Below are positions 1 through 64,000 of a DNA stretch of 64,000 nt, in pieces (the stretch's first letter is position 1; each line of letters opens with the position of its first letter). The position numbers were made by a program, and so were the translations under genes. The notes under the pieces were generated by a model. The model saw nothing but the letters and a program-made list of their open reading frames with translations, searched no databases and had not been told where the DNA came from. This stretch comes from Jiangella muralis (GTDB taxonomy: Bacteria; Actinomycetota; Actinomycetes; Jiangellales; Jiangellaceae), in NCBI RefSeq assembly GCF_001270745.1, contig NZ_KQ434751.1, positions 1-64,000 on the forward strand, read 5' to 3'.

Positions 1-536
1 AGGCCGGCATCTCCGCGCTCGGGCAGACCTACTACCCGCCATCGCTGGCCGCCGCGCTCGACCGCACCTGGCGCAAGGACGCCGAACTGTATCCGGAGCG
101 CCGGCTGCAGCGCCTGATCGGCGAGTTCAGCGCCCGCAACCTCGAGGGCCGCCTCTACGCGCGGGCACAGAACGTCCGCGGCACCTTCGTCGCGGCATAC
201 GACCGCGCGCTCACCGACGTCGACGTCCTCCTCATGCCGACCTGCCTGACCACGGCACCGGCCTATCGCGAACGGCCGGACTTCCCGGCACTCCTGACGT
301 GGGCCGAAGGCAACGACGACCGCGCCATGGGCCTGCCCGGCCTGCGCAACACCCTCCCGTTCAACTACACCGGCCACCCAGCCATCACCATCCCCTGCGG
401 ACGCTCCGACGGCCTCCCGGTCGGCATGCAACTGGTCGGCCGCCACCTGAACGAGGCCACCATCCTGCGCGCCGGCTACACGTACCAGCACTCCGTGCCG
501 TTCGACGAGCTGATCAGGGTCGGCTCCGGCCGCTGA
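1..536 (+). CDS. Amidase signature family hydrolase, C-terminal part
   Basis: The 5' end lies outside the window; the frame is open from base 3 to a TGA at 534-536. The visible 177 residues match the C-terminal third of amidase-signature enzymes, which hydrolyse amide bonds with a Ser-Ser-Lys triad. Visible family marks are the segment DVDVLLMPT, the run GLPGLRNTLPFNYTGHPAIT and the closing GLPVGMQLVGRHLNEATIL. The catalytic triad lies upstream of the window, so activity cannot be judged. It could be a stand-alone amidase or a GatA-like protein; the ending looks more like a general amidase. It is separated from the amt operon by about 150 bases. Confidence 0.85.
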   Translation, partial: AGISALGQTYYPPSLAAALDRTWRKDAELYPERRLQRLIGEFSARNLEGRLYARAQNVRGTFVAAYDRALTDVDVLLMPTCLTTAPAYRERPDFPALLTWAEGNDDRAMGLPGLRNTLPFNYTGHPAITIPCGRSDGLPVGMQLVGRHLNEATILRAGYTYQHSVPFDELIRVGSGR

Positions 537-556
537 GCCGCTCCGTTCACGCACTC

Positions 557-592
557 GTAACGCGCGAGTGGCGCATGTCACGTGGCCGTAAT
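557..592 (+). promoter_or_regulatory. Possible GlnR-type site upstream of amt
   Basis: GTCAC-N6-GTAAT (577-592) resembles the actinobacterial GlnR half-site pair GTnAC-N6-GaAAC. A weaker GTAAC-N6-GTGGC (557-572) lies next to it, but the gap between the pairs is 4 bases rather than the usual 6. It sits about 100 bases before amt, where GlnR acts in Streptomyces and Mycobacterium. The site is inferred from pattern only. Confidence 0.35.
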
Positions 593-690
593 GGTCGCCG
601 CACGCCCGAGTAACGACGGATCGCCACGATCACAGGGACGTGGCCGGCCTGTGAACGGGTCCGGCGTTCCGACTCGGCTAGGAGCCAACG

Positions 691-4968
<4,278 letters not shown>

Positions 4969-5033
4969 GCGGTGTCAGTATCGACGGGTATCGTCGGCGC
5001 TGTCGCCTGCGAAGACACCGGAAGGAACCGCCC

Positions 5034-5894
5034 ATGCCTCGTGTTGCCCTGGTCACCTGCGCCGAGTTGCCCGAGCTCGACACCGACGACCAGCTGGCGG
5101 TCGAGCCGCTGCGCGCGCTCGGCGTCGAGGTCGAGACGCCGGTGTGGGACGACCCCGCCGTCGACTGGACGGCGTTCGACCTCGTCGTGCTGCGCAACCC
5201 GTGGGACTACGCGCGCCGCCGCGAGCAGTTCCTGGCCTGGACGCACACCGTGCCGCGGCTGCTGAACCCGGCGAAGGTGGTCGAGTGGAACACCGACAAG
5301 GTGTACCTGCGCGAGCTGGCCGCCGCCGGCCTGCCGGTCGTCCCCACCACCTGGCTGGCGCCCGGCGACGCCGCCGAGCTGCCCGAGAGCGGCGAGTACG
5401 TCGTCAAGCCGTCGGTCAGCGCGGGCTCGGCCGACACCGGCCGCTACGACCTCGCCGACGACGCCCAGCGCGCGCTCGCCGTCGCGCAGGTCGAGAAGCT
5501 GCTGGCGCGCGGGTCCACCGTCATGCTGCAGCCGTACCTCAGCGCCGTCGACACCGCCGGCGAGACCGCCATGCTGCACATCGGCGGCGCGTTCAGCCAC
5601 GCCATCCGCAAGGGCGCCCTGCTCGACGGGCCCGACCTCCGCGACGGCGAGCCGCTGTGGAGCGAGCAGATCGAGCCGCGCGAGCCGACGGACGCCGAGC
5701 GCGAGCTGGCCCGCCGCACCCTCGACGCCATCCCGGGCAGCGACACCCTGCTGTACGCCCGCGTCGACACCATTCCGGGTCCCGACGGCACGCCCGTCAT
5801 CCTCGAGGTCGAACTCACCGAGCCGAGCCTGTTCCTGGCCACGTCGCCGGGCGCGCCCGAACGTCTGGCGCACGCGATCACGGCCCGCCTCTAA
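5034..5894 (+). CDS. ATP-grasp domain protein (glutathione-synthetase-like fold)
   Basis: A 286-residue cytoplasmic protein. The N-terminal part ([21 protein letters not shown]) is a pre-ATP-grasp alpha/beta domain. The central part has ATP-grasp features: [20 protein letters not shown], then [11 protein letters not shown] with the phosphate-binding lysine and glycine loop, and a metal-binding end [13 protein letters not shown]. Relatives are often annotated as RimK or glutathione synthetase-like ligases that join a carboxylate to an amine with ATP; the substrate is unknown. GAAGGA at 5021-5026 supports the ATG at 5034. It stands between glnD and thrS with short gaps. Confidence 0.8.
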
Positions 5895-5898
5895 CCGC

Positions 5899-5934
5899 TA
5901 CCATCGACCCCGGCCAGAACCCCCACACCAAGGA
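5899..5934 (+). promoter_or_regulatory. thrS promoter -10 and ribosome binding site
   Basis: A TACCAT -10 box at 5899-5904 is followed by AAGGAG at 5929-5934, 7 bases before the GTG at 5942. This fixes the thrS start even though the frame is open much further upstream. Confidence 0.55.
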
Positions 5935-5941
5935 GCACGTC

Positions 5942-7915
<1,974 letters not shown>

Positions 7916-7918
7916 CCG

Positions 7919-8428
7919 GTGCCGGAGGCCGACCGCCTGGAACGGCTGTGGACGCCGTACCGCATGGCGTACATCACCGGCGAGCCGGGCAACGGACGCG
8001 ACGGCGACGGCTGCCCGTTCTGCGAGATCCCGCGCAAGTCCGACGAGGACGGGCTGATCCTGCGGCGCGGTGACACGGCCTACGCGGTGCTGAACCTGCA
8101 TCCGTACAACCCGGGCCACCTCATGGTCGTCCCGTACCGGCACACCGGCGAGTTCGAGACGCTCACCGACGACGAGTCGCGGGAGCTGACGTCGATGACG
8201 CAGGACGCCGTCCGCGCGGTGAAAACGGCGTCACGCCCGCAGGGCTTCAACGTCGGCCTCAACCTCGGCGGCGTGGCTGGCGGGTCGCTCTCGTCGCACC
8301 TGCACCAGCACGTCGTGCCGCGGTGGAGCGGCGACGCCAACTTCATGACGGTGCTCGACAACACCAAGATCATGCCGCAGCTGCTGGCCGACACCCGGGC
8401 GCTGCTCGCCGCCGCCTGGCCCGAGTAG
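7919..8428 (+). CDS. HIT-family AP4A phosphorylase-like protein (Rv2613c type)
   Basis: A 169-residue histidine-triad protein. The active-site run HLHQHVVPRW carries the HxHxH motif near residue 127, and an N-terminal CPFC pair may bind zinc. The segments LQRLWTPYRM-like ERLWTPYRMAYI and AVLNLHPYNPGHLMVVPYRH match M. tuberculosis Rv2613c, described as a diadenosine tetraphosphate phosphorylase. The expected reaction is phosphorolysis of Ap4A to ADP and ATP. The GTG start lies 3 bases after thrS. In most relatives pgsA comes next; here a 5.9-kb insert separates them. Confidence 0.9.
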   Translation: MPEADRLERLWTPYRMAYITGEPGNGRDGDGCPFCEIPRKSDEDGLILRRGDTAYAVLNLHPYNPGHLMVVPYRHTGEFETLTDDESRELTSMTQDAVRAVKTASRPQGFNVGLNLGGVAGGSLSSHLHQHVVPRWSGDANFMTVLDNTKIMPQLLADTRALLAAAWPE

Positions 8429-8434
8429 TCCGCC

Positions 8435-9475
8435 CTAGTCGTCCGCGAGACCGAGCGCCTTCATGGTCTCCGTGGCCCGCTCGGTCCGTTCGTAGAGCAC
8501 CCGCCGGCCCTGCCGGCGACGCCGTACCAGGCCGGTGCGGTGCAGCCGGGCGAGGTGGTACGAGACCGTCGACGGCGCCAGCCGCTGGCGGGCGGCGAGC
8601 TCGCTGGTGGTACGGGCGACGCCGAGGTCGGACAGCAGCCGGGCCCAGCCGTCGCCGAACAGCCGCGCCGCACGCGCCGGCGCGTCCGAGCCCGCCCAGA
8701 CCTGCCCCTGGCGCAGCGCCGGGTACCCGAGCATCGCGGTGCCGCTCCAGCCGTGCCAGACCGCCGGGTGGGGCAGGAACGCCGACGGCACCAGCACCAC
8801 GCCGCCGGACGGCTCGAACGTCAGGTCGAACGGCCGGGGGAGGACGACCCGCGCGCCGTCCCAGCTCAGCCGCGGGTCCAGCAGCTCCACGACGGAACCG
8901 ATGCCGCGGCCGGCCGCCTCGAACGCGTGCTCACGCACGTCCGCGTCGTTCACGGCACGCACCGACGGCCACAGCGGCGCGAGCGCGGCGTGCCAGAACC
9001 ACTCGAGCTGCCGGGCCAGACACCGGCAGAGCCCGTCCACGCCCTGCCGCTCGAGGACGGAGGCGACGGGCGCGGGGAGCGCTCGGCGAGGCTCGCCCAA
9101 GACGCCGCTGAGCTGCGCGAACGGGTCCGGCTGCGGCGGCGGGTCCAGCCGGTAGGCGAGCGCGAGCTCCCGCTGGACGCGACCGGCCGGGGCCGTCGCC
9201 ACCGCATGCAGCTCGTCGTCGAGGCTGGACTCGTACGCGGCCGGCACGGGAGCGAGGAAGTCCGGGACGTACCAGGTGGCCTCCTCGGCCAGCGCGAGCA
9301 GGACGCCGATGCGGTCGCGGTCGACCAGGCGCGCCGTGTCGGCCACCCAGTGCCGGGCGTACGGCGCCCGGCCCGGGTGGACGAGGACCTCGACGGCGTT
9401 CAGCAGCTCGGCCAGCTTGGGCAGCGCGAACCTGGTCAGGGCCAGGCGGGGCGCGTCGAGCGAGATCCCGAGCAC
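8435..9475 (-). CDS. ArsR-type HTH transcriptional regulator with long N-terminal domain
   Basis: A 346-residue protein whose last 75 residues form an ArsR-like winged helix (TTSELAARQRLAPSTVSYHLARLHRTGLVRR). The preceding 270 residues match the uncharacterised domain found with this helix in actinobacteria (DUF5937 type) and carry no known ligand motif. It is divergent from the Tat-exported metallo-beta-lactamase gene with about 108 bases between them, so local control is likely. It belongs to an insert within the usual HIT-pgsA junction. Confidence 0.8.
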   Translation of the reverse strand: MLGISLDAPRLALTRFALPKLAELLNAVEVLVHPGRAPYARHWVADTARLVDRDRIGVLLALAEEATWYVPDFLAPVPAAYESSLDDELHAVATAPAGRVQRELALAYRLDPPPQPDPFAQLSGVLGEPRRALPAPVASVLERQGVDGLCRCLARQLEWFWHAALAPLWPSVRAVNDADVREHAFEAAGRGIGSVVELLDPRLSWDGARVVLPRPFDLTFEPSGGVVLVPSAFLPHPAVWHGWSGTAMLGYPALRQGQVWAGSDAPARAARLFGDGWARLLSDLGVARTTSELAARQRLAPSTVSYHLARLHRTGLVRRRRQGRRVLYERTERATETMKALGLADD

Positions 9476-9492
9476 GCGCAGGCACCTCGGCT

Positions 9493-9508
9493 TTCGATGA
9501 TCGTCGAA
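9493..9508. promoter_or_regulatory. Candidate operator between the ArsR-type gene and the MBL gene
   Basis: TTCGATGATCGTCGAA is a 16-base near-perfect palindrome (one broken symmetric pair) in the divergent spacer, 18 bases before the regulator's start. Placement suggests autoregulation. Confidence 0.4.
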
Positions 9509-9583
9509 TCATTGGCCAGGCCATCGGCCCGCCTGGTCGACTTTGCCACGGCAACGCCACCACCCACGGACCAGGGAGGCACC

Positions 9584-10561
9584 ATGTCCGACCCCACCGC
9601 GCCGGGCTCGCCGGCCGCACGGCACGGCATCGGCCGGCGCCCGTTCGTCGTCGCCGCGCTCGGCGCCGGGCTGACGGCGGCGGCCGCACACGTGACGGCG
9701 AGCGCGGGCCCGGCCGGCCGGCGGGTCTCGTCCGCGGCCCGCCACCAGGTCGGCGGGCTGGAGGTGATCGCCCTGCTGGACGCGTCCGGGCCGTTCCCCG
9801 CCGCCTGGACGGAGATGTTCCCCGACGCCACCGACACCGACTGGGCGGCGGCCCGGGCGATCGACCCGGCCGCGTTCGGCGACGACGGCCGCTGGCACCT
9901 CGACTTCCACTGCTACGCCGTCCGCCGCCCGTCGGGCCGGGTGATGCTGGTGGACAGCGGCGTCGGACCGGCCGGCAGCCCGGCGTCGGGCTGGGCGCCG
10001 GTGCCGGGCCGGCTGCCCCGGGCACTCACCGAGGCGGGCATCGCCGCCGGCGACGTCGACCTCGTGGTGATGACGCACCTGCACGAGGACCACGTCGGCT
10101 GGGCCGTCGGGCCGGACGGGACGCCGATGTTCCCCGACGCCCGCTACCTGGTGCAGCGCGACGAGGTCGACCATCTCGCCGGCGACCCCGGCAGCGTCGT
10201 GTGGGGCTACGTGGTCGAGCCGCTGCTGCGGACCGGTCAGCTGCACCAGGTGCGCGGTGCGGCCCGGCTGCCGGCCGGCCGCCGGGGCGAGCGGGTGCTG
10301 GCCGTGCCGACGCCCGGGCACACTGTCGGGCACCAGTCAGTGGTGGTCGGCGGGCCCCGCGACGAGGTGATCATCACCGGAGACGTGCTGGTCCACGCCG
10401 TCCAACTGGCCGACCCCGGTGTCGCCTACGCGCTGGAGAACGACCAGGCGACGGCGCGCGCGACCCGGCGGGCGCTGCTGCGGCGCGCGGAGCGGGCGGA
10501 CGCGGTGCTGGCCACCGCGCACCTGCACACCCCCTTCGTCCGCAGCCGCCAAGGCCGGTGA
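9584..10561 (+). CDS. Exported metallo-beta-lactamase fold hydrolase
   Basis: A 325-residue protein with a twin-arginine-like leader (GRRPFVVAALGAGLTAAAAH, about residues 18-38), so probably exported folded. The MBL metal site is complete: HLHEDH near residue 165, PTPGHTVGH near 245, and the GD of ITGDVLVH near 268. The layout resembles lactonase or AttM-like hydrolases (DFHCYAVRRPSGRVMLVDSG), so an acyl-lactone or ester substrate is possible; this is inference. GGGAGG at 9573-9578 sets the ATG. It faces the ArsR-type regulator. Confidence 0.85.
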   Translation: MSDPTAPGSPAARHGIGRRPFVVAALGAGLTAAAAHVTASAGPAGRRVSSAARHQVGGLEVIALLDASGPFPAAWTEMFPDATDTDWAAARAIDPAAFGDDGRWHLDFHCYAVRRPSGRVMLVDSGVGPAGSPASGWAPVPGRLPRALTEAGIAAGDVDLVVMTHLHEDHVGWAVGPDGTPMFPDARYLVQRDEVDHLAGDPGSVVWGYVVEPLLRTGQLHQVRGAARLPAGRRGERVLAVPTPGHTVGHQSVVVGGPRDEVIITGDVLVHAVQLADPGVAYALENDQATARATRRALLRRAERADAVLATAHLHTPFVRSRQGR

Positions 10562-10584
10562 GGCGGCGAATCGACCCGCGCCGA

Positions 10585-10590
10585 TAGGGT
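10585..10590 (+). promoter_or_regulatory. -10 box of the S10 peptidase gene
   Basis: TAGGGT ends 8 bases before GTG 10599, which fits a leaderless or near-leaderless transcript. Confidence 0.45.
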
Positions 10591-10598
10591 CGGCGGCT

Positions 10599-12071
10599 GT
10601 GAGCGACCCCGAACCGAAGCCCAAACCCAAGGACGACGACGTCCCGCATCTCGAGGACGAGCTGGTCGTCACTCACCACGTCCTCGACATCCCGGACGGC
10701 CCGCTGCACTACACGGCCAAGGCCGGCCGGGTCGTGCTGTGGGAGGACAAGGTCGAGGACGACGTGTGGAAGGGCCGCCGGCCGCGCGCCCAGGTCGGCC
10801 TGACGGCGTACACGCTCGACGACGCCGCCCCCGGCACCCGCCCGGTGACCTTCGCCTTCAACGGCGGCCCGGGCTCGGCCAGCGTGTGGCTGCACCTCGG
10901 CGTGCTGGGGCCGCGCCGCGTCGTCATGGGCGACGCCGGCGAGCTGGCCCCGCCGCCGTACGGGCTCGCCGACAACCCGGAGTCGCTGCTCACCGTCAGC
11001 GACCTCGTCTTCATCGACCCCGTCTCCACCGGGCGCTCCCGCGTGGTCGACGGCGAGAAGGCCGGCGACTTCCACGGGTTCACCGCGGACATCGAGTCGG
11101 TCGGCGAGATCATCCGCCAGTGGGTCACCGCCGAGGGCCGCTGGCTCTCGCCGAAGCTGCTGGCGGGGGAGTCCTACGGCACCACCCGCGCGGCGGCGCT
11201 GGCCCAGCACCTGCAGGGCTCCGGCATGTACCTCAACGGGCTCATGCTGATCTCCTGCGTCCTCAACTTCGGCGCCCACGACTTCACGGAGGGCAACGAC
11301 ACCGCCTACGCGCGGTTCCTGCCGTTCTACGCCGCGACCGCCCACTACCACGGCAGGCACGCGGGCCGGGAGCTGCGCGACGTCGTCGCCGAGGCCGAGG
11401 AGTACGCCGGCCGCGACTACCTCTACGTGCTGGCCCGCGGGTCCCGCCTGAGCGACCAGGAGCGCGCCGACGCCGTCGCGACGCTGGCCCGCATCACCGG
11501 CGTCGGCGAGGACTACGTCGACCGCGCCGGCCTGCGGCTGGAGCACTGGCGCTACTTCACCGAACTGCGCCGCACCGACGGCCTGAGCGTCGGCCGCCTC
11601 GACTCCCGCTTCACCGGCCCGGCCGGCGACGGTATCGCCGACGGCATGGACGCCGACCCGTCCATGGACGCGATCCTCGGCCCGTACGCGACGGCGTACC
11701 AGCACTACGCCCGCGCCGAGCTCGGCATCGAGGACACCTCGCCGTTCCATGTGTTCGGCCGCGACGTCATCGGCAAGTGGAGCTACAAGGAGTTCGAGAA
11801 CGCGTCGGTGTCGGTGCTCGACCGCCTCTCCCGGGCCATGCGGCAGAACCCGCACCTGCGCCTCCACGTCGCCTTCGGCTACTACGACGGCGCCACCCCC
11901 TTCTCCTGCGCCGAGGACGACCTCGCGCACCTGAACATCCCGGCTGAGCTGCAGGGGAACATCGAGCGCCGGTACTACGAGGCCGGCCACATGATGTACG
12001 TGCACGAGCCCAGTCGCCTGCGCCAGAGCGCCGACCTCGCCGACTTCGTCCGCCGGGCGACCACGACCTGA
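10599..12071 (+). CDS. S10 family serine carboxypeptidase-like protein
   Basis: A 490-residue alpha/beta hydrolase of peptidase family S10. The oxyanion segment FNGGPGSASVWLHLG and nucleophile motif GESYG (about residue 191) are present. The acid (GYYDGATPF, about 429) and histidine (YEAGHMMY, about 463) follow at the expected distance, so the Ser-Asp-His triad looks intact. No signal peptide is seen; the N-terminus is charged (EPKPKPKDDD), which suggests a cytoplasmic carboxypeptidase. The GTG start follows a TAGGGT box. It is part of the insert between the HIT gene and pgsA. Confidence 0.9.
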   Translation: MSDPEPKPKPKDDDVPHLEDELVVTHHVLDIPDGPLHYTAKAGRVVLWEDKVEDDVWKGRRPRAQVGLTAYTLDDAAPGTRPVTFAFNGGPGSASVWLHLGVLGPRRVVMGDAGELAPPPYGLADNPESLLTVSDLVFIDPVSTGRSRVVDGEKAGDFHGFTADIESVGEIIRQWVTAEGRWLSPKLLAGESYGTTRAAALAQHLQGSGMYLNGLMLISCVLNFGAHDFTEGNDTAYARFLPFYAATAHYHGRHAGRELRDVVAEAEEYAGRDYLYVLARGSRLSDQERADAVATLARITGVGEDYVDRAGLRLEHWRYFTELRRTDGLSVGRLDSRFTGPAGDGIADGMDADPSMDAILGPYATAYQHYARAELGIEDTSPFHVFGRDVIGKWSYKEFENASVSVLDRLSRAMRQNPHLRLHVAFGYYDGATPFSCAEDDLAHLNIPAELQGNIERRYYEAGHMMYVHEPSRLRQSADLADFVRRATTT

Positions 12072-12206
12072 GGGGTGCGTCTCCGGGCACCTCTCAGGGG
12101 ACGGGGGCAGTTGGGGCACACCTCGGGCATCGGGGACGACCAACGGCGCACCCGCGACGGCCGACGTCGCCGACGAGACGCCGACACGATCAAGCAGATC
12201 ACGGAA

Positions 12207-14339
12207 CTAGGGTCGGTCCGCCGTCACCTTGGCGGCGAGGTTGTGCGGCATCGGCTCGTAGCGGGAGTAGCGGCGGGTGAAGGTGCCGGTGCCGTGGCTC
12301 ATGGCGCGCAGGTCGATCGCGTACCGGACGATCTCCGTCTGCGGCACGTGGGCCCGCACGACCGTGCGCCCGGAACCCACCGTGTCGGTGCCCAGCACCC
12401 GGCCGCGCCGACCGGCGAGGTCGCCCATGACGGCGCCCACGTAGTCGTCCGGGACCATGACGGAGATCTCGTCGACCGGCTCCAGCAGGTTCACCCCGGC
12501 CGCGGACGCCGCCTCGCGCAGCGCCAGGCCGCCGGCCGTCTGGAATGCCATGTCGGACGAATCGACGCTGTGCGCCTTGCCGTCGTGCAGCGTCACCCTG
12601 ATGTCGACCATCGGGTAGCCGGCGACGGTGCCGCGCTCCATCTGCGCACGCACGCCCTTCTCCACCGACGGGATGAACTGGCGCGGCACCGAACCGCCGA
12701 CGACCTTGTCGACGAACTCGAAGCCGCCGCCCTCGGGGAGCGGCTCGACCACGATCTCGCAGACGGCGTACTGGCCGTGGCCGCCGGACTGCTTGACGTG
12801 CCGGCCGCGGCCGTTCGCCTTGCCGGCCAGCGTCTCGCGCAACGGCACCCGCAGCGCGACGGTGTCGATGTTGACGCCGTGGCGGGTGCGCAGCCGGTCG
12901 AGGACGAGGTCGGCGTGCGCCTCGCCCATGGTCCAGAGCACCAGCTGGTGCGTCTCGCCGTTGTTCTCCACCCGCAGCGTCGGGTCCTCGGCCACCAGCC
13001 GGGCCAGCCCCTGGACCAGCTTGTCCTCGTCGGCCTTCGCGGACGGGACGATCGCGAACGGCAGCAGCGGCTCGGGCATCGTCCACGGCCGCATGAGCAG
13101 CGGATCGTCCTTCGCCGACAGCGTGTCGCCGGTCTCGGCGCGGGACAGCTTGGCGATGGCGACGATGTCGCCGGCATGCGCCTCGGCCACCGGCCGCTGC
13201 GTCTTCCCGAGCGGGCAGGACAGCGCGCCGACGCGCTCGTCCTCGTCGTGCTCGTCGTGCCCGCGGTCGGCCAGGAAGTGGCCGGAGACGTGCACCGTCG
13301 CGTCGGGGCGCAGCGTGCCGGAGAACACCCGGACCAGGCTGACCCGGCCGACGTACGGGTCTGACGTGGTCTTGACGACCTCGGCCAGCAGCGGGCCGGC
13401 CGGGTCGGCGGTGATGCCGTCGCGGGGCGTGCCGTCCAGCGTCGTGACCTCGGGCAGCGGGTGCTCGGCGGGGGAGGGGAAGCCGCCCGCGATGACCTCC
13501 AGCAGTTCCTGCGTGCCCAGGCCGGACGCGGCGCACACCGGGATCACCGGATGGAACGACGCCCGCGCGACCGCCCGTTCGAGGTCGTCGACCAGCACCT
13601 TCAGCTCGATGTGCTCGCCGGCGAGGTAGCGCTCCATCAGTGTCTCGTCCTCGGACTCCTCGATGATGCCCTCGATCAGCTCGCCGCGGGCCTCCTCCAG
13701 CAGCGCGGCCTCGTCGTCCGACGGGTCTCGCTCGGCGCGCCGGCCGCCGTCGTACGTGAAGACCCGCTCGCTGAGCAGGCCGACCAGCGCATCGGTCCCG
13801 CTGGGCAGGTAGAGGGGGAGCACCTGGTCGCCGAAGCCGTCGCGGATCGCGGCCAGCGTGCCGGCGTAGTCGGACCTGGGGTGGTCCAGTTTGGTGAGGA
13901 CGACGACGCGCGGCATGCGGACCGCCTCGCACTCGGCCCAGAGCAGCCGCGTCGTGCCGTCGATCGGTTCCGCGGTCGAGACGACGAACAGCGCGCAGTC
14001 GGCGCCGCGCAGCCCGGCCCGGAGGTCACCGACGAAATCGGCGTAGCCGGGGGTGTCGAGCAGGTTGATCTTCGTCTGCTCGTACAGCAGCGGGGCGAGC
14101 GCGAGACCGACCGACCGCTGCTGGCGGATCTCGCTCTCGTCGTGGTCGCTCACGGTGGTGCCGTCCTCGACCCGGCCGGCCCGGTGGATCGTCCCGGACG
14201 CGACGAGGAGGGCCTCGACCAGCGTGGTCTTGCCGGAGGACGTCGGGCCGACGACGGCGACGTTGCGGACGTCCACCCCGTCGGCCGGAGGTACGCCTCC
14301 GGCGTCGGACTGTTCTCCTGCCTGGTGCCGTGCCGCCAT
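12207..14339 (-). CDS. fusA2: Elongation factor G-like GTPase (EF-G2 type)
   Basis: A 710-residue translational GTPase. The G domain shows GPTSSGKTTLVEALL (P-loop, about residue 27), DTPGYADF (G3) and TKLDHPRSD (G4). EF-G domains II to V follow, with QSGGHGQYAVCEIVVEPL in domain IV and a C-terminal THRYSRYEPMPHNL-like end. It resembles the second EF-G of actinobacteria (M. tuberculosis FusA2, Rv0120c) rather than the essential FusA: the effector loop is divergent and the gene is not in a str operon. The start is taken at the ATG preceded by GGAGG on the minus strand; the longer open frame upstream is ignored. Its role is unknown. Confidence 0.88.
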   Translation of the reverse strand: MAARHQAGEQSDAGGVPPADGVDVRNVAVVGPTSSGKTTLVEALLVASGTIHRAGRVEDGTTVSDHDESEIRQQRSVGLALAPLLYEQTKINLLDTPGYADFVGDLRAGLRGADCALFVVSTAEPIDGTTRLLWAECEAVRMPRVVVLTKLDHPRSDYAGTLAAIRDGFGDQVLPLYLPSGTDALVGLLSERVFTYDGGRRAERDPSDDEAALLEEARGELIEGIIEESEDETLMERYLAGEHIELKVLVDDLERAVARASFHPVIPVCAASGLGTQELLEVIAGGFPSPAEHPLPEVTTLDGTPRDGITADPAGPLLAEVVKTTSDPYVGRVSLVRVFSGTLRPDATVHVSGHFLADRGHDEHDEDERVGALSCPLGKTQRPVAEAHAGDIVAIAKLSRAETGDTLSAKDDPLLMRPWTMPEPLLPFAIVPSAKADEDKLVQGLARLVAEDPTLRVENNGETHQLVLWTMGEAHADLVLDRLRTRHGVNIDTVALRVPLRETLAGKANGRGRHVKQSGGHGQYAVCEIVVEPLPEGGGFEFVDKVVGGSVPRQFIPSVEKGVRAQMERGTVAGYPMVDIRVTLHDGKAHSVDSSDMAFQTAGGLALREAASAAGVNLLEPVDEISVMVPDDYVGAVMGDLAGRRGRVLGTDTVGSGRTVVRAHVPQTEIVRYAIDLRAMSHGTGTFTRRYSRYEPMPHNLAAKVTADRP

Positions 14340-14548
14340 GGGCCAGCCTCCTGACTCGCAGGCGACGCGCGGCCCGGCGGTCCCAGCGCCTCGTTGCGCC
14401 GCCGCGGTTCGTAGATGTGGTGATGGCCACTTTGCTGCCGGACGCGTGGATGCGCAAGGGTGATCGGCATATCGCCAGTAGCATGGCGGCGCCGGGTGCC
14501 GCTCAACCAGCGGGCCGGTTTCGAACACTGGAGTCGAACGGACGGGCG

Positions 14549-15160
14549 ATGCTCGACAAGTACACCCGGGTCTACTCGACCCGCATCCTGACCCCGGCGG
14601 CGCGCGGGATGCTGCGACTCGGGCTGGGCCCGGATGCGGTGACGGTCATCGGCACCCTCGGCGTCGTGGCCGGTGCGCTGATCTTCTACCCGCAGGGCGA
14701 GTTCCTCTGGGGCACGCTGTTCATCACCGCGTTCGTGTTCTTCGACAACATTGACGGCATCATGGCGCGGTTGCAGGGCCGTACCAGCAAGTGGGGGGCG
14801 TTCCTCGACTCCACGCTGGACCGCTTCGGCGACGCCGCGATCTTCGGCGGGCTGGCGCTGTGGTTCGCCGGCGACGGCGACAACCTGCGCATGGTGGCGC
14901 TGCTGATCGCTTGCCTCACGCTGGGCGCCGTCGTCTCGTACGCGAGGGCGCGGGCCGAGAGCCTCGGCTACACCGCCGGCGGCGGCATCGCCGAGCGGGC
15001 CGACCGGCTGGTCGCCATCCTCCTCATCACCGGGCTGGTCGGCCTGCTCGACCTCCCCGTCGCGGTGCTCGAAGTGTTGTTGTGGCTGCTGACGGCGGCC
15101 AGCGCGTGGACGGTGTGGCACCGCATCAACACGGTGCGGCGGCAGGCGGCGCTGGAGTGA
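14549..15160 (+). CDS. pgsA: Phosphatidylinositol phosphate synthase
   Basis: A 203-residue CDP-alcohol phosphatidyltransferase of the cytoplasmic membrane. The signature D-G-x2-A-R-x8-G-x3-D-x3-D is read from DGIMARLQGRTSKWGAFLDS and the LD that follows. Five to six hydrophobic segments are visible. In actinobacteria this enzyme makes phosphatidylinositol phosphate from CDP-diacylglycerol and inositol phosphate, the first step to phosphatidylinositol mannosides. The ATG at 14549 (MLDKYTRVYSTRILTP) matches the N-termini of relatives; longer open starts upstream are unlikely. The patA start overlaps its stop as GTGA. Confidence 0.94.
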   Translation: MLDKYTRVYSTRILTPAARGMLRLGLGPDAVTVIGTLGVVAGALIFYPQGEFLWGTLFITAFVFFDNIDGIMARLQGRTSKWGAFLDSTLDRFGDAAIFGGLALWFAGDGDNLRMVALLIACLTLGAVVSYARARAESLGYTAGGGIAERADRLVAILLITGLVGLLDLPVAVLEVLLWLLTAASAWTVWHRINTVRRQAALE

Positions 15161-16086
15161 GTGCGTTCGGCGACCGTCGCCAGCTGTGGCTCTACAGCAC
15201 CGGCTGGAAGGCGGTCCAGCACATGCCGGAGCGGGCGGCGTACCGCTCGTTCCGGACCATCGCCGACTTCTTCTGGCGTCGCCGCAGCCCTTCGGTGCGG
15301 CGGCTGGAGCTGAACCTGGCCCGTGTCGGCAAGTACGACCCCGACGAGCTGCGCGAGCTGACCCGCCTGGGCGCCCGCTCGTACATGCGGTACTGGTGCG
15401 ACGCCTTCCGGATGTCGGAATGGAGCCACGAGCGCATCATCGAGGGCGTCCGCGTCGAGGGCGAGCACCACTTCCGCGACGCCCTGGCGGCCGGCCGCGG
15501 CGTCGTCGTCCCGCTGCCGCACATGGGCAACTGGGACTGGGCCGGCGCGTGGGCCTGCCTCACCGGCGCCCCGCTGGCGACGGTGGCCGAGCGGCTGCGT
15601 CCGGAGGCGCTGTACGAGCGGTTCGTCACCTACCGCGAGGCGCTGGGCATGACGGTGCACCCGCTGGGCGGCGACGGCGTCATGAGCGCGCTGTCGGACC
15701 ACCTGAACCGCGGCGGGCTGGTCTGCCTGCCGGCCGAGCGGGACCTGTCGCGCCGCGGCATCCCCGTCACCCTGTTCGGCGAGCCGACCCGGATGCCGGC
15801 CGGCAGTGCGATGCTGGCCCTGCGCACCGGGGCCGCGCTGATCCCCGTCACGCTGTCGTACGAGGGCCGCGAACCGGAGCACCGCCTGGTCATCCGGTTC
15901 CACGAGCCGATCGACCCGCCGGAGGAGCGCGGCGAGCGGCTGGTCACCATGACGCAGCGGATCGCCGACGTCTTCGAGATCGGCATCCGGGCCAACCCGG
16001 AGGACTGGCACATGACCCAGCGGCTGTTCCTGGCCGACCTCGACATCAACGACCCGCGACGGCGGCCGCAGCAGGTGGCGCCGTGA
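15157..16086 (+). CDS. patA: Phosphatidylinositol mannoside acyltransferase
   Basis: A 309-residue LpxL/HtrB-family acyltransferase, homologous to M. tuberculosis Rv2611c. The HxxxxD-type catalytic pattern is HMGNWDW near residue 126. PAERDLSRRGIPVTLFGEP near 195 is the family's second motif. It transfers an acyl chain to the mannose added by PimA, at the inner face of the membrane. The GTG at 15157 overlaps the pgsA stop and its own stop overlaps pimA the same way, so the three genes are translationally coupled. Confidence 0.93.
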   Translation: MSAFGDRRQLWLYSTGWKAVQHMPERAAYRSFRTIADFFWRRRSPSVRRLELNLARVGKYDPDELRELTRLGARSYMRYWCDAFRMSEWSHERIIEGVRVEGEHHFRDALAAGRGVVVPLPHMGNWDWAGAWACLTGAPLATVAERLRPEALYERFVTYREALGMTVHPLGGDGVMSALSDHLNRGGLVCLPAERDLSRRGIPVTLFGEPTRMPAGSAMLALRTGAALIPVTLSYEGREPEHRLVIRFHEPIDPPEERGERLVTMTQRIADVFEIGIRANPEDWHMTQRLFLADLDINDPRRRPQQVAP

Positions 16087-17222
16087 AGGTCGGCATCGCC
16101 TGCCCGTACGCGTGGGACGTCCCGGGCGGCGTTCAGGTGCACATCCGCGACTTCACCGAGGAGCTGACCCAGCGCGGCCACAAGGTCTCCGTCCTGGCGC
16201 CCGGCGATGACGACGACGACCTGCCGCCGTACGTCACCACCGTCGGGCGGCCGCTGGCGATCCCGTACAACGGGTCGGTCGCGCGGGTCGCGTTCGGGCC
16301 CCGCATCGCCGCGCGGGTGCGCCGCTGGCTGGTCGACGGCGACTTCGACGTCGTGCACGTGCACGAGCCGGCGTCGCTGTCGCTGGGGCTGATCACGACG
16401 CTGTGGGCCGAGATCCCGATCGTCGCGACGTCGCATTCCGCGATGCGGCGGTCGCGGGCGATGAGCGCGGCGCAGGGGATCCTGAAGTCGGCGTTCGAGA
16501 AGTTCACCGCCCACATCGCCGTCTCCGAGGAGGCCCGGCGCACCGTCGTCGAGCACCTGGGCGTCGACGCCGTCCTGATCCCGAACGGCCTGTTCGTCGA
16601 CCGGTTCGCCGTCCCGCCGCGCGAGTCGTGGCGCTCGCCGGAGGGGACGCTGTCGTTCCTCGGACGGCTGGACGAGTCGCGCAAGGGCCTGCAGGTGCTG
16701 CTCGAGGCGTGGCCGGCCATCCACGACGCGTTCCCCAAGGCGCGGCTGCTGGTCGCCGGCCGGGGCGAGATCGACGACATCCGCCGCGGCATCGAGCCTC
16801 GGTATCGCGACGCGGTCGAGTTCCTGGGCGGCGTCAGCGACCACGACAAGGCGACCATGCTGGCCAGCAGCGACATCTACGTCGCGCCCCATATCGGCGG
16901 CGAGTCGTTCGGCATCGTCCTGGCCGAGGCGATGGCGGCCGGCGCGCCGGTGCTGTCCAGCGACCTGGAGGCGTTCCAGGCCGTGCTGGACAACGGCCGG
17001 CTGGGCGCCATGGTGCCGGCGGGCGACTCGTCCGCGCTGGCCGCCGAGGCGATCGCCCTGCTCGGCGACCCCGCGCGGCGGGCCCGCTACCGCGCGGCCG
17101 CGTCGCTGGGGGTGCGCCGCTACGACTGGTCCCGGGTCGCCGACGAGGTGCTGGCCGTCTACGAGATGGCCGTCGCCGTCGGGTCCGGCGGCCACATGTT
17201 CAAACTGCCGGGGCTGCCGTGA
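16083..17222 (+). CDS. pimA: Phosphatidylinositol alpha-mannosyltransferase
   Basis: A 379-residue GT4 glycosyltransferase with two Rossmann domains. The acceptor-side loop PYAWDVPGGVQVHIRDF is at the N-terminus and the donor-binding E-x7-E is in GESFGIVLAEAMAAG near residue 277. It adds the first mannose from GDP-mannose to phosphatidylinositol. GTGA overlaps exist at both ends. The gene order pgsA-patA-pimA is the standard one. Confidence 0.95.
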   Translation: MKVGIACPYAWDVPGGVQVHIRDFTEELTQRGHKVSVLAPGDDDDDLPPYVTTVGRPLAIPYNGSVARVAFGPRIAARVRRWLVDGDFDVVHVHEPASLSLGLITTLWAEIPIVATSHSAMRRSRAMSAAQGILKSAFEKFTAHIAVSEEARRTVVEHLGVDAVLIPNGLFVDRFAVPPRESWRSPEGTLSFLGRLDESRKGLQVLLEAWPAIHDAFPKARLLVAGRGEIDDIRRGIEPRYRDAVEFLGGVSDHDKATMLASSDIYVAPHIGGESFGIVLAEAMAAGAPVLSSDLEAFQAVLDNGRLGAMVPAGDSSALAAEAIALLGDPARRARYRAAASLGVRRYDWSRVADEVLAVYEMAVAVGSGGHMFKLPGLP

Positions 17223-17761
17223 ACTGGGAATGGCTGTTCGTCACCATCGCCGTGCTCGCCGCCCTGGGCGTCTATCTCTCCTGGACGGCCGGCCGGCTGG
17301 ACCGGCGGCACGCGCGGTTGGAGGCGTCGCGGGCGGTGCTCGACGCCGAACTGCTGCGGCGGTCCGGGTCGGTGCTCGACCTCGCGACGGCCGGGCTCCT
17401 GGACCCCGCGACGTCGGTCGCCCTGGCCGACGCGGCGTCACGGGCCCGGACCGCTTCGGAAGGGGTCGAGCGGTACCAGGCCGAGAGCGACCTCACCGCG
17501 GTGCTGACGGCGGTCCTGGACGACCCCGCCGACCTCGACGGGCTGCGCACGGACCCGGCCGCCGCCGCCGCGCTGGACGAACTCGCGATGGCCTGCCGGC
17601 GGGCGGCGCATGCGCGGCGATTCCACAACGAACTGGTGCGGGGCGCCGTCAGGTTGCGGCGGAAAGCCCTCGTGCGGTGGCTCCGGCTGGCCGGCTATGC
17701 GCCGATGCCGGAGACCGTCGAGCTGGACGACACCGTGCCGCGGGGGTTGGCTTCCGAGTAG
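17219..17761 (+). CDS. Membrane-anchored protein, LemA-like
   Basis: A 180-residue protein with one N-terminal membrane helix (LFVTIAVLAALGVYLSW, residues 5-21), followed by a helical, Ala/Arg/Asp-rich region. The C-terminal run RRFHNELVRGAVRLRRKALV resembles the closing helix of LemA proteins. Actinobacteria often carry a gene of this kind directly after pimA. The start overlaps the pimA stop (GTGA), which ties it to PIM synthesis by position only. Function is unknown. Confidence 0.75.
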   Translation: MNWEWLFVTIAVLAALGVYLSWTAGRLDRRHARLEASRAVLDAELLRRSGSVLDLATAGLLDPATSVALADAASRARTASEGVERYQAESDLTAVLTAVLDDPADLDGLRTDPAAAAALDELAMACRRAAHARRFHNELVRGAVRLRRKALVRWLRLAGYAPMPETVELDDTVPRGLASE

Positions 17762-17776
17762 CTCGCTGGCGTCTCT

Positions 17777-17834
17777 CCCATGATCATCAAAGAAAAGCGG
17801 CGCCAGGACGCCCCGAAACTTTGATGATCATGGG
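17777..17834. terminator. 16-bp inverted repeat after the pimA operon
   Basis: Perfect arms CCCATGATCATCAAAG (17777-17792) and CTTTGATGATCATGGG (17819-17834) flank a 26-base GC-rich loop. No U-run follows. It lies between the pimA operon and pdxS, where a terminator fits. The arm motif TGATCATCAA recurs at 31272-31325. Confidence 0.6.
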
Positions 17835-17878
17835 GAAGCGCGCAGGAATGGGGCGCGAGGGCGTCACCCGCGAGGACG

Positions 17879-17884
17879 TACCAT
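17879..17884 (+). promoter_or_regulatory. pdxS -10 box
   Basis: TACCAT overlaps the upstream ATG at 17883, so that ATG cannot be the start if this promoter is used. This supports GTG 17928. Confidence 0.45.
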
Positions 17885-17927
17885 GGTGCTGTCCACCACT
17901 CCGTCGACTCATGGGGTACGAGCAGCA

Positions 17928-18827
17928 GTGTCCGAAGAGACGCAGTCCACCGTCGGTACCGCCCGGGTGAAGCGCGGCATGGCCGAGATGCTCAAGGGTG
18001 GCGTGATCATGGACGTGGTCACGCCCGAGCAGGCCCGCATCGCCGAAGACGCCGGCGCCGTCGCCGTCATGGCGCTCGAGCGGGTGCCGGCCGACATCCG
18101 CGCCCAGGGCGGCGTGGCGCGCATGAGCGATCCCGACCTCATCGACGGCATCATCGACGCGGTGTCGATCCCGGTCATGGCGAAGGCCCGCATCGGGCAC
18201 TTCGTCGAGGCGCAGCTGCTGCAGAGCCTCGGTGTCGACTACATCGACGAGTCCGAGGTGCTCACGCCGGCCGACTACGAGCACCACATCGACAAGTGGA
18301 AGTTCACCGTGCCGTTCGTGTGCGGCGCGACGAACCTGGGCGAGGCGCTGCGCCGCATCGCCGAGGGCGCGGCCATGATCCGCTCCAAGGGTGAGGCCGG
18401 CACCGGCGACGTCTCCAACGCGACGACGCACATGCGGCAGCTGCGCGACCAGATCACCCGGCTGGCGTCGCTGCCCGAGGACGAGCTGTACGTGGCGGCG
18501 AAGGAGCTGCAGGCGCCGTACGAGCTGGTCAAGGAGGTCGCGCAGGCCGGGAAGCTCCCGGTGGTGCTGTTCACCGCCGGCGGCATCGCCACCCCGGCCG
18601 ACGCCGCCATGATGATGCAGCTGGGCGCCGAGGGCGTGTTCGTGGGGTCGGGCATCTTCAAGTCCGGCGACCCCGCCCGCCGCGCCGAGGCCATCGTCAA
18701 GGCCACCACGTTCTACAACGACCCCGACACGCTGGCCAAGGTGTCGCGCGGCCTCGGCGAGGCCATGGTCGGCATCAACGTCGCCGACGTGCCCGAGCCG
18801 CATCGGCTGGCCGAACGCGGCTGGTGA
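17928..18827 (+). CDS. pdxS: Pyridoxal 5'-phosphate synthase subunit PdxS
   Basis: A 299-residue TIM-barrel synthase subunit that makes PLP from ribose 5-phosphate, glyceraldehyde 3-phosphate and ammonia supplied by PdxT. Near-invariant segments are [37 protein letters not shown], the catalytic lysine region [15 protein letters not shown] and [23 protein letters not shown] 17928 is preferred because the ATG at 17883 lies within a TACCAT box and relatives start near TARVKRG. The stop overlaps the Nudix gene (GTGA). pdxT lies one gene downstream. Confidence 0.96.
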
Positions 18828-19315
18828 CGGCGCAGCCTGAGCATCGCCACGCTGCCCGGGTGATCGTCCTCGACGAGGCCGGGCGGGTGCTGCTGATGCG
18901 CGGCTTCGACCCGGCCGACCCGTCGAACGTCTGGTGGATCACGCCCGGCGGCGGGCTGGAGCCGGGTGAGGACGAGCGGGCCGGCGCCGTCCGCGAGCTG
19001 TTCGAGGAGAGCGGGCTGCGGGTCGGGCCGGACGAACTGTCCGGCCCGGTCGCGGCCCGCACCGCGTTCTTCAGCTTCATGGGGCGTCCGTACCGCCAGG
19101 ACGAGGTGCTGTTCTACACCCGGCTGACCGGCGCGCCCGACATCGACGGGTCCGGGTGGACGGACATCGAGCGGGCGTCGGTGACGGAACTGCGCTGGTG
19201 CACGGCCGACGAGGTCGACGCGGTCGGCGAGCCGGTGTACCCGCCGGCGCTGCCGTCGATCGTGCGCGGACTGCTCGACGGCGGCTGGGACGGCGCGCGG
19301 CATGAGGTCGACTGA
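18824..19315 (+). CDS. Nudix hydrolase
   Basis: A 163-residue protein with a complete Nudix box, [20 protein letters not shown] followed by ESGL, near residues 45-68 (pattern G-x5-E-x7-R-E-U-x-E-E-x-G-U). It hydrolyses some nucleoside diphosphate linked to another moiety; the substrate is not predictable. It starts on the pdxS stop and ends just before the pdxT promoter. M. tuberculosis has a Nudix gene (Rv2609c) in the same neighbourhood. Confidence 0.9.
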
Positions 19316-19327
19316 CCGGCCGGGCGG

Positions 19328-19333
19328 TAAAAT
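19328..19333 (+). promoter_or_regulatory. pdxT -10 box
   Basis: TAAAAT, the best -10 match in the block, lies 31 bases before GTG 19365. This suggests that pdxT-yebC can be transcribed apart from pdxS. Confidence 0.5.
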
Positions 19334-19364
19334 CGAAGGCCGGAACCCGAATGAGAGGCATGCC

Positions 19365-19967
19365 GTGTCCCAGCCCACCGTGGGCGTCCTCGCCCTGCAG
19401 GGCGACGTCCGCGAACACCAGCGCATGCTGGCCGACGCCGGCGCCGCGAGCACGCCGGTGCGCACGCCGGCCGAGCTGGCCGCCGTCGACGCGCTCGTGC
19501 TGCCCGGCGGCGAATCCACCACCATGTGGCGCCTGGCCAGGACGTTCGGGCTGCTCGAACCGCTGCGCAAGCGCATCGCCGCCGGCCTGCCGGCGTACGG
19601 GTCGTGCGCGGGCATGATCCTGCTCGCCGACCGCATCGAGGGCGGCGTCGCCGGCCAGGAGACCGTCGGCGGCATGGACATCACGGTGCGCCGCAACGCG
19701 TTCGGCCGCCAGGTCGACTCCTTCGAGGCCGACCTCGACTTCCCGGCGCTCGGCGCCGGCCCGCTGCACGCGGTGTTCATCCGGGCGCCCTGGGTCGAGA
19801 AGGTCGGCGACGGCGTCGAGGTGCTCGCCCGCGTGGCGAACGGCCGCGCCGCCGGTAATATCGTCGCGGTCCGGCAGGGACGGCTCCTGGCCACGTCCTT
19901 CCACCCGGAACTGACCGCGGACGCGCGTGTGCACGCGCTCTTCCTCGACATCGTGAAGGAGGCTTGA
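19365..19967 (+). CDS. pdxT: Pyridoxal 5'-phosphate synthase glutaminase subunit PdxT
   Basis: A 200-residue class I glutaminase that releases ammonia for PdxS. The family mark [15 protein letters not shown], the nucleophile cysteine in [10 protein letters not shown] (about residue 80) and the closing His-x-Glu in FHPEL are all present. GAGAGG at 19353-19358 lies 6 bases before GTG 19365. yebC follows after 6 bases. Confidence 0.95.
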
Positions 19968-19973
19968 CCCTCT

Positions 19974-20738
19974 ATGTCCGGCCACTCCAAGTGGGCGACC
20001 ACCAAACACAAGAAGGCCCTGGTCGACGCGAAGCGGGGCAAGCTCTTCGCCAAGCTGATCAAGAACGTCGAGGTGGCGGCCCGCACCGGCGGCGGCGACC
20101 CCGCCGGCAACCCGACGCTCTACGACGCCATCCAGAAGGCGAAGAAGTCGTCGGTCCCGAACGACAACATCGACCGCGCCGTCAAGCGTGGCTCCGGCGC
20201 CGAGGGCGGCGGGGCCGAATACCAGACCATCATGTACGAGGGTTACGGCCCCAACGGCGTCGCGGTGCTGATCGAGTGCCTCACCGACAACCGCAACCGC
20301 GCGGCCTCCGAGGTCCGCGTCGCCATGACCCGCAACGGCGGCTCCATGGCCGACCCCGGCTCGGTGTCGTACATGTTCGACCGCAAGGGCGTCGTCGTCG
20401 TGCCGGCGGCCCAGGAGGGCGGCCGCACGATCACCGAGGACGACCTGCTCGAGGCCGTGCTCGACGCCGGCGCGGAAGACGTCGAGGACCTCGGCGAGGC
20501 GTTCGAGATCCGCAGCGAGGCCACCGACCTCGTCGCCGTCCGCACCGCCGTCCAGCAGGCCGGACTCGACTACGACTCCGCCGAGTCGTCGTTCGTCCCG
20601 TCGGTCAACGTCCCGCTCGACGAGGACGGCGCCCGGAAGATCTTCCGGCTCATCGACGCCCTCGAAGACAGCGACGACGTGCAGAACGTGTGGGCCAACT
20701 TCGACGTCTCCGACGACGTCATGGCCGCGGTCGGCTGA
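19974..20738 (+). CDS. yebC: YebC/PmpR-family translation regulator
   Basis: A 254-residue protein of the conserved YebC family, beginning [20 protein letters not shown] and continuing with [17 protein letters not shown]. YebC proteins have been linked to transcription control and, more recently, to relief of ribosome pausing at proline runs. GGAGG about 10 bases upstream, within the end of pdxT, supports the ATG. It precedes ruvC as in most actinobacteria. Confidence 0.93.
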
Positions 20739-20773
20739 CGGCGCGCCTGCGTCGCCCGTGCAACGCCCGCCGG

Positions 20774-20799
20774 TAGGGTCGGCACCGAACTGGTGTTCG
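20774..20799 (+). promoter_or_regulatory. ruvC promoter with LexA (SOS) box
   Basis: TAGGGT (20774-20779) is a -10 box. CGAACTGGTGTTCG at 20786-20799 follows at the expected transcription start. The core CGAAC-N4-GTTCG is perfect and fits the Gram-positive LexA consensus CGAACRNRYGTTYG except for one R. A repressor here would block ruvCAB until DNA damage. Confidence 0.8.
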
Positions 20800-20813
20800 G
20801 TGAAGGGTGCTGC

Positions 20814-21338
20814 ATGCGGGTGTTGGGGGTCGATCCAGGGCTGACGCGCTGCGGCCTCGGCGTCGTCGAGGGGTCGCCCGGGCGGCCGCTGAGCCTCGTC
20901 GCCGTCGACGTCGTCCGCACGCCCGCCGACGCCGAGCTGGGGCACCGGCTGCTGGCCATCGAGGCGGCGATCGAGGAGTGGGTGGCCGCGCACCGGCCCG
21001 ACACCGTCGCCGTCGAGCGGGTGTTCAGCCAGCACAACGTCCGCACCGTCATGGGGACGGCGCAGGCCAGCGGCGTCGCCACTCTGGTCGCGGCGCGCCA
21101 CGGCATCCCCGTCGTCACGCACACGCCCAGCGAGGTGAAGGCCGCCGTCAGCGGCAGCGGCCAGGCCGACAAGGCGCAGGTCGCGTTCATGGTGACGCGG
21201 CTGCTGCGGCTCGACGCCCGGCCCAAGCCGGCCGACGCCAGCGACGCGCTGGCGCTGGCGATCTGCCAGGTGTGGCGCGGGTCCGCGCAGAACCGGCTGC
21301 AGGCCGCGGTCGCCGCGGCGGGGAGGGGACGACGGTGA
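20814..21338 (+). CDS. ruvC: Holliday junction resolvase RuvC
   Basis: A 174-residue endonuclease of RNase H fold that cuts Holliday junctions. The acidic site residues lie in [10 protein letters not shown] (residues 5-14), the ERVF segment near 66 and [12 protein letters not shown] near 142. GAAGGG at 20802-20807 supports the ATG at 20814. ruvA overlaps its stop as GTGA, and the three-gene order ruvC-ruvA-ruvB is intact. Confidence 0.95.
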
Positions 21339-21955
21339 TCGCTTACGTCCGTGGCCAGGTCACGGTGGTCCGCCCGACGGAGGCCGTCGTCGACGTCGGC
21401 GGCATCGGGCTGGCGCTGCACTGCACGCCGGCCACCACGTCGGCGCTGCGGCTCGGCGAGGTCGCCCAGCTGGCCGCCAGCCTCGTCGTCCGCGAGGAGT
21501 CGCTGACGCTGTACGGCTTCGCCGACGAGGACGAGAAGACGGTGTTCGAGCTGCTGCAGACCGCCAGCGGCGTCGGGCCGCGGCTCGCGCAGGCCATGCT
21601 GTCGGTGCACTCGCCCGACGACCTGCGCCGCGCGGTCGCCACCGATGACCTCGTCGCGCTGACGAAGGTGCCCGGCATCGGCAAGAAGGGCGCCCAGCGC
21701 ATCGTCATCGAGCTCAAGGACAAGCTCGGCCTGCCCGGCGCCGGCCCGTCGCTGGCCGCCGTCCCGTCCGCCCCGGCGGCCGGCGGCGACAGCTGGCAGG
21801 TCCAGGTGCACGAGGCGCTGCTCGGCCTCGGCTGGTCCACCCGCGAGGCCGACCGTGCCGTCGACACCGTCGCCACCGAGCTCAACGGCGACGCCGGTGA
21901 CCACGACGTCTCCGCGCTGCTGCGCAAGGCGCTGCGTACCCTGGCCAGGACATGA
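21335..21955 (+). CDS. ruvA: Holliday junction DNA helicase subunit RuvA
   Basis: A 206-residue junction-binding protein. The N-terminal OB fold begins [12 protein letters not shown]; two helix-hairpin-helix motifs follow ([17 protein letters not shown] and [20 protein letters not shown]). The C-terminal domain that contacts RuvB ([19 protein letters not shown]) is present. It starts on the ruvC stop and ends on the ruvB start (ATGA). Confidence 0.95.
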
Positions 21956-23028
21956 GCTTTCCCGACGACCACGTGCACCGGCTGGTGGGCGGCGACGCCG
22001 ACCAGGAGGAGCGGACCGTCGAGGCGGCGCTGCGGCCGCGCACGCTGGCCGAGTTCGTCGGGCAGGAGCGGCTGCGCGAGCAGTTGTCGCTGGTCCTCGA
22101 CGCCGCCCGGGCGCGTGGACGCAGCGCCGACCACATCCTGCTGTCCGGCCCACCCGGCCTCGGCAAGACCACGCTGGCGATGATCGTGGCCGCTGAGATG
22201 GAGGTGCCGCTGCGCATCACCAGCGGCCCGGCCATCCAGCACAGCGGCGACCTCGCCGCCATCCTGTCCTCGGTGAACGAGGGCGACGTGCTGTTCTTCG
22301 ACGAGATCCATCGCATGGCCCGGCCGGCGGAGGAGATGCTCTACACCGCGATGGAGGACTTCCGCGTCGACGTCGTGGTCGGCAAGGGCCCCGGCGCTAC
22401 GGCCATCCCGCTGGAGCTGCCGCACTTCACCATGGTCGGCGCCACCACGCGCACCGGGCTGCTGCCCGGGCCGCTGCGCGACCGGTTCGGGTTCACCGGG
22501 CACCTGGAACTGTACGAGCCGGCCGAACTGGAGCTGGTGCTGCGCCGCTCCGCCGGGCTGCTCGGCGTCGAGCTGAAGGGCGACGGGACGGGCGAGATCG
22601 CCGGCCGGTCCCGCGGCACGCCGCGCATCGCCAACCGGCTGCTGCGCCGGGTCCGCGACTTCGCCGAGGTCCGCGGCAACGGCGTCATCACCGGCGACGT
22701 CGCGCGCGCGGCGCTGAAGGTGTTCGCCGTCGACGAACTGGGGCTGGACCGCCTCGACCGCGCCGTGCTGACGGCGCTGTGCAAGAGCTTCGGCGGGGGA
22801 CCGGTCGGGCTCGGCACGCTCGCCGTCGCCGTCGCCGAGGAGCGCGAGACGGTCGAGGAGGTGGCCGAGCCGTTCCTCGTCCGGGCCGGGCTGCTGGCGC
22901 GCACCCCACGCGGGCGGGTCGCCACGCCGGCCGCGTGGACGCATCTCGGGCTGTCCGTGCCGGCGCAGACGGCGTTCGGACGCGGGTTCGACGAGCCCGA
23001 CCTGTTCTCGGCCGCCGACGGGGCGTAA
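21952..23028 (+). CDS. ruvB: Holliday junction branch migration ATPase RuvB
   Basis: A 358-residue AAA+ motor. Walker A is [12 protein letters not shown] near residue 66 and Walker B FFDEIHRM near 115. Sensor 1 is [18 protein letters not shown] and the winged-helix C-terminus is typical ([12 protein letters not shown]). Length and motifs are normal. Confidence 0.96.
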
Positions 23029-23047
23029 CCTTCGCCCGCGACGCGGG

Positions 23048-23053
23048 TAGACT
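23048..23053 (+). promoter_or_regulatory. yajC -10 box
   Basis: TAGACT after ruvB suggests yajC has its own promoter. Confidence 0.4.
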
Positions 23054-23136
23054 CGTACTTTCGGCGGTCACCGGGACCGCCGGCCGCCGCACGGCCTCCG
23101 CACCTGGTTGTCGTGGAAAGGATGCTTGTCCACATC

Positions 23137-23526
23137 ATGGAAGCATTGCTGCTCCCGATCCTGCTGATCGCTGTCTTCTACTTCCTGCTCATCCGGCCGC
23201 AGCAGAAGCAGCGGCGCCAGATGGCGGACCTGCAGCAGTCGGTCGCGCCCGGGACGAAGGTCATGACGACGGCCGGCCTGCTGGCCACGGTCGTCGAGGT
23301 CGACGACGACGAGGTCGTGCTCGAGGTCGCGCCCGGCGTGCACAGCCGCTACGTGCGCCGCGCCATCGCCAACGTCGTCCTGCCGAAGGAGCCGGTCGCG
23401 CCCGCGCCCGACGACCTCGTGGCCGACACCTCGGCCGACACAGTGGCCGACGCCGACGACGCGCCGAAGCACGAGGTCGTCCAGGCGAAGGCCGAGGACC
23501 GCACCAACGGCGACGACATCCGCTGA
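23137..23526 (+). CDS. yajC: Sec translocon accessory protein YajC
   Basis: A 129-residue protein with one N-terminal membrane helix (ALLLPILLIAVFYFLLIRPQ) and the YajC core QQKQRRQMADLQQSVAPGTK, then VMTTAGLLATVVEV. The acidic C-terminal tail is variable in this family. The start is uncertain: GTG 23113, ATG 23122 and ATG 23137 are all in frame. I prefer 23137 because AAAGGA at 23117-23122 precedes it. YajC belongs to the SecDF-YajC complex, but the usual secD and secF do not follow; apt is next. Confidence 0.9.
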   Translation: MEALLLPILLIAVFYFLLIRPQQKQRRQMADLQQSVAPGTKVMTTAGLLATVVEVDDDEVVLEVAPGVHSRYVRRAIANVVLPKEPVAPAPDDLVADTSADTVADADDAPKHEVVQAKAEDRTNGDDIR

Positions 23527-23557
23527 TCCGGCCGGTGTGCGCCGGGCGTCCACGCGA

Positions 23558-23563
23558 TACCCT
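23558..23563 (+). promoter_or_regulatory. apt -10 box
   Basis: TACCCT ends 8 bases before GTG 23572, which suggests leaderless transcription of apt. Confidence 0.4.
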
Positions 23564-23571
23564 CTGACCTC

Positions 23572-24150
23572 GTGACAAGCTCTCGAGCGTCCTCCGCCGG
23601 ACCGGCTGCGAGCCCGCCGGCGATCGCCGATTCCGACCGCGACCTGCTGCTCTCCCGCATCCGGGACGTCCCGGACTGGCCGGAACCGGGCGTGGTGTTC
23701 AAGGACATCACGCCGCTGCTGCGCGACCCGGCCGCGTTCGACACGATGACGGAGCTGCTCGGCGCGGTCGGCGGCGAGGGCGTCGACGTCGTCGTGGGGA
23801 TCGAGGCGCGCGGGTTCATCCTCGGCGCGCCGGTCGCGCACCGGCTCGGCGCCGGGTTCGTGCCGGTGCGCAAGGCGGGCAAGCTGCCGTGGCAGACGGC
23901 GTCGGCCAGCTACTCGCTGGAGTACGGCGAGGCGACCATCGAGGTCCACGTCGACGCGTTCCAGCCCGGTGAGCGGGTCCTCATCATCGACGACGTGCTG
24001 GCCACCGGCGGCACGGTCCGCGCGACGGTCGACCTGGTGCGCGGCGCCGGGGCCGACGTCGTGGGCGTCGGGATCCTGATGGAGCTGGGCTTCCTGCACG
24101 GCCGCGACAAGCTCGACGACGTCAACGTGCGGTCGCTGCTGCTCGTCTGA
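23572..24150 (+). CDS. apt: Adenine phosphoribosyltransferase
   Basis: A 192-residue enzyme that salvages adenine to AMP with [38 protein letters not shown] and the PRPP loop [13 protein letters not shown] (about residues 138-150) are diagnostic. The N-terminal 20 residues (Ser/Ala-rich) exceed the core. It lies 45 bases after yajC, where secD and secF are normally found, and precedes rel as usual. Confidence 0.95.
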
Positions 24151-24209
24151 GACGCCACGCCACGCCCAGCGGGATCGCGCTGCGTTACCCGTCGGGAACA
24201 CCGACCCCC

Positions 24210-24215
24210 TAAGCT
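24210..24215 (+). promoter_or_regulatory. rel -10 box
   Basis: TAAGCT precedes two possible rel starts: GTG 24221 would be leaderless, and GTG 24251 has AAGGGGG upstream. Confidence 0.4.
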
Positions 24216-24250
24216 GTGTTGTGTCCTTCACACGGGGCGAAAGGGGGCCT

Positions 24251-26551
<2,301 letters not shown>

Positions 26552-26567
26552 GTCGGCGCCGGCGGCG

Positions 26568-28184
26568 TCAGCTGGTGAACTCCTCCAGCGCCTGCTGAGC
26601 CTGCTCGAGCCACGACTTGCGGGCGGTGATGGCCTCCTCGGCCTCGCGCAGCTTGCGCTCGTTGCCGGCCTCGCGGGCCTTGGCGGCCTTCGACTCCAGG
26701 TCGGCGATCGACGCCTCGAGCTGCGTGACCGTGGCCTGAGCACGCGCCCGGGCCTCGGGGTTGGACCGCTGCCACTCGTTCTGCTCGGCCTCGCGGATGG
26801 CGTCCTCGACCTTGCGCATGCGGCCCTCGATCGAGCGCATGGAGTCGCGCGGCACGTGGCCGGCGTCCTCCCAGCGCTCCTGCAGCCCACGCAGCTGCTG
26901 GCGGGCGGCCTTCCAGTCGGTGATCGGCAGCAGCGCCTCGGCCTGCGTGAGGATGCCCTCCTTGACCTCGAGGTTGGCCACCTGCTCGTCGTCGCGCTGG
27001 GACTGGTGCGTGGTCCGGGCGCCGAAGAAGATGTCCTGAGCGGCCCGGAACCTCTTCCACAGGCTGTCCTCGACGCCGCGCGGCGCCGGCCCGGCGGCCT
27101 TCCACTGCGACATCAGCTCGCGGTAGCGCCGCGACGTCGGACCCCAGTCGGTCGAGCCGCTGATCTCCTCGGCCTCGGCGAGGATGCGCTCCTTGATGAC
27201 GCGGGCCTCGTCGCGGCGCTCGGCCAGCTCGGAGAAGTGCGCCTTGCGCCGGCGGGTGTAGTGCGTGCGGGCGGACGAGAACCGGCGCCACAGCTCGTCG
27301 TCGGTGCCGCGGTCGAGCCGGGGCAGGCCCTTCCACTCCTCGAGCAGGCCGCGCAGGGTGTCGGCGCCGTTGCGCCAGTCGTTGCCCTCGGCGATGGCCT
27401 CGGCCTGCGACGCGATCTGCTCCTTGCGCCCGCGCGCCTCGTCCAGCGCCTTCGCCCGGGCGGCGCGGCGCTCGGCCCGCCGCTCGGCGATGCGGGCGTC
27501 GAGGGCGTCGAGCCGGGTCGTCAGCGCGCCGAGGTCGCCGATGGCGTGCGCCTCGGCGATCTGCGCGCGCACCTTCGAGACGCCCTGGGCGGTGTCGTCG
27601 GGCGCGGCGGCGCCGGACTCGAGCCGGGTCTCCAGCAGGTCGACCTGCACGGCGAGGTCCTCGTACTTGCGCACGAAGAAGGCCAGCGCCTCCTCGGGCT
27701 TGCCGACCTGCCACGAGCCGATGCTGCGCTCGCCCTCGGCGGTGCGGACGTACACCTCGCCGGTCTCGTCGACGCGGCCCCACTCGTTGGAGGCGACGGT
27801 GGGCGCGGCCGGCCCGGCAGGTGCGGGCGCCGGCTCAGCGGCCGCGGGCTCAGCGGGCGCGGGCTCAGCGGGCGCGGGCTCAGCGGGCGGGGCCTCGGCG
27901 GCCTCGGGCTCGGCCGCAGCGGGCGCCGGCGCCACGTCGGCCGGGGTCGGCACGGGCGCCGGTTCGGGAGCGGCGTCCTCGGCCGGCGCTCCGGCCGGCT
28001 CCGATGCTTCCTCCGACGGCACGTCCGGCGCTGCCTCCGACGGCGCCTCGGCCGCGAGGGCTGCGGGCGTGGCGGCTTCGGGCGCCGGCTCGGCGGCGCT
28101 CGGGGACTCGGGGGCCGTGGGCTCGACTTCCGCGGCAGGCGTCGCCGGGTCGTCGTGCTCGGGGCTACCAGTCGTGTTCGTCAC
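26568..28184 (-). CDS. DUF349 domain protein
   Basis: A 538-residue protein. The first 170 residues are low-complexity Ala/Pro/Glu with EPAPAEPAPAEPA-type repeats. The rest is charged helical sequence with repeated DUF349 units (W-x-A-x-(G/P)-x-(A/P)-R...LW-x-RF, for example LDRGTDDELWRRFSSART and APRGVEDSLWKRFRAAQ), probably coiled coil. DUF349 proteins include ZapA-linked and stringent-response neighbours, but the function is unknown. The start is a GTG preceded by GAGGA on the minus strand. The ppi gene lies upstream on the same strand, as in Streptomyces. Confidence 0.85.
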   Translation of the reverse strand: MTNTTGSPEHDDPATPAAEVEPTAPESPSAAEPAPEAATPAALAAEAPSEAAPDVPSEEASEPAGAPAEDAAPEPAPVPTPADVAPAPAAAEPEAAEAPPAEPAPAEPAPAEPAAAEPAPAPAGPAAPTVASNEWGRVDETGEVYVRTAEGERSIGSWQVGKPEEALAFFVRKYEDLAVQVDLLETRLESGAAAPDDTAQGVSKVRAQIAEAHAIGDLGALTTRLDALDARIAERRAERRAARAKALDEARGRKEQIASQAEAIAEGNDWRNGADTLRGLLEEWKGLPRLDRGTDDELWRRFSSARTHYTRRRKAHFSELAERRDEARVIKERILAEAEEISGSTDWGPTSRRYRELMSQWKAAGPAPRGVEDSLWKRFRAAQDIFFGARTTHQSQRDDEQVANLEVKEGILTQAEALLPITDWKAARQQLRGLQERWEDAGHVPRDSMRSIEGRMRKVEDAIREAEQNEWQRSNPEARARAQATVTQLEASIADLESKAAKAREAGNERKLREAEEAITARKSWLEQAQQALEEFTS

Positions 28185-28200
28185 GGTGTCCTCATCCGGG

Positions 28201-28998
28201 TCAGGCGGTGGTGACGGAATCGAGGGTGACCGGGGTGATGGGCGCGCCATCGTCCGATCCGTTGTCAGTTCCAGCGTCGGCGATACCGGTGATCACGTCC
28301 AGACCGGAGGTGATCTGGCCGAAGACGGTGTAGTCGGGCGGCAGCTGGGAGTCGCCGTACACCAGGAAGAACTGGCTGCCGTTGGTGTTCGGCCCGCCGT
28401 TGGCCATCGCCACGGTACCGGCCGGGTAGGTGGCGCCGTCGGTGTTCTCGTTGTCGTACTCGTAGCCGGGGCCGCCCGAGCCGGTGCCGGTGGGGTCGCC
28501 GCACTGCAGCACCTTCAGGGAGTCCGACGTGGTCAGGCGGTGGCAGGTGGTGGCGTTGTAGTAGCCGGCGGCGGCCAGGAAGGTCAGCGAGTTGACGGTG
28601 CACGGCGCGCCGGCGTCGAGGGTGACGGTGACCGGCGCCCCGTTGATCGTCAGCGTCGCGGTGGTCGGCAGCGGCGTCGTGAGCGCGGCAGGGTCGACGG
28701 CCGGAGGCGTGCCGAGGTTCGGGACGGCCGACTCGCCGGCGGCGCGGTAGGCGCAGGGGCCCGCTGGGGCCTCGGCGGACGGCGAGGTCTCGGAGCCGGC
28801 CGCGACCGGGTCGTCGTCGCCGCCGAGCGCGCCGGACACCAGCAACGTGCCCATGACCAGCGCCACCACGACGATGGCGGCGCCCACGACGAGGCCGATC
28901 CTCCGCCGGCGCGCCGCCTCGGCGGTCCGCCGCGCCTGCTGGCGCTCGTGGTGCTGGCGCGCGAGCTCACGTCGCCGTTGCTTGGAGCTCTGGGCCAC
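28201..28998 (-). CDS. Membrane-anchored cyclophilin-type peptidyl-prolyl isomerase
   Basis: A 265-residue protein. A basic N-terminus (SSKQRRRELARQ) is followed by a membrane helix (IGLVVGAAIVVVALVMGTLLV, about 34-54) and a Ser/Pro/Ala linker, which places the isomerase domain outside the membrane. The cyclophilin core is recognisable (FLAAAGYYNATTCHRLTTSD, GTVAMANGGPNTNGSQFFL, DYTVFGQITSGLDVITGIA). GGGAGG precedes the GTG start by 7 bases. The gene pairs with the DUF349 gene and is divergent from the MBL-hisS pair, matching M. tuberculosis Rv2582 by context. Confidence 0.92.
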   Translation of the reverse strand: MAQSSKQRRRELARQHHERQQARRTAEAARRRRIGLVVGAAIVVVALVMGTLLVSGALGGDDDPVAAGSETSPSAEAPAGPCAYRAAGESAVPNLGTPPAVDPAALTTPLPTTATLTINGAPVTVTLDAGAPCTVNSLTFLAAAGYYNATTCHRLTTSDSLKVLQCGDPTGTGSGGPGYEYDNENTDGATYPAGTVAMANGGPNTNGSQFFLVYGDSQLPPDYTVFGQITSGLDVITGIADAGTDNGSDDGAPITPVTLDSVTTA

Positions 28999-29137
28999 CG
29001 GCCATCCTCCCGCTTCGTCGCAAAACGTCCGGGAAGGCCGCGGCGACCCCCCTCCACGTCTGTGGTACGCGGAGACAGTCTAGGCAGTACACGGCGGGAA
29101 TCAGGTAACGAGTTCGCGGCGATGAGTGGCCCGCCGG

Positions 29138-29143
29138 TAACCT
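29138..29143 (+). promoter_or_regulatory. -10 box of the MBL-hisS pair
   Basis: TAACCT ends 6 bases before GTG 29150; a leaderless transcript is likely. Confidence 0.45.
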
Positions 29144-29149
29144 GCGTGG

Positions 29150-29806
29150 GTGCTCCTACTCACCGTCGTCGCGCCCGTCCTGGGCACCAACTGCTACGTC
29201 GTGGCGGCCGGGACCGGCCGCGAGTGCGTCGTCGTCGACCCCGGCATCGGGGTCGGTGAGCCGCTGGCGAAGCTGGTCGCGGAGCACGGGCTGACGCCGG
29301 TCGCCGTCCTCGTCACCCACGGTCACCTCGACCACACCCATGGGCTGAGCGAGTTGCCCGGCCTCCCCGTCCACCTGCACGAGCGCGACGCGTACCGGCT
29401 GGCAGACCCGCTCGGCTCGCTCGGGCCGCAGCTGGCGGCGCAGTTCGCCCAGTTCGGCGCCGCGTGGACGCCGCCGTCCGACGTCCGCACGTTCGACGGC
29501 GCCGAGACCGAGTTGGACCTCGCCGGCGTCGGGCTGCGCGCGATCCACGCCCCGGGCCATACCGAGGGGTCGACGCTCTACTACGCCCCCGCCGACGGCG
29601 TCGTCCTCACCGGCGATGTGCTGTTCGCGGGCACGGTGGGCCGCACTGACCTCCCCGGCGGCGACGACGCGCTCATGCGCGCGACGCTGACCCGGCTCGC
29701 GTCGGACGACGAGTTGCCCGGACTCACCACCGTCCGGCCCGGCCACGGCCCGTCGTCGACCCTCGACCGCGAACGCGCATCCAACCCGTACCTGCGAGGA
29801 CTGTAA
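29150..29806 (+). CDS. Metallo-beta-lactamase fold hydrolase (Rv2581c type)
   Basis: A 218-residue glyoxalase II-like hydrolase. The metal site is complete: THGHLDHTHG near residue 58, APGHTEGS near 126, LTGDVLF near 147 and RPGHGP near 196. The family is conserved immediately before hisS in actinobacteria. Hydrolysis of a thioester or similar bond is the family chemistry; the real substrate is unknown. hisS begins 3 bases after its stop. Confidence 0.92.
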   Translation: MLLLTVVAPVLGTNCYVVAAGTGRECVVVDPGIGVGEPLAKLVAEHGLTPVAVLVTHGHLDHTHGLSELPGLPVHLHERDAYRLADPLGSLGPQLAAQFAQFGAAWTPPSDVRTFDGAETELDLAGVGLRAIHAPGHTEGSTLYYAPADGVVLTGDVLFAGTVGRTDLPGGDDALMRATLTRLASDDELPGLTTVRPGHGPSSTLDRERASNPYLRGL

Positions 29807-29809
29807 GAC

Positions 29810-31072
29810 GTGACTGAACCTGCCTTCCGTGCCCCGAAGGGCACCTTCGACCTCGTGCCGCCGCGCGGCGAGGCCATGCTCGCCGTCCGCGACGCCATGG
29901 CCGCCCCGCTCCGCACGGCCGGCTACGGCTACGTCGAGACGCCCAGCTTCGAGGAGACGACGCTGTTCGCCCGCGGCGTCGGCGAGTCGACGGACATCGT
30001 CAGCAAGGAGATGTACTCCTTCACCACCCGCGGCGGCGACGACGTCACGCTGCGGCCGGAGGGGACGGCGCCGGTGCTGCGCGCCGTGCTCGAGAACAAC
30101 CTGCACCGTGGCGCGCTGCCGGTGAAGCTGTGGTACTCCGGGTCGTACTACCGCTACGAGCGGCCACAGAAGGGCCGGTACCGGCACTTCTCGCAGGTCG
30201 GGGCCGAGATCCTGGGCACCGAGGACGCCGCCAGCGATGCCGAGCTGATCGTCCTCGCCGTCGACGCCTACCGGGCGCTCGGGCTGACCGGCGTGCGGGT
30301 GCTGCTGAACACGCTCGGCTCGCACGAGTCCCGTCCGGCCTACCGCGAGGCCCTGCAGGAATACCTGCGCGCCCTCGACCTCGACGACGAGACCGCGCGG
30401 CGGGTGGAGCTCAACCCGCTACGGGTGCTCGACGACAAGCGGCCGGAGATCCAGAAGGCGCTGGCGTCGGCCCCGCTGATCACCGACTTCCTGTCGCCGT
30501 CCGACCGCGCCCACCACGACACCGTCCGCGCCCTGCTGACGTCGGCCGGCGTCGAGTTCGAGGACGACCCGCGGCTGGTGCGGGGCCTCGACTACTACAC
30601 CCGCACCCTGTTCGAGTTCGTCCACGACGGGCTCGGCTCGCAGTCCGCGGTCGGCGGCGGCGGCCGCTACGACGGCCTGTCCGAGCTGATCGGCGGGCCG
30701 TCGCTGCCCGGCGTCGGCTGGGCGCTCGGAGCGGACCGCACACTGCTGGCGATGGAGGCCGAAGGGCTGCCGCTGCCGGGAGCCACCGGCGTCGACGTCT
30801 TCGCCGTCCCTCTCGGAGACGAGGCGGCGGCGTGGGCGTTCGGCCTGGTGACGTCGCTGCGGCGTGAGGGCGTCGCGGCCGACCTCGCCACCGGCGGCCG
30901 CGGCCTCAAGGGCGCCATGAAGGCGGCCGACCGCAGCGGCGCCAAGTACGCCGTCGTCGTGGGGGAGCGCGACCTCGCCGAGGGCGTGGCCCAGGTGAAG
31001 GACCTCACGACCGGCGACCAGCAGGCGGTCTCGGTGAACGGTCTGGTCACCCACCTCAAACGGCTGGTGTAG
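29810..31072 (+). CDS. hisS: Histidyl-tRNA synthetase
   Basis: A 420-residue class II synthetase. Motif 2 is [20 protein letters not shown], preceded by [11 protein letters not shown]. The two histidine-specific signatures are present: [15 protein letters not shown] and the motif 3 region [15 protein letters not shown]. The C-terminal anticodon-binding domain ends normally. It is co-directional with the MBL gene and is followed by a strong hairpin. Confidence 0.96.
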
Positions 31073-31094
31073 CCGCCAGCGCTGGTGATGATCA

Positions 31095-31132
31095 TCGGCG
31101 ATCGACCACATGATGACGTGGTCGATCGCCGA
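31095..31132 (+). terminator. hisS terminator hairpin
   Basis: TCGGCGATCGACCAC (31095-31109) and its exact complement (31118-31132) form a 15-bp stem with an 8-base loop, 22 bases after hisS. There is no U-run. Confidence 0.65.
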
Positions 31133-31180
31133 CGGTTCGCCGGTCATCGTGCGCCGGCCGCCCCGCCCGCGGCGCGAGGT

Positions 31181-31236
31181 TGTCGGTGCCCGCCCATAGG
31201 GTGGGCACCCTCCCTAGAGGGGCGGGTCATGCCTAC
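31181..31236 (+). repeat. 56-bp palindromic repeat, copy 2
   Basis: 53 of 56 bases match the glnD copy at 4060-4115, in the same orientation. Here it is non-coding. Differences are at 31196, 31231 and 31233. It contains both hairpins of copy 1. Confidence 0.85.
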
Positions 31237-31271
31237 CCGAACGCGACGCCCGCGCTGCCCCAGTCCTCGCC

Positions 31272-31325
31272 GTTGATCATCAACCTTCTGTGCTGCTATC
31301 ACAACGCAAAAGGTTGATGTTCAAC
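31272..31325. repeat. Imperfect inverted repeat with TGATCATCAA arm
   Basis: Arms GTTGATCATCAACCTT (31272-31287) and AAGGTTGATGTTCAAC (31310-31325) pair at 15 of 16 positions over a 22-base loop. The left arm shares TGATCATCAA with the inverted repeat at 17777-17834. Confidence 0.55.
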
Positions 31326-31424
31326 CCGAGAGCGGCTAGCGGAGCCGGCCGAACGCCCGCCAAGGTGAGCGGCCGGGCAAAAATTGCGTGGCGCCGGCCG
31401 GGTTCGCCGACCACACTGTGGGCG

Positions 31425-32072
31425 ATGCTGATCGATCACTTCCCCGTCTTCGGGCTCCGGGTGCGGACCCCGAGGCTGGAGTTGCGGCTGCCCGCGCCCG
31501 AGGAGTTGGCCGAGCTGGCCGAACTGGCCATGGACGGCATCCACGAGCCGGACCTCATGCCGTTCGGGAACCCGTGGTCCGAGCTGCCGCCCGCCGACCG
31601 CGCCCGCCGGGTCATCCAGCGCCACTGGAGCACCCTGGCGGAGCTCAAGCCCGACTCGTGGGCGCTGAACCTGGTCGTCTTCCTGGACGGGCGGCCGGTC
31701 GGCGTCCAAGAGGTCGAGGCCGACGACTTCGCCATCCAGCGGCAGGTCCAGTCCGAGTCCTGGCTCGGCCTGCGCCACCACGGGCAGGGCATCGGCACCG
31801 AGATGCGCGCGGCCATGCTGCACCTGGCGTTCGCCGGGCTGGGCGCCGACGAGGCGGTGTCGGTCGGCTACCTGGACAACCACGCGTCGCTGCGGGTGTC
31901 GCGCAAGCTCGGCTACGCCGAGAACGGCACCAGTCGCGGCATCGCCAGGGGGAAGCTGGCCCTCGAGCAGCGGTTCCGGCTGACCCGGCAGGCGTGGGAC
32001 GAGCACCGCAGTGTCGACGCGACGATCGACGGGCTCGCGCCGTGCCTGCCGCTGCTGGGGGCCGTGACCTGA
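31425..32072 (+). CDS. GNAT family N-acetyltransferase (RimJ/RimL-like)
   Basis: A 215-residue protein with a GNAT fold: LRTPRLELR-like VRTPRLELRLPAPEEL at the start, ALNLVVFLDGRPVGVQEV (beta 4), the acetyl-CoA loop LRHHGQGIGTEMRAAML near residue 126 and SVGYLDNHASLRVSRKLGYAE. This is the pattern of RimJ/RimL-type enzymes that acetylate protein N-termini or small amines; the target is unknown. The start at ATG 31425 matches relatives; an open frame extends upstream into the intergenic repeats. Confidence 0.85.
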   Translation: MLIDHFPVFGLRVRTPRLELRLPAPEELAELAELAMDGIHEPDLMPFGNPWSELPPADRARRVIQRHWSTLAELKPDSWALNLVVFLDGRPVGVQEVEADDFAIQRQVQSESWLGLRHHGQGIGTEMRAAMLHLAFAGLGADEAVSVGYLDNHASLRVSRKLGYAENGTSRGIARGKLALEQRFRLTRQAWDEHRSVDATIDGLAPCLPLLGAVT

Positions 32073-32085
32073 CTTGCCACCCGTC

Positions 32086-32099
32086 CGAACGTGTGTTCG
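32086..32099 (+). promoter_or_regulatory. LexA (SOS) box before the radical SAM gene
   Basis: CGAACGTGTGTTCG fits the LexA consensus CGAACRNRYGTTYG at every position. It ends 9 bases before GTG 32109 and covers the alternative GTG at 32091, arguing against that start. The gene is predicted to be DNA-damage inducible. Confidence 0.85.
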
Positions 32100-32108
32100 A
32101 ATAGGTGG

Positions 32109-33635
32109 GTGCGCTGGGATGGTCAGGAGCTTGCGGTGGCCGACGGCGGCGCGCTGCCGGGGCTGCAGCGCATCGCCGGGCTGGTCCGCAGCGTGCGCAC
32201 GCCCGAGTTCGACGGCATCACGTTCCACGAGGTCACGTCCAAGTCGGCGCTGAACAAGGTGCCGGCGGCGGCGCACGTGCCGTTCCGGTGGACGGTGAAC
32301 CCGTACCGCGGCTGCAGCCACGCCTGCACGTACTGCCTGTCCGGCTACGCGCCCGTCAGCATGGCCGACGGCTCCACGGTGCCGCTGGCGCGGGTCCGGC
32401 CGGGCGACCACGTGCTCGGCACCCGCCGCGAGGGGCAGAGCCGCCGGCTGGTGCGCACCCAGGTGCTCGACCACTGGCGCACGTCGAAGCCGGCGTTCCG
32501 GGTCGAGCTCGACGGCGGCACGTCCATCGTCGCGAGTGGCGACCACCGGTTCCTGACCGCCGACGGATGGAAGCACGTCGCTCCGGGCGGCGACGGCGAG
32601 CCGGAGCGGCCGCACCTGACCACCCGCGACCGCCTGATGGGCCTGCGCCGCAGCGTCGTCGGTGCGGCGGTGCGGCCCGGCGACGCGCTGGCGGTCAGCT
32701 ACGTGCGGGCGATGGACGTCGAGCTGCCGATGTTCGACCTCACCACCGGCACCGGCGACTTCATCGCGCACGGCGTCGTCAGCCACAACTGCTTCGCCCG
32801 CAACACCCACACCTACCTCGACCTCGACGCGGGCGCTGACTTCGACCGGCAGGTCATCGTCAAGGTCAACGTCGCCGACGTGCTGCGGTGCGAGGTCGCC
32901 CGGCGCACCTGGGCGCGCGAGCACGTCGCCATGGGCACCAACACCGACCCGTACCAGCGCGCCGAGGGCCGCTACCGGCTGATGCCCGGCGTCATCGAGG
33001 CGCTGGCCGGGTCCGGCACGCCGTTCAGCATCCTGACGAAGGGCACGCTGCTGCGCCGCGACCTCCCGCTGCTGCGGCGCGCCGCCGAGGACGTCCCGGT
33101 CGGCATCGGGGTGTCGCTGGCGCTGCTCGACGAGACCCTGCACCGCTCCGTCGAGCCGGGCACGCCGACGCCGAAGGCGCGGCTCGACCTCATCCGGGCC
33201 GTGCGCGCGGCCGGGCTGCCGTGCACCGTCCTGCTGGCGCCGATCCTGCCCGGGCTGACCGACTCCGAGGAACAGCTGTCCGCGCTGGTCGCGGCCGTCG
33301 CCGAGGCGGGCGCCACGGGCATCAGCCACATCCCGCTGCACCTGCGGCCGGGCGCGCGGGAGTGGTATCTGGGCTGGCTGGAGGCCACCCGGCCCGACCT
33401 GCTGCCGCTCTACCGGCGGCTCTACCACGGCGGTTCGTACTCCGATCAGCGCTACCGCGACTGGCTGCGTGCCCGGGTCGAGCCGCACCTGCGCAAGCAC
33501 CGGCTCCGTGACGACGACGAACCGTCCGACCGGCCGCTCGACGACCGCCGGCACCCGCTGCACGGCAAGCGCTGGGGCCCGCGGCTCACGCCCGAGCCGG
33601 CGCCGGCAGAGCCCGGCCAGGACGCACTGTTCTGA
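32109..33635 (+). CDS. Rv2578c-family radical SAM protein with intein
   Basis: A 508-residue precursor. The mature protein after splicing would be about 356 residues and is closely like M. tuberculosis Rv2578c: ALPGLQRIAGLVRSVRTPEF, FDGITFHEV.SKSALNKVP, MGTNTDPYQRAEGRYRLMPG and TKGTLLRRDLPLLRRAAEDV. The radical SAM cluster motif CSHACTYC (C-x3-C-x2-C) is at residues 69-76 and is interrupted at its third cysteine by a mini-intein. It probably resembles spore photoproduct lyase/SplB-type radical enzymes, but its reaction is unknown. GTG 32109 gives the family start VRWDGQ. A LexA box precedes it. Confidence 0.93.
   Translation: MRWDGQELAVADGGALPGLQRIAGLVRSVRTPEFDGITFHEVTSKSALNKVPAAAHVPFRWTVNPYRGCSHACTYCLSGYAPVSMADGSTVPLARVRPGDHVLGTRREGQSRRLVRTQVLDHWRTSKPAFRVELDGGTSIVASGDHRFLTADGWKHVAPGGDGEPERPHLTTRDRLMGLRRSVVGAAVRPGDALAVSYVRAMDVELPMFDLTTGTGDFIAHGVVSHNCFARNTHTYLDLDAGADFDRQVIVKVNVADVLRCEVARRTWAREHVAMGTNTDPYQRAEGRYRLMPGVIEALAGSGTPFSILTKGTLLRRDLPLLRRAAEDVPVGIGVSLALLDETLHRSVEPGTPTPKARLDLIRAVRAAGLPCTVLLAPILPGLTDSEEQLSALVAAVAEAGATGISHIPLHLRPGAREWYLGWLEATRPDLLPLYRRLYHGGSYSDQRYRDWLRARVEPHLRKHRLRDDDEPSDRPLDDRRHPLHGKRWGPRLTPEPAPAEPGQDALF
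32334..32789 (+). other. Mini-intein (152 residues) in the radical SAM gene
   Basis: In-frame protein-splicing element. It begins at Cys (CLSGYAPVSMADGSTVPLAR; block A), has block B at SGDHRFLTADGWKHV, block F at LPMFDLTTGTGDFIAHG, and ends VVSHN before extein Cys (CFARNTH). All splicing residues (Cys1, block B His, terminal His-Asn, Cys+1) are present. There is no homing-endonuclease domain. Removing it restores RGCSHACTYCFARNTH, the uninterrupted cluster site. Confidence 0.95.
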
Positions 33636-33673
33636 CCGGGGTAATCGCCTCGCCGTCCGCGCGGCGTGTTACG

Positions 33674-33708
33674 TAGGATCGCGGGGTCAGCACAACGACC
33701 CCGAGAGG
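33674..33708 (+). promoter_or_regulatory. aspS promoter and ribosome binding site
   Basis: TAGGAT (33674-33679) as -10 and GAGAGG (33703-33708), 7 bases before GTG 33716. Confidence 0.5.
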
Positions 33709-33715
33709 ACCATCC

Positions 33716-35476
33716 GTGCTCCGCACCCACGAGGCCGGCACCTTGCGTGCCGGCCACGCCGGCCAGACCGTCACCCTCACCGGCTGGGTGGCCCGCCGCC
33801 GCGATCACGGGGGAGTGGCGTTCCTGGATCTGCGCGACGCGTCCGGGGTGGCGCAGGTGGTGGTGCGCGACGAGGCGGTGGCCCATGGGCTGCGCAACGA
33901 GTTCTGCGTGCGGGTGACGGGTCAGGTCGGCCGCCGTCCGGACGGCAACGAGAACCCGAACCTGCCCACCGGCGAGATCGAGGTCGTCGCCGACGACGTC
34001 CAGGTGCTGAGCGAGGCCGAGCCGCTGCCGTTCCAGATCGACGACCACGTCGACGTCGGCGAGGAGGTGCGGCTGAAGTACCGCTACCTCGACCTGCGCC
34101 GATCCGGCCCGGCCGCGGCCATCCGGCTGCGCAGCGCCGTCAACAAGGCCGCCCGCGACGTCCTGCTGGCCGAGGACTTCGTCGAGGTCGAGACGCCGAC
34201 GCTGACCCGTTCGACGCCGGAGGGGGCGCGCGACTTCCTGGTGCCGGCCCGGCTGCGGCCGGGGTCGTGGTACGCGCTGCCGCAGTCGCCGCAGCTGTTC
34301 AAGCAGCTGCTCATGGTGGCCGGGCTGGAGCGGTACTTCCAGATCGCCCGCTGCTACCGCGACGAGGACTTCCGCGCCGACCGCCAGCCCGAGTTCACCC
34401 AGCTCGACATCGAGATGAGCTTCGTCGAGCAGGACGACGTCATCGCGCTGGCCGAGCGGGTGCTGACGGCGCTGTGGGCGCTGGTCGGCCACGAGGTCAC
34501 GACGCCGATCCCGCGCATCACCTACCGCGACGCCATGGACCGCTTCGGCTCCGACAAGCCGGACCTGCGCTTCGGCCAGGAGCTGACCGAGGTCACCGAG
34601 CACTTCGCGAACACCGCGTTCCGGGTCTTCCAGGCGCCCTACGTCGGCGCCGTCGTGCACCCGGGCGGCGCGTCGCAGACCCGCAAGGAGCTCGACGGCT
34701 GGCAGGACTGGGCCAAGGCGCGCGGCGCCCGCGGCTTGGCGTACGTGCTGGTCGGCGCCGACGGTGAGCTGTCCGGGCCGGTCGCGAAGAACCTGTCCGA
34801 GGACGAGAAGGCCGGGCTGCCGAAGCTGGTCGGCGCGGTCCCGGGCGACGCGGTGTTCTTCGCCGCCGGCGCCCGGCGCGGGTCGCAGGCGCTGCTCGGC
34901 GCGGCCCGGCTGGAGATCGGCCGTCGCGCGGGCCTGATCGACGAGAGCGCCTGGGCGTTCACCTGGGTGGTCGACGCGCCGCTGTTCGAGCCGGTCGACG
35001 AGACCGACGACGTCGCCGTCGGGTCCGGCGCCTGGACCGCCGTGCACCACGCGTTCACGTCGCCGAAGCCCGAGTCGCTGGATACCTTCGACACCGACCC
35101 CGGCAACGCGCTGGCCTACGCCTACGACATCGTCTGCAACGGCAACGAGATCGGCGGCGGGTCGATCCGTATCCACCGGCGCGACGTGCAGGAGCGGGTC
35201 TTCCGGGTCATGGGCCTGAGCCAGGAGGAGGCGCAGGAGAAGTTCGGCTTCCTGCTCGACGCGTTCAAGTTCGGCGCCCCGCCGCACGGCGGCATCGCGT
35301 TCGGCTGGGACCGCATCACCGCGCTGCTGGCCGGCTCCGACTCCATCCGTGAGGTCATCGCGTTCCCGAAGACCGGCGGCGGCTACGACCCGCTGACCGC
35401 CGCGCCGGCGCCGATCACCGCCCAGCAACGCAAGGAGGCCGGCATCGACGCCGTCGCGGAGAAGCCCGAGAACTGA
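33716..35476 (+). CDS. aspS: Aspartyl-tRNA synthetase
   Basis: A 586-residue bacterial-type class IIb synthetase. The OB-fold anticodon domain starts [20 protein letters not shown]. Motif 2 is [20 protein letters not shown] and motif 3 is [15 protein letters not shown]. The bacterial GAD insertion lies in the middle (about residues 290-400). Whether it is tRNA-Asp specific or also charges tRNA-Asn cannot be told from this window. Its first 38 bases recur as a fragment at 37513-37550. Confidence 0.97.
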
Positions 35477-35490
35477 GTGCCGCCCGCGCC

Positions 35491-37443
35491 TCAGCCGAGG
35501 ATCGGGCGGATCGCGATGCTGATCAGGTTGCGCCCCTTCAACGCGTAGAGGGCGCGGCCGTTGGGTGCGATGTTGAGCCGGGAACCGCCGCCGAACCAGT
35601 CGCTCGCGAGCCCGTCGACGATCTTCTTCGCCCTGAAGGGGACGAGGTCGATCCGGTAGACGGCGTTCACGTCGCTGGTGTAGGCGGTGAACCCGGCGAT
35701 CAGCAGGTCGCCGCCTCGCTCGCTGACCTTCAGCGTCCGGGTGATCTTGCGCTCCACCAGGCTGTACTCGAACAGCACACCGGTGTTGGTGATGCCGTAC
35801 ACGGCCAGCGGGGTGTGCCCCAGGTCCATGATGGCGCCGATGCCCGGGAGCACCTCCAGTTCCCACTTCACCGTCCTGGTGCGCAGGTCGAAGGCGGCCA
35901 GCTTGGCGGTGGGGGTGACGGGCGGCGAGCCGAGGCCCTCCTGCGTACTGGTGCCCAGAAAGAGCGTTCCGGCGACGGCGGTCAGCGAGAACACCGTCTG
36001 CCGCTCGATGACCGGGCGGTAGGTGTCCAGCTTGCCGGTCCTGGGGTCGTACAGGTCCAGGGCGCCGTTGGGGTGGCCGGGCTCGGGCTGGGTGGACATG
36101 GCGATCAGGCCGGTGGCGCGGTCGTAGGCCAGGTCCTTGGGCCGGTCCTGGTTGTGGCCGGTGCGGAACAGCAACTCGGCCTCCGCGTCGCCCCTCCGGT
36201 GGGAGTAGAGCGCGGCCTGGGTGTAGATGCCGAGGTAGGTGGTGCCGTCGACGGTGACGGCCGTCTTGGGCTCGCCCGGGATGTCCAGCCGGGTGACCTC
36301 GCCCGAGGCCAGGTCGTGCAGGTCGGCTCCGCTCTTGCCGCCGACGTAGACGACCTTGCCGTCGGAGTGCACCGACATCGGCGCCTCGGCGGCGGCGCGG
36401 AAGCCGCGCTGGACATGGCTGACGTAGTCCATCGAGCCCGTGGCCGGGTCGTAGACGAAGATGCCGGGGTCCTGCAGGCCGTAGATCCGCCCGCCGTGCT
36501 CGAGGAGGCGCACCGTCTGCGCCTCCGGGAACGGCACGCCCAGAACCTCCACCTCACCGCCGTTCACCGGGACGCGGTAGACCGTCCCGGTGGGGCGGCC
36601 GGCGAAGTAGACCCAGTCGTCGTGGATGAGGACGGCGACGGTGTACTTCTCGCCCGCGGCGCTGGCCTTCACGATCCGGTACTTGCCGGGGTCGGCCTTG
36701 TCGAGGACGACGAGCTCGGCGGTGGAGTTGAGCCCGCCGGCGATGTGAGTGGCGCTGATGCTCATGCTGGAGACCCAGTCGCGGTCCAGCAGCTCCGCGG
36801 GCAGCAACTCGCGCTTCTCACCGGTCTGCCGGTGGATGGCGATGAGGTGGGCATTGGCACCGATGCCGGCGTAGACGTAGGTGTCGTCGGCCTGGATGCT
36901 GCGCACGTAGGACTCGCCGGGTGCGGGCTGACCCAGGTCGCGGCTGGCGCCGGTGGCCGGGTCGTACTCGACGACGCGCCCCGGCTCCGACATCCCCATG
37001 TAGATCTTGCCGTCGGGGGAGGCGGCCATGGTCCAGATGAAGTGGTCGGGGTACTCGGCGAGCTTGCTCACCTCGCCGCTGATCGAATCGATCCGGTAGA
37101 GGTCGGAGCGCGAGTGCGTGCCGACGTAGACGTCGGTGCCGACCTTGCACATCGCCCAGATGCCGATGCCCGTCTGGATCTCGAAGTGCTCGGCGATGGT
37201 GTCGGTGCCCAGGTCCCAGGCGCCGACGACGTTGGGGGCCAGACCGCGCGAGCCCATGTAGAGGACGTCGCCGACGAACTCGCCGTTGCCCAGAGGGCTG
37301 GCCACGCTGGCCGGTCCGAGGTCGGTGACGGTGCCCTCGGCCGGCCGGGTGGCGGCCGAGGCGGGGAGGGAGGTGACGGCGGGAAGGGTGACGGCCGCGC
37401 CGGTGGCGGCGGCTGCCTGGAGGAAGCGGCGGCGGGGAATCAT
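35491..37443 (-). CDS. Tat-exported beta-propeller protein 1
   Basis: A 650-residue protein. The leader MIPRRRFLQAAAATGAAVTL is a twin-arginine signal. The mature part is built from repeated blades with Y-D-x-x-T-G ends (EYDPATGAS, VYDPATGSM, LYDPRTGKL) and YVG/YAG strands, typical of PQQ-like or YVTN propellers. No catalytic motif was recognised; ligand binding or a lyase/dehydrogenase role is possible. LGPASVASPLGNGEFVGDVL is shared with protein 3 (LGPASVATPTGSGDFIGDVL), so the propeller genes here are paralogues. A perfect 20-bp palindrome overlaps the promoter region. Confidence 0.85.
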   Translation of the reverse strand: MIPRRRFLQAAAATGAAVTLPAVTSLPASAATRPAEGTVTDLGPASVASPLGNGEFVGDVLYMGSRGLAPNVVGAWDLGTDTIAEHFEIQTGIGIWAMCKVGTDVYVGTHSRSDLYRIDSISGEVSKLAEYPDHFIWTMAASPDGKIYMGMSEPGRVVEYDPATGASRDLGQPAPGESYVRSIQADDTYVYAGIGANAHLIAIHRQTGEKRELLPAELLDRDWVSSMSISATHIAGGLNSTAELVVLDKADPGKYRIVKASAAGEKYTVAVLIHDDWVYFAGRPTGTVYRVPVNGGEVEVLGVPFPEAQTVRLLEHGGRIYGLQDPGIFVYDPATGSMDYVSHVQRGFRAAAEAPMSVHSDGKVVYVGGKSGADLHDLASGEVTRLDIPGEPKTAVTVDGTTYLGIYTQAALYSHRRGDAEAELLFRTGHNQDRPKDLAYDRATGLIAMSTQPEPGHPNGALDLYDPRTGKLDTYRPVIERQTVFSLTAVAGTLFLGTSTQEGLGSPPVTPTAKLAAFDLRTRTVKWELEVLPGIGAIMDLGHTPLAVYGITNTGVLFEYSLVERKITRTLKVSERGGDLLIAGFTAYTSDVNAVYRIDLVPFRAKKIVDGLASDWFGGGSRLNIAPNGRALYALKGRNLISIAIRPILG

Positions 37444-37455
37444 GCGCGGGATGCT

Positions 37456-37475
37456 ATTACGGTCCGGACCGTAAT
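37456..37475. promoter_or_regulatory. Operator, site 1 (TACGGTC palindrome)
   Basis: ATTACGGTCCGGACCGTAAT is a perfect 20-bp palindrome 13 bases upstream of the propeller 1 start. On the minus strand TACGGT within it serves as a -10 box. Related sites are at 46801-46816 and 55475-55490. Confidence 0.8.
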
Positions 37476-37512
37476 GTCTAGGTTTGAGGCGCCCCACTGC
37501 GTTTCGCGAGGT

Positions 37513-37550
37513 GTGCTCCGCACCCACGAGGCCGGCGCGCTGCGTGCCGG
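37513..37550 (+). pseudogene. Fragment of aspS 5' end
   Basis: 35 of 38 bases match the first 38 bases of aspS (33716-33753), including the GTG start, encoding LRTHEAGALRAG. Similarity stops on both sides. It is a remnant of duplication or rearrangement, placed just upstream of the ABC-F gene. Confidence 0.8.
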
Positions 37551-37587
37551 AGCAGCCCCGGAGCTGACGCACCGGAAATCATTTGCC

Positions 37588-37654
37588 CGGGCGCGGGCGA
37601 GAGTGGCATCATCGATATCGATGTGATCTGACACGTGACTCTCGCCCGCGCCCG
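37588..37654 (+). promoter_or_regulatory. 17-bp inverted repeat in the ABC-F leader
   Basis: CGGGCGCGGGCGAGAGT (37588-37604) pairs perfectly with 37638-37654. The 33-base loop contains the palindrome CATCGATATCGATG (37610-37623). It lies about 50 bases before the ABC-F start and could act as an attenuator or operator; there is no U-run. Confidence 0.5.
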
Positions 37655-37702
37655 AGGTGTGTCCACCCGGCGGGCCCCCAGCAACCTCGTCGAGGTCGTC
37701 AC

Positions 37703-39343
37703 GTGTCTCTCCTCTCCGTACGCGCTGTTTCCATCTCCTACGCCGGCCGCCGGGTCCTCGACGGGGTCGGCTACGACGCCGCCGCGGGCGAGCGGCTGGG
37801 GATCGTCGGCGAGAACGGTGTCGGCAAGACGACGCTGCTGCGGTTGTCGGCCGGGGTGGAGCGGCCCGACTCCGGCGCCGTCGAGCGGCACGGCACCCTC
37901 GGCTACCTCACCCAGGAGCCCGACCTGCCGGCCGGCGGCACCGTCGACGATGCCGTCGACGCCGCGCTGGCGGAGTTCCGCGTCCTCGAGCAGCGCATGC
38001 GCGCCGCCGAGGCGCGGCTCGCCGACGGCGACCAGTCGGTGCTGGACGAGTACGGCGACCTGCTGGCCGAGTTCGAGCACCGCGACGGCTGGTCGGCCGA
38101 CGCCCGGGCGGCCCGCGCGCTGGCCGGGCTCGGCCTGGCCGACGTCGCGGGGGAGCGGCCGGTCGACACGCTGTCCGGCGGCCAGCGGTCCCGGCTGGCG
38201 CTGGCGCTCGCGCTGGTGCGGGCGCCCGACGTGTTGCTGCTGGACGAGCCGACGAACCACCTCGACGACGACGCGATCGCGTTCCTCGAGGAGGCGCTGC
38301 GGGCGCACCGCGGCGCCGTCGTCGTCGTCTCGCACGACCGCGCGTTCCTCGACGGCGTCGCGACGTCCATCCTCGACCTCGACCCGGCGCTGACGGTCGA
38401 CCGCGACGGCGCCCCGCACATCGGCCCGGCCCGCTACACCGGCACATACACCGATTACCTGGCCGGCAAGGCCGCCGCCCGGGCCCGGTGGGAGCAGGCG
38501 TACGCCACCTGGACCGACGACGTCGACGCCGCGCGCGCCGTCGTCAAGCAGGACGCTCGCCGGGTCGGCCACGAGGGCCGCGGCCGTCGCGACAACGACA
38601 AGTTCGTGGCGTACTTCCTCAGCCAGAAGGTCGACGCGGCGGTGTCGCGGCGGGTCCGCGACGCCGAGAGCCGGCTACGCCGGCTGGAGGAACTGCGCAT
38701 CCCGAAGCCGCCGCGGCTGCTGACGTTCGATGCCGCGCTCGGCGCCGACGTGCCCGACGGCGTGCTGATCGCCGTCCGCGACGTCAAGGTGCGCGGCCGC
38801 ATCGCCGCCCGCGCGCTGGACGTCACCCGCGACACGCGGCTGATGATCACCGGCCGCAACGGCTCCGGCAAGTCGTCGCTGCTGGCGGTGCTGGCCGGGG
38901 CGCTGGAGCCGGAGACCGGTGACGTGCTGCGGTCGCGCCGGCTGCGGATCGGCTGGCTGCCGCAGACCGGCAGTTTCGCCGACCTGGAGCTGACGGCGGT
39001 GCAGGCGTTCGCGGCCGGCCGCCCCGGCCCGGCGGACGAGTACCAGGCCGAACTGGCCGGCCTCGGCCTGCTGCCCGGCCCGGCGCTCGCGTCCCCGGTC
39101 GGCGCGCTGTCGGTCGGCCAGCAGCGGCGGCTCGCGCTGGCCCGGCTGCTGGTGACGCGGCCGCAGGTGCTGCTCCTCGACGAGCCGACGAACCACCTGT
39201 CGCTGGGGCTGGTCGAGGAACTCGAGGCGGCGGTCGACGGCGCCGGCCTGGCGGTCGTCGTGGTGACGCACGACCGGTGGGCGCGGCGCCGCTGGCAGGG
39301 CGAACGCGCCGAGGTTGTCCACAACGAGCTGCTGCTCGGCTAG
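37703..39343 (+). CDS. ABC-F family ribosome-protection ATPase
   Basis: A 546-residue soluble protein with two ABC domains and no membrane segments. Walker A motifs are GENGVGKTTLL (about residue 35) and GRNGSGKSSLL (about 387). Signatures are LSGGQRSRLALA and LSVGQQRRLALA, and Walker B motifs are LLLDEPTNHLD and LLLDEPTNHLS. The linker between domains is typical of antibiotic-resistance ABC-F proteins, which displace macrolides, lincosamides or streptogramins from ribosomes. GTG 37703 is preceded by GAGG. An Erm gene lies 4 kb downstream and a decayed ABC-F copy at 40010-40120. Confidence 0.9.
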   Translation: MSLLSVRAVSISYAGRRVLDGVGYDAAAGERLGIVGENGVGKTTLLRLSAGVERPDSGAVERHGTLGYLTQEPDLPAGGTVDDAVDAALAEFRVLEQRMRAAEARLADGDQSVLDEYGDLLAEFEHRDGWSADARAARALAGLGLADVAGERPVDTLSGGQRSRLALALALVRAPDVLLLDEPTNHLDDDAIAFLEEALRAHRGAVVVVSHDRAFLDGVATSILDLDPALTVDRDGAPHIGPARYTGTYTDYLAGKAAARARWEQAYATWTDDVDAARAVVKQDARRVGHEGRGRRDNDKFVAYFLSQKVDAAVSRRVRDAESRLRRLEELRIPKPPRLLTFDAALGADVPDGVLIAVRDVKVRGRIAARALDVTRDTRLMITGRNGSGKSSLLAVLAGALEPETGDVLRSRRLRIGWLPQTGSFADLELTAVQAFAAGRPGPADEYQAELAGLGLLPGPALASPVGALSVGQQRRLALARLLVTRPQVLLLDEPTNHLSLGLVEELEAAVDGAGLAVVVVTHDRWARRRWQGERAEVVHNELLLG

Positions 39344-39427
39344 TTGTCCACAATTCGCGGATCGGCGAGTGCGGCGCGTGCTGATCCGAGGGAGCGTCAG
39401 TGGCGACCGAGCCCGGAAAGGGGCACC

Positions 39428-39982
39428 ATGACAACCATGACGGTGATGCCACATGCAGTCGAACGATGGACTGTCGCCGACCTCGAGAAGACGCCGGCCG
39501 ACGGGCTTCGCTACGAACTCATCGACGGGATCCTGCACGTGAGCCCGGCTCCGCGACCCGTGCACCAGGATGCGTTGCTCGAACTCGCCGTCATGCTACG
39601 CGCGGCTGTCCCCAAGCCGATGAAGGTGTACGTCGCTCCGTTGGACTGGCAGCCCGACAACGTGACGTCGCTGCAGCCCGACCTGCTCGTCGTCCGGCGG
39701 GCCGACGTCCTCGAGCGCAACGTCGTCGCGCCGCTGGTACTGGCGGTCGAGGTGTTGTCGCGCAGCACGCGGCGCTACGACGAGGTCCTCAAGGCGTCCG
39801 TCTATGCCGAGCACGAGGTGGCGTCGTACTGGCTCGTCGACCCCGACGTGCCGTCGATCGTGGCGTACGACCTGAAGGACGACCGCTACGTCGAGGTGGG
39901 GCGGGCCAGCGGCGACGAGAGCGTCACGCTCACCACGCCGTTCGAGGTCACCGTCACGCCGAATTCGTTGGTGTCCGGCTGA
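39428..39982 (+). CDS. Uma2 family protein (PD-(D/E)xK-like fold)
   Basis: A 184-residue protein of the Uma2/DUF820 family. Visible family marks are WTVADLEKTPADGLRYELIDG, the acidic residue run LQPDLLVVRRADV and LAVEVLSRSTRRYDEVLKAS, matching the nuclease-like fold. These proteins are common in Streptomyces and cyanobacteria; most have no known function. GGAAAGGGG precedes ATG 39428. A decayed second copy follows TetR at 41369-41470. Confidence 0.88.
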   Translation: MTTMTVMPHAVERWTVADLEKTPADGLRYELIDGILHVSPAPRPVHQDALLELAVMLRAAVPKPMKVYVAPLDWQPDNVTSLQPDLLVVRRADVLERNVVAPLVLAVEVLSRSTRRYDEVLKASVYAEHEVASYWLVDPDVPSIVAYDLKDDRYVEVGRASGDESVTLTTPFEVTVTPNSLVSG

Positions 39983-40009
39983 GGCCGGCCGGTTGGCTGC
40001 AACCAGCGG

Positions 40010-40120
40010 GGTGCAGGCGTTCGCGGTCGGCCGCTCCGGCCCGGCGGAGGAGTACCAGGCCGAACTGGCCGGCCGCAGGGCGAACGCGCCGAGGTCGTCG
40101 ACGGCGGACTGCTGCGGTGA
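40010..40120 (+). pseudogene. Internally deleted remnant of an ABC-F gene
   Basis: Bases 40013-40072 match ABC-F bases 39001-39060 with 3 differences. From 40075 the match jumps to ABC-F 39295 onwards (GCAGGGCGAACGCGCCGAGG), so about 234 bases are missing. It ends in its own stop (CTGCTGCGGTGA), different from the intact gene's ending. It is therefore the relic of a paralogue, not a copying error of the neighbour. Confidence 0.85.
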
Positions 40121-40138
40121 GCGGCGACGCGCCTAGCG

Positions 40139-40657
40139 TCAGCCCGGTGCGAAGGGGTCGCGCAGGTCGTACCGCGCGATGAGGTCGGCCATCCACTCCG
40201 GCTGGTGCAGCTCGAGCCCGTGTGCCGCGGCGAGCTCCATCATCCGCGGCACCGGCGGCGGCCCCTCCGCCACCAGCTCGGCCATGCTGTGGAAGAAGTG
40301 TTCGAAGCCGGCCGGCGTGATGATCTCGATCATGCGAGCCGGTTCGCGGCCGGCGTTCCACATCGTGTGGATCTCGCCGCGCGGCTTGGTGATGTAGCCG
40401 CCGGGCCCGAGGACGACCTCGCGGTCGCCGGAGCGGAAACCGATCTCGCCCGCGGTGACGATGGAGAACTCGTCCTCGCGCGTATGCCGGTGAGCGGGCA
40501 CCAGGGCGCCGACGGGGAACGGGTGCTCGACGACCGAGAGTTGTTCCCCGGTGTCGCGGCCCCAGAGTTTGAACTGCACGCCGATCGAGCCGAGGTCGCC
40601 GACCTCACCCTCGCCTGGCGCGACGACGGTCAGCGCAGGTGCTTCGGCACTGGTCAT
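40139..40657 (-). CDS. Cupin domain protein
   Basis: A 172-residue small beta-barrel protein. The first cupin motif is PAHRHTREDEFSIVTAGEIGF, giving the metal ligands His-His-Glu; the second motif follows in PRGEIHTMWNAG. Relatives are often annotated as quercetin dioxygenase-like or as accessory enzymes of unknown substrate. The start is the ATG at 40657; a longer frame to 40690 exists. It is divergent from the TetR gene with about 120 bases between them, so TetR control is plausible. Confidence 0.85.
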   Translation of the reverse strand: MTSAEAPALTVVAPGEGEVGDLGSIGVQFKLWGRDTGEQLSVVEHPFPVGALVPAHRHTREDEFSIVTAGEIGFRSGDREVVLGPGGYITKPRGEIHTMWNAGREPARMIEIITPAGFEHFFHSMAELVAEGPPPVPRMMELAAAHGLELHQPEWMADLIARYDLRDPFAPG

Positions 40658-40777
40658 GGGTATACACGTCCCCCCGATTTCGTGATACACCTATGTTCAA
40701 TCAAGTGTTTAGCCACGAAGCCGGAGTGTCAAGGGTTGAGTGAACAGGTCCGTTCCGCGAACGTGCGTGGCTACCGC

Positions 40778-41344
40778 ATGACGAGGCGCGCCGAGCAGGT
40801 GGAGGAGACGCGCCAGCGCATCGTCGACGCCGCCGTGGAGGTGCACGGCACGCTGGGCCCGTCCGCCGGCAGCATCTCGGCGATCGCCGAGCGGGCCGGA
40901 GTCACCCGGCTCACCGTCTACCGTCACTTCCCGGACGACGAGGCGCTCTTCGCCGCCTGCAGCGCGCACTGGCTGGCCGGGCAGCACCCGCCGGATCCCG
41001 CCGCCTGGGCCGCCATCGACGATCCCGCGCGCCGGCTGGAGACAGGTCTGACCGACCTCTACCGCTTCTACCGCGACGGCCAGCCGATGCTCACGAACAT
41101 CTACCGTGACAAGGCCGCCTTGCCGGCCGGCAGCCGGTCCGGGCTGGAGGCGAACGACGCCGCCATCGCCGACCTGCTCGCGGCGCCGTTCGATGGCGCG
41201 GCCGAGCGCCGTCGTCTGGTCCGCGCGCTGGTGGGGCACGCGACGTCGTTCTGGACCTGGCGCTCGCTCTGCGTCGACCACGACCTCACGCAGGCCCAGG
41301 CGGTGGCTGCGATGACAGACCTGGTGCTGCGGTCCGGCCGCTGA
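40778..41344 (+). CDS. TetR family transcriptional regulator
   Basis: A 188-residue repressor. The N-terminal helix-turn-helix is clear (GPSAGSISAIAERAGVTRLT and VYRHFPDDEALFAACSAHW). The C-terminal ligand domain is of the common TetR length with WRSLCVDHDLTQAQAV. ATG 40778 gives the typical start MTRRAEQVEETRQRIVDAA; GTG 40763 is an alternative. It is divergent from the cupin gene. Confidence 0.9.
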   Translation: MTRRAEQVEETRQRIVDAAVEVHGTLGPSAGSISAIAERAGVTRLTVYRHFPDDEALFAACSAHWLAGQHPPDPAAWAAIDDPARRLETGLTDLYRFYRDGQPMLTNIYRDKAALPAGSRSGLEANDAAIADLLAAPFDGAAERRRLVRALVGHATSFWTWRSLCVDHDLTQAQAVAAMTDLVLRSGR

Positions 41345-41368
41345 CGGCTCCGCAGCCGGACGGCCGGC

Positions 41369-41470
41369 GACCTCGAGCGGCTTCCCGACGAGGGCCTTCG
41401 GGACGAGTTGTCACGCTCACGACGCTGTTCGAGGCCACCGTCACGCCGAATTCGCTGGTGTCCGGCTGAG
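41369..41470 (+). pseudogene. Internally deleted remnant of a Uma2 gene
   Basis: Bases 41369-41411 encode DLERLPDEGLRDEL, like the Uma2 N-terminus DLEKTPADGLRYEL. From about 41411 the sequence matches the 3' end of the intact gene (39920-39982), including the stop and the following GGCCGGCCGG. The middle is missing and the two parts are out of frame. Confidence 0.85.
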
Positions 41471-41479
41471 GCCGGCCGG

Positions 41480-41485
41480 TAGCCT
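41480..41485 (+). promoter_or_regulatory. -10 box of the erm leader transcript
   Basis: TAGCCT ends 7 bases before ATG 41493, so the transcript would start at or next to the leader ATG. Confidence 0.55.
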
Positions 41486-41492
41486 GGACACC

Positions 41493-41555
41493 ATGGGAGC
41501 GACAAACTTCAGCGCTGTGGCGTACTGGCGCATACGCCGGCACGTCACGGCGTAG
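41493..41555 (+). CDS. Leader peptide of the Erm-type methyltransferase gene
   Basis: A 20-codon open frame encodes MGATNFSAVAYWRIRRHVTA. The run W-R-I-R-R contains the Arg-x-Arg pattern known from macrolide-stalled Erm leader peptides (for example the RLR of ErmD and ErmX leaders). It is placed directly at a -10 box, is followed by mutually exclusive hairpins, and lies 162 bases before the methyltransferase. Role inferred: drug-dependent ribosome stalling that opens erm expression. Confidence 0.75.
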   Translation: MGATNFSAVAYWRIRRHVTA

Positions 41556-41573
41556 CTTCACGTACCACCGGCT

Positions 41574-41700
41574 GACCCCGGCTGAACGGGGTCCGGGCCG
41601 GGAATCACGGGAGCACGCCGCGGCCGCGTCCGTCCCCTCGGTGACCACACCCGAGGCGCACGGCGCGGCTCTTCGACGTCCGCGTCCTTCCGTGCTCCCG
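41574..41700 (+). promoter_or_regulatory. Attenuator hairpins in the erm leader
   Basis: GACCCCG-GCTGAA-CGGGGTC (41574-41593) is a perfect 7-bp hairpin shortly after the leader stop. CGGGAGCACG (41608-41617) pairs perfectly with CGTGCTCCCG (41691-41700), which lies 17 bases before the methyltransferase ATG. CCTCGG/CCGAGG (41636-41656) nests inside. The arrangement fits ribosome-mediated attenuation. Confidence 0.65.
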
Positions 41701-41717
41701 ATTGGTCGTGATGGCCC

Positions 41718-42635
41718 ATGCCACGGCACTCCCGCACCCACCAGCGCCCGAACCGCCAGAACCGTCCCGGCCGCCGCACCGGCACCCGCGACGAGCCGAA
41801 CCACGCCGGCATCCACCTGCTCCGGGACCCGTCGGTCAGCGCTCGCATGGTGCGCTCGTCCGGCGCCGGGCCGGGCGACCTGGTCATCGAACTGGGCGCC
41901 GGGCTCGGCGCGCTGACCGCGCCGCTGGCGGCCACCGGCGCCCGCGTCATCGCCGTCGAACGCGACCCGCGGTTCGTGGCGAAGCTGGAGCGGCGCTTCG
42001 CCGACGCCGGCGAGGTGCGCGTGGTCGAGGCCGACGCGCGCAGCGTCATGCTGCCGCGCCGCCCCTACTCCGTGGTCGCGAACATCCCGTACGCCATCTC
42101 GACGGCGCTGCTGCGCCGGCTGCTGGACCCGGAGGCGACGTCGGTCGAGAGCGCGGACCTGCTGGTCGAGTGGGGGTTCGCCAAGCGCATGACGGAGGCC
42201 CGGCCACGTGACCTGGAGGTGGCGTGGTGGCAGGCCCGGTTCGAGCTGAGCATAGCCGGACGGGTCCGGCCGGGCAGCTTCCGGCCGGCGCCGTCGGTCG
42301 ACTCCGCGCACCTGGTGATCCGCCGCCGCCCGGACGTGTCGCGGCCGCAGGCCCGGCTGGCCCGCAAGCTGCTGCAGGACGCCTACCGTGCGCCGCGGCG
42401 GCCGGCCCGCGAGGTCCTCGGGGCGCACGTGCCGAAGAAGCGCGCCCACCGGTTGCTCACGTCGACCGGGATCGACCCGCCGGTCGTCGCCGGGACCATC
42501 CCGACGACGACCTGGCTGGCGCTGGCCGGTGAGCTCAGCGCCGATGCCGCGGATGCAGGTCGAACCGGGCCAGCTGACGGCCGGCGACGCCCCACGCCTT
42601 CCAGCCCCGCTCGAACTCCAGCTGAGGAACGGTGA
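41718..42635 (+). CDS. Erm-type 23S rRNA (adenine-N6) methyltransferase
   Basis: A 305-residue Rossmann-fold methyltransferase of the Erm/KsgA family. After a basic N-terminus (QRPNRQNRPGRR) come IHLLRDPSVSARMVR, the SAM site VIELGAGLGALTAPLAATGA, VIAVERDP and the catalytic VVANIPYAIST (N-I-P-Y). Erm enzymes methylate A2058 and block macrolide, lincosamide and streptogramin B binding. The leader peptide and hairpins upstream favour Erm over KsgA. The upstream frame is closed by a stop at 41709, so ATG 41718 is the first start. The last 30 residues are low complexity and overlap the convergent propeller gene by 101 bases. Confidence 0.88.
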   Translation: MPRHSRTHQRPNRQNRPGRRTGTRDEPNHAGIHLLRDPSVSARMVRSSGAGPGDLVIELGAGLGALTAPLAATGARVIAVERDPRFVAKLERRFADAGEVRVVEADARSVMLPRRPYSVVANIPYAISTALLRRLLDPEATSVESADLLVEWGFAKRMTEARPRDLEVAWWQARFELSIAGRVRPGSFRPAPSVDSAHLVIRRRPDVSRPQARLARKLLQDAYRAPRRPAREVLGAHVPKKRAHRLLTSTGIDPPVVAGTIPTTTWLALAGELSADAADAGRTGPADGRRRPTPSSPARTPAEER

Positions 42636-44484
42636 ACCAGCTGGCGACGAGCGGCCCGGCCAGTTGCTCCGCGTCGTGGTCGGGCCGCAGCCGGTAGAGG
42701 TAGTCGCCGAAGTTGGTCGCCGCGAAGACCTGGTCGTTGTGCACGACGATCTCGCCGTAGCCGCTGAGCTTGCCCTGACGGACGACGGTGCCGGTGGCGA
42801 GGTCCAGCGCGAACCAGGTGCCGCTCACCCGCTTGTACACGCCGTACAGGAACCCGTCGTGCACCTCGACGTGCTGGAGGCTGGCCTGCCCGGCGATCGG
42901 CTCGGCCCGCCACAGCACCGTCCGGGTCTCCAGGTCGAACGCGGCCACCTGCGCGGCCGGCTGCGTCGGTGTGGCGCCGCCGCCTCCCCAGGTGTCGCCG
43001 GCCAGGTACGCGATGCCGTCGTGCAAGGTCACCGACATGACGCCCTGATCCGGCAGCACGCCGACGTAGGCGTCCATCGCGCCGGTCTCGAGGTCCAGTA
43101 CGGTCAGCGCGCCGTTCAGCCGGCCGGTCCCCGGCGCCGACGCGACGAGGAGCAGGCCGCGCTCGGCGTCGAGGGCCAGCTCCCACGGACGCTGCTGGTC
43201 GTTCCCGAGCAGGCCCAGCGACGTGACGGTGTCGGTGGCCGGGTCGACGCTGATCAGCTCGCCGCTCGGGTAGAGGGCGGCCAGCACCCGGCCCTGGTGC
43301 GGCTGCATCGCCTTGACCTCGCCGGCCACCCGGATCCGGCGCGGCTCGGCGCCGGCCCACGGCCGGTGCACGGTGAGGTAGAAGTGCCCGCCCACGTACG
43401 CGGCGCTGCCGTCGTACGCGATCGACTGGACGAGATCGGGACCGGCCACGCCGGCCTGCTCGGTGAGGTCGAACGTCTCGGTGTCGCCAGTGGCCAGGTC
43501 GTGGAACCACAGCGTCCCGCTGCCGCCGCCGCCCAGCAGCACCGACCCGTCGCGCAGCGAGATGCCACGGGTCTCGTCGCCCACGTTGACGGTGCCCACC
43601 TGCTCGAGCGCGTCGCCGACCCGCCGGTACAGCGCGCCGGTGCGGCGCGCGGCGCCCAGCAACTCGCCCGACGGTGTCAGCGTCAACGCGTCGATCATGG
43701 TCGACGGCTCGGGCGGGGCGATCACCTTGTAGTCGGATCCGTCGGGCGCGAGATCGAGCACCTGGCCGCCGGCCGAGACGAGCACCCGGCCGCCGGTCGC
43801 GATGATCGGGTCGACCGACCCGGCCCGTTCCAGCTCCGCCGGGTAGATGTCGCGCTTCGCCCCGGTGGCGCGGTCGACGGCGATGACGTGGCGCAGCGGC
43901 GTCGTGCCCACGTACACCGTCGTGTCGTCGGCGGCGACGACCCGGGCGAACTGGGTGTCCGTGGCCACCCGGCCGAGGTTGCGCAGCACCCCGGTGTCGG
44001 GCCGGTACTCCCAGAGCTCGCAGCGCGGCGATGTGCCCGCGTACACCGTGCCGTCGGGCGCCGTCGTCAGACACCAGACGAAGCCGCCGGACGGCCCAAT
44101 GGTGCCGAGGAGCTCGACCTCGCCGGTGGCGGGGTCGTAGCGGTAGAGGTCGGGGGTCGGGTAGGTGCCGACGTAGACCTGCCCGCCGGAGATCGTGCAG
44201 GCCCAGCCGCCGTCGCCGCGGTCGAGCCGGTCGATCCGGGTCACGGTCCGGCTGGCCAGGTCGACGGTGACGATCTTGGGCGGGGTCTGGCCCCGGGTCA
44301 CGATGTAGCCGGTGTCGCCCTCGACCGCCATGCCGACGACGGCCGCCGTCACGGCCGCGGGCCCGAACAGCTCCGGCGCCGGCGCGCCCGCGGCGGCAGC
44401 GGTGCCCGCGACCCCCGGCAGGATCGGCAGGGCGCCGGCCGCGGCGGCGGCGGACAGGAACGTGCGGCGGCTGAGTTCGGTCAT
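42535..44484 (-). CDS. Tat-exported beta-propeller protein 2
   Basis: A 649-residue protein with leader MTELSRRTFLSAAAAAGALP (twin arginine). Blades repeat the pattern YVGT...LYRYDPATGEV, LWEYRPDTGVL, LISVDPATDTV and AAFDLETRTVLW. It resembles propeller protein 1 throughout and has no recognised catalytic motif. Its ATG overlaps the stop of the upstream propeller gene (ATGA), so the two are translated together. The frame appears open far upstream, but that is an antisense artefact inside the neighbour. The 3' end overlaps the Erm tail. Confidence 0.87.
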   Translation of the reverse strand: MTELSRRTFLSAAAAAGALPILPGVAGTAAAAGAPAPELFGPAAVTAAVVGMAVEGDTGYIVTRGQTPPKIVTVDLASRTVTRIDRLDRGDGGWACTISGGQVYVGTYPTPDLYRYDPATGEVELLGTIGPSGGFVWCLTTAPDGTVYAGTSPRCELWEYRPDTGVLRNLGRVATDTQFARVVAADDTTVYVGTTPLRHVIAVDRATGAKRDIYPAELERAGSVDPIIATGGRVLVSAGGQVLDLAPDGSDYKVIAPPEPSTMIDALTLTPSGELLGAARRTGALYRRVGDALEQVGTVNVGDETRGISLRDGSVLLGGGGSGTLWFHDLATGDTETFDLTEQAGVAGPDLVQSIAYDGSAAYVGGHFYLTVHRPWAGAEPRRIRVAGEVKAMQPHQGRVLAALYPSGELISVDPATDTVTSLGLLGNDQQRPWELALDAERGLLLVASAPGTGRLNGALTVLDLETGAMDAYVGVLPDQGVMSVTLHDGIAYLAGDTWGGGGATPTQPAAQVAAFDLETRTVLWRAEPIAGQASLQHVEVHDGFLYGVYKRVSGTWFALDLATGTVVRQGKLSGYGEIVVHNDQVFAATNFGDYLYRLRPDHDAEQLAGPLVASWFTVPQLEFERGWKAWGVAGRQLARFDLHPRHRR

Positions 44485-46754
44485 CGGGAGGTCCTCTCCG
44501 GAGCGGTGACGGTGACGGTCTCGGACACCTCGACGGCGCCTCGCGGCAGCGACGGGTGGGTGACGCCGGTGATGTCGACGGTGACGGCGTCCGCGTCGGG
44601 CACGGTGCGGCGCAGCACGCAGCTGCCGTCGTCGCCGGTCACGCAGGTGGTGGCCCGGTCGGGCCGCCACGCGGCCGACACGCTGGCGCCGGCCAGCGGG
44701 GCACCGTCGCGGTCCAGCACGGTGACGGTGACGAACGCCTGCCACAGCCGGGACCGGTCCGGGTGGCCCACCCACGACGACGTCGCCGACGCGGACACCG
44801 GGGCGAACAGCTCGCCGGGCACGTCGAGACGCACGAGCGTGCGGCCCTGCACGGCGAACAGCGCCGTGCCGTCCGGCGTCGCGGCGACCGAGGGCGGGCC
44901 GTACCACTCGCCGGCGAGGCCGGTGTAGACGGTCGAGACGACCGGCGCGCCCGGTTCGGGCCAGGTCAGCCGGAAGATCGACTTGCCGTCGGTCGTGTAG
45001 ACGCCGGTGGCCGACGGCGTCAGGATCGACGCGTTGACGCCCAGGGCGTGCTCCCACCGCACCGCGCCGGTCGCGGGGTCGAGCCCGAACAGCCGGCCGG
45101 TCGAGGTCAGGCCGACCAGCTCGGCGCCGATCAGCTGGAGATCGCCGACGACGGTGGCGCCGGCGGGTGCGGGCACCGACCAGCGCACCGCGCCGGTGTC
45201 CGCGTCGACGGCGGCGACCTCGGCACGGGTCGCGATCGGGGTGGTGCCGTTGCCGGTCTTGATGTCGCTGCCGATATAGACGGTGCCGCCCTCGGCGGTG
45301 ACGGCGGAGATCGTCTGGTCCTCGACGATGTCGCGGTAGACGTCGAGACCGCCGTTCGCGGTGTCGTACACGGCCAGCGCGCCGCCGTAGCGGCCGTAGT
45401 CCGGCTCGGTGCCGACGTAGAGCCGGCCAGTGCCGTCGTCGAGGAACGAGTCGCGCGGCCGGGTCTGCTCGTGGCCGATCTCCGCGAGTGGACGCACGGG
45501 CCCGGCGACCGAGGGCAGCTCGTAGATCAGCGCCCTGGTGTAGACGGACAGATAGACGGTGTCGCCGGCAGGCCACAGCGACTTCGCCTCGCCGGGGACG
45601 AAGACCCTGCTGCTGGTGCCGGTGGCGAGGTCGTGGATCTGGACGCCGCCGGAGCCGGACACGTACACGTGCTCGCCGTCGGTGGCCAGCGCCATCGGCC
45701 CTTCCGGGCTCGGGGTGACGCCGGCGGCGTCCAGCGGCAGCCCGGTGACGGCGCCGTCGCCCGGGTCGTAGGCATAGGCGAGGCCGTCGACCAGGCCCCA
45801 GACCCGGCCGTCGTGGAAGGTGAGGCCGCTGGCCGCCTTCTCCGGCGCCGGTACGGCCAGCGCCTCGGCGGTGCCCGACCACAGGTCGTAGCCGTACAGC
45901 GTTCCCGACGGGCGGGCGGCGAAGTAGGCGCGGCCCGGCTCGCCACCGGTGACCGCGACGACGAACGTCTCCGCCGGCGCCTGGACCAGCTCGTACCGGG
46001 ACGGGTCCGCGGTGTCCAGCGCGAGCAGCTGGCCGCGCGGCGAGATGCCACCGAGCAGCACGCCGTCGTGCAGGGCCAGCGACGACACGAAGGTGGCGCC
46101 GGCGAGGTCCGGGGGAGTGAGGTCGGTGACCTCGAGGGTGGCCCGGTCGATGCGCACCAGCGACGCGGCCGAGCCGATGCCGGCGTAGAGGTAGCGCTCG
46201 TCGGACACCAGCGCACGCACGTAGTCCTGGCCCGGCACGGTCACGCCCAGGTCGGTGACGGCCCCGGTGGCCGGGTCGTAGGCGAAGATCCGCCCGCCGG
46301 ACGACTCGAAGGTCCCGGCGTACACCATGCCGTCGGGTGCGACGGTCAGCGCGTAGACGACCGCGCCGGAGCCGCCGGCCGTCAGGATCTCCTCGGCCGT
46401 GCCGGTCACGGTGTCGACGCGGAAGAGCTTGGCCGGCGTGTACGTGCCGACGTAGACATCGGTGCCGGACACCGCGCTGACCCAGGCGCCGGATCCGGCC
46501 GGCAGTGGGATCTGGTCGACCGCGAGACCGGTGGCCGGGTCCAGCCCGATCAGGGCCGGCGGTTTGGCCTGCCGGGTCGAGAACCACAGCACGTCGCCGA
46601 TGAAGTCACCCGAGCCCGTCGGCGTCGCCACGCTGGCCGGCCCGAGCGGCTCGGCGGTCCACGCCGCGTCCTCGGCTGGTGTGGACGCGGCCGCAGGCCA
46701 TGGCACCAGCAACGAGAGCACGAGCACGAGTAGGGCGAGCAGACGTGGACGCAT
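44481..46754 (-). CDS. Secreted beta-propeller protein 3 with C-terminal Ig-like domain
   Basis: A 757-residue protein. A Sec-type signal peptide (LLALLVLVLSLLVPWPAAAS) is followed by about 600 residues of propeller blades (FAYDPATGAV, RIDRATLEV, LDPATGAVRW). The last 120 residues (AFVTVTVLDRDGAPLAGASV) look like an Ig-like or carboxypeptidase-regulatory-like domain with a cysteine pair (CVTGDDGSCVL). GGAGG precedes the ATG by 5 bases. It is the first gene of a two-gene operon with propeller 2, divergent from the sugar ABC operon. Confidence 0.87.
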   Translation of the reverse strand: MRPRLLALLVLVLSLLVPWPAAASTPAEDAAWTAEPLGPASVATPTGSGDFIGDVLWFSTRQAKPPALIGLDPATGLAVDQIPLPAGSGAWVSAVSGTDVYVGTYTPAKLFRVDTVTGTAEEILTAGGSGAVVYALTVAPDGMVYAGTFESSGGRIFAYDPATGAVTDLGVTVPGQDYVRALVSDERYLYAGIGSAASLVRIDRATLEVTDLTPPDLAGATFVSSLALHDGVLLGGISPRGQLLALDTADPSRYELVQAPAETFVVAVTGGEPGRAYFAARPSGTLYGYDLWSGTAEALAVPAPEKAASGLTFHDGRVWGLVDGLAYAYDPGDGAVTGLPLDAAGVTPSPEGPMALATDGEHVYVSGSGGVQIHDLATGTSSRVFVPGEAKSLWPAGDTVYLSVYTRALIYELPSVAGPVRPLAEIGHEQTRPRDSFLDDGTGRLYVGTEPDYGRYGGALAVYDTANGGLDVYRDIVEDQTISAVTAEGGTVYIGSDIKTGNGTTPIATRAEVAAVDADTGAVRWSVPAPAGATVVGDLQLIGAELVGLTSTGRLFGLDPATGAVRWEHALGVNASILTPSATGVYTTDGKSIFRLTWPEPGAPVVSTVYTGLAGEWYGPPSVAATPDGTALFAVQGRTLVRLDVPGELFAPVSASATSSWVGHPDRSRLWQAFVTVTVLDRDGAPLAGASVSAAWRPDRATTCVTGDDGSCVLRRTVPDADAVTVDITGVTHPSLPRGAVEVSETVTVTAPERTSR

Positions 46755-46780
46755 ACGGCCTCCTTGGCTGAAGTGGCCGC

Positions 46781-46816
46781 AGCGTAGCCGCGCCGATATA
46801 TACGGTCAAGGCCGTT
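46781..46816 (-). promoter_or_regulatory. Promoter of the propeller 2/3 operon with operator site 2
   Basis: On the minus strand TTGACC (46809-46804), a 17-base spacer and TACGCT (46786-46781) form a good promoter. The -35 lies inside TACGGTCAAGGCCGTT (46801-46816), which matches the TACGGTC palindrome with two changes. Confidence 0.7.
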
Positions 46817-46874
46817 ATTATGGGTTGCTGGATATCGATCGGCGAACAACCCGCGACGCGCGGCCCGCGGCACC

Positions 46875-46918
46875 TTGACGGCTGACATCGGCAGCTGTAG
46901 TTTCGGCCCAGGCCGGTA
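46875..46918 (+). promoter_or_regulatory. Promoter of the sugar ABC operon with shared element
   Basis: TTGACG (46875-46880), a 17-base spacer and TAGTTT (46898-46903) form the promoter. TTTCGGCCCAGGCCGGTA (46901-46918) overlaps the -10 and start region and recurs at 58834-58851 with 16 of 18 bases identical. Confidence 0.7.
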
Positions 46919-46948
46919 TTCGCCGGCTCCTGGGCAAGGAGGATTCCG

Positions 46949-48211
46949 GTGCGAGTTCGAAGTGTGGCAGTCGCGGCGGCAGCCGCGCTGACCGTGGCCG
47001 CGTGCGGCGGGTCTGATGACGACACGGCCGGTGGTGATGGTGGCGGCTCGGCCGAGGTCACGGTGTGGATGTACCCGGTCATTCCGGACCAGGACGCCAG
47101 CATCGCGTTCTGGGACCAGGTCGAGGCCGACTTCGAGGCCGAGCACGACGACATCGACCTGACCATCGAGCAGCAGCCGTGGGAGGGCAGGGACGAGAAG
47201 ATCGCCACCGCGATCGCCTCCGGCCAGGGCCCGGACCTCGTGCTGCTCACGCCCGACCAGACCCTGCAGTACCAGGTCAGCGGCGGCCTGAAGCCGCTCG
47301 ACGGCGCCGTCGAGGACGACCGCGACGCCTACCTGCCGAGCGCGCTGGACGTCGTCACCTTCGAGGACGAGCTGTACGGTGTGCCGATCTACCACACCAG
47401 CACCACGACGGCCTACAACATGGCCGCGTTCCAGGCGGCCGGCTTCACCGAGCCGCCGGCCACGTGGGACGACGTCATGGCGGCGGCGCCCGCGCTGGCG
47501 GCGAACGGCGTCTCGGTCCTCGACTACTCCGGCTCCCCGGAGACGACGCTGAACCTCACCTTCTACCCGCTGTTGTGGCAGGCCGGCGGCACCGTCTTCA
47601 CCGAGGACGGCTCCGACGTGGCCTTCGACGGGCCGGAGGGCCTGGAGGCGCTGCAGTTCCTGCTCGACCTCCAGGAGGCCGGCGGGCTGCCGGCCGAGGC
47701 GGCGACGAAGACGAACCTCGTCGACGGCGGGCCGCTGACCACGGGCGCGACGGCCATGACGTACTCCATCACGCTGCCGGACATCCAGATCATGCGCACC
47801 AGCCTCGGCGCCGAGAACGTGGTGGTCGGCGCGCCGCTGGCCGGCGAAGAGCAGGTGAGCTTCGGCATCCCCGGCGTCCTGGCGCTGACCAGTATCAACG
47901 ACGACGAGGATGCGGCGTACGAGGTGGCGTCGTTCATCGCGAGCCCGGACGTCAACGCGGCGCTGAACGCGGAGGCCGGCACGTTCCCGGCCCGCACCGA
48001 CGTCGAGGACCCCACCGGCGACGACGCGCTGGCGACGCTCAGCGACGCGCTGCAGTACGCTCGCCCGGGCGAGGTCGAGCCGACCTCCCGTCAGGTCATG
48101 ACGGTGCTATCGGCGCAGCTGCAGGCCGCTCTGCAGGGCTCGAAGTCGCCCGAGGACGCGCTGGCCGACGCCGCCTCGGAGGCGCGCGACCTGATCGCCC
48201 GTGGCGGCTGA
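46949..48211 (+). CDS. Sugar ABC transporter substrate-binding lipoprotein
   Basis: A 420-residue family 1 solute-binding protein. The signal peptide ends in a lipobox (LTVAAC, Cys near residue 21), so it is anchored to the outer face of the membrane. Typical sequence features are VTVWMYPVIPD near the start, GQGPDLVLLTPDQTLQYQ, and GVPIYHTSTTTAYNM. AAGGAGGA precedes the GTG. It heads an operon of importer, hydrolase and aminotransferase genes. The substrate is unknown; family members bind oligosaccharides or sugar derivatives. Confidence 0.92.
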   Translation: MRVRSVAVAAAAALTVAACGGSDDDTAGGDGGGSAEVTVWMYPVIPDQDASIAFWDQVEADFEAEHDDIDLTIEQQPWEGRDEKIATAIASGQGPDLVLLTPDQTLQYQVSGGLKPLDGAVEDDRDAYLPSALDVVTFEDELYGVPIYHTSTTTAYNMAAFQAAGFTEPPATWDDVMAAAPALAANGVSVLDYSGSPETTLNLTFYPLLWQAGGTVFTEDGSDVAFDGPEGLEALQFLLDLQEAGGLPAEAATKTNLVDGGPLTTGATAMTYSITLPDIQIMRTSLGAENVVVGAPLAGEEQVSFGIPGVLALTSINDDEDAAYEVASFIASPDVNAALNAEAGTFPARTDVEDPTGDDALATLSDALQYARPGEVEPTSRQVMTVLSAQLQAALQGSKSPEDALADAASEARDLIARGG

Positions 48212-48286
48212 CGCCCCGGCCGACACCGCCGTGACCAGGGCGGCCGCCGACGCGGCGGCCGCCCTGTGGCGGGCGAGGAGAACCGA

Positions 48287-49192
48287 ATGACGTTGCAACG
48301 CACGGCACCGCCTCGCCCGACGTGGCGGCAGCGGGTCCGCGACCCGGGCTGGGGCGTGATCTTCGTCCTGCCCATGCTCGTGCTGTTCGTGATCTTCCGG
48401 TTCGTGCCGAGCCTCGGCGCCGTCGGGATGAGCTTCACCGACTACCGGCTGAGCGGGGACTTCGAGTTCATCGGCGCGGAGAACTACCGCCGGCTGATCG
48501 AGGACGACCTGTTCTTCGACAGCCTGCGCGTCACGCTGATGTACGCGCTGATGTACGTGCCGCTGACGCTGGTGGTGTCGTTGGGCACGGCGACGATGCT
48601 GCACCACGTGATCCGCGGCCGGGGGCTGTTCCGCGGGCTGTTGTTCCTGCCGTACGTCACCTCGTTCGTCATGGCCGGCATCATCTGGATCTGGATCTAC
48701 GACACCGACGGCCTGATCAACGGCGCGCTGGAGCGCGTCGGCCTCGGGCCGGTGCCGTTCATCACCGGCAACCAGGCGATGGTGCTGGGGTCGCTGGCCG
48801 TGGTGTCGGTGTGGAAGAGCTTCGGGTACTCGATGCTCATCCTGCTGGCCGGGTTGAAGAACATCCCCGAGGACGTCATGGAGGCGGCGACGCTCGACGG
48901 CGCCGGCGCGGGGGCGAAGTTCCGCCGCATCACGCTGCCGCTGCTGAAACCGGTGCTCTTCTTCGTGGTGGTCATCGAGACGATCGTGGCGTTCCAGGTG
49001 TTCGACACGATCTACGTCATGACCGGCGGCGGTCCGGCCCGCGCGTCGTACGGATTGGTGTACATGCTGTACGACCAGGGCTTCAAGTTCTTCGACTTCG
49101 GCTACGCCGCCACCATCGGCGTCATGCTGTTCCTCGTGGTCCTCGCGATCTCGCTGGTGCAGCGCTACGTCCTGGACCGGGAGAACACGTGA
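48287..49192 (+). CDS. Sugar ABC transporter permease (MalF type)
   Basis: A 301-residue membrane protein with six predicted helices and the EAA loop EDVMEAATLDGAGAGAKFRRI near residue 200, which contacts the ATPase. AGGAGA precedes ATG 48287. The second permease begins on its stop (GTGA). Confidence 0.94.
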   Translation: MTLQRTAPPRPTWRQRVRDPGWGVIFVLPMLVLFVIFRFVPSLGAVGMSFTDYRLSGDFEFIGAENYRRLIEDDLFFDSLRVTLMYALMYVPLTLVVSLGTATMLHHVIRGRGLFRGLLFLPYVTSFVMAGIIWIWIYDTDGLINGALERVGLGPVPFITGNQAMVLGSLAVVSVWKSFGYSMLILLAGLKNIPEDVMEAATLDGAGAGAKFRRITLPLLKPVLFFVVVIETIVAFQVFDTIYVMTGGGPARASYGLVYMLYDQGFKFFDFGYAATIGVMLFLVVLAISLVQRYVLDRENT

Positions 49193-50061
49193 CCACGCTC
49201 ACCGCACCGCCCGCGACGGCGACGACGCGGCCGCCCACGCGGAAGCGCCGACGCCGTTCCGGGGCCAACGCCTGGCTGACCGTCCTGCTGATCCTGGCGT
49301 CGGTCTTCACCGTGCTGCCGTTCATCGCGGTGTTCGTGCTGGCGATCACGCCCGAGGGCGCGCAGACCATCCCGCAGAAGATGCCGGACGAGGTGACGCT
49401 GGACAACCTGTCCGCGGTGCTGTCGGCGTCGTCGTTCCTGCGCTGGACGCTGAACTCGTTCGTCTTCTCGATCGTCTCCGTGGTGATCATCCTGCTGGCG
49501 GCCGCGATGGCCGGGTACGCCTTCGCCCGCAAGCGGTTCCCGGGCAGCAACGCGCTGATGTGGTCGTTCCTCGCGACGCTGATGGTGCCGGCGCAGGCCA
49601 CGCTGATCCCGATGTTCGTGCTGGTGTCGCGGATGGAGGGCGTCAACACGTTCTGGGGGCTGATCGTCCCGACGCTGGCGAACTCGCAGTCGGTCTTCCT
49701 GATGCGGCAGTTCATCAAGGACCTGCCCGACGACCTGTTCGACGCGGCGAAGATCGACGGCGCGGGGGAGTGGACGGTGTTCTGGCGGCTGGTGCTGCCG
49801 CTCACCAAGCCGGTCCTGGCGACGTTGGGCATCTTCGTGTTCCTGTGGCACTGGAACGACTTCCTGTGGCCGCTGGTGATCGCGCAGACCGACGACATGC
49901 GCACGCTGACGGTCGGCCTGTCGACGCTGAACGCCGAGACGGTGACGCGGGCGCGCATCATGGCGTCGGCGGCCATCAGCGTGGTCCCGTGCCTGATCAT
50001 CTTCGGCGTGTTGCAGCGATACCTGGTGAACAGCATCGCGACGACCGGTTTGAAGGGCTGA
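49189..50061 (+). CDS. Sugar ABC transporter permease (MalG type)
   Basis: A 290-residue membrane protein with a basic, Thr/Pro-rich N-terminus and six helices. The EAA loop is DLFDAAKIDGAGEWTVFWRL near residue 188. No ATPase gene is in this operon; actinobacterial importers of this class commonly share a general MsiK-type ATPase encoded elsewhere. Confidence 0.94.
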   Translation: MTTLTAPPATATTRPPTRKRRRRSGANAWLTVLLILASVFTVLPFIAVFVLAITPEGAQTIPQKMPDEVTLDNLSAVLSASSFLRWTLNSFVFSIVSVVIILLAAAMAGYAFARKRFPGSNALMWSFLATLMVPAQATLIPMFVLVSRMEGVNTFWGLIVPTLANSQSVFLMRQFIKDLPDDLFDAAKIDGAGEWTVFWRLVLPLTKPVLATLGIFVFLWHWNDFLWPLVIAQTDDMRTLTVGLSTLNAETVTRARIMASAAISVVPCLIIFGVLQRYLVNSIATTGLKG

Positions 50062-50070
50062 CACCCCCTA

Positions 50071-50793
50071 GTGCGGATCTTCGACGCCCACCGGCTGCTC
50101 GGCCCGATCCCCGGCGACCACGTGCCGTCCGCGGACGTCGCGGGGCTGCTCGCGGAGTTGGACCACCTCGGCATCGACGGCGCCGCCGTCACGCCGAGCG
50201 GCGGGCTGTACGGCGACCCCGCCACCGAGCAGCCCGCCGAGGCCCGGCACGAGCGGCTGGTCACCGTCCCGGTCGTCCTGCCCGCGGTGCCCGGGGCCGG
50301 CTGGCCGGGCGACCCGGGCATCGTCGTCGCGTCCGCACCGGCGATGGTGCGGGCCTGCCCGGTGCGGCACCGGTTCGCGCTGACCGGGCCGGTGGCGCTG
50401 GGCTGGTGGCAGGAGCTGGCCGCGGCCGGCATCCCGCTGGCGCTGGACGCCGGCGAGACCGGCCTGGACCGCATCCGCGCCCTGCTGACGGCGGTGCCGG
50501 AGCTGCGGGTGCTGGTGCTCTCGCCCGGCTACCGGTCGCTGCGCGAACTGGCCGAGTTGCTGGCCGCCCACCCGGGCGCGTCCGTCGAGACCGGCACGCT
50601 GGTCGCGGCCGGCGCGATCGAGTGGCTGGCCCGCCGGGCCGGCGCGCACCGGCTGGTGTTCGGCACCGGGGCGCCGGTGTGGGACGACGCCGGCCCGCGG
50701 TTCCAGCTGGAGCACCTGCGGCTGCCGGACGCGGACGTCGAGCTGATCGCCTCCGGCTCGTTCGACGCGCTGCGGGCGGGGGAGCGGCCATGA
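50071..50793 (+). CDS. Amidohydrolase-like protein lacking metal ligands (module 1)
   Basis: A 240-residue protein with a reduced TIM-barrel amidohydrolase shape: MRIFDAHRLLGP at the start and AGAHRLVFGTGAPVW at the end. The HxH of the first strand is replaced (DAHRLLG), and the later His and Asp ligands are absent or changed. It directly precedes an intact amidohydrolase with a 4-base overlap (ATGA). The same pairing of a defective and an intact protein recurs at 60116-61584. It may be a partner subunit. GTG 50071 is 9 bases after the permease stop. Confidence 0.75.
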   Translation: MRIFDAHRLLGPIPGDHVPSADVAGLLAELDHLGIDGAAVTPSGGLYGDPATEQPAEARHERLVTVPVVLPAVPGAGWPGDPGIVVASAPAMVRACPVRHRFALTGPVALGWWQELAAAGIPLALDAGETGLDRIRALLTAVPELRVLVLSPGYRSLRELAELLAAHPGASVETGTLVAAGAIEWLARRAGAHRLVFGTGAPVWDDAGPRFQLEHLRLPDADVELIASGSFDALRAGERP

Positions 50794-51569
50794 GCCCGGT
50801 CATCGATGCGCACGGCCACGTCGGCGCGTGGGCGGACTTCTTCGTGCCCGAGCCGGACGCGGCCTGGCTGCTGGACACCAACGCGGCGATCGGCATCGAC
50901 GCGGTCGGCGTGTCGCACCTGCTCGCCGTCGGCCGCGACACCGTCGCCGGCAACGAGCTGGCGCTCGCGGAGGCCGACCGGTACCCGGACCGGCTCGGCG
51001 TCTGGCTGGTCGCCGACCCGCACCATCCGGACGCGGCCGCGCTGCTGCGCGACCAGCTGGACCGGCCCGGCGTCTGGGGCCTGAAGCTGCATCCGGACAC
51101 CCACCTGTGCCCGGCGACCGACCCGCGGTACGAGCCGCTGCTCGAGCTGGCCGCCGCGGCGGGCGTCCCGGTGCTGTCGCACGGGCAGACCCGCTCGCCG
51201 TACTCCGACCCCGGTGACCTCGCCGAGCTGGCCCGCCGCCACCCGGACGTCGCGCTGCTCGTCGGGCACGCCGGGCTGTGGCCGGACGGCTACGACAGCG
51301 CCGCGCGACTGGCCGCCGCCCAGCCGAACCTGTACCTGGAGATCTGCGGCTCCCGGCTCACCACCCGCTGGCTGGAGCGCATGGTCGCGATCGCCGGCGC
51401 GGACCGGGTGCTGTTCGGCACCGACGCGTGCTTCCTCGACCCGCGGCCGGGCCTGGGGAAGGTACGCCTGGCCCGTTTGTCAGACGCCGACCGCGCGCTG
51501 GTGCTGGGCGGCAACGCCGCCCGGCTGCTCGGCCGGCGCCTTCCCACCGCCCTGCAGGAGATGCCATGA
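50790..51569 (+). CDS. Amidohydrolase 2-family metal-dependent hydrolase (module 1)
   Basis: A 259-residue TIM-barrel hydrolase with complete metal ligands: DAHGH (HxH) at residues 6-10, KLHPDTH near 95, LLVGHAGLW near 155 and LFGTDACF near 210. Such enzymes hydrolyse or decarboxylate ring compounds and lactones; the substrate is unknown. It overlaps the genes on both sides by 4 bases. Confidence 0.88.
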   Translation: MSPVIDAHGHVGAWADFFVPEPDAAWLLDTNAAIGIDAVGVSHLLAVGRDTVAGNELALAEADRYPDRLGVWLVADPHHPDAAALLRDQLDRPGVWGLKLHPDTHLCPATDPRYEPLLELAAAAGVPVLSHGQTRSPYSDPGDLAELARRHPDVALLVGHAGLWPDGYDSAARLAAAQPNLYLEICGSRLTTRWLERMVAIAGADRVLFGTDACFLDPRPGLGKVRLARLSDADRALVLGGNAARLLGRRLPTALQEMP

Positions 51570-52747
51570 CGACCCTCGCGATCGACGGCGGCACGCCCGT
51601 CCGCACCGCACCCTGGCCGGCCTGGCCGCCGCCCGCGTCGGACGCGCAGCGCAAGTTGCTCGCCGAGGTGGTCGACAGCGGGCACTGGGGCGCGACGTCC
51701 GGACCGCTGTGCGAGCGGCTGGCCGCGGAGTTCGCCGGGCGGCACGGCGCGAAGCACGGCGTCGTGCTGACGAACGGCACGCTGGCGCTGTTCGTGGCGC
51801 TGCGCGCGGCCGGCGTCCGGCCCGGCGACGAGGTGGTCGTGCCGGCCTACACGTTCGTCGCCTGCGCGACGGCGGTGCTGCTGCTCGGCGCGGTGCCGGT
51901 GGTCGCCGACGTCGACCCCGGCCACCTGCACCTGACGGCCGGCACCGTCCGGCCGGCACTGACCGACCGGACCCGCGCCGTCATGCCCGTCCACCTGGCC
52001 GGCAGCCCGGCGCCGCTGGACGAGCTGCTGGCGCTGGCCGCCGAGCACGGGCTGGCCGTCATCGAGGACAGCGCGCAGGCGCACGGTGCGTCCTACCGCG
52101 GCCGGCCGGTCGGGTCGCACGGGACGGCGGGGACGTTCAGCTTCCAGTCCAGCAAGGCGATGACGGCCGGCGAGGGCGGGCTGATCGTCACGAACGATGA
52201 CGACCTGGCCGCCCGCGTGTGGTCGGCCTGCAACGTCGGCCGGGTCCGCGACGGCGCCTGGTACCACCACGCCGAGGTCGGCTGGAACCTGCGCATGACG
52301 GAGCTGCAGGCGGCGCTGCTGCTGCCGTGGCTGGACCGCCTGGACGACGAGGTCGCCGCGCGCGACGCGTTCGCCCGGCGGGTGGCGGCCGGCCTGGCCG
52401 CCGCGGACCGCCCGGTCGCGGTGGTGCCGCAGCCCGCCGGGACGACGGCCGACTCGCGGCACCTGCTGATGCTGCGGGCCGCGCCGGGCGTCGATCGCGA
52501 CTGGGTGAGCCGCGCCCTGGAGGCCGAGGGCGTGCCCGTCGACGCCGGTTACCCGCCGCTGGGCGGGCTGGAGCCGCTGCGGGGCCTGGCCCGGGCGCTG
52601 CCGGCGCCCGGCGCGGAGGGCGCCGCCGCGACGGTGTTCTGGTTGCGCCAGCCGCAGCTGATGGCCGGACCGGACGGCGCCGACGACGTCATCGCCGCGG
52701 CGGAGCGGGTGTTCGGCGACGACCGGGCCTTCCCGGCGTCCCGGTGA
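51566..52747 (+). CDS. DegT/DnrJ/EryC1 PLP-dependent aminotransferase (module 1)
   Basis: A 393-residue sugar-aminotransferase family protein. It begins TLAIDGGTPVRT, as does the paralogue at 58887. The PLP lysine lies in FSFQSSKAMTAGEGG near residue 195, with the preceding Asp in VIEDSAQAHG. The family transaminates keto-sugars or keto-cyclitols. Placement behind an importer and hydrolases argues for a catabolic role, by inference. It is the last gene of the operon. Confidence 0.92.
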   Translation: MTTLAIDGGTPVRTAPWPAWPPPASDAQRKLLAEVVDSGHWGATSGPLCERLAAEFAGRHGAKHGVVLTNGTLALFVALRAAGVRPGDEVVVPAYTFVACATAVLLLGAVPVVADVDPGHLHLTAGTVRPALTDRTRAVMPVHLAGSPAPLDELLALAAEHGLAVIEDSAQAHGASYRGRPVGSHGTAGTFSFQSSKAMTAGEGGLIVTNDDDLAARVWSACNVGRVRDGAWYHHAEVGWNLRMTELQAALLLPWLDRLDDEVAARDAFARRVAAGLAAADRPVAVVPQPAGTTADSRHLLMLRAAPGVDRDWVSRALEAEGVPVDAGYPPLGGLEPLRGLARALPAPGAEGAAATVFWLRQPQLMAGPDGADDVIAAAERVFGDDRAFPASR

Positions 52748-52765
52748 CCTCGGGCCGGCGCCGGA

Positions 52766-53728
52766 TCACCACTGGGTGACGAGCGGCGGGCCCGGCTCGT
52801 GCCGCCGCCAGGCCTCGGCGAGGCGGAGGAGGCGGGCAGGTGCGGCGACGCCGTGGACGGCGGCGATCCTGCCGCCGGTGAGGTCGAACGTCACCGCGCC
52901 GACGACGTGGTCGCCGAGCACGAAGAGGATGGCGGGGGAGCCGTTGACGAGCGCGTAGTGGACGGCGGGCGTGCCACCGGCGAATCGCCGTTTCGCGGAG
53001 GTGGGCGTGAAACCGGCCCGGGCGATGGCCGCGATCCGTTGCGGTGTGTCGTACCGCAGCAGCGTCTCGGTCAGGCCGGCGCCGTCGGAGATCGCGGTCG
53101 CGTCGTCGGTGAGCAGCGCCACCAGCGGTTCGGTGCGGCCCGAGGCGGCGGCGGTGAAGAACTCCTCGACGATCCTGCGGGCGGCCGCCGGGTCGACGTC
53201 GCCGCCGCGGGGACGCGACGCGGTGACGCGGCGGCGGGCCCGGTGCAGGTGCTGCTGGCTGGCGGACTCGGTGATGTCGAGGATCTCGGCGATCTCGGCG
53301 TGCGGGTAGGAGAAGGCTTCGCGCAGGAGGTAGACGGCCCGCTCCAGCGGCGACAGGCGCTCCATGAGCGTCAGAACGGCCAGTGAGACCGATTCACGCT
53401 GCTCGTAGGTGTCGGCCGGGCCGAGCATCGGGTCGCCGGCCAGGAGCGGTTCGGGCAGCCAGGCGCCGGCGCTGCGTTCGCGGCGGACCCGCGCCGAGCG
53501 GAGCCGGTCGAGGCACAGGTGGGTGACGACCTTGGTCAGCCAGGCTTCCGGTACCTCGATCCGCTGCCGGTCGGCGGCCTGCCAGTGCAGGAACGCATCC
53601 TGCACGGCGTCCTCGGCCTCGATGGCCGACCCCAGCAGCCGGTAGGCCAGCGAGGCCAGCCGGTTCCGGCTGGCCTCGAACCGGCCGGTGTCGAAGCGAT
53701 CGGTGGCGGTGCCGTCCACGCGGACCAC
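52766..53728 (-). CDS. ECF41-type RNA polymerase sigma factor (SigJ-like)
   Basis: A 320-residue sigma factor. Region 2 reads LAYRLLGSAIEAEDAVQDAF with DRLRSARVRRE; region 4 reads LSPLERAVYLLREAF and SYPHAEIAEILDITESASQQ. A SnoaL-like C-terminal domain (about residues 190-310) replaces an anti-sigma factor in this group and controls activity. It lies 9 bases downstream of the NADH-dehydrogenase-like gene, the usual neighbour type for ECF41, and probably shares its transcript. Confidence 0.93.
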   Translation of the reverse strand: MVRVDGTATDRFDTGRFEASRNRLASLAYRLLGSAIEAEDAVQDAFLHWQAADRQRIEVPEAWLTKVVTHLCLDRLRSARVRRERSAGAWLPEPLLAGDPMLGPADTYEQRESVSLAVLTLMERLSPLERAVYLLREAFSYPHAEIAEILDITESASQQHLHRARRRVTASRPRGGDVDPAAARRIVEEFFTAAASGRTEPLVALLTDDATAISDGAGLTETLLRYDTPQRIAAIARAGFTPTSAKRRFAGGTPAVHYALVNGSPAILFVLGDHVVGAVTFDLTGGRIAAVHGVAAPARLLRLAEAWRRHEPGPPLVTQW

Positions 53729-53737
53729 GCTAGACGG

Positions 53738-54937
53738 TCACCGGACCGTCGTCCGGGCGTCGTCCGACACGGTGGCCAGGCGGCGCCGGCGCCTGGGCCG
53801 GCCGAACGCCGCCGGGTGCTTGGTTCCCTGCAGCGCCCCCCATTGGATGCCCGCCTTGATCCGCACGGCCTTCCGGCCGCGCACGAACGTCGGCCTGGCC
53901 TGCGCGGCGCCGTCGATCAGCTGCAGGATCCCGTCGCGCCGTCCGAGGCTGATGGCGTTGTACCAGTAGACGAGCTTGACGTTCGCGATCTCGCGGCCGG
54001 TCAGGCGTCCCACGATCGCCTCGATGGCCTGCCGGCCGGTGAAGCCGGCCGAACCGCAGTTCATCGGCAGCTGCCGGCCGTTCTCGCCGATGATGTGGAC
54101 GCTGTCGCCGACGGCGTAGACGTCCGGGTGCGAGACCGACCGCATGGTGCGATCGACGACGATCTGACCGTTCTCGGTGACCTCCAGGCCGCTCGCGGCG
54201 GCGATGGGGCTGACGGCGAACCCGGCCGTCCACACCGTCGCGTCGGACGCCAGGACGGTGCCGTCGGCGCACCGCACCCGCGTGGCCTCGACGGCTTCGA
54301 CGCCGGTGTGCTCCAGCACGGTGATGCCCAGCCGGTCGCAGGCCCGGCGCAGGTGGTCGCGGGCGCCGTCGGAGAGCCGGGCGGCCAGCTCGCCGCGGGC
54401 GAGCAGCGACACCGACAACCCGGGCCGGGCCTCGGCGATCTCGGTGGCGGTCTCGATGCCGGTCAGCCCGTCGCCGACGACCAGCACCGTGCCGCCGTCG
54501 CCCCGGGCGTCCAGGCCGTCCAGGTGCTCGCGCAGCCGCAGCGCGGACGGCCGGCCGGCGACGTCGAAGGCGTGCTCGGCCACCCCGGGCACGATGTGGC
54601 CGGCGACGTGGCTGCCCAGCGCGTACACCAGCGTGTCGTAGCCGACCTCGCCACCGCCGTCGGCGTCGGCCACCGCGACGACCCGGCGCTCGGGGTCGAC
54701 GGCGGTGACCCGGGCCAGCCGCAGCTGGATCTGCGTGCCCGCGAAGACCTCGGTGAGCGGCGGGGCCGGGACCTCCCGGCCGGCTGCGAGCTGGTTCAGC
54801 CGCTGCCGCTGGACGAAGTCCGGCGCGGCGTTGACCACGGTGATCTCGGTGTCCGCCGGGGACAGCCGGCGGGCCAGGTTCCCGGCCACGTAGGCCCCGG
54901 CGTAGCCGGCGCCGAGAACGACGATGCGGTGCTTCAT
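53738..54937 (-). CDS. NADH dehydrogenase-like FAD oxidoreductase
   Basis: A 399-residue type II NADH dehydrogenase-like flavoprotein. The N-terminal FAD site is VVLGAGYAGAYVAGNLARR, the NADH site VLVVGDGLTGIETATEIAE near residue 152, and the second FAD contact YAVGDSVHI near 273. No transmembrane anchor is seen. AGGAG precedes the ATG at 54937; the frame open to 55105 is not used. It is probably the target gene of the ECF41 factor, which it precedes on the same strand. Confidence 0.9.
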   Translation of the reverse strand: MKHRIVVLGAGYAGAYVAGNLARRLSPADTEITVVNAAPDFVQRQRLNQLAAGREVPAPPLTEVFAGTQIQLRLARVTAVDPERRVVAVADADGGGEVGYDTLVYALGSHVAGHIVPGVAEHAFDVAGRPSALRLREHLDGLDARGDGGTVLVVGDGLTGIETATEIAEARPGLSVSLLARGELAARLSDGARDHLRRACDRLGITVLEHTGVEAVEATRVRCADGTVLASDATVWTAGFAVSPIAAASGLEVTENGQIVVDRTMRSVSHPDVYAVGDSVHIIGENGRQLPMNCGSAGFTGRQAIEAIVGRLTGREIANVKLVYWYNAISLGRRDGILQLIDGAAQARPTFVRGRKAVRIKAGIQWGALQGTKHPAAFGRPRRRRRLATVSDDARTTVR

Positions 54938-55285
54938 GTGTGCTGCTCCTGTCGGTCCGTTCTGCTCGTCGTGAGTTGAACGGGACAGCCCTCCGATTCC
55001 TGACAGGAACCGCATGACACAGGTCACAGTCGATCTCGTGCTCGTGCCCCGGCCCGGGCTCGGCGGGTGGGGAGTTGTCGGCGCGGGGGGTGACCAGGGC
55101 GCCAACAGTTGGCGCTGGCGTCAACACGCCGGATCGTGATCGGGCGGGCGGGGGATGACGTACCGCGACACAACCGGACGAACCCCCGGGCGCCGTCCCT
55201 CAATGTGAGACTTCCGCTTGCGCGTTCCCGGGCGGTCGGGACGATCATGGAGCCAGCGTTGTCCCCACCACTGCAGGGAGTGGCG
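54938..55285. other. Intergenic region with a strong palindrome
   Basis: No gene seen. Apart from the ECF41-like promoter it holds GCGCCAAC-A-GTTGGCGC (55099-55115), a perfect 8-bp inverted repeat, with a related half-pair GGCGTCAACACGCC just after it. This could be an operator for the small membrane protein gene downstream. Confidence 0.5.
54979..55005 (-). promoter_or_regulatory. Candidate ECF41 promoter
   Basis: On the minus strand TGTCAGG (55005-54999), 16 bases, then CGTT (54982-54979). This resembles the reported ECF41 pattern TGTCACA-N16-CGTC. It lies about 40 bases before the oxidoreductase start, the expected target. Confidence 0.6.
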
Positions 55286-55423
55286 ATGGGTCAGAAGCTG
55301 GCTAAGAGGTTCATGGTCGCGTTCGGACTAGGGCTGTTGCTGGCCCTGATCTTCGACCATTCCGCGGCGGGCTTCGCCGTGGGGTTCGCCATCGTCTACG
55401 GGGCCGGCCTGGCCGCCGAATAA
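55286..55423 (+). CDS. Small membrane protein, 45 residues
   Basis: Starts at ATG after GGGAG (55276-55280), MGQKLAKRFMVAFGLGLLLA. It has a short basic N-terminus and one or two short hydrophobic segments (VAFGLGLLLALIFDH and AVGFAIVYGAGLAAE). Length, RBS and composition support a real small protein. It is not recognised as a known family. Confidence 0.6.
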   Translation: MGQKLAKRFMVAFGLGLLLALIFDHSAAGFAVGFAIVYGAGLAAE

Positions 55424-55450
55424 CCGCCCGTTTCAGCGCAAGTTCCCGTC

Positions 55451-55490
55451 TTGACATCATCCTGCTCCGACAAATACGGTCTAGACCGTA
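55451..55490 (+). promoter_or_regulatory. Promoter of the epimerase-aldolase operon with operator site 3
   Basis: TTGACA (55451-55456), an 18-base spacer and TACGGT (55475-55480) form a strong promoter. The -10 is the left half of the perfect palindrome TACGGTCTAGACCGTA (55475-55490), so a bound repressor would block it directly. Confidence 0.8.
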
Positions 55491-55513
55491 AGTACGGATG
55501 ATGGAGGGTGCGG

Positions 55514-56530
55514 GTGCGGAGCATCGACGAGCTCGACGAGCGGTTGTCGCGGCCACGGGCGGGCCTGGTGGCGGATCTGCGCCGGCTCGACGGCGATGTG
55601 GTGGTGTTGGGGGCGAGCGGCAAGCTGGGTGTGAGCTTGGTGCGGCTGGCGGTGCGGGGCATCGAGGAGGCCGGTACCGGTGCCCGGGTGTTCGCGGTGT
55701 CGCGTTACGGCGGTGCGGGCGCGCGTGAGGCGATGGAGGCGACCGGCGCTGAGGTGGTCGCGGCCGACATCGCCGACGACGACCAACTGGCGGGGTTGCC
55801 GGATGCGGCGAACGTCGTCTACCTGGTGGGCGCGAAGTTCGGCACCGAGGGCAATCAGGCCGGCACCTGGGAGACCAACGTGTACCTGCCGGGGCGGGTG
55901 GCGCGGCGGTATGCGGGCAGCCGCGTCAGCGCGTTGTCTACCGGCAACGTGTACCCGCTGACCGGTGTCGGCAGTGGCGGCGCGACGGAGGAGACGCTGC
56001 CGGGCCCGATCGGCGAGTACGCGATGTCCTGCCTGGGCCGCGAGCGGGTCCTGCAGGCCGCGTCGCAGCGTGACGGCACCCCGATGGCGATCATCCGGCT
56101 CAACTACGCCGTCGAGATGCGCTACGGGGTGCTGATCGATCTGGCGCAGACGATCGACGCGGGCGAGCCGGTCGACGTGACGATGGGCAGCCTGAACCTG
56201 GTCTGGCAGGGCTACGCGAACGAGGTGACGCTGCGGGCGCTGCTGCACGCGTCGACGCCGCCGCTGCTGCTGAACCTGACCGGCCCGGAGACGCTGGGGG
56301 TGCGGCGCCTGGCCACCGACCTGGCGGCCGCGCTGGACCGGCCGGTGGAGTTCACCGGTGAGGAGGCGTCGACGGCGCTGCTGAGCAACGCGCAGCGTTG
56401 TCACGCGCTGTTCGGCTACCCGGATGTGACGGTGCCGGAGTTGGTCGAGGCGAGCGCGCACTGGGTGCGTGCGGGGTTGCCGACCTTGGGGAAGCCGACC
56501 AAGTTCCAGCGACGGGACGGGAAGTTCTGA
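55514..56530 (+). CDS. NAD-dependent epimerase/dehydratase-like protein
   Basis: A 338-residue extended-SDR protein. The nucleotide-binding loop is VVVLGASGKLGVSLVRLA near residue 28, and the acidic ADIADDDQL follows. The tyrosine is in GEYAMSCLGRE, where the usual lysine of YxxxK is missing (Y-x3-C), so the standard mechanism is doubtful. A substrate-binding C-terminal half resembles UDP-sugar epimerases. GTG 55514 is preferred over 55508 because GGAGGG (55503-55508) fits its spacing. The aldolase gene starts on its last stop base. Confidence 0.85.
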   Translation: MRSIDELDERLSRPRAGLVADLRRLDGDVVVLGASGKLGVSLVRLAVRGIEEAGTGARVFAVSRYGGAGAREAMEATGAEVVAADIADDDQLAGLPDAANVVYLVGAKFGTEGNQAGTWETNVYLPGRVARRYAGSRVSALSTGNVYPLTGVGSGGATEETLPGPIGEYAMSCLGRERVLQAASQRDGTPMAIIRLNYAVEMRYGVLIDLAQTIDAGEPVDVTMGSLNLVWQGYANEVTLRALLHASTPPLLLNLTGPETLGVRRLATDLAAALDRPVEFTGEEASTALLSNAQRCHALFGYPDVTVPELVEASAHWVRAGLPTLGKPTKFQRRDGKF

Positions 56531-57564
56531 TGGCGGCGCTGGACCGGTTCCTGGCCGGTGGTGTGATCCCGGCGCACCCGCTTGCCCTGGACGAGGACCG
56601 CAAGCTGGACGAACGGCGGCAGCGGGCGTTGTCGCGGTACTACGTCGAGGCCGGCGCGACCGGTCTGGCGGTGGCGGTGCACACCACGCAGTTCGCGGTG
56701 CACGAGCCGGGCCGCGGGCTGCTGGCGCCGGTGCTGGAGCTGGCCGCCGAGACCGCCGCGGAGTACCCCGAGCAGGCGCCGGTGCTGGTCACCGGGATCG
56801 TCGGGCCGGCGGAGCAGGCGGTCGCCGAGGCCGAGTTGGCCCGTGACCTGGGCTACGACCTCGCGCTGCTGACCCCGTACGGCACCGGCGACGCGTCGGA
56901 GGACGAGCTGCTGGACCGGGCCCGCGCGGTCGGCGAGGTGATCCCGGTGATCGGGTTCTACCTGCAGCCGGCGGTCGGCGGGCGGGTGCTGGGGCGGGAG
57001 TTCTGGCGGCGGCTGGCCGAACAGCCCACCGTCGCCGGGGTGAAGGTCGCGCCGTTCGACCGGTACGCCACCCTCGAGGTGGTGCACGGGCTGGCCGCGT
57101 CCGGGCGGGCCGGTGACATCGCGCTCTACACGGGCAACGACGACCACATCGTGATGGACCTGCTGACCGGCTACGACGTCGGCGGGCAGCGGATCGAGGT
57201 GGTCGGCGGGCTGCTCGGGCAGTGGGCGGTGTGGGTGCGCGGCGCGGTCGACATCCTCGCCACGGCCCGGAAGGCGCGGGCCGGTGACGACGCGGCGCTG
57301 CGTGAGCTGCTGGCGGTGAACCCGGCCCTCACCGACGCCAACGCCGCGATCTTCGACGCCGCGCACGCCTTCCACGGCTGCGTGCCCGGCATCCACGAGG
57401 TGCTGCGCCGCCAGGGCCTGCTGGCCGGGCTCTGGTGCCTGGACGAGACCGAGGTGCTCTCACCCGGCCAGCTCGACGAGATCGACCGCATCTGGGCGGC
57501 CTACCCCGGCCTGCGCGACGACACCTTCATCGCCGAACGGCTGGACCACTGGCTCCGAGCGTGA
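56530..57564 (+). CDS. DapA-like class I aldolase family protein
   Basis: A 344-residue TIM-barrel protein of the dihydrodipicolinate synthase/N-acetylneuraminate lyase superfamily, seen in IPAHPLALDEDRKLDERRQR, GATGLAVAVHTTQF, PVLVTGIVGPAEQAVAEAEL and AGVKVAPFDRYATLEVVHGL. The last segment carries the probable Schiff-base lysine (GVKVAP). The tyrosine of GFYLQPAVGG is also expected. It overlaps the epimerase stop by 1 base. The reaction is unknown; retro-aldol cleavage or dehydration of a sugar acid fits the setting. Confidence 0.87.
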   Translation: MAALDRFLAGGVIPAHPLALDEDRKLDERRQRALSRYYVEAGATGLAVAVHTTQFAVHEPGRGLLAPVLELAAETAAEYPEQAPVLVTGIVGPAEQAVAEAELARDLGYDLALLTPYGTGDASEDELLDRARAVGEVIPVIGFYLQPAVGGRVLGREFWRRLAEQPTVAGVKVAPFDRYATLEVVHGLAASGRAGDIALYTGNDDHIVMDLLTGYDVGGQRIEVVGGLLGQWAVWVRGAVDILATARKARAGDDAALRELLAVNPALTDANAAIFDAAHAFHGCVPGIHEVLRRQGLLAGLWCLDETEVLSPGQLDEIDRIWAAYPGLRDDTFIAERLDHWLRA

Positions 57565-57579
57565 GCTCCCGGCGAGATG

Positions 57580-58806
57580 TCACAGCGTGATCCGGTACAG
57601 CGTCAGCGGCCGCCCGATGGTCCCCGAGTCCAGGCTGCCCGACCGCTCCGCACACCCCGCGAGTTCCAGTCGCTGCAGGATCCGGCGTGCCGTCCGCAGT
57701 TGCACACCGAGTCCGTCGGCGACGTCGCGCGTGGTGAGCGGGCGGTCGGCGGTGGCCGTGGTGATCTCGCGGAGGCGGTCCAGCGTGCCGACCGAGAGCC
57801 CGACGCGGCTGGCGACGACGGCCCGGCTCTGGTCGGGCTTCGGCGCCTGGGCCGGCGCGACGGTCTCGAGCAGGATGTCGACGTCGTTGCGCGAGGACAC
57901 GACGGCGGCGACGTCGCCGTGGCTGCGGGCCCGGGCCAGCGCCCGGCGGGCCAGCCGCTCGGCCTCGGCGCCGCTGTGCCCGATGCCGAAGCCGATGCGC
58001 ACGACGTCGTGCCGCTGGCCGAGGCGGTGCAGCAGCGGCAGCGCGGTGAACCCGTGCGAGGCGTCGTGCAGCGGCCCGCGGGTGGTGACGATCAGCGACA
58101 GCGTTTCGGAGTACTGCGACAGCGAGCCGCCCAGCAGCCCCACCTCGCGGGCGAGGTCGTCGAGTTCGGACGCGGGGGAGACCTCGACCAGGCCGAGCGC
58201 GACCTGGGCGTCCTCCTGGATCTGGCTGGTGGCCGAGAGCAGCAGCTGGCGCAGCGCGCCGCGGACCGACTGCCGCGACGGCGCCAGCCGGAACACCGGC
58301 AGCTCGCTGGCGAGCTGGTCGTGCACCGACGCCAGGCACGTGACGGCGACGGCGCCCTGGTGACGGGCGGCGTGGCGGCGGTGGAAGGCGGCGAAGTCGG
58401 CCGCCGTGGCGCCGGGCCGGTACGGCAGCGCGCGCACCTCGGCGACGGGTACGCCGGCGTCGCGCAGCGTGCCGTGCACCTGCGCGGGATCGAGGGTGTC
58501 GACGGAGAGCCGGGTGACGTCGTGCCCCTCGCGCAGCAGCCGCACCAGCGCCTCCAGCAGCGTCGACCCGCTGTAGTCGACGAACGCGGCCGGGCGGGTC
58601 AGCGCGTCGTGCGCGAGGGTGTACGGCACGATGCCGGTGAACAGCCAGGCGTCGACGCCGGACGCGTGCGTCGTCACCATGGCCGACGCGTGCGTCTCGT
58701 GGTCGTAGTCGAACCGGTGCACCCGCACCCCGGCCTGTTCTTCGCAGACCGTCGCGACGCTGTCGACCAGGTCGTGTGGGCCGACCACGCCGATCGAGGT
58801 GTCCAT
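57580..58806 (-). CDS. Transcriptional regulator with C-terminal winged helix
   Basis: A 408-residue protein. The N-terminal 200 residues (GVVGPHDLVDSVATVCEEQA) look like a two-lobed periplasmic-binding or PrpR-type sensor domain. The middle holds a GGDEF-like remnant (VRIGFGIGHSGAEAERLARR). The C-terminal 70 residues are a winged helix (LTTRDVADGLGVQLRTARRI). It is divergent from the second DegT operon, with a shared promoter element in the gap, and convergent to the aldolase gene. It is the most likely local regulator of the metabolic system. Confidence 0.75.
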   Translation of the reverse strand: MDTSIGVVGPHDLVDSVATVCEEQAGVRVHRFDYDHETHASAMVTTHASGVDAWLFTGIVPYTLAHDALTRPAAFVDYSGSTLLEALVRLLREGHDVTRLSVDTLDPAQVHGTLRDAGVPVAEVRALPYRPGATAADFAAFHRRHAARHQGAVAVTCLASVHDQLASELPVFRLAPSRQSVRGALRQLLLSATSQIQEDAQVALGLVEVSPASELDDLAREVGLLGGSLSQYSETLSLIVTTRGPLHDASHGFTALPLLHRLGQRHDVVRIGFGIGHSGAEAERLARRALARARSHGDVAAVVSSRNDVDILLETVAPAQAPKPDQSRAVVASRVGLSVGTLDRLREITTATADRPLTTRDVADGLGVQLRTARRILQRLELAGCAERSGSLDSGTIGRPLTLYRITL

Positions 58807-58833
58807 GCGACAACTGTAGCCACCTGGGCCAGA

Positions 58834-58855
58834 TTTCGGGCCAGGCCGATACGAT
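58834..58855 (+). promoter_or_regulatory. Promoter of DegT operon 2 with shared element
   Basis: TTTCGGGCCAGGCCGATA (58834-58851) matches 46901-46918 at 16 of 18 bases and merges with a TACGAT -10 box (58850-58855). A direct repeat GGGCCAG (58826-58832, 58838-58844) surrounds it. The -10 overlaps ATG 58854, arguing for the later GTG start. Confidence 0.65.
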
Positions 58856-58886
58856 GAACGTCATTCGACAGGAAGCAGGCGAGGCT

Positions 58887-60119
58887 GTGGGAACGCTGGC
58901 CATCGACGGCGGCACGCCGGTGCGCACCGGGCGGCCGTTGCCGTCGGCCCTGGAGGCGAGCGGGCGCACCATCGGCCCGGAGGAGGAGGCCGCCGTCCTG
59001 CGGGTGCTGCGCAGCGGCATGCTGGCCAGCGTCTGGGGCACCGAGGTGAACGCGCTGACCGAGGAGTTCGCCGCGCTGATCGGCACCCGGTACGCGGTGG
59101 CCTGCAGCAGCGGCACCGCGGCGGTGCACCTGGCCGTCGCGGCCGTCGACCCGGAGCCCGGCGACGAGATCATCGTCCCGCCGATCTCCGACATGGGCTC
59201 GGTCGCCCCGATCATCGCGCAGAACGCGGTGCCGGTGTTCGCCGACGTCGACCCGCTCACCGGCAACCTCGACCCCGACGCCGTCGAGGCGCTGATCGGG
59301 CCGCGCACCCGCGCCGTCATCGCCGTCCACCTGTTCGGCAAGCCGGCCCCGGTGGCGCGGCTGCGCGAGCTGACCGACCGCGCCGGCATCATGCTGATCG
59401 AGGACTGCGCGCAGGCCTACCTCGCGCCCGTGCGCCCCGGCGGGCCGCTGACCGGCACCGTCGGCCAGCTGGGCTGCTTCAGCCTGCAGCAGTACAAGCA
59501 CATCACCGCGGGCGACGGCGGCCTGGTCACCACCGACGACCCGGACCTCGCGCTGCGGCTGCGCCGGTTCGCCGACAAGGGCTGGCCGCGCGAGACGGGG
59601 GAGCGGGCCTACCTGTCGTACGCGCTGAACTACCGGATGACGGAGCTGGTCGGCGCGGTCGCCCGCGAGCAGCTGCGCAAGCTGCCCGCCGTCGTCGAGC
59701 GGCGCCGGGCGACGGCGGCGGCGTTCGCGGGCCGGGTGGCCGGGCTGCCCGGACTGGGGCTGGCGCCGGACGACGGCGACCACGTGTACTGGTACTACCC
59801 GTTGCTGGTCGACGGCCTGGACGAGGCCGGGCTGCAGCGCTACGCGGCGGCGCTGACGGCCGAGGGCGTGCCGTCGCTGGCCGGCTACCTGGCCCGGCCG
59901 CTCTACGCCGAGCCGGTGCTGCGCAAGCCGCTCACCTACGGCTCGTCCGGCTTCCCGCTGACCGGCCGCGACTACCCGGACGGCCTGTGCCCGGTGGCCG
60001 AGGACCTCGTCTACCGGCGCCTGGTCGTGGTGCCGTGGAACGAGAACTTCACCGCGGCCGACGTCGACGACATCGTCGACGCCGTCGCCAAGGTGCACAC
60101 GGCGGTGGCGGCGTCGTGA
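58887..60119 (+). CDS. DegT/DnrJ/EryC1 PLP-dependent aminotransferase (module 2)
   Basis: A 410-residue paralogue of the enzyme at 51566, opening GTLAIDGGTPVRTGRPLPSA. The PLP lysine is in FSLQQYKHITAGDGG near residue 206, with IEDCAQAYLAP before it. GTG 58887 is chosen because ATG 58854 overlaps the -10 box; the protein start then aligns with the paralogue. The next gene overlaps its stop (GTGA). Confidence 0.92.
   Translation: MGTLAIDGGTPVRTGRPLPSALEASGRTIGPEEEAAVLRVLRSGMLASVWGTEVNALTEEFAALIGTRYAVACSSGTAAVHLAVAAVDPEPGDEIIVPPISDMGSVAPIIAQNAVPVFADVDPLTGNLDPDAVEALIGPRTRAVIAVHLFGKPAPVARLRELTDRAGIMLIEDCAQAYLAPVRPGGPLTGTVGQLGCFSLQQYKHITAGDGGLVTTDDPDLALRLRRFADKGWPRETGERAYLSYALNYRMTELVGAVAREQLRKLPAVVERRRATAAAFAGRVAGLPGLGLAPDDGDHVYWYYPLLVDGLDEAGLQRYAAALTAEGVPSLAGYLARPLYAEPVLRKPLTYGSSGFPLTGRDYPDGLCPVAEDLVYRRLVVVPWNENFTAADVDDIVDAVAKVHTAVAAS

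Positions 60120-64000: not shown

What the first reader, a model, noticed from the sequence alone, without database searches (positions are those of the whole stretch)
37456..55490. One palindromic operator at three promoters of beta-propeller and epimerase-aldolase genes
TACGGTC-CG-GACCGTA type palindromes occur at 37458-37473 (perfect, extended to 20 bp), 46801-46816 (two changes) and 55475-55490 (perfect). Each overlaps a promoter: -10 of propeller gene 1, -35 of the propeller 2/3 operon, -10 of the epimerase-aldolase operon. Exact palindromes of this kind placed only at these promoters imply one repressor and one regulon across 18 kb. The 55-kb copy contains the GGTCTAGACC core also seen in GntR-family (DasR) sites, with different flanks.
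Basis: partly seen in the sequence, partly recalled or inferred. Interest (0 to 1): 0.82.

Follow-up and report, generated by a model that had tools for sequence, protein, structure and literature searches.

The report
Shared operator of a sugar-catabolism regulon
A short mirror-image DNA switch sits on the promoters of several sugar-use genes in a soil actinobacterium; it recurs at the same kinds of genes in distant relatives, together with one unusual regulator protein that very probably binds it and turns the genes off.

Summary
TTACGGTC-NN-GACCGTAA sites lie at 37457-37474, 46800-46817 (degenerate) and 55474-55491. The genome has no other site with fewer than 2 changes (16-base core), and 0 of 100 shuffles of the window reach three sites. 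They sit on promoter elements: between -35 and -10 of propeller 1, on the -35 of propellers 2/3, on the -10 of the epimerase/aldolase operon. They are conserved at orthologous promoters in Jiangella, Haloactinopolyspora and Actinophytocola, and recur at the related cluster in an unnamed genus g24 (probably Streptomyces) used as a fresh test.

The GntR/DasR reading is not supported. The motif tracks a regulator gene in the cluster, here called REG (57580-58806, minus). Among 343 g24 genomes, 10 of 12 with REG have the site (up to 1 change) against 17 of 331 without; all 12 REG loci carry a site with up to 2 changes. REG matched no named whole-protein family: its model shows a PrpR_N-like sensor, a GTP-cyclohydrolase-III/GGDEF-like domain and a C-terminal winged helix. 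A weak fourth site (58834-58851) lies between REG and its divergent neighbour.

Best explanation: REG is an autoregulated, effector-released repressor of a secreted-propeller and sugar or amino-sugar catabolism regulon. Binding, sign, effector and pathway are inferred.

The parts
37457..37474 (-). operator 1, TTACGGTCCGGACCGTAA (perfect 20-bp palindrome 37456-37475), fills the gap between the proposed -35 and -10 of propeller 1
   Evidence: conserved in 5 of 5 genomes where the gene was found (0-2 mismatches)
37475..37480 (-). proposed -35 of propeller 1, TAGACA
   Evidence: TNGACA in 5 of 5 aligned promoters
37451..37456 (-). proposed -10 of propeller 1, TAGCAT
   Evidence: TANCAT in 5 of 5
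35491..37443 (-). propeller 1, TAT-type signal, predicted double beta-propeller (650 aa)
46800..46817 (-). operator 2, degenerate (2 mismatches in the 16-base core); one half-site supplies the proposed -35 TTGACC of propellers 2/3
   Evidence: 6 of 6 genomes with full-length propeller 2 (1-3 mismatches)
46781..46786 (-). proposed -10 of propellers 2/3, TACGCT
44481..46754 (-). propeller 2
42535..44484 (-). propeller 3, same operon as propeller 2
46949..52747 (+). ABC transporter (binding protein, two permeases), two Amidohydro_2 genes, DegT aminotransferase 1; linked, but control by operator 2 not established
55474..55491 (+). operator 3, ATACGGTCTAGACCGTAA, its first half TACGGT in the -10 position
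   Evidence: 0-2 mismatches in 18 of 18 epimerase promoters compared (0-1 in the 14 of Jiangellaceae)
55451..55456 (+). proposed -35 of the epimerase operon, TTGACA
   Evidence: TTGAC in 18 of 18, spacer 18 bp in 17 and 17 bp in 1
55508..56530 (+). SDR/NAD-dependent epimerase family gene (start perhaps 55514)
56530..57564 (+). DHDPS-family aldolase
57580..58806 (-). REG, candidate cognate regulator: PrpR_N-like 1-197, GTP-cyclohydrolase-III/GGDEF-like about 200-308, C-terminal winged helix
58834..58851 (.). operator 4, degenerate (5 mismatches of 16), between REG and DegT2
58854..61584 (+). DegT aminotransferase 2 and two Amidohydro_2 genes, divergent from REG

Best explanation
The palindromes are operators of one regulon whose cognate regulator is very probably REG (57580-58806, minus), encoded inside the cluster. 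A REG dimer binds TTACGGTC-NN-GACCGTAA through its C-terminal winged helices, over promoter elements, and so blocks RNA polymerase at the epimerase-aldolase operon and at the secreted-propeller genes, and more weakly at its own promoter shared with DegT2. A catabolite of the transported sugar, sensed by the PrpR_N-like domain and perhaps modulated by a nucleotide in the GTP-cyclohydrolase-III-like domain, would release it. Shown by sequence: the sites, their overlap with promoter-like elements, their conservation, and co-occurrence with REG. Inferred: that REG binds them, that it represses, dimer binding, the effector, and the pathway (uptake, DegT-type amino-group transfer, dehydrogenation, lactone hydrolysis, dehydration, aldol cleavage of a sugar or amino-sugar derivative).
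For: Site counts against shuffles. Site at the epimerase in the window and in 13 of 13 fetched Jiangellaceae loci, in both Actinophytocola loci, in G144 and G359. Class-wide scan of 393 genomes: 23 of 31 places with up to 1 mismatch in the 18-mer lie upstream of an epimerase (14), a propeller (8) or a cluster DHDPS gene (1), all in 15 genomes with REG; the reversed control hits 4 genomes. Fresh genus g24: 10 of 12 REG-positive against 17 of 331 REG-negative genomes have the site (Fisher p 9e-11; exact 7 of 12 against 2 of 331, p 3e-10; shared ancestry ignored); 12 of 12 REG loci have a site with up to 2 mismatches; 14 non-Jiangella stretches of REG clusters hold 25 such sites in 281 kb against 0.33 in block shuffles. 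In G438 the cluster is split 1.3 Mb apart and both parts carry sites. Where the aldolase is present with only a distant REG (L091), no site with fewer than 5 mismatches lies in 21 kb. A weak copy in 17 of 17 REG promoters examined. Neither TetR gene of the window is conserved with the sites.
Against: No binding or expression data. 8 of 31 places and the 17 REG-negative g24 genomes carry unrelated single matches, some just upstream of other genes, one between an SDR and a divergent TetR gene (L194), so other proteins may bind such a motif. Nine further propellers of this genome have no site with up to 2 mismatches. Distant REG homologues show no common palindrome. In G359 REG is 21 kb away and a GntR-FCD gene is nearer to the site. 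Two sites in g24 (G438 4852075, G662 2665164) are not at an obvious promoter. REG and site share ancestry with the cluster, so co-occurrence is not proof.
Confidence: 0.78

Rival explanations
1. The sites are operators of a GntR-family (HutC/DasR-like or FadR-like) regulator encoded elsewhere.
For: GT and AC are 4 bases apart as in HutC motifs (PMC4494728); the 55-kb copy contains GGTCTAGACC; G359 has a GntR-FCD gene next to the site.
Against: Central TA not conserved and outer CGG constant; no GntR hit at E 0.001 among 40 window proteins; the site follows REG across genera. Co-occurrence with unlinked GntR genes was not tested.
Confidence: 0.07
2. The sites are operators of a TetR-family regulator (61549-62169 or the 40.8-41.3 kb gene, or one elsewhere).
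For: TetR operators are often such palindromes (own knowledge); a near-identical site lies beside an unrelated TetR gene in G482 (L194).
Against: The 61549 gene has close orthologues only in G000 and G005 plus a fragment in G014, of 22 genomes; the 40-kb gene has no tblastn match in the 23 fetched stretches; the site is conserved in genomes without them.
Confidence: 0.06
3. REG binds the sites but as an activator, or as both activator and repressor.
For: PrpR_N sensors are known from sigma-54 activators (PMC6615313, two passages).
Against: Sites overlap -10, -35 or spacer and, in four unlinked propeller genes, lie downstream of the proposed -10; none of those examined lies only upstream of -35. 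An 18-bp spacer filled by the operator (propeller 1) leaves open a MerR-like activation.
Confidence: 0.08
4. Chance or coding artefact.
For: Isolated matches occur in unrelated genomes.
Against: Shuffles and conservation.
Confidence: 0.01

Closest known systems
DasR/NagR (GntR family, HutC subfamily) and dre sites
   Same: Palindromic 16-bp operators at sugar-use genes, GGTCNNGACC core in some copies.
   Different: dre has TGG...CCA and a TA centre (PMC4398421 and PMC4494728, passages); here CGG...CCG with a free centre. REG has a C-terminal winged helix and no UbiC-like domain matched.
PrpR and other PrpR_N sigma-54 activators
   Same: N-terminal sensor fold: 2q5c Z 18.1 (184 residues, rmsd 2.6), 2pju Z 16.9 (182, rmsd 2.8).
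   Different: No AAA+ sigma-54 domain or PrpR_N family match in the Pfam scan; 408 aa with a different middle domain; promoters look sigma-70-like.
GTP cyclohydrolase III and GGDEF/adenylyl cyclase domains
   Same: Middle domain about 200-308: 2qv6 Z 11.5 (101 residues, rmsd 2.6), GGDEF and cyclase domains Z about 10.
   Different: No GGDEF/GGEEF string; catalytic activity not assessed; fused to a sensor and a winged helix.
LacI-type local sugar repressors
   Same: Works like one: cluster-encoded regulator, palindrome on promoter elements, sugar genes (by inference).
   Different: DNA-binding domain C-terminal and winged; LacI sensor cores match residues 1-197 only at rmsd about 6-8.

Membership tests
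GntR family, HutC subfamily (DasR) | Operator GTMTAKAC with conserved TA centre | tested here: not met
   centre varies in 42 distinct sites; consensus from PMC4494728 passages
GntR family, HutC subfamily (DasR) | N-terminal GntR winged helix in the cognate regulator | tested here: not met
   for the candidate REG: HTH is C-terminal (354-384); GntR model 14.7 bits against cut-off 27
GntR family, HutC subfamily (DasR) | Binding of the sites by a GntR protein of the genome | not testable with these tools
   needs protein and DNA in vitro
PrpR-type sigma-54 activators | PrpR_N sensor fold | tested here: met
   fold only: Z 18.1 and 16.9; no PF06506 match in the Pfam scan up to E 10, whose filters drop weak matches
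PrpR-type sigma-54 activators | AAA+ sigma-54 interaction domain | tested here: not met
   no such Pfam match; residues 200-308 model as a GTP-cyclohydrolase-III/GGDEF-like domain
TetR family | TetR_N domain in the conserved linked regulator | tested here: not met
   REG has none; window TetR genes not conserved with the sites
GGDEF / GTP cyclohydrolase III enzymes | Catalytic residues | tested here: inconclusive
   no GGDEF or GGEEF string; metal-binding residues not checked
LacI-type local repressor (mode of action) | Operator overlaps RNA polymerase contacts | tested here: met
   promoters proposed from sequence, not mapped
LacI-type local repressor (mode of action) | Direct binding and effector release | not testable with these tools
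   bench work

The most novel reading that the evidence does not exclude
REG founds an undescribed family of bacterial transcription factors that joins a PrpR_N-like metabolite sensor, a GTP-cyclohydrolase-III/cyclase-like domain and a C-terminal winged helix, with relatives from Actinomycetes to Bacillota. The middle domain senses (or makes) a nucleotide, so that catabolism of an unknown sugar or amino-sugar material handled by secreted double propellers is gated by both substrate and a nucleotide signal. The operator given here would be the first for the family.
Probability: 0.4. Interest if true: 0.65.

Novelty: new variant of a known kind. Interest (0 to 1): 0.5.

Why it matters
A local regulator with a palindromic operator is a well-known kind of thing. 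What is new is that the operator ties uncharacterised secreted double propellers, an SDR and a divergent aldolase (and, by linkage, DegT aminotransferases and amidohydrolases) into one regulon, and pairs it with a regulator whose domain build matched no named family in the scans made here. The pairing makes both directly testable: one gel shift would give the family its first operator, and the operator can be used to find further members of an unknown catabolic pathway. In other genomes it already points to unlinked propeller genes and to an enolase-superfamily gene.

Tried and rejected
GntR/DasR: set aside on motif form and co-occurrence; co-occurrence with unlinked GntR genes was not tested. 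TetR genes of the window: not conserved with the sites. Chance or coding sequence: rejected. Shared palindrome upstream of distant REG homologues: 26 REG loci looked at (most of them distant, a few close), no common motif; two Bacillales loci (L094, L095) share TACAGT-N7-ACTGTA about 275 bp upstream, left as a lead. Control of the ABC transporter by operator 2: not established, since genomes without propeller 2 show no site (up to 2 mismatches) near the binding-protein gene. Function of the propellers: the model of propeller 1 (9 sequences, pLDDT 87.4) matches only generic tandem propellers in the listed PDB rows (TMq up to 0.44); phmmer found one weak match (E 0.0022). In the model of REG, the C-terminal winged helix was not searched by itself. 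Literature: no paper on this regulator or operator found in the searches (motif letters) returned 109 papers, of which only the first 10 titles were seen, none relevant; only PMC6615313 was opened (passages). Micromonosporaceae contig L088 has epimerase, aldolase, REG and DegT2 but begins inside the epimerase gene, and shows no site; the truncated paralogue contig L086 shows none either. I did not search for the epimerase or aldolase in genomes without REG, beyond L091.

Rows dropped or chosen: palindromic places were counted once, not per strand. Alignment A1 held one row read on the wrong strand (L042) and was replaced by A2. One search used 14 chosen stretches. In one search three propeller-2 sites (3 mismatches) were taken as the best match in stretches of about 130 bp. 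The profile A2 includes distant rows, so its E-values are also strong for distant homologues in the family (G016-G021); 'strong' outside the family means E below 1e-110, a cut of my own. The genus g24 is unnamed in the tool; Streptomyces is my guess from genome size and the number of species.

Full report
Sequence check. The three palindromes are present as described. TACGGTCNNGACCGTA occurs exactly at 37458-37473 and 55475-55490 and with two changes at 46801-46816. Dinucleotide shuffles of the window give a mean of 0.15 matches at up to 2 changes (3 seen) and none exact in 100 shuffles (2 seen); at up to 3 changes the count is ordinary. In the whole 7.27-Mb genome 10 places match at up to 2 changes against 6 for the reversed control: the two exact ones, none with 1, and 8 with 2, one of them the 46801 copy. 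Of the 7 outside the window, 5 lie inside a called frame and 2 upstream of one.

Surroundings. The cluster has three secreted beta-propeller genes (35491-37443, 42535-44484, 44481-46754, minus), a sugar-type ABC transporter, two pairs of Amidohydro_2 genes, two DegT aminotransferases, an SDR/epimerase, a DHDPS-family aldolase (nearest curated models NanA and KdgD, far below their cut-offs) and REG. In genus g24 the operator precedes a luciferase-like/DHDPS divergent pair and, in L224, an enolase-superfamily gene. The set fits a sugar-acid type route with an amino-transfer step; that is an inference from families only.

Promoter anatomy. In 18 epimerase promoters TTGAC is invariant and lies 18 bp (17 bp in one) before TACGGT, the first half of the operator, which has the TANNNT form of a -10. 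In five propeller-1 promoters the 18-bp operator fills the gap between TNGACA and TANCAT. In six propeller-2 promoters the second half-site supplies TTGACC, followed by 17 bp and TACGCT in the window and L056, read directly, and by the same arrangement in the other four. In four unlinked propeller genes of other Jiangella the operator lies between a TAGGGT and the start codon. Different placements that all overlap likely RNA polymerase contacts fit a repressor.

Conservation. An exact 16-base site occurs in 12 of 22 family genomes: 11 of 12 of the genus and one of a second genus. The mapped loci show the site with 0-1 mismatch upstream of the epimerase in the window and in 13 of 13 fetched loci (G015 and G002 with 1 mismatch), at propeller 1 in 5 of 5 genomes where the gene was found in the stretches fetched (0-2 mismatches), and at propeller 2 in 6 of 6 with a full-length gene (1-3 mismatches). 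Both Actinophytocola loci have it at a propeller and at the epimerase (1-2 mismatches). Paralogous loci with tandem REG-like genes (44-47% identity) in Haloactinopolyspora alba and J. asiatica have TTACGGTAGCGACCGTTAT between divergent propellers.

Which regulator. Across 393 genomes of the class, REG-profile hits (E up to 1e-10) occur in 62 and the 18-mer with up to 1 change in 22, against 4 for the reversed control. Of 31 places, 23 are upstream of an epimerase (14), a propeller (8) or a cluster DHDPS gene (1), all in 15 genomes with REG; 8 are elsewhere, some of them directly upstream of unrelated genes. Outside the family the three genomes with the strongest REG hits (G144, G182, G359; E below 1e-110) all have the site 2 to 21 kb from REG; the other outside-family genomes with weaker REG hits (E about 1e-98 and above) have none near it, only G125 having an unlinked one. 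A set of 343 genomes of genus g24 has REG in 12 and the site in 27: 10 of 12 with REG, 17 of 331 without (p 9e-11); exact sites 7 of 12 against 2 of 331. G182 of this genus had already been seen; the other 11 REG genomes are new. These p values ignore shared ancestry. All 12 REG loci have a site with up to 2 changes (for G182, for 11). Of 16 places with up to 1 change in the 12 REG genomes, 15 are in the cluster stretches; two of these (G438 4852075, G662 2665164) are not at an obvious promoter. In G438 the cluster is split over 1.3 Mb and both parts carry sites. Conversely, Phytoactinopolyspora L091 has the aldolase (71%) with only a distant REG (29%) and nothing better than 5 mismatches in 21 kb. 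The two TetR genes of the window are not conserved with the sites.

Autoregulation. In the 12 Jiangella REG promoters the best 18-mer match has 4-5 mismatches of 16, at -45 or -46 (-87 in L059); in L064 and L152 it has 2; in L063, L083 and L084 4, 5 and 4. In each of the 17 at most 2.7% of 300 mononucleotide shuffles do as well. This is suggestive, not shown.

REG itself. Pfam gives only a borderline HTH_24 at residues 354-384, NCBIfam nothing at E 0.001, PDB sequences nothing up to E 10. The AlphaFold2 model (27 sequences, mean pLDDT 88.7, pTM 0.68) has residues 1-197 like 2q5c (Z 18.1) and PrpR 2pju (Z 16.9), about 200-308 like GTP cyclohydrolase III 2qv6 (Z 11.5) and GGDEF/cyclase domains (Z about 10), and a C-terminal helical unit with two strands, read here as a winged helix. 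PrpR_N domains are listed among sensors of sigma-54 activators (PMC6615313, two passages). Relatives at 21-30% identity reach Bacillota.

Against. Unrelated single matches exist, one between an SDR and a divergent TetR gene (L194), so motif likeness alone does not name the protein. Nine other propellers of this genome have no site with up to 2 mismatches. Distant REG homologues show no common palindrome. G359 has a GntR-FCD gene beside the site and REG 21 kb off. There are no binding or expression data.

Verdict. The operator and regulon are real with high confidence; REG as the cognate regulator is likely (about 0.8); repression is the likely sign; effector and pathway are open.

Noticed in passing
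window 37588-37604 and 37638-37654: A 17-bp perfect inverted repeat (CGGGCGCGGGCGAGAGT and its complement) upstream of the ABC-F-like gene at 37703, a possible leader hairpin (read by eye).
   Followed up: no
G000:C1:64971-71645 (just beyond the window) and G000 contigs C2, C6: Nine further propeller genes of the same kind in this genome, without the operator at up to 2 mismatches.
   Followed up: partly
L194:1501-1518 (G482): TTTCGGTCGAGACCGTAA between an SDR gene and a divergent TetR gene, no REG in that genome: another regulator may use a near-identical operator.
   Followed up: partly
L195:1501-1518 and seven other g24 genomes: TTGCGGTCGTGACCGTAA recurs in 8 of the 27 genomes, all without REG; in L195 it lies near the start of an alpha-amylase-domain gene, so perhaps a conserved coding stretch.
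   Followed up: partly
L094 and L095, about 275 bp upstream of REG homologues: Two Bacillales share TACAGT-N7-ACTGTA upstream of distant REG homologues, a possible operator of the distant branch.
   Followed up: no
window 41718-42635: An rRNA adenine dimethylase (Erm/KsgA-like) gene whose 3' end overlaps that of propeller 3; it stays next to the cluster in most related loci.
   Followed up: no
G398:C7:584179-585786: The REG gene is matched in two pieces with a gap between them, so it may be interrupted, while its operator remains.
   Followed up: no
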